From Nitrosomonas sp. Nm33 (GTDB lineage Bacteria; Pseudomonadota; Gammaproteobacteria; Burkholderiales; Nitrosomonadaceae): a stretch of DNA of 50,717 nt. The stretch spans positions 1-50,717 of the forward strand of contig NZ_FNPJ01000014.1 in assembly GCF_900107265.1 (NCBI RefSeq). Direction: 5' to 3'. The notes beneath the pieces were generated by a model. It was not told the origin of the DNA. It made no database searches and saw only the letters and a list, made by a program, of their open reading frames with translations. The position numbers were made by a program, and so were the translations under genes. Positions 1-50,717 of the stretch are shown here, one piece after another. Position 1 is the stretch's first letter, and the number at the start of each line of letters is the position of its first letter.

Positions 1-222
1 ATCAGTAGCAAAACACCACGTCAAGTCAATACCAGAGCGAAAGCAGCCATGATGGTGGCTGTAGCGCGGCATATTGCCTGTGTTCCGGCATCGCGTCAGT
101 ATTATGACAAAAAACGCGCCGAGGGCAAAAAACACAATCAAGCAATTCGAGCTCTAGGCCGCCATTTGGTAAGGGTCATCTGGTCAATGACCAAGCAAGG
201 GAGAAAATACGAAACTCGGTAA
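1..222 (+). CDS. IS110-family transposase, C-terminal end (partial)
   Basis: Frame 1 is open from the first base of the window to a TAA at 220-222 and encodes 73 residues. They include the motif YYDKKRAEGKKHNQAIRALG, which fits the C-terminal part of IS110-type (DEDD/serine, transposase_20 domain) transposases that move elements by a bridge-RNA-guided reaction. The start and catalytic N-terminal domain lie outside the window, so I cannot tell whether the gene is intact. IS110 elements lack classic terminal inverted repeats, so the element's right end cannot be set from sequence alone; it should lie shortly after the stop codon. Confidence 0.75.
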   Translation: MSSKTPRQVNTRAKAAMMVAVARHIACVPASRQYYDKKRAEGKKHNQAIRALGRHLVRVIWSMTKQGRKYETR

Positions 223-262
223 ATAGATTACAAAAATCGCTTGAAAATTTAAATGGGATGTT

Positions 263-373
263 CAGTCATTGTATATTGCAAAATGAACGAATTAACCGAT
301 TAATAATACTGTAATGAACATTATATTTGAGATAGATTTGCCTTTAGTGTTTCTAGCAAAAGATGATAGTGAT
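263..373 (+). repeat. Truncated copy of a small inverted-repeat element
   Basis: This block matches 424-535 closely. Both begin CAGTCATTG, share the blocks AATGAACATTATATTTGAGA and AAAGATGATAGTGAT, and differ by scattered substitutions. The offset between copies is about 161 bases. This copy lacks the right-hand inverted end present in the downstream copy, so it is read as truncated. It starts about 40 bases after the transposase stop codon. Confidence 0.7.
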
Positions 374-414
374 TACCCCTAAGGCAGTAGGCATAACATA
401 GTCAGAAAAGGTGC

Positions 415-572
415 AAAAGGTGTCAGTCATTGCATCTTGCAGAATGAACGAATTAACTGACTAACAGTACTATAATGAACATTATATTTGAGATAGATTT
501 TGCCTTTGTCGTTTCTAGTAAAAGATGATAGTGATATGCACTTCATGCACTATACAATGACTGATACCTTTT
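415..572 (+). mobile_element. 158-bp MITE-like element with 18-bp terminal inverted repeats
   Basis: The left end AAAAGGTGTCAGTCATTG (415-432) is matched by the right end CAATGACTGATACCTTTT (555-572). The reverse complement of the right end differs from the left end at a single base. The interior is non-coding and AT-rich, and most of it is repeated upstream at 263-373. Size, inverted ends and lack of coding potential fit a miniature inverted-repeat element. No clear target-site duplication was seen, so a non-autonomous transposon is an inference. It sits downstream of the minus-strand DUF2971 gene. Confidence 0.6.
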
Positions 573-622
573 ATGTACTTGATCATGTATGGCTCTCCTA
601 AGTGATGACGATATTGCACGCC

Positions 623-1486
623 TCACTGCCGTACCCTGCCTAAGGCCGTCTGGGTCTGGTATATCGGCCGTGGCTGTGCCATTGCAGATCGTGCGATGCG
701 ATCTATGTATGAGCCAGCAACGTTGCGAACAACGTTTTCAAACCAAGATGGTGCCGTTGGACTAAGCACGATGGCATCTAGGAGAATATCAAGATTCACA
801 TCAACGTACAGCTCCGGCGGAGCCAGCGGCTCGGGAAATCTCTCGTTGATGAGAAGCACCCGCAGCTCTCGTTCATATTCATACCATGGCTGCTTGTGAA
901 GGCACTGATCCACATTGGTCTGGGCGGCCGATACGACTCTGAGCTGACCGACGTCTTTTTTCTCGGTGGGGAAGTGTCCAGAACTGTCGTAGTAGGAAAC
1001 CATGCCAATGTCAATTGAACGCTTGTCCGCTATGGAAGCCTTCAGGCGCTCTACTGTCGTGCGAATTGCGATTCCTTCAGCGGAAGGTGCGTACACCTGC
1101 CACATTGCGTGGGACTCAGATGAGTCATGGCGCCAACAGCAAACTGCTTGTGCCGCCATGTGCCGCATTTCAAGGTCAAGTACGTGCCTGTTGTACTTTT
1201 CCAGCTCAGCACGTTGAGTCGCATAGTGCGCCAATACTGCTTGTTGCACTTCCTCGGGCTGGCCGACTAAGGCTCCTGAGCGAGAAGGGTCTAGGGTGCT
1301 TGGGTCTGTGAGTCCAAATATCGGACTAATATTGGAATATTCATGCGGGTCAAGCATCTGCAGCTTGTCTAGTCGGCAGAAGTACAGCTGCTTGCGTTGA
1401 AGGAGGTCTACGAACTTGGAAAAGGATACGTAGCGCCATAACAGCGCCTCATCAGCGGGAACCTTCCCATGGCTTGCTCTATACAT
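623..1486 (-). CDS. DUF2971 domain protein
   Basis: This is a 287-residue protein of the DUF2971 type. The N-terminal block around residues 16-45 (LWRYVSFSKFVDLLQRKQLY, then FCRLDKLQMLDPHE) and the central block CCWRHDSSESHAMWQVYAPS near 115-135 are the hallmarks I recognise. The biochemical role of the family is not established. Its members are common in accessory and defence-rich regions, so a role there is possible but not shown. The gene appears GC-richer than the flanking DNA, it follows a VOC gene on the same strand, and an IS110 remnant lies close by. This suggests acquisition by transfer. The ATG at 1486 has no strong Shine-Dalgarno sequence. Confidence 0.75.
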   Translation of the reverse strand: MYRASHGKVPADEALLWRYVSFSKFVDLLQRKQLYFCRLDKLQMLDPHEYSNISPIFGLTDPSTLDPSRSGALVGQPEEVQQAVLAHYATQRAELEKYNRHVLDLEMRHMAAQAVCCWRHDSSESHAMWQVYAPSAEGIAIRTTVERLKASIADKRSIDIGMVSYYDSSGHFPTEKKDVGQLRVVSAAQTNVDQCLHKQPWYEYERELRVLLINERFPEPLAPPELYVDVNLDILLDAIVLSPTAPSWFENVVRNVAGSYIDRIARSAMAQPRPIYQTQTALGRVRQ

Positions 1487-1536
1487 GCATTCAGGACAAC
1501 GTTCTAATGCGGCCTAATAGAATTAAACGTCCGAAA

Positions 1537-1556
1537 TGACGCAATATATTACGTCA
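1537..1556. promoter_or_regulatory. 20-bp near-perfect palindrome upstream of the DUF2971 gene
   Basis: The sequence TGACGCAATATATTACGTCA is self-complementary apart from one mismatched pair. It ends about 51 bases before the DUF2971 start codon. Dyad symmetry of this length in an AT-rich upstream region is typical of an operator for a dimeric repressor or activator. No cognate regulator is visible nearby, so the function is inferred. Confidence 0.4.
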
Positions 1557-1762
1557 AAAATGAAATCTAACACGGCAAATTGCATACTATCTCTTTATGT
1601 TTTATAAAATTACGTCGATTTAGTTTTCATCATAACAAAATTTGCTAGATCCACAAATATGATGAATAGATCATGATTTTTGGACCAGATACACTACAAA
1701 CTGCACACCTTATACATTTCTACCAGGCAAATGCCATTTCATTTGCGATGTTGAGAATCCTA

Positions 1763-2140
1763 CTAGCGCGCTTCGGGATCGGACTGAAAGAGTCCGAACG
1801 TATTTCCATCAGTGTCAATAAAGTATGCTTGCCAACACACGCCAGGAACCGCGAATTTCGGTAACGCGACTTGGCCACCAAGCGATGCTATTTTGTCAGC
1901 TAATGTGTCGATGTCTACCACTTCGACTGAGCACACGTATGCGTTTGTTCCACACTCCTGCGGTGGCGTCAGAGCTGGCCGATGAAGTAAACCGCCTCGA
2001 ATCCCATCAGTCTCAATGCGCCAGTATGGAATCGGTATATTCTCATCCTTCGTAAACCGCCACCCGAAAATCTCTCGATAGAAGTTCACTGCAGCTTCTG
2101 GATGAGCGGATTGGATTTCAAAATATGAAATAGTATTCAC
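1763..2140 (-). CDS. VOC-fold (glyoxalase/bleomycin resistance-like) protein
   Basis: This 125-residue protein has the vicinal oxygen chelate fold pattern: FEIQSAHPEAAVNFYREIFGW at the N-terminus, YWRIETDGIRGGLL in the middle, and the typical ending DTDGNTFGLFQSD. Single-module members are usually metal-dependent lyases, dioxygenases or small-molecule resistance proteins; the substrate cannot be read from sequence. The start is a GTG at 2140, supported by a GGAGG Shine-Dalgarno about 7 bases upstream. A copy of the 103-bp repeat begins only 28 bases upstream of the start, so the promoter must lie in or beyond that repeat. A stretch of about 276 bases separates it from the DUF2971 gene on the same strand. 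Confidence 0.8.
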   Translation of the reverse strand: MNTISYFEIQSAHPEAAVNFYREIFGWRFTKDENIPIPYWRIETDGIRGGLLHRPALTPPQECGTNAYVCSVEVVDIDTLADKIASLGGQVALPKFAVPGVCWQAYFIDTDGNTFGLFQSDPEAR

Positions 2141-2168
2141 AGCTTCCTCCGTGTTGGCCTAACAAGTA

Positions 2169-2271
2169 ATTTCATTTCTAAATCAAACATGACGCGAAGG
2201 CGAGCCGCAGACAGTATGAATAATACGGCAAGGTGAAGCCGACAAAATCAGGTTTGATTTAGAAATGGAAT
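2169..2271 (+). mobile_element. 103-bp TIR repeat, copy 1
   Basis: Forward-orientation copy of the intergenic family. Its ends read ATTTCATTTCTAAATCAAAC and GTTTGATTTAGAAATGGAAT, and the core is GCCGCAGACAGTATGAATAA. It lies immediately upstream of the GTG start of the VOC gene. Confidence 0.85.
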
Positions 2272-2728
2272 AACTATATGGTTTTCGTATATTTTCTAAA
2301 CTTTTGACATTAACATCAACAAAGTTGTTATGTTTGTCGGGCCCTTTCCAGCTGGCAATAGCAGGGAACTATGTATTCGCTCCAATCCCATTAAGGGAAA
2401 AAAATTCACCTTGCATTTACGGATAAAGTCCTTATAGCAGTTTTTAGGCTAGAAAGTGATTTTACGCAAGCCAACCATTTTTTAAGATCATTTTCTAAAC
2501 CCAAAAAGTAGCATCACATCGGCTTTTAACGTCGTTCATACTGGATTCGAGTAAATTGTTAACTCAATTTGCATAAATTGTCTCCTTACGACCACATAAG
2601 AAAACTACTATAAAACATAGTATTAATTAAATTTACTAACTTTTATGTAGCTGAGCAGAGACATTCAGATTTCTTTCTTATTTTTAAAGAAAACAAAAGT
2701 AACTGATTCTCTTAGCATAAATATTTTT

Positions 2729-2744
2729 TGGCATAGATATTGCC
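2729..2744 (+). promoter_or_regulatory. Candidate sigma-54 (RpoN) promoter
   Basis: TGGCATAGATATTGCC fits the RpoN -24/-12 pattern TGGCAY-N5-TTGC. GG and GC are separated by exactly 10 bases, which is the invariant spacing. A start about 12 bases downstream would give a transcript leader of roughly 100 bases ahead of the CAP-domain gene at 2859. No enhancer-binding protein gene is visible in the window, so this is a sequence-only call. Confidence 0.5.
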
Positions 2745-2760
2745 TTTTGTAGAAGGAGAC

Positions 2761-2818
2761 TAAAGAGTTTTGCTCTATAAGCAAAAAGCTAAAACTGCTT
2801 TTAGAACAATACTCTTTA
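2761..2818 (+). promoter_or_regulatory. Structured leader: outer stem with inner hairpins
   Basis: TAAAGAGT (2761-2768) pairs perfectly with ACTCTTTA (2811-2818). Inside, TTTGCT (2769-2774) pairs with AGCAAA (2780-2785), and AAGC (2786-2789) can pair with GCTT (2797-2800). Together these give a possible three-way junction in the 5' leader of the CAP-domain gene. It matches no riboswitch class I can name. Chance folding in AT-rich DNA is possible. Confidence 0.35.
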
Positions 2819-2858
2819 CTCTTTAAATTCTACAAATCCAAAAAATGGAGTCACATTT

Positions 2859-4172
2859 ATGTCTCAAGCAAATGCTTATGAGCAATACATGCTGGAACTT
2901 ATTAATGCTGAACGTGCTAAGGTTGGTGCTCAACCTCTCGCCTTCGATGGTGATCTGAATGAAGCGGCAGAAAATCATAGCAGCTGGATGATCGCAACCG
3001 ACACTTTCTCTCACACAGGCGCAGGTGGATCAAGCGCTGGTGATCGTATGGGAGCAGCAGGTTACACATTCTCCGGCGCTTGGACCTGGGGAGAAAATAT
3101 CGGCTGGAGGAGCACCAGCGCACCGGCTGGTCTGGTAGATGAAGTGGAGCAATTACACACCTCGTTGATGAATTCATCTGGTCATAGGGCCAATATCTTA
3201 AATGACAATTTCCGTGAAATTGGGGTTGGTCTAGAAGTTGGTCCGTACAGCAGTTACGAAGGTGCTTTCGTTACGCAAGATTTTGCCAAAACGGCAACAA
3301 ATCCTTTTCTGACAGGGGTTGCATTTGATGACTTGGATGGCGATAAGCATTACGATATCAATGAAGGGTTAGGCAACTTTACTGTGAGTGCCAAAAATAA
3401 TGCAACTGGCATTGTCACAACGACACAGACCAGCTCAGCTGGCGGTTATGAATTGGAGCTCGCTTCTGGAAACTATACAGTCAGTTTTGCTGGTAACGGA
3501 TTTACTACAACCACTCAGCAAGTTAGCATCGGTAGCAAGAATATCAAGCAGGATCTGATTGATCCAGTCACGGGTGATAGTACGCCCGTTCCTGTACCAG
3601 CACCAACTCCCGGGCCAACACCAACTCCTGTACCAGCACCGACTCCTGAACCAGCACCAGCTTCTGAGCCAACTCCAGCTCCTGAATCAACACCAGCTCC
3701 TGTACCAGCAGCAACTTCTGAGTCAATATCAACTTCTGAGCCAACACCGACTCCTGAATCAACACCCACTACTGAACCAACACCAGCTCCTGAACCCAAT
3801 ACGGTCACTGATAACTCATCGAATCCGGATACGCTGGTCACTCCTCCTGACGATAATGTAATCCCAGGTTCGGGAGGAAATAATAACAATGTCGTAAATA
3901 ACGATCTTACTGGTAAAGAAGGAAACGACACCTTTGGCTTTTATACATTGGGTCATTTCCAAGTGAATGATTTTACTATTGGTGAAGATTACTTATTCTT
4001 TGATTCTGGAAAATTTGGAATCAATAGTATCGAGCAACTCGTTTCATTTATTACAAATATTAATCAAACAACGGATGGTACTACTATTGAGTTTGGCCAA
4101 GATGCGTCTATTAATCTAGTTGGTATCAATTTGAATGATATTACCGCAGGTACGATTATCTTTGATCTCTGA
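2859..4172 (+). CDS. CAP/SCP-domain protein with Pro/Thr/Glu linker, likely exported
   Basis: This is a 437-residue modular protein. Residues ~5-145 form a CAP (SCP/PR-1-like) domain with H52 (FSH), the GEN motif at 78-80 and H109 in GHRANIL, the usual pocket residues. Residues ~150-232 resemble an SdrD-B/carboxypeptidase-regulatory-like beta module (GVAFDDLDGDKHYDINEG). Residues ~241-315 are a Pro/Thr/Glu/Ala repeat linker. The C-terminal ~100 residues contain GKEGNDTFGFY and end in IIFDL. There is no N-terminal signal peptide, and the acidic GND-like C-terminal region suggests type I secretion, but that is inference because no ABC exporter is nearby. A TGGAG motif precedes the ATG. CAP proteins are often extracellular and of unknown activity. 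Confidence 0.8.
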   Translation: MSQANAYEQYMLELINAERAKVGAQPLAFDGDLNEAAENHSSWMIATDTFSHTGAGGSSAGDRMGAAGYTFSGAWTWGENIGWRSTSAPAGLVDEVEQLHTSLMNSSGHRANILNDNFREIGVGLEVGPYSSYEGAFVTQDFAKTATNPFLTGVAFDDLDGDKHYDINEGLGNFTVSAKNNATGIVTTTQTSSAGGYELELASGNYTVSFAGNGFTTTTQQVSIGSKNIKQDLIDPVTGDSTPVPVPAPTPGPTPTPVPAPTPEPAPASEPTPAPESTPAPVPAATSESISTSEPTPTPESTPTTEPTPAPEPNTVTDNSSNPDTLVTPPDDNVIPGSGGNNNNVVNNDLTGKEGNDTFGFYTLGHFQVNDFTIGEDYLFFDSGKFGINSIEQLVSFITNINQTTDGTTIEFGQDASINLVGINLNDITAGTIIFDL

Positions 4173-4210
4173 TCACCCAGGTAAAAATTAACATGTGAAA
4201 CTCCTCCGTA

Positions 4211-4260
4211 AACAGACTACAATTTAACAGAAGTTAGATTGTGGTCTGTTCTTTTTTCTA
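4211..4260 (+). terminator. Rho-independent terminator after the CAP-domain gene
   Basis: AACAGACTACAAT (4211-4223) pairs with ATTGTGGTCTGTT (4238-4250), with one G-T type wobble, and is followed by CTTTTTTC. It ends just before the converging prfB stop codon, so it may serve both strands. Confidence 0.8.
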
Positions 4261-4263
4261 AAT

Positions 4264-5377
4264 TTAGACAGCATCAACACCCTGTTTCAAACTGGCTTCG
4301 ATAAAATCATCCAGATCGCCATCAAGTACTGCTTGCGTGTTGCCGATTTCAACATTAGTCCGTAAATCCTTAATGCGAGATTGATCCAGCACATAGGAAC
4401 GGATCTGATAACCCCATGCGATATCAGTCTTAGCATCCTCTACCGCTTGCTTGGTCTCATTACGCTTCCGCAATTCTGCCTCGTAGAGACGTGATTTCAG
4501 CATGGCCATGGCATCTGCTCTATTCCGATGCTGGGATCGACCACTTTGGCATTGCACCACGATATTGGTAGGAAGATGGGTAATCCGGACAGCCGAGTCG
4601 GTCTTATTGATATGCTGACCACCTGCTCCAGATGCTCGGAAGGTATCCACACGCAAATCTGCTGGGTTGATGTCAATCTCGATACTATCATCGACTTCCG
4701 GGTAAACGAATACACTGGCAAAAGAGGTATGACGGCGGTTACCCGAATCAAACGGTGATTTACGCACCAGGCGATGTACTCCTGTTTCGGTCCGTAAATA
4801 GCCATAGGCATAATCACCCGTCACTTTGAGCGTGGCACTTTTAATTCCTGCGATGTCGCCCGCAGACTCTTCAAGCACCTCTACTGCAAAATCGCGGCGC
4901 TCGCAATAGCGTAAATACATTCTTTCCAACATGGATGCCCAATCTTGGGCCTCTGTACCCCCTGAACCAGATTGAATATCGACAAAACAATTGCTGGGAT
5001 CCATAGGATTTGAAAACATGCGGCGGAACTCCATATCCGCTACCTTCTTCTCGAGTTGCGCGACGTCAGATACAATGCTTTGCAAAGTTGCTTCGTCATT
5101 TTCTTCTTTCGCAATCTGCAGTAATTCATCGGCATCCTGTAACTGCCTGTCGATCGCCTCAAGCATCGATACCACACTTTCCAGCATTTTTTTCTCGCGC
5201 CCTAGCTCCTGAGCACGCTGAGCATCGCTCCAGACTGCTGGATCTTCTGCCTGCCGCGTGACTTCAGTCAGGCGTAGCTTCTTATTATCGAAGTCAAAGA
5301 TACCTCCGCAATGATTTTTCTCGATCACTGAGATCGGCGAGGTCATGAATCAGGCTATTGAGTTGTTCTACTTCCAT
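4264..5377 (-). CDS. prfB: Peptide chain release factor 2, with programmed +1 frameshift
   Basis: RF2 recognises UGA and UAA and triggers peptide release at the ribosome. The SPF specificity tripeptide (RKSPFDSG) and the catalytic GGQ loop ([15 protein letters not shown]) are present. The gene starts at the ATG at 5377, giving [18 protein letters not shown] and so on. After 27 codons it meets an in-frame TGA at 5296-5294 inside CTTTGAC (5299-5293), preceded by GGAGG three bases before the CTT. This is the classic autoregulatory slip site. Ribosomes shift +1 and continue as [12 protein letters not shown], giving 370 residues. A simple ORF call starts at 5346 in the shifted frame, and its first 17 residues are not real. 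Confidence 0.93.
5293..5304 (-). promoter_or_regulatory. prfB: prfB programmed frameshift site
   Basis: Reading the minus strand, GGAGG TAT CTT TGA C gives an internal Shine-Dalgarno, the slippery CUU and the UGA stop in poor context (followed by C). It has the same arrangement and spacing as the Escherichia coli prfB element. When RF2 is scarce the UGA is decoded slowly and the ribosome slips forward. Confidence 0.93.
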
Positions 5378-5893
5378 ACGTTTACAATCCAAAATATATA
5401 ATCAAAGAAATATTGTAGCGCTTATTGAGTCAATTTGCCTGATTACAAGATAAACCCAGTTCCTGACTGTATCAAGCCGACTAGATTGATACTATTAAGA
5501 TTTACCAGGGTATCCGGCGCATATCCTGCCAAAGTAACAACTGTTAATTACCTTCCTCCAGCCTCTGCATCGTAAACACCAAAATTACTTAATCGAAAAT
5601 TTTTGTTGTTTCTTCATATCATTAGCATCAATCTTCAAAAATTCTGGGCAAGCATAAATTTTCTAGTACAACAATAAATAATTTAGCTCTATCATATTTG
5701 GCCAAATGAGAAACGATTGTTATGATATTAAATCTGGTGTTCCTCATTGCAATGAGTTACACAATTTGATTCCAATAGTTGGGAAAGTTTGTGAAATCTG
5801 AAACAAAGCTAATCTAATAACGTTCAGTCTGAGCTAAATGTTCTCTAGCCGAAATCAAAATGCTATTGAACAACCTTAAAAAAGATAACAAAG
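5378..5893. other. Intergenic region between prfB and rlpA
   Basis: This is 516 bases, AT-rich, between divergent genes. It should hold promoters for both, but I could not pick confident -35/-10 pairs. A perfect 12-bp palindrome ATTTGGCCAAAT lies at 5696-5707. No ORF with protein features was seen. Confidence 0.5.
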
Positions 5894-6499
5894 GTGATGA
5901 TGACGATAATAGAATCAAGATTCAGTCTACTTAAAACAAAAACAAATCCAGTTTATGAACTATTTACGATCAAGTTTATAGAATTGCGAACGACTAGCAA
6001 GCTACCACGTTCAAGCACTACTGGGATATTGATATTGCTGCTCGTCTTTTTATTCAGTGGCTGTTCTACTCCCACAAAAACTCCTACCTCATCAGTATCC
6101 CGGACCAAGCAAGCTGCACCCTATAAAAATAATGCATCGTACAATAGACCCTATAAAGTAGGAGGTAAAACATATTATCCAATGTCCTCAGCAGCAGGTT
6201 ATCGTGAGAAAGGAATTGCTTCATGGTATGGCAAAGAATCGGGTAATCGAACTGCGATGGGTACACGTTTTAATCCGCAAGGGCTGACTGCTGCACATAA
6301 GACCCTCCCCTTGCCCACCAAAGTAAGGGTTACCAATCTTAGTAATGGCCGTACCGTCGATGTCGTTGTCAACGATCGTGGTCCTTTCAAAAGAAACAGA
6401 TTAATTGACCTATCACATGGTGCGGCTAAAAAGATTGGTTTACATGGTCTTGGTCAAGTAAGGGTAGAATACCTTGAGAGTCTAGCCAGCAATCCATAA
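5894..6499 (+). CDS. rlpA: RlpA-like septal ring lytic transglycosylase (lipoprotein)
   Basis: The C-terminal part (residues ~105-196) is a double-psi beta-barrel domain of the RlpA family, with GIASWYGKESGNRTAMGTRF, LPLPTKVRVTNLSNGRTVDV and VNDRGPF. RlpA cleaves denuded peptidoglycan strands at the division septum or is an inert relative. A hydrophobic stretch ending LFLFSGC places a lipobox cysteine at residue ~57, so the product is probably an outer-membrane lipoprotein. The N-terminus before it is unusually long. The start cluster GTG-ATG-ATG at 5894-5902 follows an AAAGG motif, so any of the three could serve; a TTG at 5984 would give a conventional signal length but lacks a Shine-Dalgarno. 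There is no SPOR domain, unlike many RlpA proteins. Confidence 0.8.
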   Translation: MMMTIIESRFSLLKTKTNPVYELFTIKFIELRTTSKLPRSSTTGILILLLVFLFSGCSTPTKTPTSSVSRTKQAAPYKNNASYNRPYKVGGKTYYPMSSAAGYREKGIASWYGKESGNRTAMGTRFNPQGLTAAHKTLPLPTKVRVTNLSNGRTVDVVVNDRGPFKRNRLIDLSHGAAKKIGLHGLGQVRVEYLESLASNP

Positions 6500-6560
6500 C
6501 AGCCTGGTTTCACGGGAACTATCATTCAGGAGAGTTACCGCCATAGTATTGATATTTTGC

Positions 6561-6575
6561 CGTCTTGCTAAGACG
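6561..6575 (+). terminator. Short hairpin after rlpA
   Basis: CGTCTT GCT AAGACG forms a 6-bp perfect stem with a 3-base loop, 62 bases after the rlpA stop. No T-run follows on the plus strand, so terminator function is uncertain. Confidence 0.3.
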
Positions 6576-6714
6576 AAATAAAATATTCATCTAAATGAAG
6601 CACATAAAAGGTATTATTCAGCTTACGGGTAGCTATTTATTTCAGGATATAAACTGCTACTTTCTAATAAGCATTACTGAAAGATTTTAAATCGAGGTTA
6701 TTTAAGGAGGACAC

Positions 6715-7992
6715 TTGGAGCGCGGATTCTTTACGATAATGGCGGCACAATTTTTTTCGTCATTAGCTGATAATGCATTATTGGTAGTAGCGATCGCGCT
6801 ATTAACTGACTTGCATGCCCCCGCTTTTCTTACCCCCATGCTCAAATTCGTATTTGTGCTGTTCTATGTTATCCTGGCACCCTTTGTTGGTGCATTTGCT
6901 GATTCCATGGCTAAGGGGCGGGTCATGCTTATCAGCAACTCGATTAAAATCGTTGGCTGTGCCCTTCTGTTCCTTGCCATGCATCAGTATTTTGCGCTTG
7001 GAGCCTATGCTATAGTGGGGTTGGGTGCAGCTGCTTATTCTCCTGCAAAGTACGGCATATTGACTGAGTTGTTGCCACCGGAAAAATTGGTCATTGCCAA
7101 CGGCTGGATTGAAGGATTAACTGTAGCGTCTATCGTACTTGGCACAGTGTTTGGTGGGCTTCTCATCACCCCAGCCATTTCGTCTGTCTTGCTATCGCTT
7201 GATTTTCCTTTCATTGATATAGGGCTATTAAATACACCAATAGAAGTAGCTCTTCTGCTTGTTGCAGTGTGTTATATGATTGCAGCCACTTTTAATTTAT
7301 TCATACCCAATACAGGGATTGATCATCGAATACTCAGAAAGAATCCGTCATTTCTGATCCACGAATTTGCACATTGCGTCAAGTTATTATGGACCGACAA
7401 GCTTGGACAAATCTCGCTTGCTGTCACAACTTTGTTCTGGGGAGCAGGCGCCACTTTGCAGTTTATTGTTTTGAAATGGGCTGATATCGCACTTGGCTTT
7501 CCACTCAATGAAGCGGCGCAATTACAAGGTGTAGTGGCACTCGGCATTGCGCTCGGAGCGGTCTTGGCTGCTAAATTAATCACTCTGCGCGATTCAGCAA
7601 AAGTCATTCCACTCGGTATTGCCATGGGCTTAGTCGTTATGATAATGATTACTGTGCGAGATTTATGGATTGCGATTGTGTTGCTTATTTTGATCGGTAG
7701 TCTGGCTGGTTTTTTTGTGGTACCAATGAATGCCCTACTACAGCATCGCGGATATATTTTAATGGGCGCCGGTCATTCGATCGCAGTGCAGAATTTCAAC
7801 GAGAATCTCAGTATTCTTGTCATGATATCGCTGTATGCGCTGCTCATCATGCTGGATGTGCATATTTATGTTGTAATTGCGCTATTTGGTTTATTTGTGG
7901 CTGTGACCATGATTCTCATCCATAAATGGCACCTGTTTAATCAAAGCAAGCAGGATTCACTTCATATGATTGGTATGCATAAAATACATTGA
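6715..7992 (+). CDS. lplT: Lysophospholipid transporter LplT-like MFS protein
   Basis: This is a 425-residue polytopic membrane protein of the major facilitator type. Family-specific stretches include AQFFSSLADNALL at the N-terminus, LAPFVGAFADSMAKGRVM and GAAAYSPAKYGILTELLPP, which match LplT. LplT flips lysophospholipids across the inner membrane for reacylation, in enterobacteria by the neighbouring Aas enzyme. No aas gene is adjacent here, so the acyltransferase partner must be elsewhere. The start is a TTG at 6715 with a strong AGGAGG four bases upstream. The gene ends in a 103-bp repeat copy shared with the converging uracil-DNA glycosylase gene. Confidence 0.85.
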   Translation: MERGFFTIMAAQFFSSLADNALLVVAIALLTDLHAPAFLTPMLKFVFVLFYVILAPFVGAFADSMAKGRVMLISNSIKIVGCALLFLAMHQYFALGAYAIVGLGAAAYSPAKYGILTELLPPEKLVIANGWIEGLTVASIVLGTVFGGLLITPAISSVLLSLDFPFIDIGLLNTPIEVALLLVAVCYMIAATFNLFIPNTGIDHRILRKNPSFLIHEFAHCVKLLWTDKLGQISLAVTTLFWGAGATLQFIVLKWADIALGFPLNEAAQLQGVVALGIALGAVLAAKLITLRDSAKVIPLGIAMGLVVMIMITVRDLWIAIVLLILIGSLAGFFVVPMNALLQHRGYILMGAGHSIAVQNFNENLSILVMISLYALLIMLDVHIYVVIALFGLFVAVTMILIHKWHLFNQSKQDSLHMIGMHKIH

Positions 7993-8005
7993 TGATTATC
8001 ATGTA

Positions 8006-8108
8006 ATTCCATTTCCAAATCAGAAATGACGCAAGAGCGAACCACAGACAGTATAAATAATACGGCAAGGAGAAGCCGACAAAGTCAGGTTTGATCTAGA
8101 AATGGAAT
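8006..8108 (+). mobile_element. 103-bp TIR repeat, copy 2
   Basis: Forward-orientation copy starting ATTCCATTTCCAAATCAGAA and ending CTAGAAATGGAAT. It lies between the converging lplT and udg genes and may act as a bidirectional terminator through its hairpin. Confidence 0.88.
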
Positions 8109-8127
8109 AACTGCTTTACCGAGAAAA

Positions 8128-8865
8128 TCATTGCGTTAACAAGGATTGCATAGTTGCTTTGGCAAAGCATAAATCTTCCCATGCCTTGGCTTTCTCTGCG
8201 AGTGCGCGTAATAGATAGGCGGGATGATAAGTAACGATCAAAGGAATATCTGAATAATAATGTAACTTGCCACGGAGATTGGCAATACTTTCATTGGTAT
8301 GCAATAAATTCTGTGCCGCAATTTTTCCTAATGCAACAATAAGCTTGGGTTTAATCAATACAATCTGTCGTGCCAGATAAGGGTGGCACTGCTCAGCCTC
8401 GCTGGGCTCAGGATTTCTATTATTAGGCGGGCGGCATTTTACGATATTGGTGATATAAACCCGATCACCGCGCTGCAATTGAATAGCCCTCAGCATATTG
8501 TCAAGCAATTTACCTGCTTGACCAACGAACGGCTCTCCTATTTCATCTTCTTTCGCACCGGGTCCTTCACCGATAAACAACCAATCGGCCTGTTCATCAC
8601 CCACTCCGAACACCGTTTGCGTTCTTGACTGACAGAGCGGGCATGCCGTACAGCCAGCAACTGCAGCTTTGAGCTGCGCCCAATCCATCCTTGAAATTTG
8701 CGCTTCTCGATCATTAGTTGCTGTTATTGTGGCATTGACTACTGGAACAGACTGATCAATCGTCAAAGTCGATGGTGCTGGCTCGCTCAGAGCATTATCT
8801 CCCCTCCGACGCCAAATAGGGGTCAAACCGAGTTCTCTTAATATCTCTTTGCGTCGTTGACTCAT
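8128..8865 (-). CDS. Family 4-type uracil-DNA glycosylase, 4Fe-4S
   Basis: This 245-residue protein removes uracil from DNA. Four cysteines (C72, C75, C144, C160) fit the iron-sulfur ligand pattern of thermophile-type (family 4) UDGs. Motif A is [17 protein letters not shown] (residues ~99-115) and the later active-site motif HPAYLL is at 214-219. The N-terminal ~65 residues ([18 protein letters not shown]) are an extension often seen in betaproteobacterial members. The ATG overlaps the rimI stop as ATGA, so the gene is the last member of the ispD-to-udg operon. Confidence 0.9.
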
Positions 8866-9323
8866 AACTTCAGTCTCATCACCAGCGCGTCTTCACGCCC
8901 ACACATGGCAGGATAATATCCTTTACGAATCGCGATTTGTTCAAAACCTAGTTGTCGGTATAAATTGGCCGCAACGCTATTGGACATGCGCACATCCAGC
9001 AATACTGCTACAGATTGCTGTTGTCCGGCAAGATCAATGAAATACTGCAGCAGCCTGCGACCCCAGCCCTGATGCTGCCATTGAGCTGAGATGCCAATCG
9101 TCAGAATATGGGCCTCATCTGGACCTATCATCATGATACCGTAACCGATAAGCAAATCATTTAACTCTATTACGCGACAGTGGTAACCTGCTGTGATCGA
9201 GTCAGCAAAATTCATCTCTGTCCAGGGAAAAAGAAAAATTTCACGTTCAATGAGAATGACACGACGCACATCCTCCAAGCGCATTTCCCGGATGTGATAG
9301 ACTTCTTGCAAGGAATCACTCAT
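8862..9323 (-). CDS. rimI: Ribosomal-protein-alanine N-acetyltransferase RimI-like
   Basis: This is a GNAT-fold acetyltransferase. RimI acetylates the N-terminal alanine of ribosomal protein S18. The acetyl-CoA binding stretch is GISAQWQHQGWGRRLLQYFI, and the C-terminal block NSVAANLYRQLGFEQIAIRKGYY is diagnostic for the RimI group. The reading frame is open upstream to 9452, but the upstream part is the tsaB gene in another frame. The real start is the ATG at 9323 (MSDSLQEVYHIREM), which overlaps the tsaB stop as ATGA and gives 153 residues. The tsaB-rimI pairing is common in proteobacteria. Confidence 0.9.
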   Translation of the reverse strand: MSDSLQEVYHIREMRLEDVRRVILIEREIFLFPWTEMNFADSITAGYHCRVIELNDLLIGYGIMMIGPDEAHILTIGISAQWQHQGWGRRLLQYFIDLAGQQQSVAVLLDVRMSNSVAANLYRQLGFEQIAIRKGYYPAMCGREDALVMRLKL

Positions 9324-9994
9324 CGCTCGCTTTCCTTCAAAGCCACCTTGTTTCGTATATAAACAGGAGCAGCCTCTTCGGCAGCAATGCCTAATCCTTT
9401 CATCAATTTTGGAGCAGCGAGCAGCGCAATTTCTTGAGCGTGCGGATAACACCCCAACTCAATTCGACACAAACTGTTGCTATAGAGCTGGCTTAGCAGC
9501 TCATGGTACTGATCAAAACCGCTGCCACACCCAACCCAGCAGCCCTCACCCGGAGGCTGAGGGATATGTTGGGGCAAACAGAGTATGGGTGCTTGTACAA
9601 TTGACCAATCATCAGCCGCTTGAATATAAGCGGCATAATAAATTTCACCCATACGCGCATCAAGCGCTGTCATGACGTGGCTTGCACCAATTCTTTGCGC
9701 CATTGCTTCCAACGTGCTGATCCCAATAACAGGCAGATCTGTCGCAAACGCCAACCCTTGCACTATGCCACACGCTATCCGTACACCCGTAAATGATCCT
9801 GGACCGGCACCGAAAGCAAAGCCGTCTAATTGAGTCAAAGCCAGCCCGGATTCAGCCAGCATTTCCTGCAGCATCGGCAGCAGCAATTCAGTATGCTTTT
9901 GCCCAGCCAATACTTCCCTGCTCAGCGTCTCACCCTCCAGCCACAGTGCCAGTGAACAATATTCAGTAGAAGTATCAAGTGCTAGAATTTTCAT
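9320..9994 (-). CDS. tsaB: tRNA threonylcarbamoyladenosine biosynthesis protein TsaB
   Basis: TsaB is the scaffold partner of TsaD in making t6A at position 37 of ANN-decoding tRNAs. The N-terminus MKILALDTSTEYCSLAL and the block GAGPGSFTGVRIACGIVQGL near residues 62-81 are family signatures of this ASKHA-fold protein. Its length of 224 residues is normal. It sits between thpR and rimI, 43 bases after thpR, with a 4-base overlap into rimI. TsaB is usually essential, so the operon is probably constitutive. Confidence 0.95.
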   Translation of the reverse strand: MKILALDTSTEYCSLALWLEGETLSREVLAGQKHTELLLPMLQEMLAESGLALTQLDGFAFGAGPGSFTGVRIACGIVQGLAFATDLPVIGISTLEAMAQRIGASHVMTALDARMGEIYYAAYIQAADDWSIVQAPILCLPQHIPQPPGEGCWVGCGSGFDQYHELLSQLYSNSLCRIELGCYPHAQEIALLAAPKLMKGLGIAAEEAAPVYIRNKVALKESER

Positions 9995-10037
9995 TGGAAA
10001 CTAAAGGAATCTTTCTGAAGAACAATGTGATACCGCA

Positions 10038-10589
10038 TCAAACTTCTTTCAGAGGCCAGCGATCAAGTGAAACATAAACAGAGCCCTGATCGGTCTGTTT
10101 GGATTGCACCAATGTCCATTCATTGACGTGCCAGGTAATCGAAGTTGTCAAATTTGGCAAATTTTTGCATAAAGCTTTTCTTACCAAAGTAATGTGCGGA
10201 ATATAGCGGCGTTTTTCAAGCGAGAAACCTGCCTGAGACAATCTATTCTGCAAATCGTTTACCAATGCAGAAAGCTCTGCAGGACATTGGCTTGGGCCAA
10301 CATGAACAATGCGGTTATGCTGCCAGTATTGAATTTCATCCATAGTCAAATCAAAGCTTAATTGCTTGACTTCATTCGCTACCTGGCGCAGCGTTTCTAG
10401 TTGCTGGCTAGTTACATTCCCAATAAATACCAAGGTGAGATGGATCAGGAAGGGGTGGATTTCCCTGCCACTACAAAGGCTAGCCAGTTGGCCGGCTAGT
10501 TTACTCAGTTTTTCTTGAGCAGCGGCATCAGGCCAGACTGCAAAAAAAACTTTTATGGTCTCTTCTGGAGAAATATTTGCTTCAATCAC
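10038..10589 (-). CDS. thpR: RNA 2',3'-cyclic phosphodiesterase (2H family)
   Basis: This is a 183-residue 2H phosphoesterase. The two catalytic HxTx motifs are visible as HLTL (in [13 protein letters not shown]) and HITL (in [13 protein letters not shown]). ThpR/LigT opens 2',3'-cyclic phosphates on RNA and can ligate tRNA halves in vitro; the physiological substrate is unsettled. The start ATG at 10589 overlaps the end of ispF by 8 bases, giving translational coupling. [20 protein letters not shown] is the N-terminus. Confidence 0.9.
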
Positions 10590-11079
10590 AAATGTCGTCA
10601 GTTTTCGCGATCAAACAGATGGCTTCGGCCACAATTCCCTCTCCCCGGCCTACAAAACCCAGTTTCTCCGCAGTTTTTGCCTTGATATTAATATCGCTGG
10701 CAGACATATTCAAATCTTGGGCAATGTTAGCAACCATCGCCAGGATGTGCGGGGCCATTTTAGGTGCCTGTGCAATTATAGTTGCATCGATATTGATGAC
10801 CCTGTAGCGTTTGCTGATCAACAACCGGTACACCTCACGTAATAGCACGCGGCTGTCAATATCTTTATAACGTGCATCCTTATCTGAAAAATGCTGACCG
10901 ATATCGCCTAATGCAGCTGCACCGATTAATGCATCACACAGCGCATGCAGCAGTACATCCGCGTCAGAATGCCCCAATAATCCTTTCTCGTAAGGAATCG
11001 TTACCCCACCAATGATCAGATCGCGACCTTCTACCAGTTGATGCACATCAAAACCCTGGCCAACTCTTATATTCTTCAC
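10582..11079 (-). CDS. ispF: 2-C-methyl-D-erythritol 2,4-cyclodiphosphate synthase
   Basis: IspF cyclises CDP-methylerythritol 2-phosphate in the MEP isoprenoid pathway, releasing CMP. The metal-binding N-terminus [14 protein letters not shown] (D and H ligands) and the loop [19 protein letters not shown] are clear. The C-terminus contains [21 protein letters not shown], a family signature. Length is 165 residues. It overlaps ispD by four bases and follows it directly, the usual gene order. Confidence 0.97.
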
Positions 11080-11780
11080 TTCGTTTCCCTTTTTTGCAAA
11101 ATAAGTTCTGCTAAAGCCAAATCTTGAGGATAAGTGACTTTGAAGTTATAAGCATCGCTCAGCACCAATCTGGGACGAAACCCCAAAGCCTCGATCGCGC
11201 TGGCATCATCCGTTATAGTGGTACTATCCACTTTACCCAGCGCATCCATTAAAAGACCCAGGCGAAACATTTGCGGCGTTTGCGCTTGCCATAAACCATT
11301 TCTGGATTCTGTACACATAACACGTTGATTTGGATCAGCGCGTTTTAAGGTATCCGCGACCGGAATAGCCAATAACCCGCCAACCTCATCTACTGCCAGC
11401 ACATCAATGAGTTGATCAAGCTGAGAGATAGTCAGGCAAGGACGTGCAGCATCATGCACGAGGACCCAATCATCATGACGGATAGGCGCGTCTGCTTGCA
11501 TTGACTTCAATCCATTCAATACGCTGTCAGCGCGCGTTGCCCCTCCGCAATACCGCACGGCCAGTTTGTCAGAAAAGGATGACCAATCGTAATGGCCCCA
11601 TTCATTATCATCCGGGGCAAGAATAACAAATACCTTGAAGATACGCGAGGAACTGCACAATGTATGCAAGGCATGATAAATCATTGGTTTACCAGCCAAA
11701 GATAAATACTGTTTTGGCAATTGATTATTCATGCGCGAACCGGAGCCTGCAGCAGGAATCAATGCGATAAATCTAGCCAT
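11076..11780 (-). CDS. ispD: 2-C-methyl-D-erythritol 4-phosphate cytidylyltransferase
   Basis: IspD transfers CMP from CTP to methylerythritol 4-phosphate in the cytosol, the third MEP-pathway step. The glycine-rich nucleotide loop [19 protein letters not shown] is at residues ~8-26, and [11 protein letters not shown] and [12 protein letters not shown] are typical. Length is 234 residues. It is the first gene of a six-gene overlapping operon (ispD, ispF, thpR, tsaB, rimI, udg). The 272-base gap upstream contains an imperfect hairpin at 11990-12015. Confidence 0.97.
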
Positions 11781-12052
11781 GCTTGGTTTCTCAACTGGTT
11801 TAATGGGATGAAGGCTGCGCAGTATTTAAGCTCTGTTTTTTCAATTCAGAAATCAGCAATGTTTACCGCAGCGGATAGTTCATGGTCTGTTATTACTTAT
11901 ATGAGCTTAGTAGAGTGCTTGTTCGTAATTATCTCACATCCTTTCTTGTTTGACGCATTACAAACGCAGAGGACTCAAGTAGACGATCATTGCGCATCAA
12001 TAAAAAGATGCACAATTTAAGACTGAAATAGCCTGATTTGCAAGAATTTCTA

Positions 12053-13390
12053 TTAACGCTTTATTCTGATGATAAAAGATGCACCAATGTTCCTGCTCGG
12101 CCCGATAGATAAGGCACCATCGTACGCCTGAACAATATCCCGAACAATGGCCAAGCCGATACCATGGCCTGGCATCGCTTGATCAGCTCTGACTCCTCGT
12201 TCGAGGAGCCTGCCTATTTCTTCCTGTTTGATACCGGGACCATCGTCTTCTACTTTGAGCACGATATCATCGTGTGCATACTGGGCTGATATGGCAACCG
12301 CTTGCCGACACCATTTGAATGCGTTATCAATTAAATTCCCGAGCAGCTCCATCAAATCACCCTCATCCATCCTCAAACAAAGCTCAGGCTCAATTTCAAT
12401 GACAATCTCTGGACATTTCTCGAAATGGGCGCGATTGACCGTATTAACAATTTTCTCAACAACTGGGCGTAATGCAGTCAGCCTTGTTCCAGGCGAGCTA
12501 CCAGCTGTCGCAGCACGACGTAACTGATACTGAATAATGCTATCCATCTGATCGATCTGTTCATCGAGAACAGTTTGCATATTCTGTGAAAGTTTTTCAG
12601 TTCTGCTTGCACCTCGCAGAATAGTCAGAGGTGTTTTAAGGCTATGCGCTAGATCGGCTAGTGCATTGCGGTAACGCTGTTGATGTTTTCGTTCGTGTTG
12701 AATCAACGAATTGATATTGTCGGTAAGGCGTTTTAATTCGACTGGGTAGATCCCTTGCACACTTTCTTGCACTCCTGATTCAACGGCATTCAGCTCTGAC
12801 GAAACCTGTCGCATCGGTCGAAGTCCCCAATGCAACACCAGCATCTGCATAATCAATAATAATAATCCCATCACCCCCAGCCAGCCCCACAAATCTCTAC
12901 GATAGCTGTCTATTTGCGCTTCAAGCGAGATACTCTCCATGATCACATGAAAAGTAAGCGGATAATCACCCCCATCTGTTTCCCAGTCTACAGCAAAACT
13001 ATAAATGAAGTGTGGCTCATCATTAAGCGTAATCTGCTCGAATTTTTTCTCTCCCTCTAATAGAATGGCTCGTGCCGGTATGGGGATACTCAAAGTAGAA
13101 AACGATCTCCAGATAGGGGTATTTGTCTGATCAGTAATAAATGCATAAACACCTGAATTGAGCTGCTCGAATTCAATTAAAGCCGGGAGCTCTTCTGGCA
13201 TGGATAAACTACCATTGTCATCCACTTCAACCTCCCCCATCAGTAGAAAAAGCTTGCCAAGCATCCGATCTTGTAGCGCCCTCTGACCACTATCGTAAAA
13301 GGCACGATCCAGCGTCAACGCAGTACCCACAATAAAGATAAAAAGTACCAATGAGGCACTGAATAGAATACGCTGATTAAGTGATTTCAT
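12053..13390 (-). CDS. PhoQ-like sensor histidine kinase
   Basis: This is a 445-residue membrane kinase. A transmembrane helix is at ~8-28 and a second at ~168-190, flanking a ~135-residue periplasmic sensor. The HisKA block is ALADLAHSLKTPLTILRGAS with the phospho-accepting histidine in LAHSLKTPL. The ATPase has NLIDNAFKWC, DDGPGI and GHGIGLAIV. The HSLKTPL form is typical of the PhoQ subgroup. Whether it senses magnesium, acid or another metal cannot be read from the sequence. It overlaps the response regulator by an ATGA, so the two are co-translated. Confidence 0.9.
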   Translation of the reverse strand: MKSLNQRILFSASLVLFIFIVGTALTLDRAFYDSGQRALQDRMLGKLFLLMGEVEVDDNGSLSMPEELPALIEFEQLNSGVYAFITDQTNTPIWRSFSTLSIPIPARAILLEGEKKFEQITLNDEPHFIYSFAVDWETDGGDYPLTFHVIMESISLEAQIDSYRRDLWGWLGVMGLLLLIMQMLVLHWGLRPMRQVSSELNAVESGVQESVQGIYPVELKRLTDNINSLIQHERKHQQRYRNALADLAHSLKTPLTILRGASRTEKLSQNMQTVLDEQIDQMDSIIQYQLRRAATAGSSPGTRLTALRPVVEKIVNTVNRAHFEKCPEIVIEIEPELCLRMDEGDLMELLGNLIDNAFKWCRQAVAISAQYAHDDIVLKVEDDGPGIKQEEIGRLLERGVRADQAMPGHGIGLAIVRDIVQAYDGALSIGPSRNIGASFIIRIKR

Positions 13391-14070
13391 GATGATGAGG
13401 ATTTGATCGCAAAGCGATAGCCACGTCCACGTAACGTTTCTATTGGGTTAAGCTTTCCGTCAGGATCAAGTTTACGGCGCAAACGTCCAATCATAACCTC
13501 TAACACATTACTATCATGATTATCATCGTGGGAATAAAGATAATCAGTAAGTGTCTGTTTTGAAATGACTTCACCCTGATGACGCATAAAATGCTCCAGT
13601 AAGCGATATTCAAAAGTAGTCAGATCAACGAGGTCATCACTTAATTTAACCGTTTGTTCGGTCATATTCAGTGTAATAGGTCCAGACTTCAACGTTGTAC
13701 TCGGAATGGCAGTTGCACGACGCAGCAGTGCCTTGAGTCTGGCTTGTAATTCTTCCATTTGAAATGGCTTGGCAAGATAATCATCCGCACCCATCTCCAA
13801 ACCTTTAACCTTATCTTGCCAGCTATTGCGTGCTGTAAGAATAAGTATGGGCAGCAAGCTTCCTCGCTTTCGTAAAGCAGCAATAACTTCTAGGCCAGAT
13901 AAACCAGGCAAACCGATATCAACAATAGCTGCATCTAATGGATACTCACTTGCGATATACAAACCTTCCTCACCGTTATCACAAGTATCGACCATGTATC
14001 CATCCGCTTCCAGTTGCTGACTAATTTGCTTTTGCAACTTGGTTTCATCTTCAATAACTAAGATTCGCAT
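13387..14070 (-). CDS. PhoP-like OmpR-family response regulator
   Basis: This is a 227-residue two-domain regulator. The receiver domain has the acidic pair ED near residues 7-8, phospho-acceptor D51 in IVDIGLPGL and the lysine of YLAKPF near 103. The C-terminal winged-helix domain has LTTFEYRLLEHFMRHQGEV and ends in RGRGYRFAI. The pair controls transcription of target promoters after phosphotransfer from the kinase at 12053. Upstream lie an inverted-repeat element and a PepSY gene, and PepSY genes often sit beside such pairs. Confidence 0.92.
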   Translation of the reverse strand: MRILVIEDETKLQKQISQQLEADGYMVDTCDNGEEGLYIASEYPLDAAIVDIGLPGLSGLEVIAALRKRGSLLPILILTARNSWQDKVKGLEMGADDYLAKPFQMEELQARLKALLRRATAIPSTTLKSGPITLNMTEQTVKLSDDLVDLTTFEYRLLEHFMRHQGEVISKQTLTDYLYSHDDNHDSNVLEVMIGRLRRKLDPDGKLNPIETLRGRGYRFAIKSSSS

Positions 14071-14110
14071 GATGTCAATCGAGTAGCTTAAATAATCAGA
14101 TATTGTGTTA

Positions 14111-14350
14111 AACCTAAAAACCGCAGTTGGACGGGATGGAGCGTGTGGTGATCCAGATGCGAGGCAAGGCGCGATGAAATCGCAGGGTCGCCCCCCACAA
14201 CAAAGAGCAACGCCGTATTCGTGCCTGGAGAGACATACGATGCACCTTGTAGCGGCCTCACTATTCCAGTGAACAAGAAAATCTCTAAAATACCTCTATA
14301 TATCATGGGATTAACTCTCCAATCAAGCGGTCAACTGCGGTTTTTAGGTT
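14111..14350 (+). mobile_element. 240-bp element with 19-bp perfect terminal inverted repeats
   Basis: AACCTAAAAACCGCAGTTG (14111-14129) is exactly complementary to CAACTGCGGTTTTTAGGTT (14332-14350). The left part of the interior is GC-richer than the flanks (e.g. GCGAGGCAAGGCGCGATGAA). A 72-codon ORF inside (14088-14306, minus) has no protein-like features. It separates the response regulator from the PepSY gene. A MITE-like insertion is the best reading; only one copy is in the window. Confidence 0.6.
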
Positions 14351-14433
14351 AAGTGTTTATTCAGTAAAGATCTGCAAACTTGATAATCCAGTTGGGCAGA
14401 ATTGCATGGAGATACTCTCTGTTTTAATGAGTA

Positions 14434-14718
14434 TTAATGAGTAGCGATAACCGCACCACTATTAGCGTCTATTGTCACAATGCGTACAGTTCCTCTGCTA
14501 CTTAAAATCTTGACACGATAGCTATCAGACGCACGCTGGACAGATAAAAGGCGCCCTGGAATATGTTGCTGTGCAATGGTAACTGCTTGTTGTTGGGAAA
14601 TTTCCGTATGCTGAGTGCTTGGTTGATAATAAGGAGAATTTTTCTGTGCAAGAGTGATCGCAGGCATAAAGAATGCAATAAAAATAGCAATCACCAAGCA
14701 ATATCGATATGTCATCAT
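14434..14718 (-). CDS. PepSY-domain periplasmic protein
   Basis: This is a small 94-residue protein with an N-terminal signal peptide (hydrophobic residues ~8-22, cleavage near LAQK). One PepSY domain follows, with ISQQQAVTIAQQHIPGRLLS and the ending VTIDANSGAVIATH. PepSY domains act as peptidase inhibitors or bind lipids or periplasmic partners, and single-domain forms are frequently next to PhoPQ-type regulators, as here. I infer a role in envelope or metal stress sensing. Read in transcription order it precedes the regulator pair, separated by the 240-bp element. Confidence 0.8.
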   Translation of the reverse strand: MMTYRYCLVIAIFIAFFMPAITLAQKNSPYYQPSTQHTEISQQQAVTIAQQHIPGRLLSVQRASDSYRVKILSSRGTVRIVTIDANSGAVIATH

Positions 14719-14778
14719 TCTCTAATAGCTATAAGCCAGCCGGTGGCAGAATAACGTTTTCTACACCGGGCATGATCC

Positions 14779-15144
14779 TTAATAGCCTAACATAAAACGG
14801 GCATCTCCCGTGCCAATACCCAGGAAAAAGTTACCCGGTGCTACGCCATAAACGGGTGGATAATAAGGTTGGTCATAATAAATGTTCCGCGTAATGTAAT
14901 GATTATGGTGATGATGCGGCCGGCCATAACCACCATATCCTGGTCCGGGGTCGTAATAATGATGTTCATGATAATCATCATAATCATCGTCATAGTCATC
15001 GTCATAGTCATCGTCATGGTCATGATGATGGTAGTAGTGGTGACCTCTTCCAGCTTCAACTACCATGGGAACCGCTAGCGCAACACTCAACAACAATGCA
15101 GCTAACAATTTTATTAGCGTATTCCTTTTAGTTCTCATCTTCAT
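14779..15144 (-). CDS. Histidine/aspartate-rich secreted protein, copy A
   Basis: This is a 121-residue protein with a signal peptide cleaved near VVEA-GRGHH (residue ~31). The mature part is dominated by His, Asp and Tyr runs (HHYYHHHDHDDDYDDDYDD), then a Gly/Tyr/Pro segment, and ends in GNFFLGIGTGDARFMLGY. Such composition suggests binding of Ni, Zn, Cu or Fe in the periplasm; no family is recognised. It shares signal peptide and C-terminus with the protein at 15613-15942, so the two arose by duplication. An AAGGAGG Shine-Dalgarno precedes the ATG, and two TGATCA boxes lie upstream in both copies. Confidence 0.8.
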   Translation of the reverse strand: MKMRTKRNTLIKLLAALLLSVALAVPMVVEAGRGHHYYHHHDHDDDYDDDYDDDYDDYHEHHYYDPGPGYGGYGRPHHHHNHYITRNIYYDQPYYPPVYGVAPGNFFLGIGTGDARFMLGY

Positions 15145-15612
15145 GGTATGCCTCCTTGATTATTTTTATTGATCAGAATTTCTTCTGTTGGTGATCACTT
15201 TATCCTGGAGATAATAAACACAAGCTGAACAATCAGAAAAGAATAAAAAATAGGATTTGCTATTTGCAGGAATCATGGGTACGCATGATCGCAGCACATT
15301 TGGTCAATGCTAAATAATAAAACATTATTATTTGGACTGCCCGCTGAATCTGGCGATCCTTGCCCGAATATTTCGCCAGGACGCAGAATGAGAGAGTGAA
15401 GCGTTCTGTGCGCAGATTTGCGTGTACTGCGGTCAAACTAATAACCGAGTCTATTGATGTGAAGCAGAGGCACAAAAAAAATGCCATAAAACGACCGCCT
15501 AGCGCCAGTAAAGGCCAGTCAGTGCAAGTTAGTTTTATCCATAAGATACCCTCATATCTTGATTCTTCCTTCTTTGCATTGATATAAGCGTCGGTCTGGT
15601 AAAATACTCCAG
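15145..15612. other. Intergenic region between the two His-rich genes
   Basis: This is 468 bases. 15145-15240 resembles 15943-16055 upstream of the second His-rich gene, and 15265-15359 is a decayed copy of the start of the fadB-like gene (listed separately). The remaining bases to 15612 are unassigned. Confidence 0.65.
15265..15359 (+). pseudogene. Decayed duplicate of the 5' part of the fadB-like gene
   Basis: The stretch matches bases ~16323-16415 of the intact gene. GCAGGAATCATGGG aligns with GCAGGAGTCATGGG, and both end in CTGCCCGCTGAATCTGGCG. The copy has small insertions that break the frame and lacks the true start and the rest of the gene. It marks the far end of a tandem duplication that also produced the second His-rich gene. 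Confidence 0.75.
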
Positions 15613-15942
15613 TTAATAGCCTAACATAAAACGGGCATTCCCCGTGTTAATGCCGAGGAAAAAGTTTCCCGGTACTGCGCCATAATAACCACCATAAGCG
15701 GGAGGATAATAGGGTTGGTTGTAATAAATATTCCGTGTATTGTAATGATGATGGTGGTGACGATGGTCATGATGATGGTGACGACCATGATCATGATGAT
15801 GGTGGCGATGATGATGGTGATGGTGGTGGTGGCGATGATGGCCTCTGCCAGCTTCAACCACCATGGGAATCGTTAAAGCAACGCTCAATAACATTCCAGA
15901 TAATAATTTTACTGGTATGCTTATTTTAGTTCTCGTTTTCAT
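15613..15942 (-). CDS. Histidine-rich secreted protein, copy B
   Basis: This is a 109-residue paralogue of the protein at 14779-15144. The signal peptide (VKLLSGMLLSVALTIPMVVEA) and the C-terminus (GNFFLGINTGNARFMLGY) match closely. The middle differs: here it is nearly all His with Arg and Asp, without the Asp/Tyr runs. Mature protein from residue ~32 is His-dominated, so a periplasmic metal buffer is plausible. An AAGGAGG Shine-Dalgarno lies before the ATG, and the leader contains TGATCA boxes shared with copy A. The function is inferred from composition only. Confidence 0.8.
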   Translation of the reverse strand: MKTRTKISIPVKLLSGMLLSVALTIPMVVEAGRGHHRHHHHHHHHRHHHHDHGRHHHHDHRHHHHHYNTRNIYYNQPYYPPAYGGYYGAVPGNFFLGINTGNARFMLGY

Positions 15943-16278
15943 GTTACACCTCCTTAGTTGTTTTTTTATTGATCAGAATATCTTTCTATCTTTCTTCTGT
16001 TGCTGATCACTTTATACTGGGGATCATGAATACAAGCTGAACAATCTGAAAAGAAAGAAACAGAACGACAAATGCTTGTACCTTATTTTGCTTGCGTAAT
16101 TAACATCAATCTTTACAGAAATGAAACGGTTCCCGCTTGCTCTTTGAAGTTCATACTTGTAATCTTTTGATCAAAGAGCTTGAAATAGTCATCTGAATAA
16201 GATGTAATCAAGGAATTATGCAGGAATGTGCTGCCTTAGCAGCTTCATCCAATAACCAGATCGAGCGGAGGGATAAAA

Positions 16279-18774
16279 TTGAGTGACTATCGCTTTATTG
16301 TGCGCAAAGCCGCAGTACTGGGTGCAGGAGTCATGGGGGCGCAGATTGCAGCGCATTTGGTAAATGCTAACATTGAAACACTGTTATTTGAGCTGCCCGC
16401 TGAATCTGGCGATCCCAGTGCGCCAGCAGCGAAAGCAATCGAGAAACTAAAAAAACTCGAGCCTGCTCCGTTATCTATAGCTTCCAAAGCAGTTTGTATT
16501 CAATCCGCCAATTATGATCAGCATCTCGGGTTACTCACGGACTGTGATCTTGTTATCGAAGCGATCGCTGAACGTATAGATTGGAAAACCGATCTGTATA
16601 CTAAGGTTGCGCCTCATCTCGGTCCGCATACCATTTTTGCGAGCAATACGTCTGGTTTATCGATTAATCAATTGGCGCAAGCCTTCCCTGAGGAATTACG
16701 TCATCACTTTTGCGGTATCCATTTTTTTAATCCACCGCGCTATATGCATTTGGTCGAAATGATTCCCTGCAAAGAGAGCGACGTCAGAATACTTGATGAT
16801 CTGGAAGCATTTTTAGTGACTTATCTGGGGAAAGGAGTCATTCGTGCGAAAGATACACCTAACTTTATCGCTAACCGTGTAGGTGTGTTTTCCATGCTGG
16901 CGATTATGCATCATGCAAGAGAATTTGGCTTAGGCTTTGATCTGGTTGACAAGCTGACGGGGTCCCTCATTGGTCGCCCTAAGAGCGCCACTTTCCGCAC
17001 TGCAGATGTGGTAGGACTGGATATTCTGTCACACGTCATTGATACCATGCATAAAGCACTGACCGATGATCCCTGGCATAACTATTACATCACTCCCAGT
17101 TGGTTACAAACCTTGATCGATCAAGGCGCACTCGGCCAAAAATCAGGAAAAGGAATCTATCAAAAAATTAATAAAGAAATTCAGGTACTCGATTTAGCTA
17201 CAAATACTTACCGTCTTTCTGAAGATACATTGGATAGCGATGTTGAATCGCTACTCAAGCAAAAGAATCCAGTCGAAAAATTTGCAGCTTTGCGAACCAG
17301 CGAGCATCCACAAGCTCAATTTTTGTGGGCAATACATCGTGATCTGTTCCATTACTGCGCTGTACATTTGGCCACAATTGCAGATAATGCACGTGATCTT
17401 GATCTCGCGATTCGCTGGGGGTTTGGCTGGAATCAGGGGCCATTTGAAATCTGGCAAACTGCCGGTTGGAATCAGATAGCTGCCTGGATCAATGAAGATA
17501 TCGCTGCAGGCAAGAGCATGAGTAACACTCTCCTCCCTGCCTGGGTCCAGGAGGCAGGACAAAATGCCGCACAAGGTGTACATACCACGCAAGGCTCCTA
17601 CGCACCGCTAGCGCATGCAATGCAACCACGATCAACATTGCCGGTATATCGCAGACAAGTGTTTCCTGATCGCTTGGCGGGTGAAGAAAGGAAATACGGT
17701 GAAACCATCTTTGAAACAGATGCTGTTCGGATGTGGCATACCGGCGATGAAATTGCGATTGTCAGCTTCAAAAGTAAGATGCATACAATCGATATCGAAG
17801 TGCTCAATGGGTTACAGCAGGCAATCGAGGAGGCAGAACGTCATTGGCGTGCACTTGTGATTTGGCAAACCGACCCCCCTTTCTCGGCAGGTGCCAATCT
17901 GCAGAAAGCCAGTGAAAAACCAAAAAGCGAGGAGCCACCTTCTGCTTTTGATCAATTCATGAAGAAGGTCAAGAAAACAGCTCAATCGACCATTCTGCAG
18001 GCTGCGCGTAGCCTGGATCTGGCGGATGCTCTGATGGCTGGTAAGCTTGCGGAAGTAGAAACGCTGATCACGCGCTTTCAGCAGCTATCGCAGCATCTCC
18101 GATACTCCACGATTCCAACGGTGGCAGCTGTTGATGGGCTTGCTCTGGGAGGAGGCTGTGAGTTCGTGATGCATTGTGATCGCGCCGTAGCCACACTGGA
18201 GAGCTATATCGGTCTAGTTGAGGCAGGCGTGGGCTTATTGCCTGCCGGTGGGGGCTGCAAAGAACTGGCGTTAAGAGCAGCACGAAATGCAATAGATGGT
18301 GATCCTTTTCCCCAACTGAAACATTATTTCCAGACAGTCGCAATGGCTCAACTCGCAAAAAGTGCTGAGGGAGCAAAAGAACTAGGCTATTTACTGCCGG
18401 CTGATCCGATCATCATGAACCGTTTTGAGCTTCTTCACGCAGCGAAGATACAAGCACTTGCCCTGGCAGAATCAGGTTATCGTCCACCTTTGATACCGCG
18501 CGGAATCCCAGTTGCAGGATCTACTGGGATTGCGACAATCAAAGGAACATTAGTCAATATGCTAGAGGGGCACTTTATTTCTGAGCACGATTATCTGATC
18601 GGCAGCAAAATCGCCCATGTCATGTGTGGGGGTGACTTGACGCCGGGCAGTCTGGTTGATGAAGAGTGGTTTCTCAGGTTGGAGAGAACAGCATTCATTG
18701 AATTGCTGGCAACAGAGAAAACTCAAGCGCGTATCGCGCACACCTTGAAAACAGGGAAACCACTCAGAAATTAG
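16279..18774 (+). CDS. 3-hydroxyacyl-CoA dehydrogenase / enoyl-CoA hydratase fusion
   Basis: This is an 831-residue bifunctional beta-oxidation enzyme. The N-terminal NAD-binding domain has GAGVMGAQIAAHLVNA (residues ~15-30), followed by the 3-hydroxyacyl-CoA dehydrogenase C-terminal domains (CGIHFFNPPRYMHLVEMIP, NFIANRVGVFSM). The crotonase/enoyl-CoA hydratase domain follows in the C-terminal third, with AVDGLALGGGCEF. This order is reversed relative to Escherichia coli FadB. It hydrates trans-2-enoyl-CoA and oxidises the 3-hydroxyacyl-CoA. The start is a TTG at 16279 with GCGGAGGG upstream. It forms an operon with the thiolase 43 bases downstream. Confidence 0.92.
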   Translation: MSDYRFIVRKAAVLGAGVMGAQIAAHLVNANIETLLFELPAESGDPSAPAAKAIEKLKKLEPAPLSIASKAVCIQSANYDQHLGLLTDCDLVIEAIAERIDWKTDLYTKVAPHLGPHTIFASNTSGLSINQLAQAFPEELRHHFCGIHFFNPPRYMHLVEMIPCKESDVRILDDLEAFLVTYLGKGVIRAKDTPNFIANRVGVFSMLAIMHHAREFGLGFDLVDKLTGSLIGRPKSATFRTADVVGLDILSHVIDTMHKALTDDPWHNYYITPSWLQTLIDQGALGQKSGKGIYQKINKEIQVLDLATNTYRLSEDTLDSDVESLLKQKNPVEKFAALRTSEHPQAQFLWAIHRDLFHYCAVHLATIADNARDLDLAIRWGFGWNQGPFEIWQTAGWNQIAAWINEDIAAGKSMSNTLLPAWVQEAGQNAAQGVHTTQGSYAPLAHAMQPRSTLPVYRRQVFPDRLAGEERKYGETIFETDAVRMWHTGDEIAIVSFKSKMHTIDIEVLNGLQQAIEEAERHWRALVIWQTDPPFSAGANLQKASEKPKSEEPPSAFDQFMKKVKKTAQSTILQAARSLDLADALMAGKLAEVETLITRFQQLSQHLRYSTIPTVAAVDGLALGGGCEFVMHCDRAVATLESYIGLVEAGVGLLPAGGGCKELALRAARNAIDGDPFPQLKHYFQTVAMAQLAKSAEGAKELGYLLPADPIIMNRFELLHAAKIQALALAESGYRPPLIPRGIPVAGSTGIATIKGTLVNMLEGHFISEHDYLIGSKIAHVMCGGDLTPGSLVDEEWFLRLERTAFIELLATEKTQARIAHTLKTGKPLRN

Positions 18775-18817
18775 TCATCGTGATTAGATCCTTATTTAAA
18801 GATTGATGGAGAAAACC

Positions 18818-20017
18818 ATGAACAAACAAACTCAGGATGCCTATATCGTCGCTGCTGTACGCACACCCGTCGGTAAAGCCCCACGCGGAATGTTTAAAAA
18901 TGTTCGCCCCGATGACATGCTTGTCCACGTCCTGCAAGCAGTGTTGAAACAATGTGAGGGACTTGATCCGGCTGCAATCGAAGATGTGATCGTCGGTTGT
19001 GCCATGCCGGAGGCGGAACAAGGAATCAATGTAGCGCGTGTGGCATTGTTGCTGGCTGGATTGCCCAATAGCGTATCAGGCATGACAGTCAATCGCTTTT
19101 GTGCGTCCGGGTTGCAGACAGTTGCATTGGCTGCAGACCGTATTCGCCTGGGGGAAGCGGATGTGATGATTGCGGGTGGTACTGAAAGCATGAGCATGAT
19201 ACCAATGATGGGCAATAAGGTTGCCTTGAATCCAGCTATGTTCATGCACGATGAAAATGTAGCTATTGCATATGGAATGGGTATCACCGGCGAGAAAGTG
19301 GCTCAGCGATGGAAAGTCTCTCGTGAACAGCAGGATGAGTTTGCGTTGATGAGCCACACACGAGCCTTGAAAGCAATCGAAACGGGCGAATTCAAACAGG
19401 AAATTGCTCCCTACCCGATCGAAGAAAAAAAACCGGATTTAACTTCACACGAAGTCATAACTGTGAAATCTGTGAAAGACACCGATGAAGGACCTCGCGC
19501 CGATACCAGTTTAGAAGCGCTTGCAAAATTGAAATCAGTCTTTGCAGCCGGCGGCTCGGTCACGGCAGGAAATAGTTCACAAATGTCAGATGGTGCAGGT
19601 GCAGTAGTGCTCATGAGCGCAACCGCATTACAACGCTTCAATTTAGAGCCAATTGGGCGGTTTATTGGATATACAGTAGCAGGCGTTCCACCCGAAATAA
19701 TGGGAATTGGTCCAACCAAGGCGATTCCCAAGGTACTGAAACAAGTTGGTATGAAACTGGAAGATCTTGACTGGATTGAACTGAATGAAGCATTTGCTGC
19801 ACAGAGCCTCGCTGTTATCAATGAGTTAGGACTGGATCGAGTCAAAGTGAATCCCCTGGGAGGGGCTATTGCACTGGGTCATCCACTTGGCGCAACGGGC
19901 GCAATCCGCGTCGCGACGCTGCTGCACGGCTTACGTCGACATCACCTGAAATATGGCATGATTACAATGTGTGTAGGCAGCGGGATGGGAGCAGCTGGAA
20001 TATTTGAAGCATTATAA
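18818..20017 (+). CDS. fadA: Acetyl-CoA C-acyltransferase (thiolase, beta-oxidation)
   Basis: This is a thiolase of the FadA/FadI type that cleaves 3-ketoacyl-CoA with CoA to release acetyl-CoA. The nucleophilic cysteine is C95 in NRFCASGLQ. The GHPLGATGAIR motif supplies the histidine, and CVGSGMGAAG near the end supplies the second cysteine. The length from the chosen start is 399 residues. I chose the ATG at 18818 because GGAG lies just upstream; an alternative TTG/ATG at 18803/18806 would add five residues. It follows the dehydrogenase/hydratase directly, forming a complete beta-oxidation cycle unit without an acyl-CoA dehydrogenase in view. Confidence 0.93.
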   Translation: MNKQTQDAYIVAAVRTPVGKAPRGMFKNVRPDDMLVHVLQAVLKQCEGLDPAAIEDVIVGCAMPEAEQGINVARVALLLAGLPNSVSGMTVNRFCASGLQTVALAADRIRLGEADVMIAGGTESMSMIPMMGNKVALNPAMFMHDENVAIAYGMGITGEKVAQRWKVSREQQDEFALMSHTRALKAIETGEFKQEIAPYPIEEKKPDLTSHEVITVKSVKDTDEGPRADTSLEALAKLKSVFAAGGSVTAGNSSQMSDGAGAVVLMSATALQRFNLEPIGRFIGYTVAGVPPEIMGIGPTKAIPKVLKQVGMKLEDLDWIELNEAFAAQSLAVINELGLDRVKVNPLGGAIALGHPLGATGAIRVATLLHGLRRHHLKYGMITMCVGSGMGAAGIFEAL

Positions 20018-20050
20018 ACCAGCCTGATTAGGTTGACGTTTTTTTGAGTC

Positions 20051-20153
20051 ATTCCATTTCCAAATCAAACATGACGCAAGAGCGAGCCGCAGACAGTATA
20101 AATAATACGGCAAGGTGAAGCCGACAATGTCAGGTTTGATTTAGAAATGAAAT
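20051..20153 (+). mobile_element. 103-bp TIR repeat, copy 3
   Basis: Forward copy beginning ATTCCATTTCCAAATCAAAC and ending TTTAGAAATGAAAT, 34 bases after the thiolase stop. It probably works as the 3' end hairpin of that operon. Confidence 0.88.
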
Positions 20154-20177
20154 ATAAAGTCGAAGAAATTTATTTTG

Positions 20178-20351
20178 CTAATACGAGAACGTATTCATTT
20201 TTTGTAATTTCGCTTTTTTCTGAATGAATTCTACTCTATGAACGTATCCTCCTACAGCTTCTGCGACTCGTCTAAATTCAACAGCAGGAATATCTTGAGG
20301 AACGATAAATACTTGACTAGCACCTGATCTGAAATAAACTAGAACTCTCAT
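20178..20351 (-). CDS. Small hypothetical protein, 57 residues
   Basis: An uninterrupted frame starts at the ATG at 20351, preceded by a good GGGAG Shine-Dalgarno, and ends at TAG (20178-20180). The product begins MRVLVYFRSGASQVFIVPQD and ends KLQKMNTFSY. It is basic in its C-terminal half, has no signal peptide or transmembrane segment, and belongs to no family I recognise. It follows a second short frame on the same strand by about 33 bases, so the two could be co-transcribed. The strong ribosome-binding site is the main reason to accept it as a gene. Confidence 0.5.
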   Translation of the reverse strand: MRVLVYFRSGASQVFIVPQDIPAVEFRRVAEAVGGYVHRVEFIQKKAKLQKMNTFSY

Positions 20352-20384
20352 AATATTTCTCCCTGTAGTTCGTTTTTGTTTAAT

Positions 20385-20641
20385 TCAATATTCCTTCTTT
20401 GGGAAAAACCCCCGAATCTTCTCCTTAACGCCAAGATGAATAATGGTTTTTACCGTATCAATCGGAATTGAATGAGCAGGACGTTCAGACACTACTTCTA
20501 AAAGGAATTTGATGGTCTCAGACATGAAGGCTTGCAGTTTGCTCAAGCGGCTCACCCCCATGGTATGTGATAATAGTGCTTCATCTCGCGCCCCATCTGG
20601 TAATCCTTTTTGTCTTATAAAAACAGTGATATCCAGCGATA
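20385..20641 (-). pseudogene. Short hypothetical ORF or gene remnant
   Basis: The minus-strand frame is open from just after a stop at ~20645 down to a TGA at 20385-20387. It reads LDITVFIRQKGLPDGARDEA, then about 12 residues to an internal ATG (MGVSRLSKLQAFMSETIKFL), and ends KEKIRGFFPKKEY. It looks protein-like rather than random, but the only in-frame ATG (about 58 codons from the end) would cut off the N-terminal segment, and the upstream frame meets a stop. Either a non-ATG start (CTG near 20633) is used or the gene has lost its 5' end. I do not recognise the family. A 57-residue gene follows it. Confidence 0.4.
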
Positions 20642-20647
20642 CAGCTC

Positions 20648-21379
20648 AGAATATTAAATCACTGATTCCATCCAGGTAAATTGCCAAATATTAATAATTA
20701 AAGACTATATTAAAATTGAAAATAATTAAATACGTGCAAATACGTAAAGGCTAATTTTTAATTAAAATCAAAGTCTGAAAAATCAATACTAATATACGAT
20801 TTATTTCAATAATCTGTCTAAGACTTTATCAAAAAATGGGGAACATTTGTGATGTTTGTGAGTCTCATAATGATAACAATATCAATATTGACGCCCAGCC
20901 CCATCCAAGCTAGGAAAATAGCTCACAAAATCCTTGATAATACCTGTATCTGGATAGACGCGCTCACTGTAGTGTCTTGTCGGTCACTATCTTATTAGCT
21001 ATAGAGAGTAGGCGCTGCCGGTAATTGATTTTGGTCGCACCTCAAAATTATCGACTAAACGCTTAGTAATATAGTGATTACCTATCTATTTTAAATAAGT
21101 CATAACTTACATAATAATCAGTTGCTTACTCTAATGACTTCCTTTAGATCTTTTAGAAACACCAAGCTATAGAAAATCTGGATTTAATGGAGTAATCATC
21201 AAATGAGTAATAATTGAATTAACTCCCAGTAGATGGGATGGGCTGGTAAAATATGATGTAATTTAGCAGCTAGACACGAAGTTCATTTGGTGTCTGCTGC
21301 CTGGCAGTAATAAAAGCCCAAATTTTAGAGTAACGATTAAATCCAAGTTCTTAATAATCCACATCTTTTCCCATACTTT
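20648..21379. other. Gene-free AT-rich region upstream of ettA
   Basis: About 730 bases with no credible ORF. It holds a hairpin at 21266-21300 (listed separately). The AT-rich composition and lack of coding signal suggest decayed DNA or a long regulatory leader. No copy of the 103-bp repeat is present. Confidence 0.55.
21266..21300 (+). promoter_or_regulatory. Hairpin about 80 bases upstream of ettA
   Basis: GCAGCTAGACAC (21266-21277) pairs with GTGTCTGCTGC (21290-21300) with one bulged T. It lies in the presumed leader of ettA and is not followed by a T-run. Regulatory function is a guess. Confidence 0.35.
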
Positions 21380-23044
21380 ATGGCTCAATATGTTTTGATC
21401 ATGAATCGTGTAAATAAGGTTGTTCCACCTAAACGCACGATTCTTAAAGATATTTCACTCAGTTTCTTTCCCGGCGCAAAAATAGGATTACTGGGGTTAA
21501 ATGGCTCAGGTAAATCGACGTTATTAAAAATCATGGCTGGTGCAGACAAGGATTTTGAAGGTGAAGTCACGCCAATGCCTCATCTCAAGATTGGACATTT
21601 ACCGCAGGAACCACAGCTTAATCCGGAACAGACTATACGTGAAGCAGTCCAGGAAGGATTAGGTGATATATTCAGCGCTCAGCAGAAACTGGAAGAAATT
21701 TACGCGACTTATGCTGAACCGGATGCAGATTTTGATGCGCTGGCTGCAGAGCAGACACGACTGGAAGCCATCCTTGCAACAAGTGGGGGTGATACTGCTC
21801 AGCAAATGGAAGTAGCCGCTGATGCGCTGCGTCTCCCTGAATGGGATGCTGTCATAAAGAATCTTTCAGGTGGTGAGAAACGACGTGTAGCACTGTGCAG
21901 GCTGCTGTTATCAAAACCGGACATGTTATTGCTGGATGAACCTACCAACCACCTGGATGCTGAATCTGTGGAGTGGCTGGAGCAATTTCTGGTGCGTTTT
22001 CCTGGTACAGTCGTAGCCGTGACGCACGATCGTTACTTCCTGGACAATGCCGCCGAATGGATACTGGAACTCGATCGCGGTCAGGGCATTCCCTGGAAAG
22101 GCAATTATTCAAGCTGGTTAGAGCAGAAAGAAGTTCGCCTCAAACAGGAAGAATCTTCCGAATCTGCCCGGCAGAAAGCGCTCAAAAAGGAACTGGAGTG
22201 GGTACGACAAAATCCCAAGGGACGACAGGCCAAATCCAAGGCGCGGATTGCCCGTTTTGAAGAGCTCAACTCTCAGGAATATCAAAAACGCAACGAAACA
22301 CAGGAAATCTTTATCCCGGTGGCCGATAGACTGGGTAACGAAGTCATTGAATTTACCAATGTCTCCAAAGCATTTGGCGATCAATTGTTAATTGATAATT
22401 TGAGCTTCAAAATACCACCCGGTGCCATTGTCGGTATCATCGGTCCCAATGGTGCAGGTAAATCAACCTTATTTCGCATGATTATCGGTCGTGAACAACC
22501 GGATACGGGTGAGATTAAAATCGGCGAAACAGTCAAATTTGCTTACGTCGATCAGTCGCGTGATATCCTCGATAGCAACAAAACTGTCTTTGAAGCTGTG
22601 TCAGATGGGAACGATATCTTCACTGTCGGCAAATATGAAACGCCATCTCGTGCTTACATTGGTCGCTTCAATTTCAAAGGACCAGACCAGCAAAAAATGG
22701 TAGGACAGCTTTCCGGGGGCGAACGGGGGCGGTTACACTTAGCCAAGACATTGATTTCTGGCGGCAACGTGCTGCTGCTCGACGAGCCATCCAATGACCT
22801 CGACGTGGAAACACTGCGGGCATTGGAAGATGCACTGTTGGAATTTGCAGGTTGCGTACTGGTCATTTCGCACGACCGCTGGTTTCTGGATCGTATTGCG
22901 ACGCATATTCTGGCATTTGAAGGTAATTCCCAGGTCACCTTCTATGCCGGTAATTATCAGGAATATGAAGCAGATAAACGTCAGCGACTGGGTGAAGAAG
23001 GCGCCAAACCGAAACGGATCAGATATAAACCGATCACACGCTAA
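21380..23044 (+). CDS. ettA: Energy-dependent translational throttle protein EttA (ABC-F)
   Basis: This 554-residue soluble ABC-F ATPase binds the ribosomal E site and gates the first elongation step according to ATP/ADP ratio. Two nucleotide domains are present: Walker A GLNGSGKST and GPNGAGKST, signatures LSGGEKRRVAL and LSGGERGRLHL, Walker B LLLDEPTNHLD and LLLDEPSNDLD. The N-terminus MAQYVLIMNRVNKVVPPKRT and the linker GNYSSWLEQKEVRL closely match EttA rather than Uup or YheS. The second site has Ser where Thr is usual (DEPSNDLD). No transmembrane domain is present. It stands alone after a long gene-poor region, 29 bases before the metallo-hydrolase. Confidence 0.96.
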   Translation: MAQYVLIMNRVNKVVPPKRTILKDISLSFFPGAKIGLLGLNGSGKSTLLKIMAGADKDFEGEVTPMPHLKIGHLPQEPQLNPEQTIREAVQEGLGDIFSAQQKLEEIYATYAEPDADFDALAAEQTRLEAILATSGGDTAQQMEVAADALRLPEWDAVIKNLSGGEKRRVALCRLLLSKPDMLLLDEPTNHLDAESVEWLEQFLVRFPGTVVAVTHDRYFLDNAAEWILELDRGQGIPWKGNYSSWLEQKEVRLKQEESSESARQKALKKELEWVRQNPKGRQAKSKARIARFEELNSQEYQKRNETQEIFIPVADRLGNEVIEFTNVSKAFGDQLLIDNLSFKIPPGAIVGIIGPNGAGKSTLFRMIIGREQPDTGEIKIGETVKFAYVDQSRDILDSNKTVFEAVSDGNDIFTVGKYETPSRAYIGRFNFKGPDQQKMVGQLSGGERGRLHLAKTLISGGNVLLLDEPSNDLDVETLRALEDALLEFAGCVLVISHDRWFLDRIATHILAFEGNSQVTFYAGNYQEYEADKRQRLGEEGAKPKRIRYKPITR

Positions 23045-23073
23045 CTAAATCACTGGCTACGGTTATTAAGAAA

Positions 23074-23856
23074 ATGCCCCATGCACTCAAAATCTGGACG
23101 TTGCTTACCGGAAACATCCGCTATGAGAAAATCATTTCAACGCGTAATCGTGGCCATGGACAGTGGATTGAAGCGCCTATTCTGGCTTATCTGATAGAAA
23201 CACCCAATGGGCGTATCTTGTATGACGCAGGGTGCGACTACCGGAAATTGGCTAACCCCGCTCTTCGTACACGCTATTTTACTTCAATCCACTCTACTGT
23301 AGAAACGCCCAGGATGCAGGCAGACCAACGTGTTCCCCACTATCTTGAACGATTAGGCTTAACGCCTGCCGATATTGATTTAGTATTTATCAGTCATCTG
23401 CATTTCGATCACGCAGGCGGTTTGTGTGATCTGCCTGGATGTGAGGTTCACATTCATCAGGATGAGCTGACAGCGGCCCGGACAGGGCTAGATAGCGGAG
23501 TATTTGCAGATGAACTGGCTAACTCGGATCAATGGTACTTACAAACGGATGAATACGAAGTAGCTCCAGGAGTAGAGGCCATTACTACGCCCGGTCACAC
23601 TGCAGGGCACATGTCGCTGTTCATACACTTGCCCAAAGGCCGTCCGGTCATTCTCTGTGGTGATGCAGCCGATCTGAATGAAAATCTGACTGATGAGATT
23701 GCGCCTGGCTGCTGCTGGCAGGATAACGTAGAGCAAGCACTCTCCAGTATTCGTAAGCTTAAATCACTTGCTCTCATCGAGAATGCGCAGCTATGGCCCA
23801 ACCACGACCTTGCATTTTTCAAAACTTTACCTGAATTTCCGCAATGGCACGACTGA
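23074..23856 (+). CDS. Metallo-beta-lactamase-fold hydrolase, AHL lactonase-like
   Basis: This 260-residue protein has the binuclear-metal motif HLHFDH (H108, H110, D112, H113), then H175 in TPGHTAGH, D197 in CGDAADL and H244 in WPNHD. The N-terminal layout (YLIETPNGRILYDAGCDYRK) and the overall spacing resemble N-acyl-homoserine lactonases of the AiiA/AttM type, which open the lactone of quorum-sensing signals. A general lactonase or ester hydrolase is the alternative. There is no signal peptide, so it should be cytoplasmic. It follows ettA by 29 bases and may be co-transcribed with it. Confidence 0.8.
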   Translation: MPHALKIWTLLTGNIRYEKIISTRNRGHGQWIEAPILAYLIETPNGRILYDAGCDYRKLANPALRTRYFTSIHSTVETPRMQADQRVPHYLERLGLTPADIDLVFISHLHFDHAGGLCDLPGCEVHIHQDELTAARTGLDSGVFADELANSDQWYLQTDEYEVAPGVEAITTPGHTAGHMSLFIHLPKGRPVILCGDAADLNENLTDEIAPGCCWQDNVEQALSSIRKLKSLALIENAQLWPNHDLAFFKTLPEFPQWHD

Positions 23857-23988
23857 TACGGACCTGGCAACTACCATCACCCGCTTATCCATTACCACTT
23901 TATGATCTTGATAATGCTCCAATATCAGCTTATTTAACAGTCAATTTGTTTTAAAATAGTGCACCTACCCCAAAAAGATGCAAATGTA

Positions 23989-24092
23989 ATTCCATTTTAT
24001 AAATCAAACATGACACAAGAGCGGGCCGCAGACAGTATTCATAATACGGCAAGGAGAAGCCAACAAAATCAGGTTTGATTTAGAAACAGAGT
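23989..24092 (+). mobile_element. 103-bp TIR repeat, copy 4 (diverged)
   Basis: Forward copy with one extra base near the left end (ATTCCATTTTATAAATCAAA) and a worn right end (TTAGAAACAGAGT). It is the most diverged of the seven, between the lactonase-like gene and rimO. Confidence 0.8.
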
Positions 24093-24165
24093 AAGTTTTT
24101 ATCCTTGATTATCCTGCTTTCTTTATAATTTTAATCAGTCGATCTTCATCTTTAGCAATAAATAA

Positions 24166-25488
24166 ATGAATATGCACAATAAAATCCCACGCGTTGGTTT
24201 CGTTTCACTTGGCTGCCCCAAGGCAACCGTTGATTCCGAGCGCATCCTGACACGTTTGCGGACAGAAGGTTATCTTATCTCACCCAACTACGAAGATTCA
24301 GATCTGGTTGTGGTCAATACTTGTGGTTTTATCGACAGTGCCATTGCTGAATCACTCGATGCTATTGGCGAGGCGCTCACCGAAAACGGTAAAGTCATTG
24401 TCACCGGTTGTCTTGGCGCGAAAGGGGATATTGTGAAGCAGGCACATCCCAATGTACTGTCTGTCACGGGTCCGCAGGCAACCGATGAGGTCATGGAGGC
24501 CATTCATACGTATTTACCCAAATTGCACGATCCTTATGTTGATCTGGTACCGCCACAGGGGATAAGGCTGACACCCAAACATTATGCCTATGTAAAAATT
24601 TCCGAGGGCTGTAACCATCGCTGTACCTTTTGCATTATTCCCAGTATGCGCGGCAATCTTGTCAGTCGCCCGGTAGGCGATATCATGCAGGAAGCGCAGA
24701 ACCTGGTGGATGCTGGTGTCAAGGAATTACTCGTCATTTCACAGGATACCAGCGCCTATGGCGTTGATCTGAAATACCGCAGCGGCTTCTGGAAAGGTAA
24801 ATTTGTTAAAACACGCATCACTGAACTTGCTCAAACTATGGGAGAACTAGGTGTATGGGTACGCCTGCATTATGTCTACCCCTATCCCCATGTCGATGAA
24901 CTCATTCCGCTGATGGCAGAAGGTAAGATAGTTCCCTATCTGGATATCCCCTTTCAGCATGCAAATGCACGTATTTTAAAGCTTATGAAACGCCCTGCTG
25001 ATAGTGAGGATGTGCTTGCCCGTATCCAACAATGGCGCAAAATCTCCCCTGACATCACGCTGCGGAGTACGTTTATCGTTGGTTTCCCGGGGGAGACAGA
25101 ACAAGAATTTGAAGAACTACTGGATTTTCTTAAGGCAGCTCAACTGGATCGAGTCGGTGCATTCATGTATTCGCCAGTTGACGGTGCAGTCGCCAATAGT
25201 TTACCCAATCATATTCCGCCTGAATTGCAGCAAGAACGTTTAGCGCGCTTGATGACGTTACAGGAAAAAATCAGCGCACAACGGCTTGCACAGAAGGTAG
25301 GCAAGACTATACAGGTGCTGGTTGATGAGGTCGATGAGCAAGGTGCAGTCGCACGCAGTCATGCTGATGCACCGGAAATCGATGGGCTGGTCTATGTTGA
25401 AAACGGGCATTCACTACAACAAGGTGACGTAGTAAAAGTACGTATCACACATTCTGACGAACATGATCTTTGGGCGGAAACTATATGA
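24166..25488 (+). CDS. rimO: Ribosomal protein S12 methylthiotransferase RimO
   Basis: RimO adds a methylthio group to an aspartate of ribosomal protein S12 using two 4Fe-4S clusters. The N-terminal UPF0004 domain begins [20 protein letters not shown]. The radical-SAM motif is [16 protein letters not shown] near residues 149-164, and a TRAM domain is at the C-terminus. [12 protein letters not shown] and the [10 protein letters not shown] stretch separate it from MiaB. Length is 440 residues. It starts at the ATG at 24166 and is followed after 41 bases by sixA. Confidence 0.96.
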
Positions 25489-25529
25489 TCGATCAACTCT
25501 AGCCGTTATCTATGCTAAAGGAGGACAAT

Positions 25530-25982
25530 TTGGAACTTATCTTGTGGCGCCATGCAGAAGCAGAAGATGGATTCCCCGACACTGCACGCAAACTGACTGA
25601 GAAAGGATTAAAGCAGGCTCACAATATGGCTCAATGGCTCAAACCTAGACTACCTAAAAACACACGCATCATGGTCAGTCCCGCAAAACGAGCTCAACAG
25701 ACTGCTTTGGCACTGAGCAATCATTTTGAAACTACGCAGGAAGTAGGAACCAGCACCACTGCCGATAGAATACTTGCCGCTGCTAACTGGCCCTACGAGG
25801 AAAGTTCAATTCTGGTAGTTGGTCATCAGCCCACTTTGGGAAATGTTGCTGCTTCATTGATCTGCCAAAACCACGCCGGCTTTAGCATCAAAAAAGGAGC
25901 AATCTGGTGGTTTAGCTATAAACAAAGCGCCGATACTGAAAATACCATCCTGCGTGCCGTTATTTCTCCCGATATGGTGTAA
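25530..25982 (+). CDS. sixA: SixA-like histidine phosphatase
   Basis: This ~150-residue protein belongs to the histidine phosphatase superfamily. The RHG-type motif appears as LWRHAEAE with the catalytic histidine, and a second histidine is in VVGHQPTLGNVA. SixA in Escherichia coli dephosphorylates phosphohistidine on PTS-Ntr or HPt domains. An upstream ATG at 25512 is in frame, but AAGGAGG falls inside its third and fourth codons and lies 6 bases before a TTG at 25530. I therefore take the TTG as the start (LELILWRHAEAE). Confidence 0.85.
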   Translation: MELILWRHAEAEDGFPDTARKLTEKGLKQAHNMAQWLKPRLPKNTRIMVSPAKRAQQTALALSNHFETTQEVGTSTTADRILAAANWPYEESSILVVGHQPTLGNVAASLICQNHAGFSIKKGAIWWFSYKQSADTENTILRAVISPDMV

Positions 25983-26016
25983 ACATAACAATACATTCTC
26001 CCGCTGGAATTGAGTC

Positions 26017-26556
26017 ATGGCACACTTGATTCTTTTCAATAAGCCGTACGGAGTAATTTGTCAATTTACACCCCAGGCTGGATATCAATCATTAAAAGAT
26101 TTTGTTCCCATACCTGATTTTTACCCAGCTGGACGACTAGATGCCGATAGCGAAGGATTAGTCATCCTCACCGATGATGGGGAATTACAACATAAAATTA
26201 GCGATCCAAGGTTCAAGCAACCGAAGAAATATTGGGCGCAAGTAGAGGGTATACCCGATCAATCAGATCTCCAGCAATTATGTGAAGGAATAATATTGAA
26301 AGGTTATAGAACCCAACCCGCAAAAGTACGTCTCATACATGAACCGGATCATCTTTGGTCACGAAATCCACCCATACGCTTTCGCAAAAATATCCCTACT
26401 TCCTGGTTAGAACTTATCCTTACAGAAGGTAAAAACCGACAAGTACGTCATATGACTGCAGCGATTGGATTCCCCACCCTACGATTGATTCGCACTACTA
26501 TTGGTAAGTACAGACTGGCAGGTCTTCCACCAGGTAAGTGGAGGATTATTAAATAA
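26017..26556 (+). CDS. rluE: 23S rRNA pseudouridine synthase RluE-like
   Basis: This is a 179-residue RsuA-family pseudouridine synthase without the N-terminal S4 domain, as expected for RluE, which modifies U2457 of 23S rRNA. The catalytic aspartate lies in [24 protein letters not shown] and [20 protein letters not shown] are also typical. It starts at the ATG at 26017, 34 bases after sixA, and may be co-transcribed with it. Confidence 0.92.
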
Positions 26557-26734
26557 TTTCCTGCTTGGATATCTATTAAACAATTTCGATTTCCACGTAA
26601 AATAACAAGCAAAAAAATTGCATAACTTTTCTGTAATAAATTGTCACGAAATTTCTTGACTAACCTTATACATCTCTTTAGATTGCATTATTCGACCATG
26701 GCCCGTTTTTAAAAGGAGGAATTAAAATAATATT

Positions 26735-27925
26735 ATGGACATAGACATTGTTTCAGCATTATCTGGATTAATTGATTTACCGTGGTGGGGGTATATCGTC
26801 GTTACATTAGTCATTACCCATATCACGATTGCAAGCATCACGATTTATCTCCATCGGCATTCGGCTCACCGAGCATTGGATTTGCATCCTATCCCTAGTC
26901 ATTTCTTTCGTTTCTGGCTATGGTTGACTTCCGGTATGGTTACCAAAGAATGGACCGCTATTCACCGCAAGCATCACGCAAAATGTGAAACTTTAGATGA
27001 TCCGCACAGCCCTCAGATCTTTGGAATTAAAAAAGTATTGTCCGAAGGAGCAGAACTTTATCGCTTAGAAGCAAAAAACAAAGAAACTTTGGAAAGGTAC
27101 GGGCACGGTACACCAGATGATTGGATAGAACGCAACGTTTATACAAAATTTAGCGCATCTGGTATTGGGCTGATGCTAATTATCAATTTCATTCTGTTTG
27201 GCCCTATTGGTATTACTATATGGGCAGTACAAATGATGTGGACGCCTATATTCGCTGCGGGAGTCATTAATGGCATTGGTCACTATTGGGGATATCGTAA
27301 TTTCCAAGCAGAAGATGCCAGTCGCAATGTCTCTCCCTGGGGCATTCTGATTGGGGGAGAAGAATTACACAATAATCATCATGCCTACCCTACTTCAGCC
27401 AGACTATCCAATAAATGGTTTGAATTTGATATTGGCTGGTTGTACATACGTATTCTGGAAATGATGGGATTAGCAACCGTCAAGAAAATTGCACCTAAGC
27501 TTAACATCAACAAAACCAAAACCAAGTGTGATTCTGATACCCTCCAGGCAGTTATTGCCCATCGTTATGAGGTGCTGGCGAAATATACCCAGTCTCTCAA
27601 GGCAATGCTCAAGAAAGAAGTGGAACATTTACGAGAAGCCGCTTCCCAGCATGGGATAGATGGAAACACACTGAAACGCTGGATATTGGCAGATGCGAAA
27701 ACCTTGCAAGAAGAAGAACGTATCAAACTAAATCTGGTTTTAAGTAAAACCAAGAACCTTGATAAGGTTTATACGATGCGCGAGGAACTTGCAGCTATAT
27801 GGCAACGCTCTGCCGCTTCGAAAGATGAATTAGTTAAACAACTCGAAGATTGGTGCCATCGTGCAGAAGAAAGTGGAATTGAAGTTCTAGAAAAATTCTC
27901 ACGTCGGCTACGTTGCTATGCATAA
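26735..27925 (+). CDS. Membrane fatty acid (acyl) desaturase
   Basis: This 396-residue membrane di-iron desaturase has the three histidine boxes HRHSAH (40-45), HRKHH (77-81) and HNNHH (212-216), the signature of delta-9 acyl desaturases that put a double bond into membrane fatty acids. Hydrophobic spans lie at ~18-38, ~57-70 and ~142-180. The C-terminal ~130 residues are a soluble, charged, helical extension ending SGIEVLEKFSRRLRCYA. From memory, similar tails occur on some gammaproteobacterial desaturases. An AGGAGG precedes the ATG. A copy of the 103-bp repeat follows the gene. Confidence 0.9.
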   Translation: MDIDIVSALSGLIDLPWWGYIVVTLVITHITIASITIYLHRHSAHRALDLHPIPSHFFRFWLWLTSGMVTKEWTAIHRKHHAKCETLDDPHSPQIFGIKKVLSEGAELYRLEAKNKETLERYGHGTPDDWIERNVYTKFSASGIGLMLIINFILFGPIGITIWAVQMMWTPIFAAGVINGIGHYWGYRNFQAEDASRNVSPWGILIGGEELHNNHHAYPTSARLSNKWFEFDIGWLYIRILEMMGLATVKKIAPKLNINKTKTKCDSDTLQAVIAHRYEVLAKYTQSLKAMLKKEVEHLREAASQHGIDGNTLKRWILADAKTLQEEERIKLNLVLSKTKNLDKVYTMREELAAIWQRSAASKDELVKQLEDWCHRAEESGIEVLEKFSRRLRCYA

Positions 27926-27989
27926 TTAAGTTATAACTCCGGGCAAAGGCTTTGGGATTAACGCTTATCCTTTGCTCGGTAACCCTGTA

Positions 27990-28092
27990 ATCCCATTTCT
28001 AAATCAAACCTGACTTTGTCGACTTCTCCTTGCCGTATTATTTATACTGTCTGCGGCTCGCTCTTGCGTCATGTCTGATTTGGAAATGGAAT
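27990..28092 (-). mobile_element. 103-bp TIR repeat, copy 5 (reverse)
   Basis: Reverse-orientation copy, ATCCCATTTCTAAATCAAAC at the left and TGATTTGGAAATGGAAT at the right. It lies between the converging desaturase and rng genes. Confidence 0.88.
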
Positions 28093-28129
28093 TACCTTCC
28101 CCCGACAATCTCAGTATTCATTCCTGAAT

Positions 28130-29584
28130 TTATATCAAAATAACATCATATTGCTCTTGTGTGTAAGACGCTTCCACTTGTAAGCTAATAGGTTTTTCAA
28201 TAAAATCAGCAAGTTGAGCCAAATTTTGTGATTCCTCATCCAGAAATAAATCGATCACTTGCTGCGAAGCAAGAATACGAAATTCATTAGCTTCAAATTG
28301 TCGTGACTCCCGTAACAACTCACGTAAGATTTCATAACAGATCGTTTGCGCTGTCCGGATTTGCCCTCGTCCCTGGCAAGTTGGACATGGCTCACATAAA
28401 ATGTGAGCAAGACTCTCTCGCGCGCGTTTCCGTGTCATCTCTACCAAACCTAAGGTAGAAAATCCATTGACCGTCATACGTGTCCTGTCTCTCATCAAAG
28501 CTTTGTTGAAAGCTGCCAATACTGCCTTTTTATGCTCTTCATCCTCCATGTCGATAAAATCGATGATGATGATGCCTCCCAAATTGCGTAAACGGAGTTG
28601 CCGCGCTATGACCTGTGCTGCTTCCAAATTGGTCTTAAATATGGTGTCATCAAAATTACGCACACCAATGAAGCCACCCGTATTGACATCCATGGTAGTC
28701 AGCGCTTCGGTCTGATCAATAATGACATAACCGCCTGATTTCAGATTAACTCGCCGAGCGAGTGATCGTTCAATTTCTTCTTCGACGCCATATAAATCGA
28801 AGAGAGGGCGCTCCCCGGTATAATGATCGATTCTGCTTACAACATTGCTCATATAGTTTTGAGCAAAAGGGATCAATTTCTGGAAAGTTTCGCGTGAATC
28901 TACCAGGATGCGGTATGTATCATCATCAACAAAATCGCGCAAAACACGATGACTTAGATCTAAATCCTGATAAAGGAGCGCAGGAGTATTAACTGTTAAC
29001 GCCTTATTCTGAATATCATGCCAAAGCTTGTGCAGGTACTCTATATCTGCATGCAGATCTGATTCGCTTGCCGCTTCGGCCATCGTTCGTATGATGTAGC
29101 CTCCCTTGATATCAGCCGGAAGAATATGTTGCAGTTTCTCGCGCAATAATTCACGCTCAACATTATCTTCAATACGCTGAGAAACACCAATATGAGATTC
29201 TTGCGGTAAATAAACAAGCATTCGCCCAGCAATACTGATTTGAGTAGAAAGTCTTGCCCCCTTTGTTCCAATTGCGTCTTTAATCACTTGAACGAGGATA
29301 TTGTTTCCCTCGTGCAGTAATCTCTCAATGGGTCTATCCTCTGTACCATTTGAACTTAATTCCTTAATATCTCCCACATGGAGAAATGCTGCTCGTTCCA
29401 TGCCGATATCGATAAAGGCAGATTGCATACCAGGTAGTACACGGCTAACCCGACCATTGTAAATATTACCAACAATACCCCGGCTGCTCGCTCGCTCTAT
29501 ATGTAATTCTTGCACAACACCTTGCTCTATAACAGCAACACGTGTTTCCTGTGGTGTAACATTGATAAGAATTTCGTTACTCAT
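28130..29584 (-). CDS. rng: Ribonuclease G
   Basis: RNase G is a 5'-monophosphate-sensing endoribonuclease that matures the 5' end of 16S rRNA and degrades some mRNAs. The N-terminus EILINVTPQETRVAVIEQG and the S1-like domain block IVGNIYNGRVSRVLPGMQSAFIDIG are characteristic. Metal-binding catalytic aspartates are in TMDVNTGGF and IIIDFIDM. A zinc-link CPTC lies in EPCPTCQGRG. Length 484 without the long RNase E C-terminus separates it from rne. It follows maf by 34 bases, the usual pairing. Confidence 0.96.
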   Translation of the reverse strand: MSNEILINVTPQETRVAVIEQGVVQELHIERASSRGIVGNIYNGRVSRVLPGMQSAFIDIGMERAAFLHVGDIKELSSNGTEDRPIERLLHEGNNILVQVIKDAIGTKGARLSTQISIAGRMLVYLPQESHIGVSQRIEDNVERELLREKLQHILPADIKGGYIIRTMAEAASESDLHADIEYLHKLWHDIQNKALTVNTPALLYQDLDLSHRVLRDFVDDDTYRILVDSRETFQKLIPFAQNYMSNVVSRIDHYTGERPLFDLYGVEEEIERSLARRVNLKSGGYVIIDQTEALTTMDVNTGGFIGVRNFDDTIFKTNLEAAQVIARQLRLRNLGGIIIIDFIDMEDEEHKKAVLAAFNKALMRDRTRMTVNGFSTLGLVEMTRKRARESLAHILCEPCPTCQGRGQIRTAQTICYEILRELLRESRQFEANEFRILASQQVIDLFLDEESQNLAQLADFIEKPISLQVEASYTQEQYDVILI

Positions 29585-29618
29585 TTAGAAGGTATAGCAC
29601 AATCTAATTTCCTGGTTC

Positions 29619-30242
29619 TCAGGAAAATAGTTTTATTCCTGACTCTTCCAGTAATTGAGCCGTCTCAAATAATGGTAGCCCCATGACTCCACTATAACTA
29701 CCAAAAATCTCAACAATAAATGCAGCTGCCATACCTTGGATTGCATAAGCCCCTGCTTTATCAAAAGCCTCACCACTTGCAATACATGCTTGAATCTCTC
29801 GTTTACCAATATCGCGAAACCGCACTGTAGTGATTGACAAACGATTTTTGATATTACCCTGCAGATTCAGAGCGATAGCAGTCAATACCTGATGCGTTCT
29901 GCCCGAAAGTGCAGCCAACATCTCCTCGGCATGAGCGGCATCTCTGGGTTTCCCGAAAATACATCCATCCAATGTAACGATCGTATCAGCAACTAAGACA
30001 GGAAACAATGGCAACTTGCGCTGTATCAGACGTAACCTCCCTGCCTCCGCCTTAGCATGAGTAATACGATAAACATAATCAGTTGGAGATTCGTTCAGAA
30101 AGGGTGTCTCATCAACATCAACAGCCCGAGATGCAGCTTCTCGCATGAGCAACACGCTATGCCTTACCCCAATTTGTTTCAGCAGCTCCCTTCGACGGGG
30201 ACTACGAGAAGCCAGATAGATATAATTTCCAGCAAGCGTCAT
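29619..30242 (-). CDS. Maf-family nucleoside triphosphate pyrophosphatase
   Basis: This 207-residue Maf/YhdE-type protein hydrolyses dTTP, UTP or modified nucleotides to monophosphates. The N-terminal SRSPRRRELLKQIGV and the later block VADTIVTLDGCIFGKPRDA (with AEEMLAALSGRTHQVLTA) are characteristic. AYAIQGMAAAFIVEIFGSYS near the end completes the fold. It lies between rlmH and rng; Maf next to rng is a conserved arrangement in proteobacteria. Substrate choice between the YhdE and YceF subgroups was not resolved. Confidence 0.92.
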   Translation of the reverse strand: MTLAGNYIYLASRSPRRRELLKQIGVRHSVLLMREAASRAVDVDETPFLNESPTDYVYRITHAKAEAGRLRLIQRKLPLFPVLVADTIVTLDGCIFGKPRDAAHAEEMLAALSGRTHQVLTAIALNLQGNIKNRLSITTVRFRDIGKREIQACIASGEAFDKAGAYAIQGMAAAFIVEIFGSYSGVMGLPLFETAQLLEESGIKLFS

Positions 30243-30353
30243 AATGTTTAAAGTTTATAGAAGCTTATAGAGTGAGTGTTTATTTCAATTTATTTTTTAA
30301 TAATTTCTTTTAGACAGTAGACTCGCTACAACTTAGAAACAATCTACCGCAAG

Positions 30354-30821
30354 CTACACACGATGGTAAGGATGTTGCCTGATAATTGATAAAGCTCGAT
30401 AAAGTTGCTCTGCCAATAATACACGTACTAGACCATGGGGAAGTGTAAGTCTTGAAAGTGCCAGCATTTCATTAGCCATACTCTTGATATTACGATGCAA
30501 TCCATCTGCACCCCCAATAATAAATGCAATATCTCTACCATTTCTCATCCAGTCAACCAATGTCTCAGCTAACTGGATTGTAGTGAATTGTTTACCTTGC
30601 TCATCCATGGCAACAATGTAACAAGTCGATGGTATTGCCGCCTCGATACGTTCGCTCTCAGCAAATAACAACTGTTCGTTTTGCTTACTGCCTCGTTTCT
30701 CTGGTTTAATTTCGATCAGATGAATGGGTATTTCCCTTGGCATGCGTTGGGTATATTCCATAAAGCCGGCAGCCACCCAATCGGGCATTTTATTCCCTAC
30801 GGCTAGGATATAGAGTTTCAT
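30354..30821 (-). CDS. rlmH: 23S rRNA pseudouridine-1915 N3-methyltransferase
   Basis: RlmH is a SPOUT methyltransferase that modifies pseudouridine 1915 of helix 69 on assembled ribosomes. The 155-residue length is exact for the family. Signatures include [19 protein letters not shown] at the N-terminus, [13 protein letters not shown] as the SAM-binding trefoil knot, and the conserved ending [16 protein letters not shown]. It follows rsfS by 26 bases, as in most proteobacteria. Confidence 0.97.
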
Positions 30822-30847
30822 TATTTAGATGCGCTTGCCCTCTCATA

Positions 30848-31201
30848 TTACCTCAAGGAATTTTTTTTCTTGACTGCGCTGGACTCTGCCCATAACGATT
30901 CCAAATCGTAGTATTCACGAATGGCGGGCTGCATGATATGCACAACGACATCGCCTAAATCCACCAATAACCATTCGCCAGCTTGCTCGCCTTCGATACT
31001 ATAGACTTTACCTCCCGCGGTTTTTACTTTTTCCTGTACATGATGAGCTAACGCTTTGGTCTGGCGGGTTGAAGTTCCGCTAGCAATGATCATGTAATCA
31101 AATAATGAGGTAATCTTCCCCGCTTCTAATACAAGAATATCTTGCGCCTTCAAATCTTCTAATGCAGCAATGACTACCCTTAATAGCTCATCTGTTTTCA
31201 T
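30848..31201 (-). CDS. rsfS: Ribosomal silencing factor RsfS
   Basis: RsfS binds uL14 and blocks subunit joining in nutrient limitation. The Oligomerisation-type fold is seen in KAQDILVLEAGKITSLFDYM, IASGTSTRQTKALA and GEWLLVDLGDVVVHIMQP. An upstream frame to 31231 exists, but the ATG at 31201 has a GAGG Shine-Dalgarno and gives the standard N-terminus MKTDELLRVVIAALEDLKA. The gene overlaps the 3' end of nadD by 14 bases, suggesting coupled translation. Final length is 117 residues. Confidence 0.95.
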   Translation of the reverse strand: MKTDELLRVVIAALEDLKAQDILVLEAGKITSLFDYMIIASGTSTRQTKALAHHVQEKVKTAGGKVYSIEGEQAGEWLLVDLGDVVVHIMQPAIREYYDLESLWAESSAVKKKNSLR

Positions 31202-31874
31202 TTTTCCTCGTGTAAACATGATGTGTGCCAATATAATTCAATACATTATCGGGAAGCAGATAACGTGCACTTTTTCCTGCTGCGATATAGGTTCTGATGG
31301 TTGTTGAAGAAATATCCAATAATGTGGTCACGGCTGTAAAAACAAACCCGGATGATACACGCCTCAAGGCGTTTACATCATCTGTCCAGCGATCTAAGCA
31401 TGCATCTCGTAACTTCGGTGGTAAACACGCTTGATTCATAACAGAAATATGACCTGGACGATTGACGATTACCAAATGACTTAATTCAAACAACTCACGC
31501 CAAAGATGCCAATCTGGCAGCTTCAGGAATGCGTCTACTCCAATAATAAAACAGAATGCTACCTTTTCTCCTATGAATTCATCTCTTAACTCACGCAGCG
31601 ATTCCACACTATAACTTTCTTCAGAACGCCTGAGCTCTCGATCATCTAGAAAAAATCTTCTGTTATCACGAATAGCTTCATGAAGCATGACCTTACGGTG
31701 ATGCTGCGAAGCAACCGGTTCATTCCGCAAGCGTGGACGCCCTGCAGGAAGAAAATGAACTTCATCCAGTTGTAAAATTTCAACAAGCTCTTCTGCAACC
31801 CTTAAATGTCCAAAATGCACTGGATCAAATGTCCCTCCATAAATTCCGATTAGGGAGAACGGATCATCAGACAT
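31188..31874 (-). CDS. nadD: Nicotinate-nucleotide adenylyltransferase
   Basis: NadD converts nicotinate mononucleotide plus ATP to deamido-NAD in NAD synthesis. The nucleotidyltransferase motif GIYGGTFDPVHFGHLRVAEE (GxFxPxHxGH) is near residues 12-31. The C-terminal ISSTTIR motif is the adenylate-binding signature. Length is 228 residues. Gene order nadD-rsfS-rlmH is the conserved proteobacterial arrangement. It lies 87 bases after aceF. Confidence 0.96.
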   Translation of the reverse strand: MSDDPFSLIGIYGGTFDPVHFGHLRVAEELVEILQLDEVHFLPAGRPRLRNEPVASQHHRKVMLHEAIRDNRRFFLDDRELRRSEESYSVESLRELRDEFIGEKVAFCFIIGVDAFLKLPDWHLWRELFELSHLVIVNRPGHISVMNQACLPPKLRDACLDRWTDDVNALRRVSSGFVFTAVTTLLDISSTTIRTYIAAGKSARYLLPDNVLNYIGTHHVYTRKNENR

Positions 31875-31961
31875 CGTTTAAGAAGTAATTCAGAGGAAGA
31901 AATGTTGAGAAATACGCACTATTAGCAGAATAATGCTATTTTATGACCATATCAGAAATTA

Positions 31962-33317
31962 TCAAAATAATGCAAGGCGCATATCCGCCAATATACTCGC
32001 CAAATGTGAAGTAAAACGAGCAGCCGATGCACCATCAATCACTCTGTGATCATAAGATAGCGACAGAGGAAGAATCAGACGAGGAATGAACTCTCCATTA
32101 CGATAAATTGGCTTCAAACTTGCTCGCGAGACCCCCAAGATTGCAACTTCAGGAGCATTGATAATAGGTGTAAAGGCTGTACCACCTATCCCGCCAAGGC
32201 TAGAAATGGTAAAACTAGCCCCTTGCATATCAGTCGGTTTTAATTTTCCTTCTCGCGCAAGTGAAGAAAGTCTCCCTAGCTCATCAGCTATCGCAATCAC
32301 ACCTTTCTGATCAGCATCGCGAATAACAGGCACGACAAGACCATTGGGCGTATCTACCGCGAATCCCAGGTGATAGTAGCGTTTAAGTATCAGAAAGAAT
32401 TCTTCATTACTCCTATCCAGTGAGGCGTTAAACTCGGGATATTTTTTCAATGCTGCAGTTACGGCTTTCGTGAGGAAAGCAAGTATGGTTAGTTTGATTC
32501 CATTCTTCCGATGACTTTCGTTATATTCTTTTCTGAGCGCCTCTAGATCCGTAATATCAGCCTCGTCAAACTGGGTCACATGTGGAATCATGACCCAATT
32601 ACGATGCAGATTAGCGCCTGAAATTTGCTTAATACGAGTTATCGGCTTTGATTCAATGGGTCCAAATTTTGCAAAATCGACCTGAGGCCATGGTAATAAA
32701 TCAAGCCCACCACCTAGCCCTGGCTTTTGTAATTTCATCAACTCTCGTTTGACAAAAGCCTGGATATCTTCCTTCAGTATCCGCTGTTTTGGGCCGCTTC
32801 CAACAATCTTGCTTAAATCCACACCCAATTCCCTGGCAAAACGTCTAACCGATGGGCCGGCATGGGGCATGCCCGCAGTAATAAGTTTGGACTGATTCAC
32901 TTCTGTAAACTGTGCAGGCAGCTGTAATGGCTTGCTCTGATAGATTTCTTGACTTGGGGGAGTAACTTCAAGTGCGGTTTCAGGTTTAGTGCTCACAGTC
33001 TCGCTGATACTTACTATTTCTTCAGCCGGAACAGCCTCAGCCTCAGTAGTAATAACCTTACTCTCTTCTTCAGAAGGAGCTACTTCCATGACAAGAATTT
33101 CAGAGCCTTCAGAAACCTTATCACCTACTTTGATACTAATTTCCTTGACAGCACCGGAATAAGGCGAAGGAACTTCAATTGTAGCCTTATCTGATTCCAG
33201 CGTAATAAGCGAATCCTCAGCCTTGATGTTATCACCGGCTTTGACGAGTATTTCTATGACTGGCACATCCTTAAAGTCGCCAATATCAGGAATCTGTACC
33301 TTTTTAATTTCGCTCAC
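31962..33317 (-). CDS. aceF: Pyruvate dehydrogenase E2, dihydrolipoamide acetyltransferase
   Basis: E2 carries acetyl groups from E1 to CoA in the pyruvate dehydrogenase complex. One N-terminal lipoyl domain has the modified lysine in LESDKATIEVPSP (residues ~39-51). A Glu/Ala/Pro-rich linker follows, then a peripheral-subunit binding domain (PSVRRFARELGVDLSKIVGS), and the catalytic core ends with SLSYDHRVIDGASAARF. A single lipoyl domain at 451 residues is fewer than in Escherichia coli (three). Its gene follows aceE by 82 bases. The E3 gene is not in this window. Confidence 0.96.
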   Translation of the reverse strand: MSEIKKVQIPDIGDFKDVPVIEILVKAGDNIKAEDSLITLESDKATIEVPSPYSGAVKEISIKVGDKVSEGSEILVMEVAPSEEESKVITTEAEAVPAEEIVSISETVSTKPETALEVTPPSQEIYQSKPLQLPAQFTEVNQSKLITAGMPHAGPSVRRFARELGVDLSKIVGSGPKQRILKEDIQAFVKRELMKLQKPGLGGGLDLLPWPQVDFAKFGPIESKPITRIKQISGANLHRNWVMIPHVTQFDEADITDLEALRKEYNESHRKNGIKLTILAFLTKAVTAALKKYPEFNASLDRSNEEFFLILKRYYHLGFAVDTPNGLVVPVIRDADQKGVIAIADELGRLSSLAREGKLKPTDMQGASFTISSLGGIGGTAFTPIINAPEVAILGVSRASLKPIYRNGEFIPRLILPLSLSYDHRVIDGASAARFTSHLASILADMRLALF

Positions 33318-33399
33318 ACGCTTTCCTCAGTTTACATTCAATCTATATCTATCAACCACAAAATGATCACTTTCTTGGGTATTTAAATATACTCGCCGT

Positions 33400-36057
33400 C
33401 TATTGGGTAACGGGATCTGGCTTATCCGGGTCGATACCAAACGCTTTGATTGCCTGAGCGACCTGTTTTGCCGGGACCTTGCCTTCTTCTGATAAGACCT
33501 TAAGTGCCGCAACCGCAATGTAATAGCGATCCACTTCGAAAAAATGTCTGAGTTTCTCGCGCGTATCAGAACGCCCAAACCCATCCGTACCCAGCGCACA
33601 ATAGCGCCTTGGAATGAATGCGCGTATCTGATCTGCATAGATCTTCATGTAATCAGTTGCAGCCACCACAGGTCCTTCGCGATCTTTCAAACAAGTTTCA
33701 ACATAGGATAATTTAGCAGGTTCAGTTGGGTGCAACATATTCCAGCGTGCAATACTGAGTGCTTCACGACGCAATTCAGTGAAGCTTGTGACACTCCAAA
33801 TATCTGCGACAACATTGTATTCTTTTTGTAAAATGTCTGCTGCTGCAATAACTTCACGCAATATCGTCCCTGAACCAAGCAGTTGTATTCGTGCTCCTTT
33901 ACTACGCTTACTGCCTTCCCTAAGCAAATAAATTCCTTTCAATATACCTTGCTCAACCCCTTTAGGAAGATCAGGTTGAGCGTAATTTTCATTCATCACA
34001 GTAATATAGTAAAACACATCTTCCTGTTCTTGATACATGCGCCGCAAGCCATCCTGTATGATCACCGCTAGTTCATAGGCATAAGTAGGATCATAAGATA
34101 TGCAGTTTGGAATAGTAGAAGCAGCAAGGTGACTATGGCCATCTTCATGCTGCAGACCTTCGCCATTTAATGTGGTTCGCCCAGCTGTGGCACCTAGCAG
34201 AAAACCACGAGAGCGCATATCGCCCGCAGCCCAAATAAGATCTCCGACACGCTGAAAGCCGAACATAGAATAATAAATATAAAAAGGAATCATCTGCACA
34301 CCATGTGTGCTGTATGCAGTAGCTGCTGCAATCCAGGAAGACATGGCTCCAGCTTCGTTGATACCTTCCTGGAGAATCTGACCATGCTTATCCTCTTTGT
34401 AAAACATAAGCTGTTCAGCATCCTCGGGGATATAAAGTTGTCCTTTTGATGACCAGATAGCGAGTTGGCGAAACATTCCTTCCATACCAAACGTTCGTGA
34501 CTCATCCGCGACGATAGGCACGATATGTTTACTGATATTTTTATCCTTGGTCAGAATATTAAGAATACGCACAAATGCCATTGTAGTAGAAGATTCTCGT
34601 CCTTCACCACTACCTTTCAGTAAAGTTTCAAATGCTGACAAAGGGGGCGTTTGCAAGGCTTCTGCCTTTCGTCGACGATGATGCAAAAACTTACCCAAGG
34701 CCTTACGTCGGGCTTGCATATAAGTAAATTCCGGCGAATCCTTGTCAAATTTAAGGTAGGGAATCTCGTCGATTTTGTCATCCGGCACAGGCAGACCAAA
34801 TCGATCACGAAATGCCTTGAGTGAGGTCGTGCCCATTTTCTTCTGCTGATGAGTAATATTCTGTGCCTCGCCCGACTCACCCATACCGTACCCCTTGACA
34901 GTCTTGGCAAGTATCACGGTAGGCTGCCCTCGATGTTTGACTGCAGCAGCATATGCAGCATAAACCTTGTGCGGATCATGCCCACCCCGATTTAACCGCC
35001 AAATATCATCATCTGACATATTAGCAACCATTTCGAGTAACTCAGGGTATTTACCAAAAAAATGCTTTCTGACATAAGCACCGTCTCGCGCTTTGAAAGT
35101 TTGATACTCTCCATCCACACATTCCATCATGCGTTGCTGAAGAAGTCCTTTAGTATCTTTTGCCAGAAGAGGATCCCAATAGGAACCCCAAATTACTTTG
35201 ATAACATTCCAGCCTGCTCCTCTAAATGTTGCCTCCAATTCCTGTATGATTTTGCTGTTACCCCTGACAGGACCATCAAGACGTTGGAGGTTACAGTTCA
35301 CCACAAAAATCAGGTTATCCAGATTTTCGCGTGAAGCAAGTGAAATTGCTCCTAGCGACTCAGGCTCGTCCATTTCACCATCACCCGTGAAAGCCCAGAC
35401 CTTGCGACCCTCGGTGTTGGCTAATTGGCGACTATCCAGGTATTTCATAAATCGTGCCTGATAAATTGCCATGTGTGGCCCCAATCCCATTGAGACGGTT
35501 GGAAATTGCCAGAAATCTGGCATCAACCAGGGATGGGGATAAGATGACAATCCTTTTCCGCCTATTTCCTGACGGAAATTATCAAGCTGCTCCTCAGTTA
35601 ATACCCCATGCAGAAATGCATAGGCATAAATTCCCGGAGATGAGTGCCCTTGAACATAAACGAGATCACCTCCTCTCTGCTCGTTCGCTGCTCGCCAGAA
35701 ATGATTGTAACCAACATCATATAAGGTCGCTGCTGAGGCAAAACTGGCGATATGTCCTCCCACATTTGTATTTCGATTAGCGCGCGCAACCATCGCCAGA
35801 GCATTCCAGCGTACATAAGAACGAATACGATGCTCTATGGCGTGATCCCCGGGCGAACGCTCCTCTTTACCTACTGGGATCGTGTTGATATAAGCCGTAT
35901 TGGCACTATAAGGAAGATATGCACCAGAACGTCGTGCTTTTTCAACCAATTTCTCCAATAAATAATGAGCGCGCTCCGCTCCTTCATTGACAAGAACAGA
36001 CTCCAATGCCTCCAGCCATTCCCGTGTTTCCTGTGGATCAATATCCTGTGAATTCAT
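33400..36057 (-). CDS. aceE: Pyruvate dehydrogenase E1, homodimeric type
   Basis: AceE decarboxylates pyruvate with thiamine diphosphate and reductively acetylates E2 lipoyl groups. At 885 residues it is the normal length for the homodimeric proteobacterial form. The TPP/Mg motif is seen as GDGEMDEPESLGAI followed by NLIFVVNCNLQRLDGPVRGN. The N-terminus DIDPQETREWLEALESVL is also characteristic. It lies between folD and aceF on the same strand, 41 bases after folD, so all may share a transcript. Confidence 0.97.
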   Translation of the reverse strand: MNSQDIDPQETREWLEALESVLVNEGAERAHYLLEKLVEKARRSGAYLPYSANTAYINTIPVGKEERSPGDHAIEHRIRSYVRWNALAMVARANRNTNVGGHIASFASAATLYDVGYNHFWRAANEQRGGDLVYVQGHSSPGIYAYAFLHGVLTEEQLDNFRQEIGGKGLSSYPHPWLMPDFWQFPTVSMGLGPHMAIYQARFMKYLDSRQLANTEGRKVWAFTGDGEMDEPESLGAISLASRENLDNLIFVVNCNLQRLDGPVRGNSKIIQELEATFRGAGWNVIKVIWGSYWDPLLAKDTKGLLQQRMMECVDGEYQTFKARDGAYVRKHFFGKYPELLEMVANMSDDDIWRLNRGGHDPHKVYAAYAAAVKHRGQPTVILAKTVKGYGMGESGEAQNITHQQKKMGTTSLKAFRDRFGLPVPDDKIDEIPYLKFDKDSPEFTYMQARRKALGKFLHHRRRKAEALQTPPLSAFETLLKGSGEGRESSTTMAFVRILNILTKDKNISKHIVPIVADESRTFGMEGMFRQLAIWSSKGQLYIPEDAEQLMFYKEDKHGQILQEGINEAGAMSSWIAAATAYSTHGVQMIPFYIYYSMFGFQRVGDLIWAAGDMRSRGFLLGATAGRTTLNGEGLQHEDGHSHLAASTIPNCISYDPTYAYELAVIIQDGLRRMYQEQEDVFYYITVMNENYAQPDLPKGVEQGILKGIYLLREGSKRSKGARIQLLGSGTILREVIAAADILQKEYNVVADIWSVTSFTELRREALSIARWNMLHPTEPAKLSYVETCLKDREGPVVAATDYMKIYADQIRAFIPRRYCALGTDGFGRSDTREKLRHFFEVDRYYIAVAALKVLSEEGKVPAKQVAQAIKAFGIDPDKPDPVTQ

Positions 36058-36098
36058 AATGGTTTGGAAATAATATACTGGTCAGTTTTAGACAAAAA

Positions 36099-36956
36099 TT
36101 ACGTAGCCACCCTGGCGCGCTCAGCTGCTTCAATGGTATTACTCATTAACATGGTAATCGTCATAGGCCCAACCCCTCCCGGAACGGGGGTAATATGGCC
36201 GGCTTTTTCTTTTACCGAAGTAAAATCCACATCACCGCATAATGTCCCATCATCCATCCGGTTAATCCCAACATCAATCACAGTTGCGCCTGACTTGACC
36301 ATTTCGGCAGTAATCATACGCGGTTTCCCGGTAGCCACTACTAAAATATCCGCACTCCGGGTATGTTCAGCCAAATCTCTTGTTTTAGAACTACAAATAG
36401 TGACTGTAGCCCCTTTCTCCAGAAGCATCAATGCCATAGGTTTACCCACAATATTACTGCGCCCTACAACGACTGCATGCTGTCCCTCGATTAGCACATC
36501 TCGCTCTTTTAACATCATCATGACACCATAAGGTGTACAGGGAAAAAATAAAGCATTGCCTGTTGCGAGTGCGCCGACGTTACAAGGATGGAATCCATCC
36601 ACGTCTTTCTCAATCGCGATGGCAGCAATGATTCGATGACTCTCAAAGTGTGGTGGCAAAGGTAACTGCACTAAAATTCCGTGAATCTCGGGATTTGCAT
36701 TCAATGCATGGATCTGCTGAAGCACGGTCTCTTGAGATGTTTTACCAGGAAAATTGTAAACCTCAGAGCGAATTCCTGATTCTCTACAGGCTTTGGCCTT
36801 ATTACGCACGTAAATAGCAGAAGCTGGGTCATCGCCTACTAGAATAACAGCCAAACCAGGCTGCATTCCATGCTTTGCAAGATTCTCAGCGCGTAATTTT
36901 AATTCTGTACGGATTTTACTCGCAATTACTTTGCCGTCAAGGATATCAGCATTCAT
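36099..36956 (-). CDS. folD: Methylenetetrahydrofolate dehydrogenase/cyclohydrolase
   Basis: FolD interconverts 5,10-methylene-THF and 10-formyl-THF in cytosolic one-carbon metabolism. The catalytic motif [14 protein letters not shown] contains the key lysine, followed by [11 protein letters not shown], and the NADP domain has [17 protein letters not shown]. The ending [21 protein letters not shown] is a signature. Length is 285 residues. It is the first gene of the folD-to-rng run. Confidence 0.97.
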
Positions 36957-37109
36957 TACTTTATAAGAAATAGGCTAAATTGAATACTTGCGCAAAAAGA
37001 TATCTTGTAGCTCACAACCATTGCAGCTGTACTTGCTTTGATAGAAATTTGGATAATACACGATGCTAATTCTTATCTGAAAATTAAAATGAATGCTTAA
37101 GAATTCATA

Positions 37110-37778
37110 TCATTTTACTTTTGCAGCAGCTGTTGTTTCCGAATGTTTTCTTTTCTTGAACTTAATCCGATAAATCAGCAAGCCGATCAGAGACACTGAA
37201 AATACAAAAAGAAATGCTGTCAGTAAGCCAAAAGCTAAAATAAAAATATCGCTACTTTCAGGCATAAAAATGGTGACAAACCATACTCCGGCAAAGCCCG
37301 TCAATAATCCACCAAATAATATGATTTTCTTCCCTAGATCATAATGTCGCCATAAAGAACCAGAAACTCCAACCTCATCAACATAATGATCAAAAATCTC
37401 TGCCAAACTCTCATCTCCCGGTTTTGATTCATGACCAATTGCTATCGCCAAAGCATCATCCCCGTCTTCCAGACTAGACATTTTCTTTAGAAAGTCTACT
37501 TGTTTTTGCGCTCGCTTAGGTTTGATGCCGTCCTTAATCATCATTGAACATAGGGTTGAGAAAGCTTTCTCACGAGCTATTTCCGCAGAATCATGCTTTT
37601 CATAAAACTGCCACATCACTCCGACCAGATAAAGCTGGATTGTCATTTCCTTGAATTGAGGAGCAAAATCATAACGTTTGCTCTTGATATGCGAGATCTG
37701 TTCATTCAGCACTTCTTTTGCATGCTGTATGCAATCATCTAGTGTTACCGCTTCTTGATTGACCATTGAATCACTCAT
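37110..37778 (-). CDS. Hypothetical membrane protein, 222 residues
   Basis: I do not recognise a family. Residues 1-145 are soluble, polar and mostly helical, with a lone tryptophan cluster (VGVMWQFYEKHDS). Two hydrophobic spans lie at ~151-171 and ~178-203, then a short basic tail KFKKRK. The likely topology is a helical hairpin in the membrane with the N-terminal domain and the tail on the same (probably cytoplasmic) side. No catalytic motif was seen. It sits alone between folD and argS, with 153 bases to folD. Confidence 0.7.
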   Translation of the reverse strand: MSDSMVNQEAVTLDDCIQHAKEVLNEQISHIKSKRYDFAPQFKEMTIQLYLVGVMWQFYEKHDSAEIAREKAFSTLCSMMIKDGIKPKRAQKQVDFLKKMSSLEDGDDALAIAIGHESKPGDESLAEIFDHYVDEVGVSGSLWRHYDLGKKIILFGGLLTGFAGVWFVTIFMPESSDIFILAFGLLTAFLFVFSVSLIGLLIYRIKFKKRKHSETTAAAKVK

Positions 37779-37947
37779 GCTTATAACCTTTATTTTTCCG
37801 AGGAAAATTTATAACCTAACACATTATAACCTGCTAGCGAACACTAAAACCCAGAAAATAGGAGATAAGCAAATTAAATAGTAAATAGTTACTACCACCT
37901 AGGGTACAAACTATTAATACTATAGACTTGGCTTGTCTCTTCCTCGT

Positions 37948-37953
37948 TATAAT
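37948..37953 (+). promoter_or_regulatory. Putative -10 box of the argS promoter
   Basis: A perfect TATAAT lies 28 bases before the argS ATG. TTGGCT is the closest -35 candidate but its spacer is only 14 bases, so the -35 remains uncertain. Confidence 0.5.
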
Positions 37954-37981
37954 AGCGCCTTATTAAATTGATTTTCTCATC

Positions 37982-39733
37982 ATGACAGTATCAACTCAAT
38001 GTAATTATAAATCCCATCTCTCCCAATTACTGCTCCTGGCCACCAAAAAGATTCTTCCTCAAAATTACGAAATTAATATTGAATTAGTGCGCCCCAAGCA
38101 AGCTAATCATGGTGATTATTCAAGTAATCTGGCAATGCAATTAACCAGGTATTTACACAAAAATCCGCGTGAAATTGCAACAGCACTTATTGATGCGTTA
38201 CCTGATTCCCCTTATCTGGAAAAAGCTGAAATCGCAGGCAGTGGTTTTATTAATCTCTTTTTGAAAGTTTCAGCAAAACAGCAGTTTTTATCTGGTGTGT
38301 TACAACAGGGTGATAAATTTGGCCATAATAATTTAGGAAAAGAAAAGAAAATTCAGGTTGAGTTTGTTTCTGCCAATCCTACTGGACCTCTACATGTTGG
38401 GCATGGGCGTGGTGCAGCCTATGGCGCCAGCTTGGCAAACATCATGGCCGCCAATGGTTATTCTGTCACTCGAGAGTATTATGTTAATGATGCAGGTAGA
38501 CAGATGGATATATTGGCACTCTCTACCTGGCTACGTTACCTTGAGCTATGTGGATATACCTTTCCTTTTCCCGAAAATGCCTATCAAGGCATCTATGTAA
38601 CTGACATGGCCAAGTTAATTCATAGTGCGCATGGTAACCGCTATGTTCACCAATCTAATTTAATATTACAGACACTCGTCCCAGTTGAAACAAAGCTTGC
38701 AGCTGATGAACACCTGGATCAGTTGATCGCTATAGCAAAAAAAATGCTAGGAGAAGATTACGCCTATATCCACAATTTTGTGCTGACTGAACAACTAGGC
38801 GATTGTCGCAATGATTTAATGGAATTTGGTGTGGAGTTTGATACCTGGTTTTCAGAACAATCGCTATTTGACAACGGCATGGTTGCGCGTGCTACTCAAT
38901 TACTTGATGAAAAAAATACTTTGTATAAGCAAGACGGTGCTACTTGGTTTCGCTCTACTTCTTTTGGAGATGAAAAAGATCGTGTAGTACAACGCGAAAA
39001 TGGGCAATATACTTATTTTGCTTCCGATATAGCCTATCATCTCAACAAATTTGAGCGTAATTTTGCTTATATCATCAATGTGTGGGGAGCAGATCATCAC
39101 GGCTATATTGCGCGAGTAAAAGGTGCAATTGAAGCATTAGCGCTTGATCCCGATAAACTTGAGATTGCTTTGGTTCAATTTGCTGTGCTCTATCGGGATG
39201 GCAAAAAAGTTTCTATGTCTACCCGTTCCGGAGAATTTGTTTCACTACGGGAATTACGTCAAGAAGTTGGCAATGATGCGGCACGGTTCTTTTATGTATT
39301 ACGTAAAAGCGATCAACATTTGGACTTTGACTTGGATCTTGCAAAATCACAATCCACTGATAATCCAGTATATTATGTGCAGTATGCCCATGCACGCATA
39401 AATAGTGTACTCATGCAATGGGGGGAAGATGAAACCACACTCTCGATGGCTGATACCGATTCGTTGACGAACCAGTCAGAACTAATGCTTCTGCAAAAAT
39501 TAATCGATTACCCAGATATAGTGGAAGCAGCGGCAAGGGAACGCGCTCCTCACCTGATTGCTTTCTATCTTAAGGAATTAGCTGGCGAATTCCATAGTTA
39601 TTATAATTCAACTCGTTTTCTCGTGCCAGAACAATCACTTAAACTAGCGAGACTAGCATTGATTGCAGCTATTAAGCAGGTGCTAGCAAATGGGTTGAAA
39701 TTATTAGGAGTAACCGCTCCCAGCAAAATGTAG
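37982..39733 (+). CDS. argS: Arginyl-tRNA synthetase
   Basis: This is a class I aminoacyl-tRNA synthetase. The HIGH motif is in SANPTGPLHVGHGRGAAYG near residue 130, with the N-terminal Add-1 domain before it. The KMSKS equivalent is the degenerate GKKVSMSTRSG, common in ArgRS. The C-terminal anticodon-binding DALR domain contains PVYYVQYAHARINSV. Length 583 is normal. Plus-strand neighbours are a SPOR protein (29 bases on) and dsbA, the same order as in other betaproteobacteria. Confidence 0.97.
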   Translation: MTVSTQCNYKSHLSQLLLLATKKILPQNYEINIELVRPKQANHGDYSSNLAMQLTRYLHKNPREIATALIDALPDSPYLEKAEIAGSGFINLFLKVSAKQQFLSGVLQQGDKFGHNNLGKEKKIQVEFVSANPTGPLHVGHGRGAAYGASLANIMAANGYSVTREYYVNDAGRQMDILALSTWLRYLELCGYTFPFPENAYQGIYVTDMAKLIHSAHGNRYVHQSNLILQTLVPVETKLAADEHLDQLIAIAKKMLGEDYAYIHNFVLTEQLGDCRNDLMEFGVEFDTWFSEQSLFDNGMVARATQLLDEKNTLYKQDGATWFRSTSFGDEKDRVVQRENGQYTYFASDIAYHLNKFERNFAYIINVWGADHHGYIARVKGAIEALALDPDKLEIALVQFAVLYRDGKKVSMSTRSGEFVSLRELRQEVGNDAARFFYVLRKSDQHLDFDLDLAKSQSTDNPVYYVQYAHARINSVLMQWGEDETTLSMADTDSLTNQSELMLLQKLIDYPDIVEAAARERAPHLIAFYLKELAGEFHSYYNSTRFLVPEQSLKLARLALIAAIKQVLANGLKLLGVTAPSKM

Positions 39734-39762
39734 CAGAAATCATATATAGTATAGGAATTTTC

Positions 39763-40374
39763 ATGAGCAGAGACTACAAATCCAAGGGTATGGCAACCGC
39801 AAAAAGCAGTGGTTCACTTATTCTAGGACTCTTTATCGGATATGCGCTTGGCATAGCAAGCGCAATAGGTGTATGGGCATTAATCAATCAAGCTCCAAGC
39901 CCGTTCCTAACTGAAGAAAAATCAGCCAAAACTAAACCTCACGAAAGTATTGCCAAAAACTCACAGAATGATAGCGTTAACAAGGAAATTGATCAGGTAA
40001 GTGCGAATAAGCCTCGCTTTGATTTCTATAATATACTCCCAGGCATAGAGGAGCCTTTAGCCGAAGAACCATTCGGTCAAGGGGTGAAGCAGTCACCTCC
40101 TCCCGTAACAAATGATGCGAGCTCGGCAAGTAATTATTTCCTACAGATTGGCTCGTACAAAAACTCAGGTGAAGCGGAAAGAATGAAAGCAGAACTGGCA
40201 TTACTCGGCGTGATTGCTTCTGTTCAAACGGCAGAATCTTCTGACAAAGGTACGCGATATAGAGTTCGTATAGGCCCTTACGCAAAAATCACTGAAATTG
40301 ATCAAATACGCGCTTCATTGCAAGAAAATGGAATAGAAGCCAGTTTTGTCAGAGCTCCCAAGAAAACACCATAG
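39763..40374 (+). CDS. SPOR-domain cell division protein, FtsN-like
   Basis: This 203-residue protein has a single transmembrane helix at ~18-42 (SLILGLFIGYALGIASAIGV) after a short cytoplasmic N-terminus. A flexible periplasmic linker follows, then a C-terminal SPOR domain (~126-200, SNYFLQIGSYKNSGEAERMK and GTRYRVRIGPY). SPOR domains bind denuded peptidoglycan at the septum. The layout is that of FtsN, but FtsN is poorly conserved, so a general SPOR-protein call is safer. The argS-SPOR-dsbA order is typical of this clade. Confidence 0.85.
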   Translation: MSRDYKSKGMATAKSSGSLILGLFIGYALGIASAIGVWALINQAPSPFLTEEKSAKTKPHESIAKNSQNDSVNKEIDQVSANKPRFDFYNILPGIEEPLAEEPFGQGVKQSPPPVTNDASSASNYFLQIGSYKNSGEAERMKAELALLGVIASVQTAESSDKGTRYRVRIGPYAKITEIDQIRASLQENGIEASFVRAPKKTP

Positions 40375-40454
40375 CAATATAGCAATCCTGATTGAGTAAA
40401 CTTAATTACCGGGTAGTAGTTAGCTAAACAACTTATAGAAGAGCAAAATAAAAT

Positions 40455-41096
40455 ATGAATAAATTCTTTAAATTTTTCCTAACATTCATTACCCTTAGTC
40501 TCTCAGGGATGTTGCTTGCACATGCAGAAATCATTGAAGGACGCGATTATATTGTTCTCGCGAATCCTCAGCCAACTGAAGATCAACGAAATATTGAAGT
40601 CATTGAGTTTTTCTGGTACGGCTGCCCACATTGCTATGAATTACATCCACATATAGATAATTGGCGCAAGAATGCTCCCAAGGATGTGAAATTTCGATAT
40701 GTTCCAGCAATTTTTCGTGCTAATTGGACACCTGCAGCAAAAACTTTCTATGCAATGGAAGCGTTAGGTATTACAAAAGAACTTCACGATAAGATATACA
40801 AAGCTATTCATCGTGACAAAATTGATTTGTCGAAGGAAGCTGTACTATTTGATTGGATTGAAAAACAAGGAATTGAGCGCGAAAAATTTATCAATGCCTA
40901 TAATTCTTTTTCCGTCCAAAATCAAGTAGCAAAGATTTCACAAATGACAAGACAATATAAATTAACCGGTGTACCGGCTTTAGTGGTTGAAGGAAAATAT
41001 TTAACTAGTGGAAAGATGAGCGGTACACCGCGCGACACGATTCAGGTATTGAATGAATTAATTGACAAAGCACGGAAGGAGCGAGCTTCGAATTAA
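40455..41096 (+). CDS. dsbA: Thiol:disulfide interchange protein DsbA
   Basis: DsbA introduces disulfides into periplasmic proteins. The signal peptide is cleaved near residue 24 (AHA-EIIEG). The active site is CPHC at residues 57-60 in FFWYGCPHCYEL, and the cis-proline loop is TGVPALVVEGKY. Length is 213 residues. It is the third gene of the argS-SPOR-dsbA run and ends 58 bases before the converging spoT stop. Confidence 0.95.
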   Translation: MNKFFKFFLTFITLSLSGMLLAHAEIIEGRDYIVLANPQPTEDQRNIEVIEFFWYGCPHCYELHPHIDNWRKNAPKDVKFRYVPAIFRANWTPAAKTFYAMEALGITKELHDKIYKAIHRDKIDLSKEAVLFDWIEKQGIEREKFINAYNSFSVQNQVAKISQMTRQYKLTGVPALVVEGKYLTSGKMSGTPRDTIQVLNELIDKARKERASN

Positions 41097-41154
41097 ACTA
41101 TTCTAAAAACCATTATAAAATGATTGCTTGCTGAGCTTTTTAGGCAATACACGC

Positions 41155-43305
41155 CTAATTCTTCGCTCGGCCAAGTTTCACAACTTCCTGAATATGCCTC
41201 AAACCTCGCATGATTTGAGCAAGATGACGGCGATTCCTAGCCTGCAAAATGAAGTGCATCATGGTGTAATCTTTATCGCTTTCCATAGTGACATCATCGA
41301 TATTCGAATCAGCCCTAGCAATTTCTGCGGCGACTCTAGCAAGTACACCACGTTGATTTACCACTGTCATGTTAATGCCTACTTCAAAAGTTCCAGATAT
41401 ATCTTTGCCCCATGTCACATCCAATACATTCTCGGATTTTCTCTGAATTCTCATCACAACCGGACAATTATGGACATGAATCACTAACCCCTGATCTTTT
41501 TTAATCAACCCAACGATCGTATCCCCAGGAATAGGGTAACAGCATCGAGCAAACTGTACTGTCATACCTTCCGTCCCAAGAATCACAACGGGATTACTGG
41601 CGCCAGTGACTTCAGATATTGATTCTCCAGGTACCACTAAACGCTTAGCAACGACGGCTGAAAGTTGTTTTCCTAAGGTGATATCGGCAAGTAAGGCTTT
41701 TTTTGACTTAGCACCGCTGTCCCTGACAAGTCTTTCCCATTGTGTGTCAGTGATAGAATCAGGGTTGATCCCAAATGAGGATAGAGCTTGATTGAGCAAA
41801 CGCTCACCTAGCTTTACTGACTCTTCATATTGAATGGTTCTAAGAAAATAACGAATGCTTGAACGCGCTCTTGCTGTAGCAACATAAGAGAGCCAGGCAG
41901 GATTGGGGTTACCATAGGGCGCAGTTACAATCTCAACACGATCGCCATTCATTAATTCAGTACGCAATGGCACATTCTCTCCGTTAATTTTTGCTGCAAC
42001 ACAACAATTACCCACATCTGTATGTATCGCATAAGCAAAATCAACTACTGTAGAACCTCTTGGTAACTCAAGTATTTTTCCTTGGGGCGTGAACACATAG
42101 ACCTCACCAGGAAACAGATCGACCTTGAGATGCTCCAGAAACTCAATTGAATCGGAAGAATCGCTTAAGGTTTCCAGTAAGCTTTTTAGCCACTGATTTG
42201 TTTTTAGATGCAGCTCATTCACCTCTGCACCATTGCTTTTATAGAGCCAATGGGAAGCTACGCCCATTTCAGCAATCCGATGCATCTCATAGGTTCGAAT
42301 TTGTATTTCTATTGGCAAACCATAAGGCCCCAGCAATGTATTATGAAGCGATTGATAGCCATTAAGCTTAGGAATCGCAATATAATCCTTAAATTTACCA
42401 GGGATGGGTTTATACAGACTATGTAAGGCGCCTAATGCCAGATAACACGAAGGAATATCCCTCACCAACACACGAAAGCCATAAATATCCAGCACCTCCG
42501 AGAAGCTCAGATGCTTCTCAAGCATTTTTTTATAGATACTATAAAGATGCTTCTCTCTCCCGGTTACAATGGCATCTACACCGGCATCTTTAAGTCGATT
42601 TTTTATCGCTTCAAGAATTTTGCCCACTACTTCGCGACGGTTGCCACGAGCTGCTTTAGTTGCTTTCACCAGCACCTTGTAACGATTGGGATAGAAATAA
42701 CGAAAGCTAAGCTCCAGCAATTCTTGGTAAATACTGTTTAAACCCAAGCGATGTGCAATAGGCGCATATATCTCCAAAGTCTCCCGTGCGATGCGACGCT
42801 GCTTTTCAGGACGCATAACTTCCAGCGTGCGCATATTATGTAAGCGGTCAGCCAATTTAATAAGGATAACCCTTACATCATGCGCCATAGCTAATAACAT
42901 CTTACGGAAATTTTCAGCTTGTGCATCAGCCTGGGTCTGGAATTCAATCTTCTTCAATTTAGAGACGCCATCTACCAGCTCTGCAACTGATACGCCAAAT
43001 CTTTCGGCAATTTCTTCCTTGGAGATAGTCGTATCTTCAACAACGTCATGTAATAATGCAGCAGCAAGCGTGATTACATCTAGATGGAGTTCACAAAGGA
43101 TATGAGCAACCGTCACGGGATGAGAAATATAAGGTTCCCCAGTCATACGGAATTGCCCAGAATGAGCACCATGACTGAAAAAATACGCATTCTTGAGTAA
43201 AGCTAGATCTTCAGGCTTAAAATATTTCGATACCTCAGAAAATAACGACTCAGCTCCAGACGTTATTACATGAGAGTTCGATAATGAAAACTCTGACATA
43301 AGCAT
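41155..43305 (-). CDS. spoT: Bifunctional (p)ppGpp synthetase/hydrolase
   Basis: This 716-residue stringent-response enzyme has all expected domains. An intact HD hydrolase (ISHPVTVAHIL, LLHDVVEDT) is followed by a synthetase with KFKDYIAIPKLNGYQSLH and the EIQIRT motif, a TGS domain (VYVFTPQGKILELPRGSTV) and a C-terminal ACT domain. Intact HD motifs and the gmk-rpoZ-spoT order favour SpoT over RelA. A copy of the 103-bp repeat lies 52 bases upstream, so the promoter or the link to rpoZ passes through it. Confidence 0.95.
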   Translation of the reverse strand: MLMSEFSLSNSHVITSGAESLFSEVSKYFKPEDLALLKNAYFFSHGAHSGQFRMTGEPYISHPVTVAHILCELHLDVITLAAALLHDVVEDTTISKEEIAERFGVSVAELVDGVSKLKKIEFQTQADAQAENFRKMLLAMAHDVRVILIKLADRLHNMRTLEVMRPEKQRRIARETLEIYAPIAHRLGLNSIYQELLELSFRYFYPNRYKVLVKATKAARGNRREVVGKILEAIKNRLKDAGVDAIVTGREKHLYSIYKKMLEKHLSFSEVLDIYGFRVLVRDIPSCYLALGALHSLYKPIPGKFKDYIAIPKLNGYQSLHNTLLGPYGLPIEIQIRTYEMHRIAEMGVASHWLYKSNGAEVNELHLKTNQWLKSLLETLSDSSDSIEFLEHLKVDLFPGEVYVFTPQGKILELPRGSTVVDFAYAIHTDVGNCCVAAKINGENVPLRTELMNGDRVEIVTAPYGNPNPAWLSYVATARARSSIRYFLRTIQYEESVKLGERLLNQALSSFGINPDSITDTQWERLVRDSGAKSKKALLADITLGKQLSAVVAKRLVVPGESISEVTGASNPVVILGTEGMTVQFARCCYPIPGDTIVGLIKKDQGLVIHVHNCPVVMRIQRKSENVLDVTWGKDISGTFEVGINMTVVNQRGVLARVAAEIARADSNIDDVTMESDKDYTMMHFILQARNRRHLAQIMRGLRHIQEVVKLGRAKN

Positions 43306-43356
43306 TTCCCAATTTTTCGCGGTGCTAATTCAACTTTATTTTACAAATAGCAGATT

Positions 43357-43459
43357 ATTCCATTTCTAAATCAAGCCCGACTTTATCGACTTCTTCTTGC
43401 CGTATTATTTATATTGTTTGCGGCTCGTCTCCGCGTCATGTTTGATTTGGAAATGGATT
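43357..43459 (-). mobile_element. 103-bp TIR repeat, copy 6 (reverse)
   Basis: Reverse copy, ATTCCATTTCTAAATCAAGC at the left and TTTGATTTGGAAATGGATT at the right. It sits in the 413-base space between rpoZ and spoT. Confidence 0.85.
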
Positions 43460-43718
43460 TTTTTCTGTAATTGTAACTACGATGTTGGAATTACAAATAT
43501 TTCTGATCAAATACGTTTGAGATAAAAATCAACATAATATATCCAGGATACTCCTGAATTTATAGTGATTTTTGTATTATGCAAGATCAGAGGAGTGAAA
43601 TTAAAAAATTTTAATAGGCAATTTAATAATACTACACGTTCTATCGCCAGAAAATTTGTTACTTATAGATTATTTCAATTTTTTTCTGTTATGGTTTAAT
43701 TTTCTTACTACTTATCTT

Positions 43719-43922
43719 TTAACGGATGGTATTAAGAATTTCAAGTCCTACCTTCCCTTTAGCCAATTCACGTAGTGCAATGACAGTGGGCTTATCTCGA
43801 GCAGCATCTACCATTGGAGCAGAACCAATTGCTATCTGCCTTGCCCGGGCAGTAGCAGCCATTGTCATATCAAAGCGATTGGGAATAATTTTTAAACAAT
43901 CATCAACAGTGATACGAGCCAT
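43719..43922 (-). CDS. rpoZ: DNA-directed RNA polymerase omega subunit
   Basis: Omega helps fold and assemble beta-prime and contributes to ppGpp binding. The 67-residue length and [31 protein letters not shown] are unmistakable. It sits 49 bases after gmk, as expected, and is separated from spoT by 413 bases that include a 103-bp repeat; other proteobacteria usually have rpoZ and spoT closely coupled. Confidence 0.97.
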
Positions 43923-43971
43923 AATTTATTCCTTTTCTTTTTTCGTTAAAAATTTCACTAAAAAATATTAT

Positions 43972-44577
43972 TCAGGCAAATTGCGCTAACAATGCATGCT
44001 GTTTGACAAGCTGACGCTTCATTCTGAGGCGCTCTGCTCGAATAATACAACAAATATCTTTGAATGCTTCATCCAGTTCATTATTGATCACAACGTAACC
44101 AAATTTGTTCACTTGACTTATTTCTTCTCGGGCTGCCTTTAAACGCCGCGCAATTGTTTCTGGATCATCTTGTCCACGCTGTTTCAAACGAGCTTCTAAC
44201 AATGCTAGAGAAGGAGGTAAAATAAAAATGCTTACTGCCTCGGGAAAAATTTGCCGTACCTGCTGCGCTCCCTGACAGTCAATCTCCATCAAAACATCTT
44301 GACCTGATTCCATCGTTTCCTTTACCCAATGTTGTGAAGTGCCATATAAATTCCCATAAACTTCTGCACTTTCAAGAAATTCTCCTCGTTCCAACATTTG
44401 ATTAAAGGTGTCTCGATCGATAAAAAAATAATCTTGCCCATTTATTTCATTGGGGCGTGGTTGGCGAGTGGTGTGTGAAATCGATAGATTTAAACCAATA
44501 CGAGCCTGAAGCAATGCTTTGATCAAGCTGGTCTTACCAGCCCCTGAAGGAGCACTGATTATAAATAAACTACTCAT
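43972..44577 (-). CDS. gmk: Guanylate kinase
   Basis: Gmk phosphorylates GMP to GDP. The P-loop is SAPSGAGKTSLIKALL near residues 8-23, followed by SHTTRQPRPNEINGQDYFF for GMP binding. The lid and core helices contain RLKAAREEISQVNKFGY. Length is 201 residues. It begins the gmk-rpoZ run on the minus strand and links purine nucleotide supply to the stringent-response genes downstream. Confidence 0.97.
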   Translation of the reverse strand: MSSLFIISAPSGAGKTSLIKALLQARIGLNLSISHTTRQPRPNEINGQDYFFIDRDTFNQMLERGEFLESAEVYGNLYGTSQHWVKETMESGQDVLMEIDCQGAQQVRQIFPEAVSIFILPPSLALLEARLKQRGQDDPETIARRLKAAREEISQVNKFGYVVINNELDEAFKDICCIIRAERLRMKRQLVKQHALLAQFA

Positions 44578-44702
44578 ATTATGATTATATTGAATTTCCC
44601 TTACATTTTGAGAAGAAAATTTCTATTAAGGTGAGTCAATATTTATTTAGTATGCCTAATCACTTCATGATGTTTTCAATCTGAGAAACCATTAAAGTTA
44701 TT

Positions 44703-45167
44703 TTAATGCACTCCATGTTTCTCAAAATAACGTTGGTGATATTCTTCCGCAGGATAAAACTCAGAAGCAGGCAAAATTTCGGTTACGATCGGATCTCGCC
44801 AATGCCCGCTTTGCTGCAATGCGTCTCGTGAAGCTATTGCGGCAGCTTTCTGCTCCGGTGTATAAAAAAATATAACTGACCGGTATTGAGAACCTTCATC
44901 CGGCCCTTGACGATTAAGGGTAGTAGGATTATGGCAATGCCAGAAAGTATCAAGTAAATTTTCAAAAGAAACCAGCGAAGGATCATATTCTACCAGCACA
45001 ACTTCTGCGTGGCCTGTCTGATCTGAGCAAACATCATGGTAAGCAGGAAAGCGAGTATGGCCACCGGCATACCCAGACCTGACATTAACTACGCCATGAA
45101 CGCCACGAAAAGTAGCCTCCACACCCCAGAAACAACCAGCACCAAAGATAATTTTTTCGATAGCCAT
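44703..45167 (-). CDS. msrA: Peptide methionine sulfoxide reductase MsrA
   Basis: MsrA reduces S-methionine sulfoxide in proteins. The catalytic cysteine is C12 in FGAGCFWGVEATF. The conserved stretches RSGYAGGHTRFPAYHDVCSDQTGHAEV and NRQGPDEGSQYRSVIF follow. Length is 154 residues. The C-terminal cysteines used for recycling in some members are absent from the tail (it ends in YFEKHGVH), so it may rely on another resolving cysteine. It stands alone between gmk and a repeat copy. Confidence 0.95.
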   Translation of the reverse strand: MAIEKIIFGAGCFWGVEATFRGVHGVVNVRSGYAGGHTRFPAYHDVCSDQTGHAEVVLVEYDPSLVSFENLLDTFWHCHNPTTLNRQGPDEGSQYRSVIFFYTPEQKAAAIASRDALQQSGHWRDPIVTEILPASEFYPAEEYHQRYFEKHGVH

Positions 45168-45251
45168 AGCCCAAAATATATTTCCTTGGATAACACTATC
45201 TACGAACGCCGCTCATTCCAAAATAAAAATAATCCTAAAAGCGGTTTTTTT

Positions 45252-45351
45252 ATTCCATTTCCAAATCAAACATGACGCGAAGGTAAGTCGCAGATAGTAT
45301 AAATAATACAGCGGAGAAGCCGACAAAGTCAGGTTTGATTTAGAAATGAAA
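45252..45351 (+). mobile_element. 103-bp TIR repeat, copy 7 (100 bp)
   Basis: Forward copy, ATTCCATTTCCAAATCAAAC to TTTAGAAATGAAAT, three bases shorter in the core. It is upstream of msrA and downstream of the c-552 terminator. Confidence 0.85.
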
Positions 45352-45389
45352 TTAGGATTATACAGAGTATTTTATCAGGACAAAATAAT

Positions 45390-45420
45390 AGGCCGATGCA
45401 CCTTTAGCACGCATCGGCCT
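45390..45420 (-). terminator. Rho-independent terminator of the cytochrome c-552 gene
   Basis: AGGCCGATGC (45390-45399) pairs perfectly with GCATCGGCCT (45411-45420). On the minus strand the stem is followed by TATTATTTTG, a moderately T-rich tail. It lies 18 bases after the cytochrome stop codon. Confidence 0.75.
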
Positions 45421-45437
45421 TCCCTCCAAGATTCGTA

Positions 45438-45749
45438 TTACTTAAGCGTCAGAATAAATTCCGCTAGAGTCTTAGCGTTTTCATCGCTAACATTTGCGTT
45501 AGGTGGCATCGGAATGGTTCCCCATACTCCACTGCTACCATTTTTAATTTTTCCTGCCAAGTAAGTAGCTGCATCAGCTTGACCTGCGTATTTTGCAGCA
45601 ACATCTTTAAGTGCTGGACCAACCAATTTGGTGTCAACATTGTGGCAGTTCAGGCAACCACTGCTTTTTGCCAATTCAGCACTTGCTTGTACATTGCTAA
45701 TCCACAATACAGCAGATGCTGCCATTACACCTAACAAAACTTTTCTCAT
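45438..45749 (-). CDS. Cytochrome c-552 (class I)
   Basis: This 103-residue periplasmic monohaem cytochrome has a signal peptide cleaved near residue 22 (NVQA-SAEL). Haem attachment is CLNCH (C32, C35, H36) and the axial methionine is M81 in [11 protein letters not shown]. The mature sequence, including [20 protein letters not shown] and [12 protein letters not shown], closely resembles from memory the Nitrosomonas europaea c-552, which carries electrons from the ammonia oxidation chain to terminal oxidase and nitrite reductase. It has a Shine-Dalgarno AAGGAA, sits 21 bases after the YyaL-like gene, and has its own terminator. Confidence 0.92.
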
Positions 45750-45770
45750 CTTATTTTTTCCTTATTTGAA

Positions 45771-47852
45771 TTATAAAGGGAATAACATTCTACCCTTAAC
45801 TTTACAGACTTGCAGCAATTCCTGTAAGTCTGTAATTTCTGGCAAACATTTCTCACCTTGACAAACCCAGGCATTGACACCTTGATCTACGGATAAGGGT
45901 TTATTCAAACTTGGCGGTAATCCGGTTAACTCCATCGGTAACGCCAGCACAATCGTAGCGGGTGCATGCAAGACCAGTGCTCGATGCCACTCACTCAAGA
46001 GAGCGCCTTTCCCACGCAAAATGACAATTTGAGGTAGCGTAAGCCATTCTTTCAACACGATCAATAAACTGCAGTAAACGCTTGGATGGTGCCGCATTTC
46101 AGGATAAAACAATTTAAGTGTTCGTTCAGCTGATTGCAAATAACGATATTCGCCGAGCAAATGGCCAAGTCGTTGGAGCGATATCGCTACTAAACCATTA
46201 CCAGACGGAATCGCATTGTCCTGACCTGTTTTAGGTCGATGAATCAGCCTTTCATGATCATGACTCGTAAAAAAGAACCCACCTAGCTGTTTATCTTCGA
46301 ACTGATCTAGCAATACCTCTGCCAGCGCTATAGCAAAATCCAGATCAGATTGACGAAATTCCACTTGCATGAGCTCCAACAGACCATCTAGCAAAAAGGC
46401 ATAATCATCGAGATATGCATTGAGATGCGCCTTGCCATCCTTGAAGGTAGCGAGTAGCCGGTTATTTTTCCAGAGGGTGGCGCGGATAAAATCTACCGCC
46501 AGCATGGCGGATTTTATCCATTCGCTACTTCCAAAAATCATACCTGCTCGCGCCATACCCTTGATCATTAAGCCGTTCCAACTAACCAGGGTTTTTTCGT
46601 CACGACCAGGATGAACGCGCTGTTCCCGCTTATTGAAAAGCTTGTGCCGCGCCGATTCAATCCGCTGTTGCACTTCCTCTTGGCTAATACCCATATCGTT
46701 AGCTATAGCTGCAACAGACTGATTGATTTCGAGATGCCAATATTTGTTTTCAAAATTGGGAAGACGCGAAAGACCATAGTAAGGTGCGATTACAGTATAT
46801 TCATCGGCTGTCAAGACACATGCGATTTCATCTTTATCCCAGACGTAAAATTTTCCTTCTTCATGTTCTGAATCAGCGTCTAGAGCTGAGTAATAGCCTC
46901 CTTCCTTTTGTCCGAATTGCATCTCCCGCATCACCCAGGCAGCTGTCTCCTCTACAATTCGTTTAAACAAGGAGTTACGGGTTGCAAGCCAGGCGTCGGC
47001 ATAGAGCTGTAACAAGGGACCATTGTCGTACAGCATCTTTTCAAAATGGGGAATACACCAGTACTGATCTGTACTATAACGATAAAATCCTCCCCCTAAC
47101 TGATCGTAAATGCCTCCGTTAGCCATTTTCTCCAAGGTATAAGCCACAATATATTGTGCTTGGGTATCATTTTCAGAGAAGTAGCATTGCAGGCAGAATT
47201 TTAGTTCTGCAGGATGAAGAAATTTTGGCGCAGAACCAAGCCCGCCATACTCTCGATCAAAGTTTTCTAGCAGCTGAGTGACTGCCTGCTCAATAAGATG
47301 GCGAGAAAATACAGAAATATTGACACTTGTAGCTGGTAAAGTCTCCGCAAGTATTTTCAGTAGCGCACTATTTTGCTGCTCAATATCTTCTCTACGCGTA
47401 CGATATATCTCAGCAATCTTTGGCAATAACTCAAGAAAACCAGGCATACCATGACGAGGCTCTTTAGGAAAATAAGTACCCCCAAAGAAAGGCTTCTGTT
47501 CTGGCGTGAGAAACATGGTCAATGGCCAGCCGCCAGAACGATGATTAAGCATGTAATGCGCTGTCTGATATATCTGATCGAGGTCAGGGCGCTCCTCACG
47601 ATCTACTTTAATATTGATAAAGTATTCATTCATCGCCGCTGCCACTTCTTGATCCTCGAATGACTCTTGCGCCATGACATGGCACCAATGACAGGCAGAA
47701 TAACCAATAGAAAGCAGGATTGGCTTATTTTGGGTACGTGCCAGTACGAGTGCTTCCTCTCCCCACGGGTACCAGTCTACCGGGTTATCTGCATGCTGTA
47801 ACAGATAAGGACTTGTTTCACCTGCCAGATGGTTGGGCATAGCATTGCTCAA
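45771..47852 (-). CDS. YyaL-like thioredoxin-domain (DUF255) protein
   Basis: This 693-residue protein has an N-terminal thioredoxin-like DUF255 domain ([24 protein letters not shown] at 54-57; [20 protein letters not shown]) followed by a long (alpha/alpha)6-like glycosidase-fold region. The cellular function of the family (YyaL, vertebrate SPATA20) is not settled; a redox or carbohydrate-related role is proposed from fold. There is no signal peptide, so it is likely cytoplasmic. It lies between c-552 and ilvD, and the c-552 gene follows by 21 bases. Confidence 0.9.
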
Positions 47853-47902
47853 TAAATAATTGAATATGCATTCATAGGATTAGCAATGTAATTCACCGCT
47901 AA

Positions 47903-47933
47903 GAGGTTGTGAAAACTTCGTTTTCACAACCTC
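47903..47933 (-). terminator. Perfect 13-bp hairpin after ilvD
   Basis: GAGGTTGTGAAAA (47903-47915) and TTTTCACAACCTC (47921-47933) are exact complements with a 5-base loop, 13 bases after the ilvD stop. No T-run follows, so it may block 3' exonucleases rather than act as a classical intrinsic terminator. Confidence 0.55.
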
Positions 47934-47945
47934 TCGGTCATTTCT

Positions 47946-49619
47946 TTAATCGGTAATCGCTCCCCGACTGGCAGTCGATACCAGTTTTGCAAACTTCGCC
48001 AACACACCACGTTTATAACGTGGCTCAGGCGGTTGCCATGCCGCACGGCGTCGCGCGAGCTCCTCCTCGGAAACATTGAGCTGCAACAGACGTTGGGGCG
48101 CATCTATGGTAATGGAATCACCCTCCTTCACCAGTGCAATGATTCCTCCCACAAAGGCTTCCGGTGCGACATGTCCAACCACCATACCGTAGGTTCCACC
48201 GGAGAATCTGCCATCCGTGATCAGGCCAACTGAATCCCCTAAACCTTCACCAATCAACGCCGAAGTGGGTGACAACATTTCGCGCATTCCCGGTCCGCCC
48301 TTCGGACCTTCATAACGGATTACCACAACATCTCCCGGCTTAATTTCCCTGGCAAGGATGGCATTCATACATGCTTCCTCAGAATCGAACACACGCGCAG
48401 GCCCAGTAATTTTTGGATTTTTCACGCCAGTGATTTTGGCGACCGATCCTTCCGGCGACAAATTTCCTTTGAGGATGGCCAAGTGACCTTGTGCATACAA
48501 AGGATTGTCCCATTGCCTGATGACATCCTGATCCTGGCGTGGCTTCTCGGGTACATCGCGTAATACTTCCGCTATCGTTTCACCGCTGATCGTCATGCAA
48601 TCACCATGCAGCAAACCATGCGCCAGTAACATCTTCATGACCTGAGGTATGCCACCTGCTCGATGCAAATCAGTTGTCACATAGCGCCCGGACGGCTTCA
48701 GATCGCACAAGACAGGTACTCTTGCACGGATTTCCTCAAAATCATCAATACTCAGTTCCACGTCGGCGGCATGCGCAATCGCCAATAAATGCAGTACTGC
48801 ATTGGTCGATCCACCCACTGCCATCACCACAGAGATGGCATTTTCCAGTGATTTGCGTGTGATCAGATCGCGTGGAAGAATTTGCTTTTTGATGGCGTTG
48901 ACTAAAACTTCTGCAGAACGTGCAGCACTGATCTGTTTTTCTTCATCTTCAGCCGCCATAGTGGACGAATAAGGCAAGCTCATTCCCATTACTTCGATTG
49001 CAGACGACATGGTATTGGCGGTAAACATGCCACCACAGGCACCCGCACCGGGACAGGCATGCCGCTCCACTTCCAGTAATTCCTTGTCATCGATTTTATG
49101 GGCAGTATACTGTCCCACAGCTTCAAACGCACTTACGATCGTCAGATCTCGATCTTTGTAATGACCTGGTTTGATGGTACCGCCATAAACAAAAATAGCC
49201 GGCACATTCATTCTTGCCAGCGCAATCATGGCACCGGGCATGTTCTTGTCACAACCACCAATCGCAATCACGCCATCCATGCTTTCTCCCTGCACAGCCG
49301 TCTCAATGGAATCAGCGATCACTTCGCGTGATACGAGCGAATATTTCATGCCTTCGGTTCCCATGGAAATACCATCGGAAATCGTAATCGTGCCAAACAT
49401 TTGCGGCATTGCCCCTGCCTTTCTCAAGGCACGCTCAGCGCTGAGGGACAACTCATTTAACCCCATATTGCAGGGAGTGATCGTAGAAAATCCATTGGCA
49501 ACGCCCACGATGGGTTTATCAAAGTCTCCATCACCAAAGCCCACTGCCCGCAACATGGCACGATTGGGCGAACGTTTTGCTCCTTGAGTGATGGCTTGAC
49601 TACGTTTATTGTCTGGCAT
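47946..49619 (-). CDS. ilvD: Dihydroxy-acid dehydratase
   Basis: IlvD dehydrates dihydroxy-acids in valine, leucine and isoleucine synthesis. Three cysteines fit the iron-sulfur cluster ligands: C50 ([11 protein letters not shown]), C123 ([15 protein letters not shown]) and C195 ([19 protein letters not shown]). The ending [20 protein letters not shown] is also a signature. Length of 557 residues is typical. It is a single-gene unit between the YyaL-like gene and the divergent lgt. Confidence 0.97.
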
Positions 49620-49732
49620 GATTTCTCCTGAAAAACCAAAAATGCAATCTAATTGATTAAGCAGCTACGCACTGCTGTAATAAGCTTACTTACCGTATAA
49701 TGTGCATTTTACCGTAAATCAGCACCTAGCCC

Positions 49733-50548
49733 ATGCTTATCCATCCCCAATTCGATCCGGTCGCAATCTCCATTGGCCCCCTTTCCATTCACTGGTACGG
49801 CCTGATGTACCTGCTTGGCTTCTTTCTGTTCATTGTGCTTGGCCGTTATCGCATCAAGCAAAATCCGCAAGCAATATTTACCAATACTCTACTCGATGAT
49901 GCACTCTTCTATGGCGTCTTGGGTGTCATTCTGGGAGGAAGACTAGGACATGTGCTGTTTTACCAATTCAGCTATTACTTACAGCACCCGCTGGAAATAT
50001 TTGCAATTTGGCAAGGTGGCATGTCATTCCATGGTGGCTTTGTCGGTGTCATCGTGGCGATGGCGTTACTGGCCCATAAGCACAAATTAACATGGCTTGC
50101 AGTGACTGATTTCATTGCACCTCTGGTGCCACTTGGGTTGGGAGCGGGACGAATCGGCAATTTTATCAATGGCGAATTATGGGGACGCCCCACAGATGTT
50201 GCCTGGGGCATGATTTTCCCACACGTCGATAATCTACCGCGTCATCCCTCCCAACTTTATGAATTTGCTTTGGAAGGAATTGCGCTGTTCATTTTGCTGT
50301 GGATTTATTCAAGTAAACCACGCCCAGTAGGCGCTGCCTCCGGCATGTTCTTGATCGGTTATGGCACATTCCGCTCGTTTGCAGAATTTTTTCGTGAGCC
50401 TGATGATGGTTTCATGGGGGTATTAACCTTGGGTGTCAGTATGGGACAATGGCTGTCACTGCCGATGATTGCTGCAGGCATAGGAATGTTGTTCTGGGCA
50501 TATCGCTCCTCGAACAAACCATTGCAAAAAACTAGAAGTCGTCGTTAG
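49733..50548 (+). CDS. lgt: Prolipoprotein diacylglyceryl transferase
   Basis: Lgt transfers diacylglycerol from phosphatidylglycerol to the lipobox cysteine of prolipoproteins in the inner membrane. This 271-residue polytopic protein contains the hallmark [17 protein letters not shown], with [13 protein letters not shown] and [12 protein letters not shown]. The ATG at 49733 opens the frame; an overlapping + frame is a shadow. It diverges from ilvD, with 113 bases between. Confidence 0.97.
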
Positions 50549-50717
50549 TAAGCCAGCAAAAATCAGATTCCTTACAAGAGCAACTCTCGATGAATAGAAG
50601 TAAATTCCAAAGTTACATAAATAACGTGAGTTCGACATAAGAAAAGAAGTAAAAGGAATCTGAATTCCTTATGATGAAGCGAATTTGGAAAAGAGTTTCA
50701 TCATTAGAGGAGTCAGA
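50549..50717. other. Right-edge region with two hairpins and an SD-like motif
   Basis: After lgt there is no gene. AAGGAAT/ATTCCTT around 50653-50670 forms one hairpin and ATGATGAAGC/GTTTCATCAT (50671-50680 with 50695-50704) another. A GAGGAG motif near 50707-50713 could be the ribosome-binding site of a gene that starts beyond the window. Confidence 0.35.

Follow-up and report, generated by a model that had tools for sequence, protein, structure and literature searches.

A miniature transposable element in Nitrosomonas sp. Nm33 with the core of the Neisseria Correia elements and a probable IS630-family driver

What are the repeats that recur between the genes of a 50,717-nucleotide stretch of Nitrosomonas sp. 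Nm33 (contig NZ_FNPJ01000014.1; the window), and what put them there? A preliminary description of this DNA had reported seven copies of an inverted-repeat element of about 103 bp, five forward and two reverse. All seven were recovered at those places and in those orientations, dispersed over the window and with a mean column identity of 91% once oriented. The imperfect inverted ends were likewise found in the window copies. The length was revised: the true ends are TTCC...GGAA and the element measures about 101 bp, the window copies ranging from 99 to 102 bp, since the outer bases counted earlier belong to a 3-bp target duplication.

Copy 1 (2170..2270, + strand, 101 bp), flanked by TAA at 2167-2169 and 2271-2273, precedes a glyoxalase-like gene of the - strand, whose start is 29 bp away. 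Copy 2 (8007..8107, +, 101 bp) is situated between converging MFS and uracil-DNA-glycosylase genes with TAA on both sides. Copy 3 (20052..20152, +, 101 bp) follows a thiolase gene and has the unmatched flanks TCA/TAT; its left terminal inverted repeat was placed at 20052..20075 (+), its conserved 29-bp core at 20086..20114 (+), and its right terminal inverted repeat at 20129..20152 (-). Copy 4 (23990..24091, +, 102 bp) is bordered by TAA on both sides; the genes next to it encode a metallo-beta-lactamase-fold protein and a radical-SAM/TRAM protein. Copy 5 (27991..28091, -) lies between a converging desaturase/ISL3 fusion gene and an RNase E/G gene, flanked by TAA/TTA. Copy 6 (43358..43458, -), flanked by AAA/TAA, lies 52 bp upstream of where a relA/spoT-like gene starts. 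Copy 7 (45253..45351, +, 99 bp) has TTA on both sides; its neighbours are a cytochrome c gene and msrA. Matching TWA flanks are thus kept at copies 1, 2, 4 and 7 and are unmatched at copies 3, 5 and 6. The gene contexts given earlier (copies 2 and 5 between converging genes, copies 1 and 6 upstream of starts) agreed with these positions, and no copy was found inside a listed open reading frame judged to be a gene. The picture of a dispersed, intergenic, non-coding element was therefore supported, the absence of a gene from it following from its length of 101 bp.

The same element was detected throughout the 3.23-Mb genome. Scanning with model R1 gave at least 109 full-length matches of at least 77 bits; more full copies are possible, because 150 of the 1084 first-look candidates were scored. 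The end pattern, with up to three mismatches allowed, occurred 215 times in the genome versus 0 for the reversed control. The repeat is far beyond chance. For statistics, 108 distinct copies were extracted, 7 of which overlapped an open reading frame of at least 100 aa, such frames covering 0.78 of the sequence. Confinement to this genome and to a single duplicated region had been named as a result that would speak against the element; it was found in other genomes, and its copies are dispersed. Viral contigs (searched with the exact pattern), plasmids and phages contained no matches, and no Rfam match at gathering score fell on an element in the window or at 17 loci.

The flanks of the copies carry the marks of transposition. 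An exact 3-bp TWA duplication was present at 65 of the 108 own copies (shuffle mean 35.0, maximum 51) and at 87 of 135 Nitrosomonas copies (shuffles 47, maximum 62); the Nitrosomonas flank pairs comprised TTA/TTA 46 times, TAA/TAA 39 times and mixed pairs 13 times. Both filled and empty sites, for which a search had been proposed, exist: beside the filled sites there are related ones that lack the element and have TWA once. With its short length, terminal inverted repeats, many dispersed copies, lack of coding sequence, target duplication and empty sites, the element is a miniature transposable element (MITE). REP/BIME repeats with their RAYT transposase are not known to leave a target duplication and differ in this from the element described here.

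The earlier remark that no named family was known for this sequence has to be revised: the core is the one carried by the Neisseria Correia (CREE, NEMIS) elements. The 29-bp core matches the Correia core at 27 of 29 bases, and in 22 of 52 rows it was found together with both published Correia ends. Both kinds of element are alike in length, hairpin layout, core, high copy number, mostly intergenic position and a TA-containing target. They differ in their host, Neisseria versus Nitrosomonas, in their ends (TATAG[CT]GGATTAA... in Correia, TTCCATTTCYAAATC... in the Nitrosomonas element) and in the duplication, which is TA for Correia and the 3-bp TWA here. In passages of PMC2649163, Correia elements are treated as a feature of Neisseria whose mover was not established, and promoters and RNase III sites are reported on copies; in PMC2817692 they are already called IS630-derived. 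By description rather than by sequence, the 107-bp RUP element of Streptococcus pneumoniae is also comparable, a resident IS630 with matching ends being proposed as its mover in PMC2229807. Among openly licensed PMC papers, none was found for 'Correia-like', and no title on the element appeared among the matches listed for Correia together with Nitrosomonas, their co-occurrence presumably being due to author names.

Of 399 genomes sampled from the order Burkholderiales, 39 contained the core; these belong to 12 families and include two Nitrosomonas. The core was also present in Avibacterium. In most of the families viewed, the inverted ends around it differed. The exact 29-mer of the copy 3 core also occurred in other Nitrosomonas, in rumen Neisseriaceae and in Avibacterium, and similar copies were seen in Avibacterium and one rumen Neisseriaceae genome. 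Across 85 Nitrosomonas genomes the core matches per genome ranged from 0 to 247; 73 had no core match, 7 of these retaining one diverged copy, and one old copy has stayed at an identical position in 7 Nitrosomonas genomes. Conservation is stronger in the middle than at the ends, whereas MITEs usually show the opposite. A superfamily across a dozen families of one order would make Correia-type elements testable outside pathogens, both for the enzyme that moves them and for the reason why the middle is conserved.

A candidate for that enzyme was found among the IS630 elements of relatives. Two Nitrosomonas genomes (G003 and G002) contain IS630 elements that measure about 1.1 kb and are flanked by TWA left and right, and those at L413 and L412 have the tip TTCCATTTCTA. 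The first 11 end bases of the IS630 of related Nitrosomonas are identical to those of the element, and both have the TWA duplication; the usual IS630 target duplication is TA. Against the ends of the own-genome element, IS630 ends of relatives matched at 18, 18, 15 and 16 of 24 positions (shuffle p 5e-5 to 5e-4), the IS630 elements having been selected with tip patterns taken from the elements themselves; three other IS types reached 5 to 9 of 24. The limits of the IS630 elements are backed by alignment breakpoints for L413/L412 and L414 only. The transposase received the domain labels DDE_3 and IS630, with one of the five fragments scanned passing the NCBIfam cut-off and the others being partial. 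The search for a transposase with matching ends, also proposed earlier, thus succeeded in relatives, where a family with similar ends exists; the own-genome type of this tip group agreed with the element at 16 of 24 end positions, and its one copy that has both ends is shortened and has unlike flanks. The likeness to the IS630 family (DDE_3) lies in the end tips and the TWA duplication of the Nitrosomonas TTCCATTTC group; IS630 elements differ in encoding a transposase, and six uninterrupted ones lack the core.

In Neisseriaceae, IS630 ends matched the elements of the same genome at 22 (G473), 20 (G481) and 19 (G495) of 26 positions, compared with shuffled 99th percentiles of 16.5 to 17. The match is not strictly genome-specific: the IS ends of G481 and G495 scored 21 and 22 against the element of another genome, and the IS of G503 scored 16 against its own sampled element and 20 against that of G481. 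The DDE_3 search gave no match in 6 of 15 Neisseriaceae (f44) genomes, including G509, which has 333 core copies, in five f25/f27 genomes, or in Nitrosomonas G024 with 8 copies; the enzyme in such core-bearing genomes may thus have been lost, or may be another one. Among the places listed and 30 loci, no IS was found whose ends match those of the f25/f27/f51 copies, and a search of 1.29 Mb for a gene enclosed by a long pair of element ends yielded weak pairs, none convincing. The IS5 family (PF13340) was rejected as a vehicle on account of its unfit tips; of its 94 matches in four genomes, 30 loci were inspected, with ends obtained for few.

Taken as a whole, these comparisons argue with good confidence for a MITE that would form one branch, that of Nitrosomonas, in a wide superfamily including the Neisseria Correia elements (CREE/NEMIS). 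It would be non-autonomous and inserted by DDE transposition into TWA sites with duplication of 3 bp, IS630-family transposases, which would recognise the terminal inverted repeats, being the most likely drivers. The unit would have two layers, lineage-specific ends (IS630-like in Nitrosomonas and in some Neisseriaceae) around a recurring hairpin middle. A bolder extension is put forward tentatively: the hairpin core could be an ancient, independent hitch-hiking module, structured as DNA or RNA, that time and again takes the ends of its host's DDE transposon and has changed vehicles many times across Burkholderiales and some other gammaproteobacteria, its invariant internal loop binding some conserved factor, of the host or the transposase, that it needs in order to spread.

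The core folds into a hairpin composed of stem P2, an internal loop GCAGACA/GGCAA and stem P3 (GTAY/RTAC). Covariation of pairs amounted to 55 double-change cells versus 19.4 in shuffles over 39 lineages, and to 63 versus 21.8 in a second count; 4 of 29 rows were left out of alignment A3, and 38 of 68 rows plus L310 were taken for A4. Among the seven window copies, no pair showed a two-sided compensating change. The covariation might instead stem from template-switch correction of imperfect palindromes during replication rather than from selection for the fold, as both arms change together within one genome. This is unlikely, given that P2 takes many sequences while the adjoining loop strands stay invariant, and that arm mismatches in the own copies go unmended.

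More doubtful still is an ordinary internal-deletion derivative of IS630, with the core left over from its parent and spread by recent horizontal transfer. The IS630-like tips, the target duplication and the similar copies in Avibacterium and the rumen Neisseriaceae genome would fit. However, six of nine IS630 spans searched had no core match, the 5-mismatch match in L427 looks like chance, and L412 and L450 carry the core in an inserted copy or fragment. Over the 39 lineages the core loops were 98-99% identical and the arms down to 33-38%, the opposite of what is expected for deletion derivatives of different IS.

Least probable, and very much so, is a structured element serving the host (a cis-regulatory RNA, RNase III site, terminator or nucleoid-protein site) and kept at each place to regulate neighbouring genes: the covarying stems and invariant internal loops, the mostly intergenic positions, the old copy kept at one site, the features reported on Correia copies in PMC2649163, and the RNA fold of copy 3 (the one copy folded alone), which surpassed all 200 shuffles for each of the two strands, would suit it, but the copies bear transposition scars and most congeners lack the core. 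Strand preference was discarded as evidence of RNA function: the bias of 39:16 among tandem genes in the own genome (p 0.003) was not replicated in other copy sets (31:44), and GU/AC counts favoured no consistent strand (A3 15:3 and 2:6; A4 12:30; own ends 111:147). A sigma-70 promoter scan of copy 3, the sole copy scanned, gave nothing above chance. We infer that the hairpin of the MITE helps the element itself to spread and does not act in host regulation. In the own copies, ends and core diverged alike (0.07-0.08), which also speaks against the host-serving explanation, and the spacers between them by 0.18 and 0.11; this greater spacer divergence, which would favour that explanation, could reflect a constrained core, the existence of subfamilies or a bias in detection.

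Seven copies of the ~101-bp element were confirmed in the window at 2170-2270, 8007-8107, 20052-20152, 23990-24091, 27991-28091, 43358-43458 and 45253-45351 (copies 1-7), five forward and two reverse. All seven are intergenic, as the preliminary description had held, and they are 91% alike (n=7). In the Nm33 genome (3.23 Mb, 171 contigs), a profile model of the element (R1) matched at 141 places, of which 109 span the full length with scores of >=77 bits, and these counts cover 150 of 1084 first-look candidates scored; the remaining matches were halves, weak copies and reverse-strand echoes. The fetched stretches yielded 110 entries representing 108 distinct copies, two near-palindromic ones having been scored on both strands. 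Open reading frames of at least 100 aa, which make up 78% of the fetched sequence, overlapped 7 of the 108. The setting was converging ORFs for 27 copies, tandem ORFs for 55, diverging ORFs for 13 and stretch edges for 6.

The element is mobile and has been dispersed with duplication of TWA (TTA or TAA). It starts with TTCC and ends with GGAA, usually with TTA or TAA on both sides. Flanks matched exactly over 3 bp in 65 of the 108 Nm33 copies (shuffle mean 35.0, maximum 51) and in 87 of 135 Nitrosomonas copies, a set overlapping the former (shuffle mean 47, maximum 62); matches of 2 bp and 4 bp were not enriched. Related sequences free of the element have a single TWA at the corresponding point. 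Among 29 alignments, some not clean, filled and empty sites were paired, for example, for the copy in stretch L078 (with L119, L114 and L110) and for the copies in L051 and L055 (with L104); some of these sites fall in repeated genes of IS-like appearance. Element copies lie within the IS630 elements L412 and L411, and IS ends were also found within element copies. At L137 ~3567-3914, a second small element with ends TCCTAAAAACCGTAGTTG seemingly lies within a copy's core at its TAA. In L130, L135 and L127, an IS with ends CGTGAGTTCGACATAAG seemingly occupies copies' cores, or a place beside a copy, at TAA. Other elements appear to use the cores as a landing site.

The 29-bp core was found in 12 of 85 Nitrosomonas genomes with 1 to 247 matches each (<=2 mismatches), and a reversed-pattern control gave 0. 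One diverged copy, located through its ends, was present in 7 of the 73 core-negative genomes. Among named genomes the exact 29-mer occurred in 97 stretches, carried within Nitrosomonas by Nitrosomonas communis Nm44 and mag.23 and Nitrosomonas sp. Nm34 and HPC101, and outside it by rumen Neisseriaceae and one Avibacterium paragallinarum. The Avibacterium copy (L113) is similar by eye to a rumen Neisseriaceae copy (L102), and the resemblance suggests transfer between distant groups. In a sample of the order, 39 of 399 genomes from 12 families were core-positive (<=3 mismatches), two of the 39 being Nitrosomonas. Copies were viewed from nine of these 12 families (all but f20, f43 and f50), and most had clear inverted ends; the f38 copy L152 had none, and the ends of L153 (f5) were somewhat similar to Nitrosomonas ends. 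In a sample of the class, searched with a shorter pattern at <=1 mismatch, 3 of 369 genomes matched, one outside the order. Stretch L156 of genome G287 holds four tandem core copies at 110-bp spacing.

The core is held in common with the Correia repeat. Family f44, in which 52 of 83 genomes were core-positive, is identified as probable Neisseriaceae from the Correia ends it carries: both published ends, with patterns from passages of PMC2911385 and PMC2649163, flank the core in 22 of 52 extracted rows (19 distinct places, all f44). The commonest f44 core, GCCGCAGACAGTACAAATAGTACGGCAAG, is the Nitrosomonas core but for two mutually pairing positions, where it has C in place of T and G in place of A. 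The Correia ends show no resemblance by eye to the Nitrosomonas ends. Across 39 lineage representatives, recruited via the core, which is thereby favoured, identity is 99% in loop strand GCAGACA and 98% in GGCAA, but only 33-38% in the outer arms, which lay outside the search pattern.

The hairpin of the element is conserved, and its stem P2, between the ends and the core loop, covaries. Many P2 sequences occur with co-changing partners (e.g. GGCAC/GTGCC, GGTTC/GAACC, GTGCG/CGCAC, GGCGAAGC/GCTTCGCC). The structure was chosen after sight of the sequences and relatedness persists in the shuffles of both alignments used; with these limits, alignment A4 (39 sequences) had 80.3% paired cells against 68.2% shuffled, two-sided changes in 55 cells against 19.4 (slid versions <=22), and 8 double-change pairs, matched by 69 of 500 shuffles. 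In A3 (25 of 29 rows; rumen Neisseriaceae and Avibacterium), two-sided changes were seen in 63 cells against 21.8 shuffled and both end arms covary; the number of further pair types was matched by 143 of 500 shuffles. P2 pairs poorly in the Nitrosomonas branch and, by inspection, in Correia, and end mismatches in the Nm33 copies showed no compensating changes. Measured against their consensus (110 entries), these copies diverge by 0.077 and 0.071 at the two ends, by 0.068 over the core, and by 0.184 and 0.105 over the intervening spacers. Detection relied on ends and core, which masks decay in those parts; a few spacer sites reach 0.3-0.4, which looks like subfamily differences.

As for the vehicle, IS5-type elements of these genomes can have a TNA duplication, but their ends differ. 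IS630 elements of related genomes have ends similar to those of the element and the same duplication. They were located by a search for the DDE_3 domain in six Nitrosomonas genomes, with matches in five (28 in Nm33) and none in G024. Genome G003 holds L413 and L412, of ~1.12 kb, L412 being longer because of the element copy it contains; they are flanked by TTA/TTA and TAA/TAA, and their ends start TTCCATTTCTA on both sides or one. Their relatives L407 (genome G002, provisional limits) and L414 (G003) have TTA on either side. BLAST breakpoints fell <=3 bp from the assigned limits for L413 against L412 and L414 against L395. End identity with the Nm33 element was 18, 18, 15 and 16 of 24 for these IS630 elements, and three further types of IS reached 5, 6 and 9; the IS630 elements were chosen by tip pattern, which makes p values for this identity optimistic. 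L354, a shortened Nm33 copy of the same tip group, scored 16/24. The same IS630 type is nested in copies' cores with junctions AAATAA and TAATACGG, as expected from TAA duplication; the junctions lie on separate contigs (two in all), and whether they stem from a single insertion is uncertain.

In f44, IS630 ends, selected by the tip TATAG, matched the element of their own genome at 22/26 positions in G473 (others <=17), 20/26 in G481 (up to 21 with another genome's) and 19/26 in G495 (up to 22 with another genome's; the span is composite, interrupted by other elements); in G503 the own sampled element scored 16, worse than others (20). DDE_3 was found in 9 of 15 f44 genomes searched and not found in six, including G509, the genome richest in core copies. 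A family-level link is therefore plausible, and the genome-by-genome link is partial. Copies in f25, f27 and f51 had the 3-bp TWA duplication in 17 of 31 cases (shuffle mean 8.2, maximum 14). DDE_3 was not found in any of five f25/f27 genomes searched, and the DDE_3 elements of G284 (f51) have ends unlike those of element copies.

An IS630-driven MITE is the best explanation and is considered quite probable, a judgement slightly lowered to allow for the six f44 genomes in which DDE_3 was not found. An IS630 transposase would bind the element ends, cut, and insert at CTWAG-like sites. The hairpin would be required in the element's own cycle; perhaps it extrudes in single-stranded DNA, or alternatively it may bind a bending protein so that the ends of the 101-bp unit can meet. 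According to passages of PMC2229807, RUP is moved by IS630-Spn1, and for other bacterial repeats matching ends were not found or not sought. Correia elements are called IS630-derived in a passage of PMC2817692, and this vehicle type is therefore an already published idea for Correia. As far as searches of openly licensed PMC papers show, three things are new: the Nitrosomonas branch with TWA duplication, the wide sharing of one core among elements whose ends have been exchanged, and covariation in the hairpin.

A general role of the element for host genes is not supported. Single copies can be taken over by the host, for example at a toxin-antitoxin locus. One old copy occupies the same site in seven Nitrosomonas genomes (L251, L253, L254, L255, L258, L260, L261), with TTA flanks in most; in L253, where the genes were read, it lies between a ParE-like toxin gene, to which it gives the final codons and stop, and an HTH antitoxin-like gene.

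Further features were observed in the window. A single ORF at 26735-27925, adjoining copy 5, combines a fatty-acid desaturase domain (17-220) with an ISL3 transposase stretch (273-393). An 87-bp direct repeat (262-509) has copies 86% alike and 161 bp apart, and an 18-bp repeat array lies within a CAP-domain gene (3546-3830). A duplicated stretch at 14779-16060, with ~800 bp between its copies, contains GATGAT-rich 12-bp repeats.
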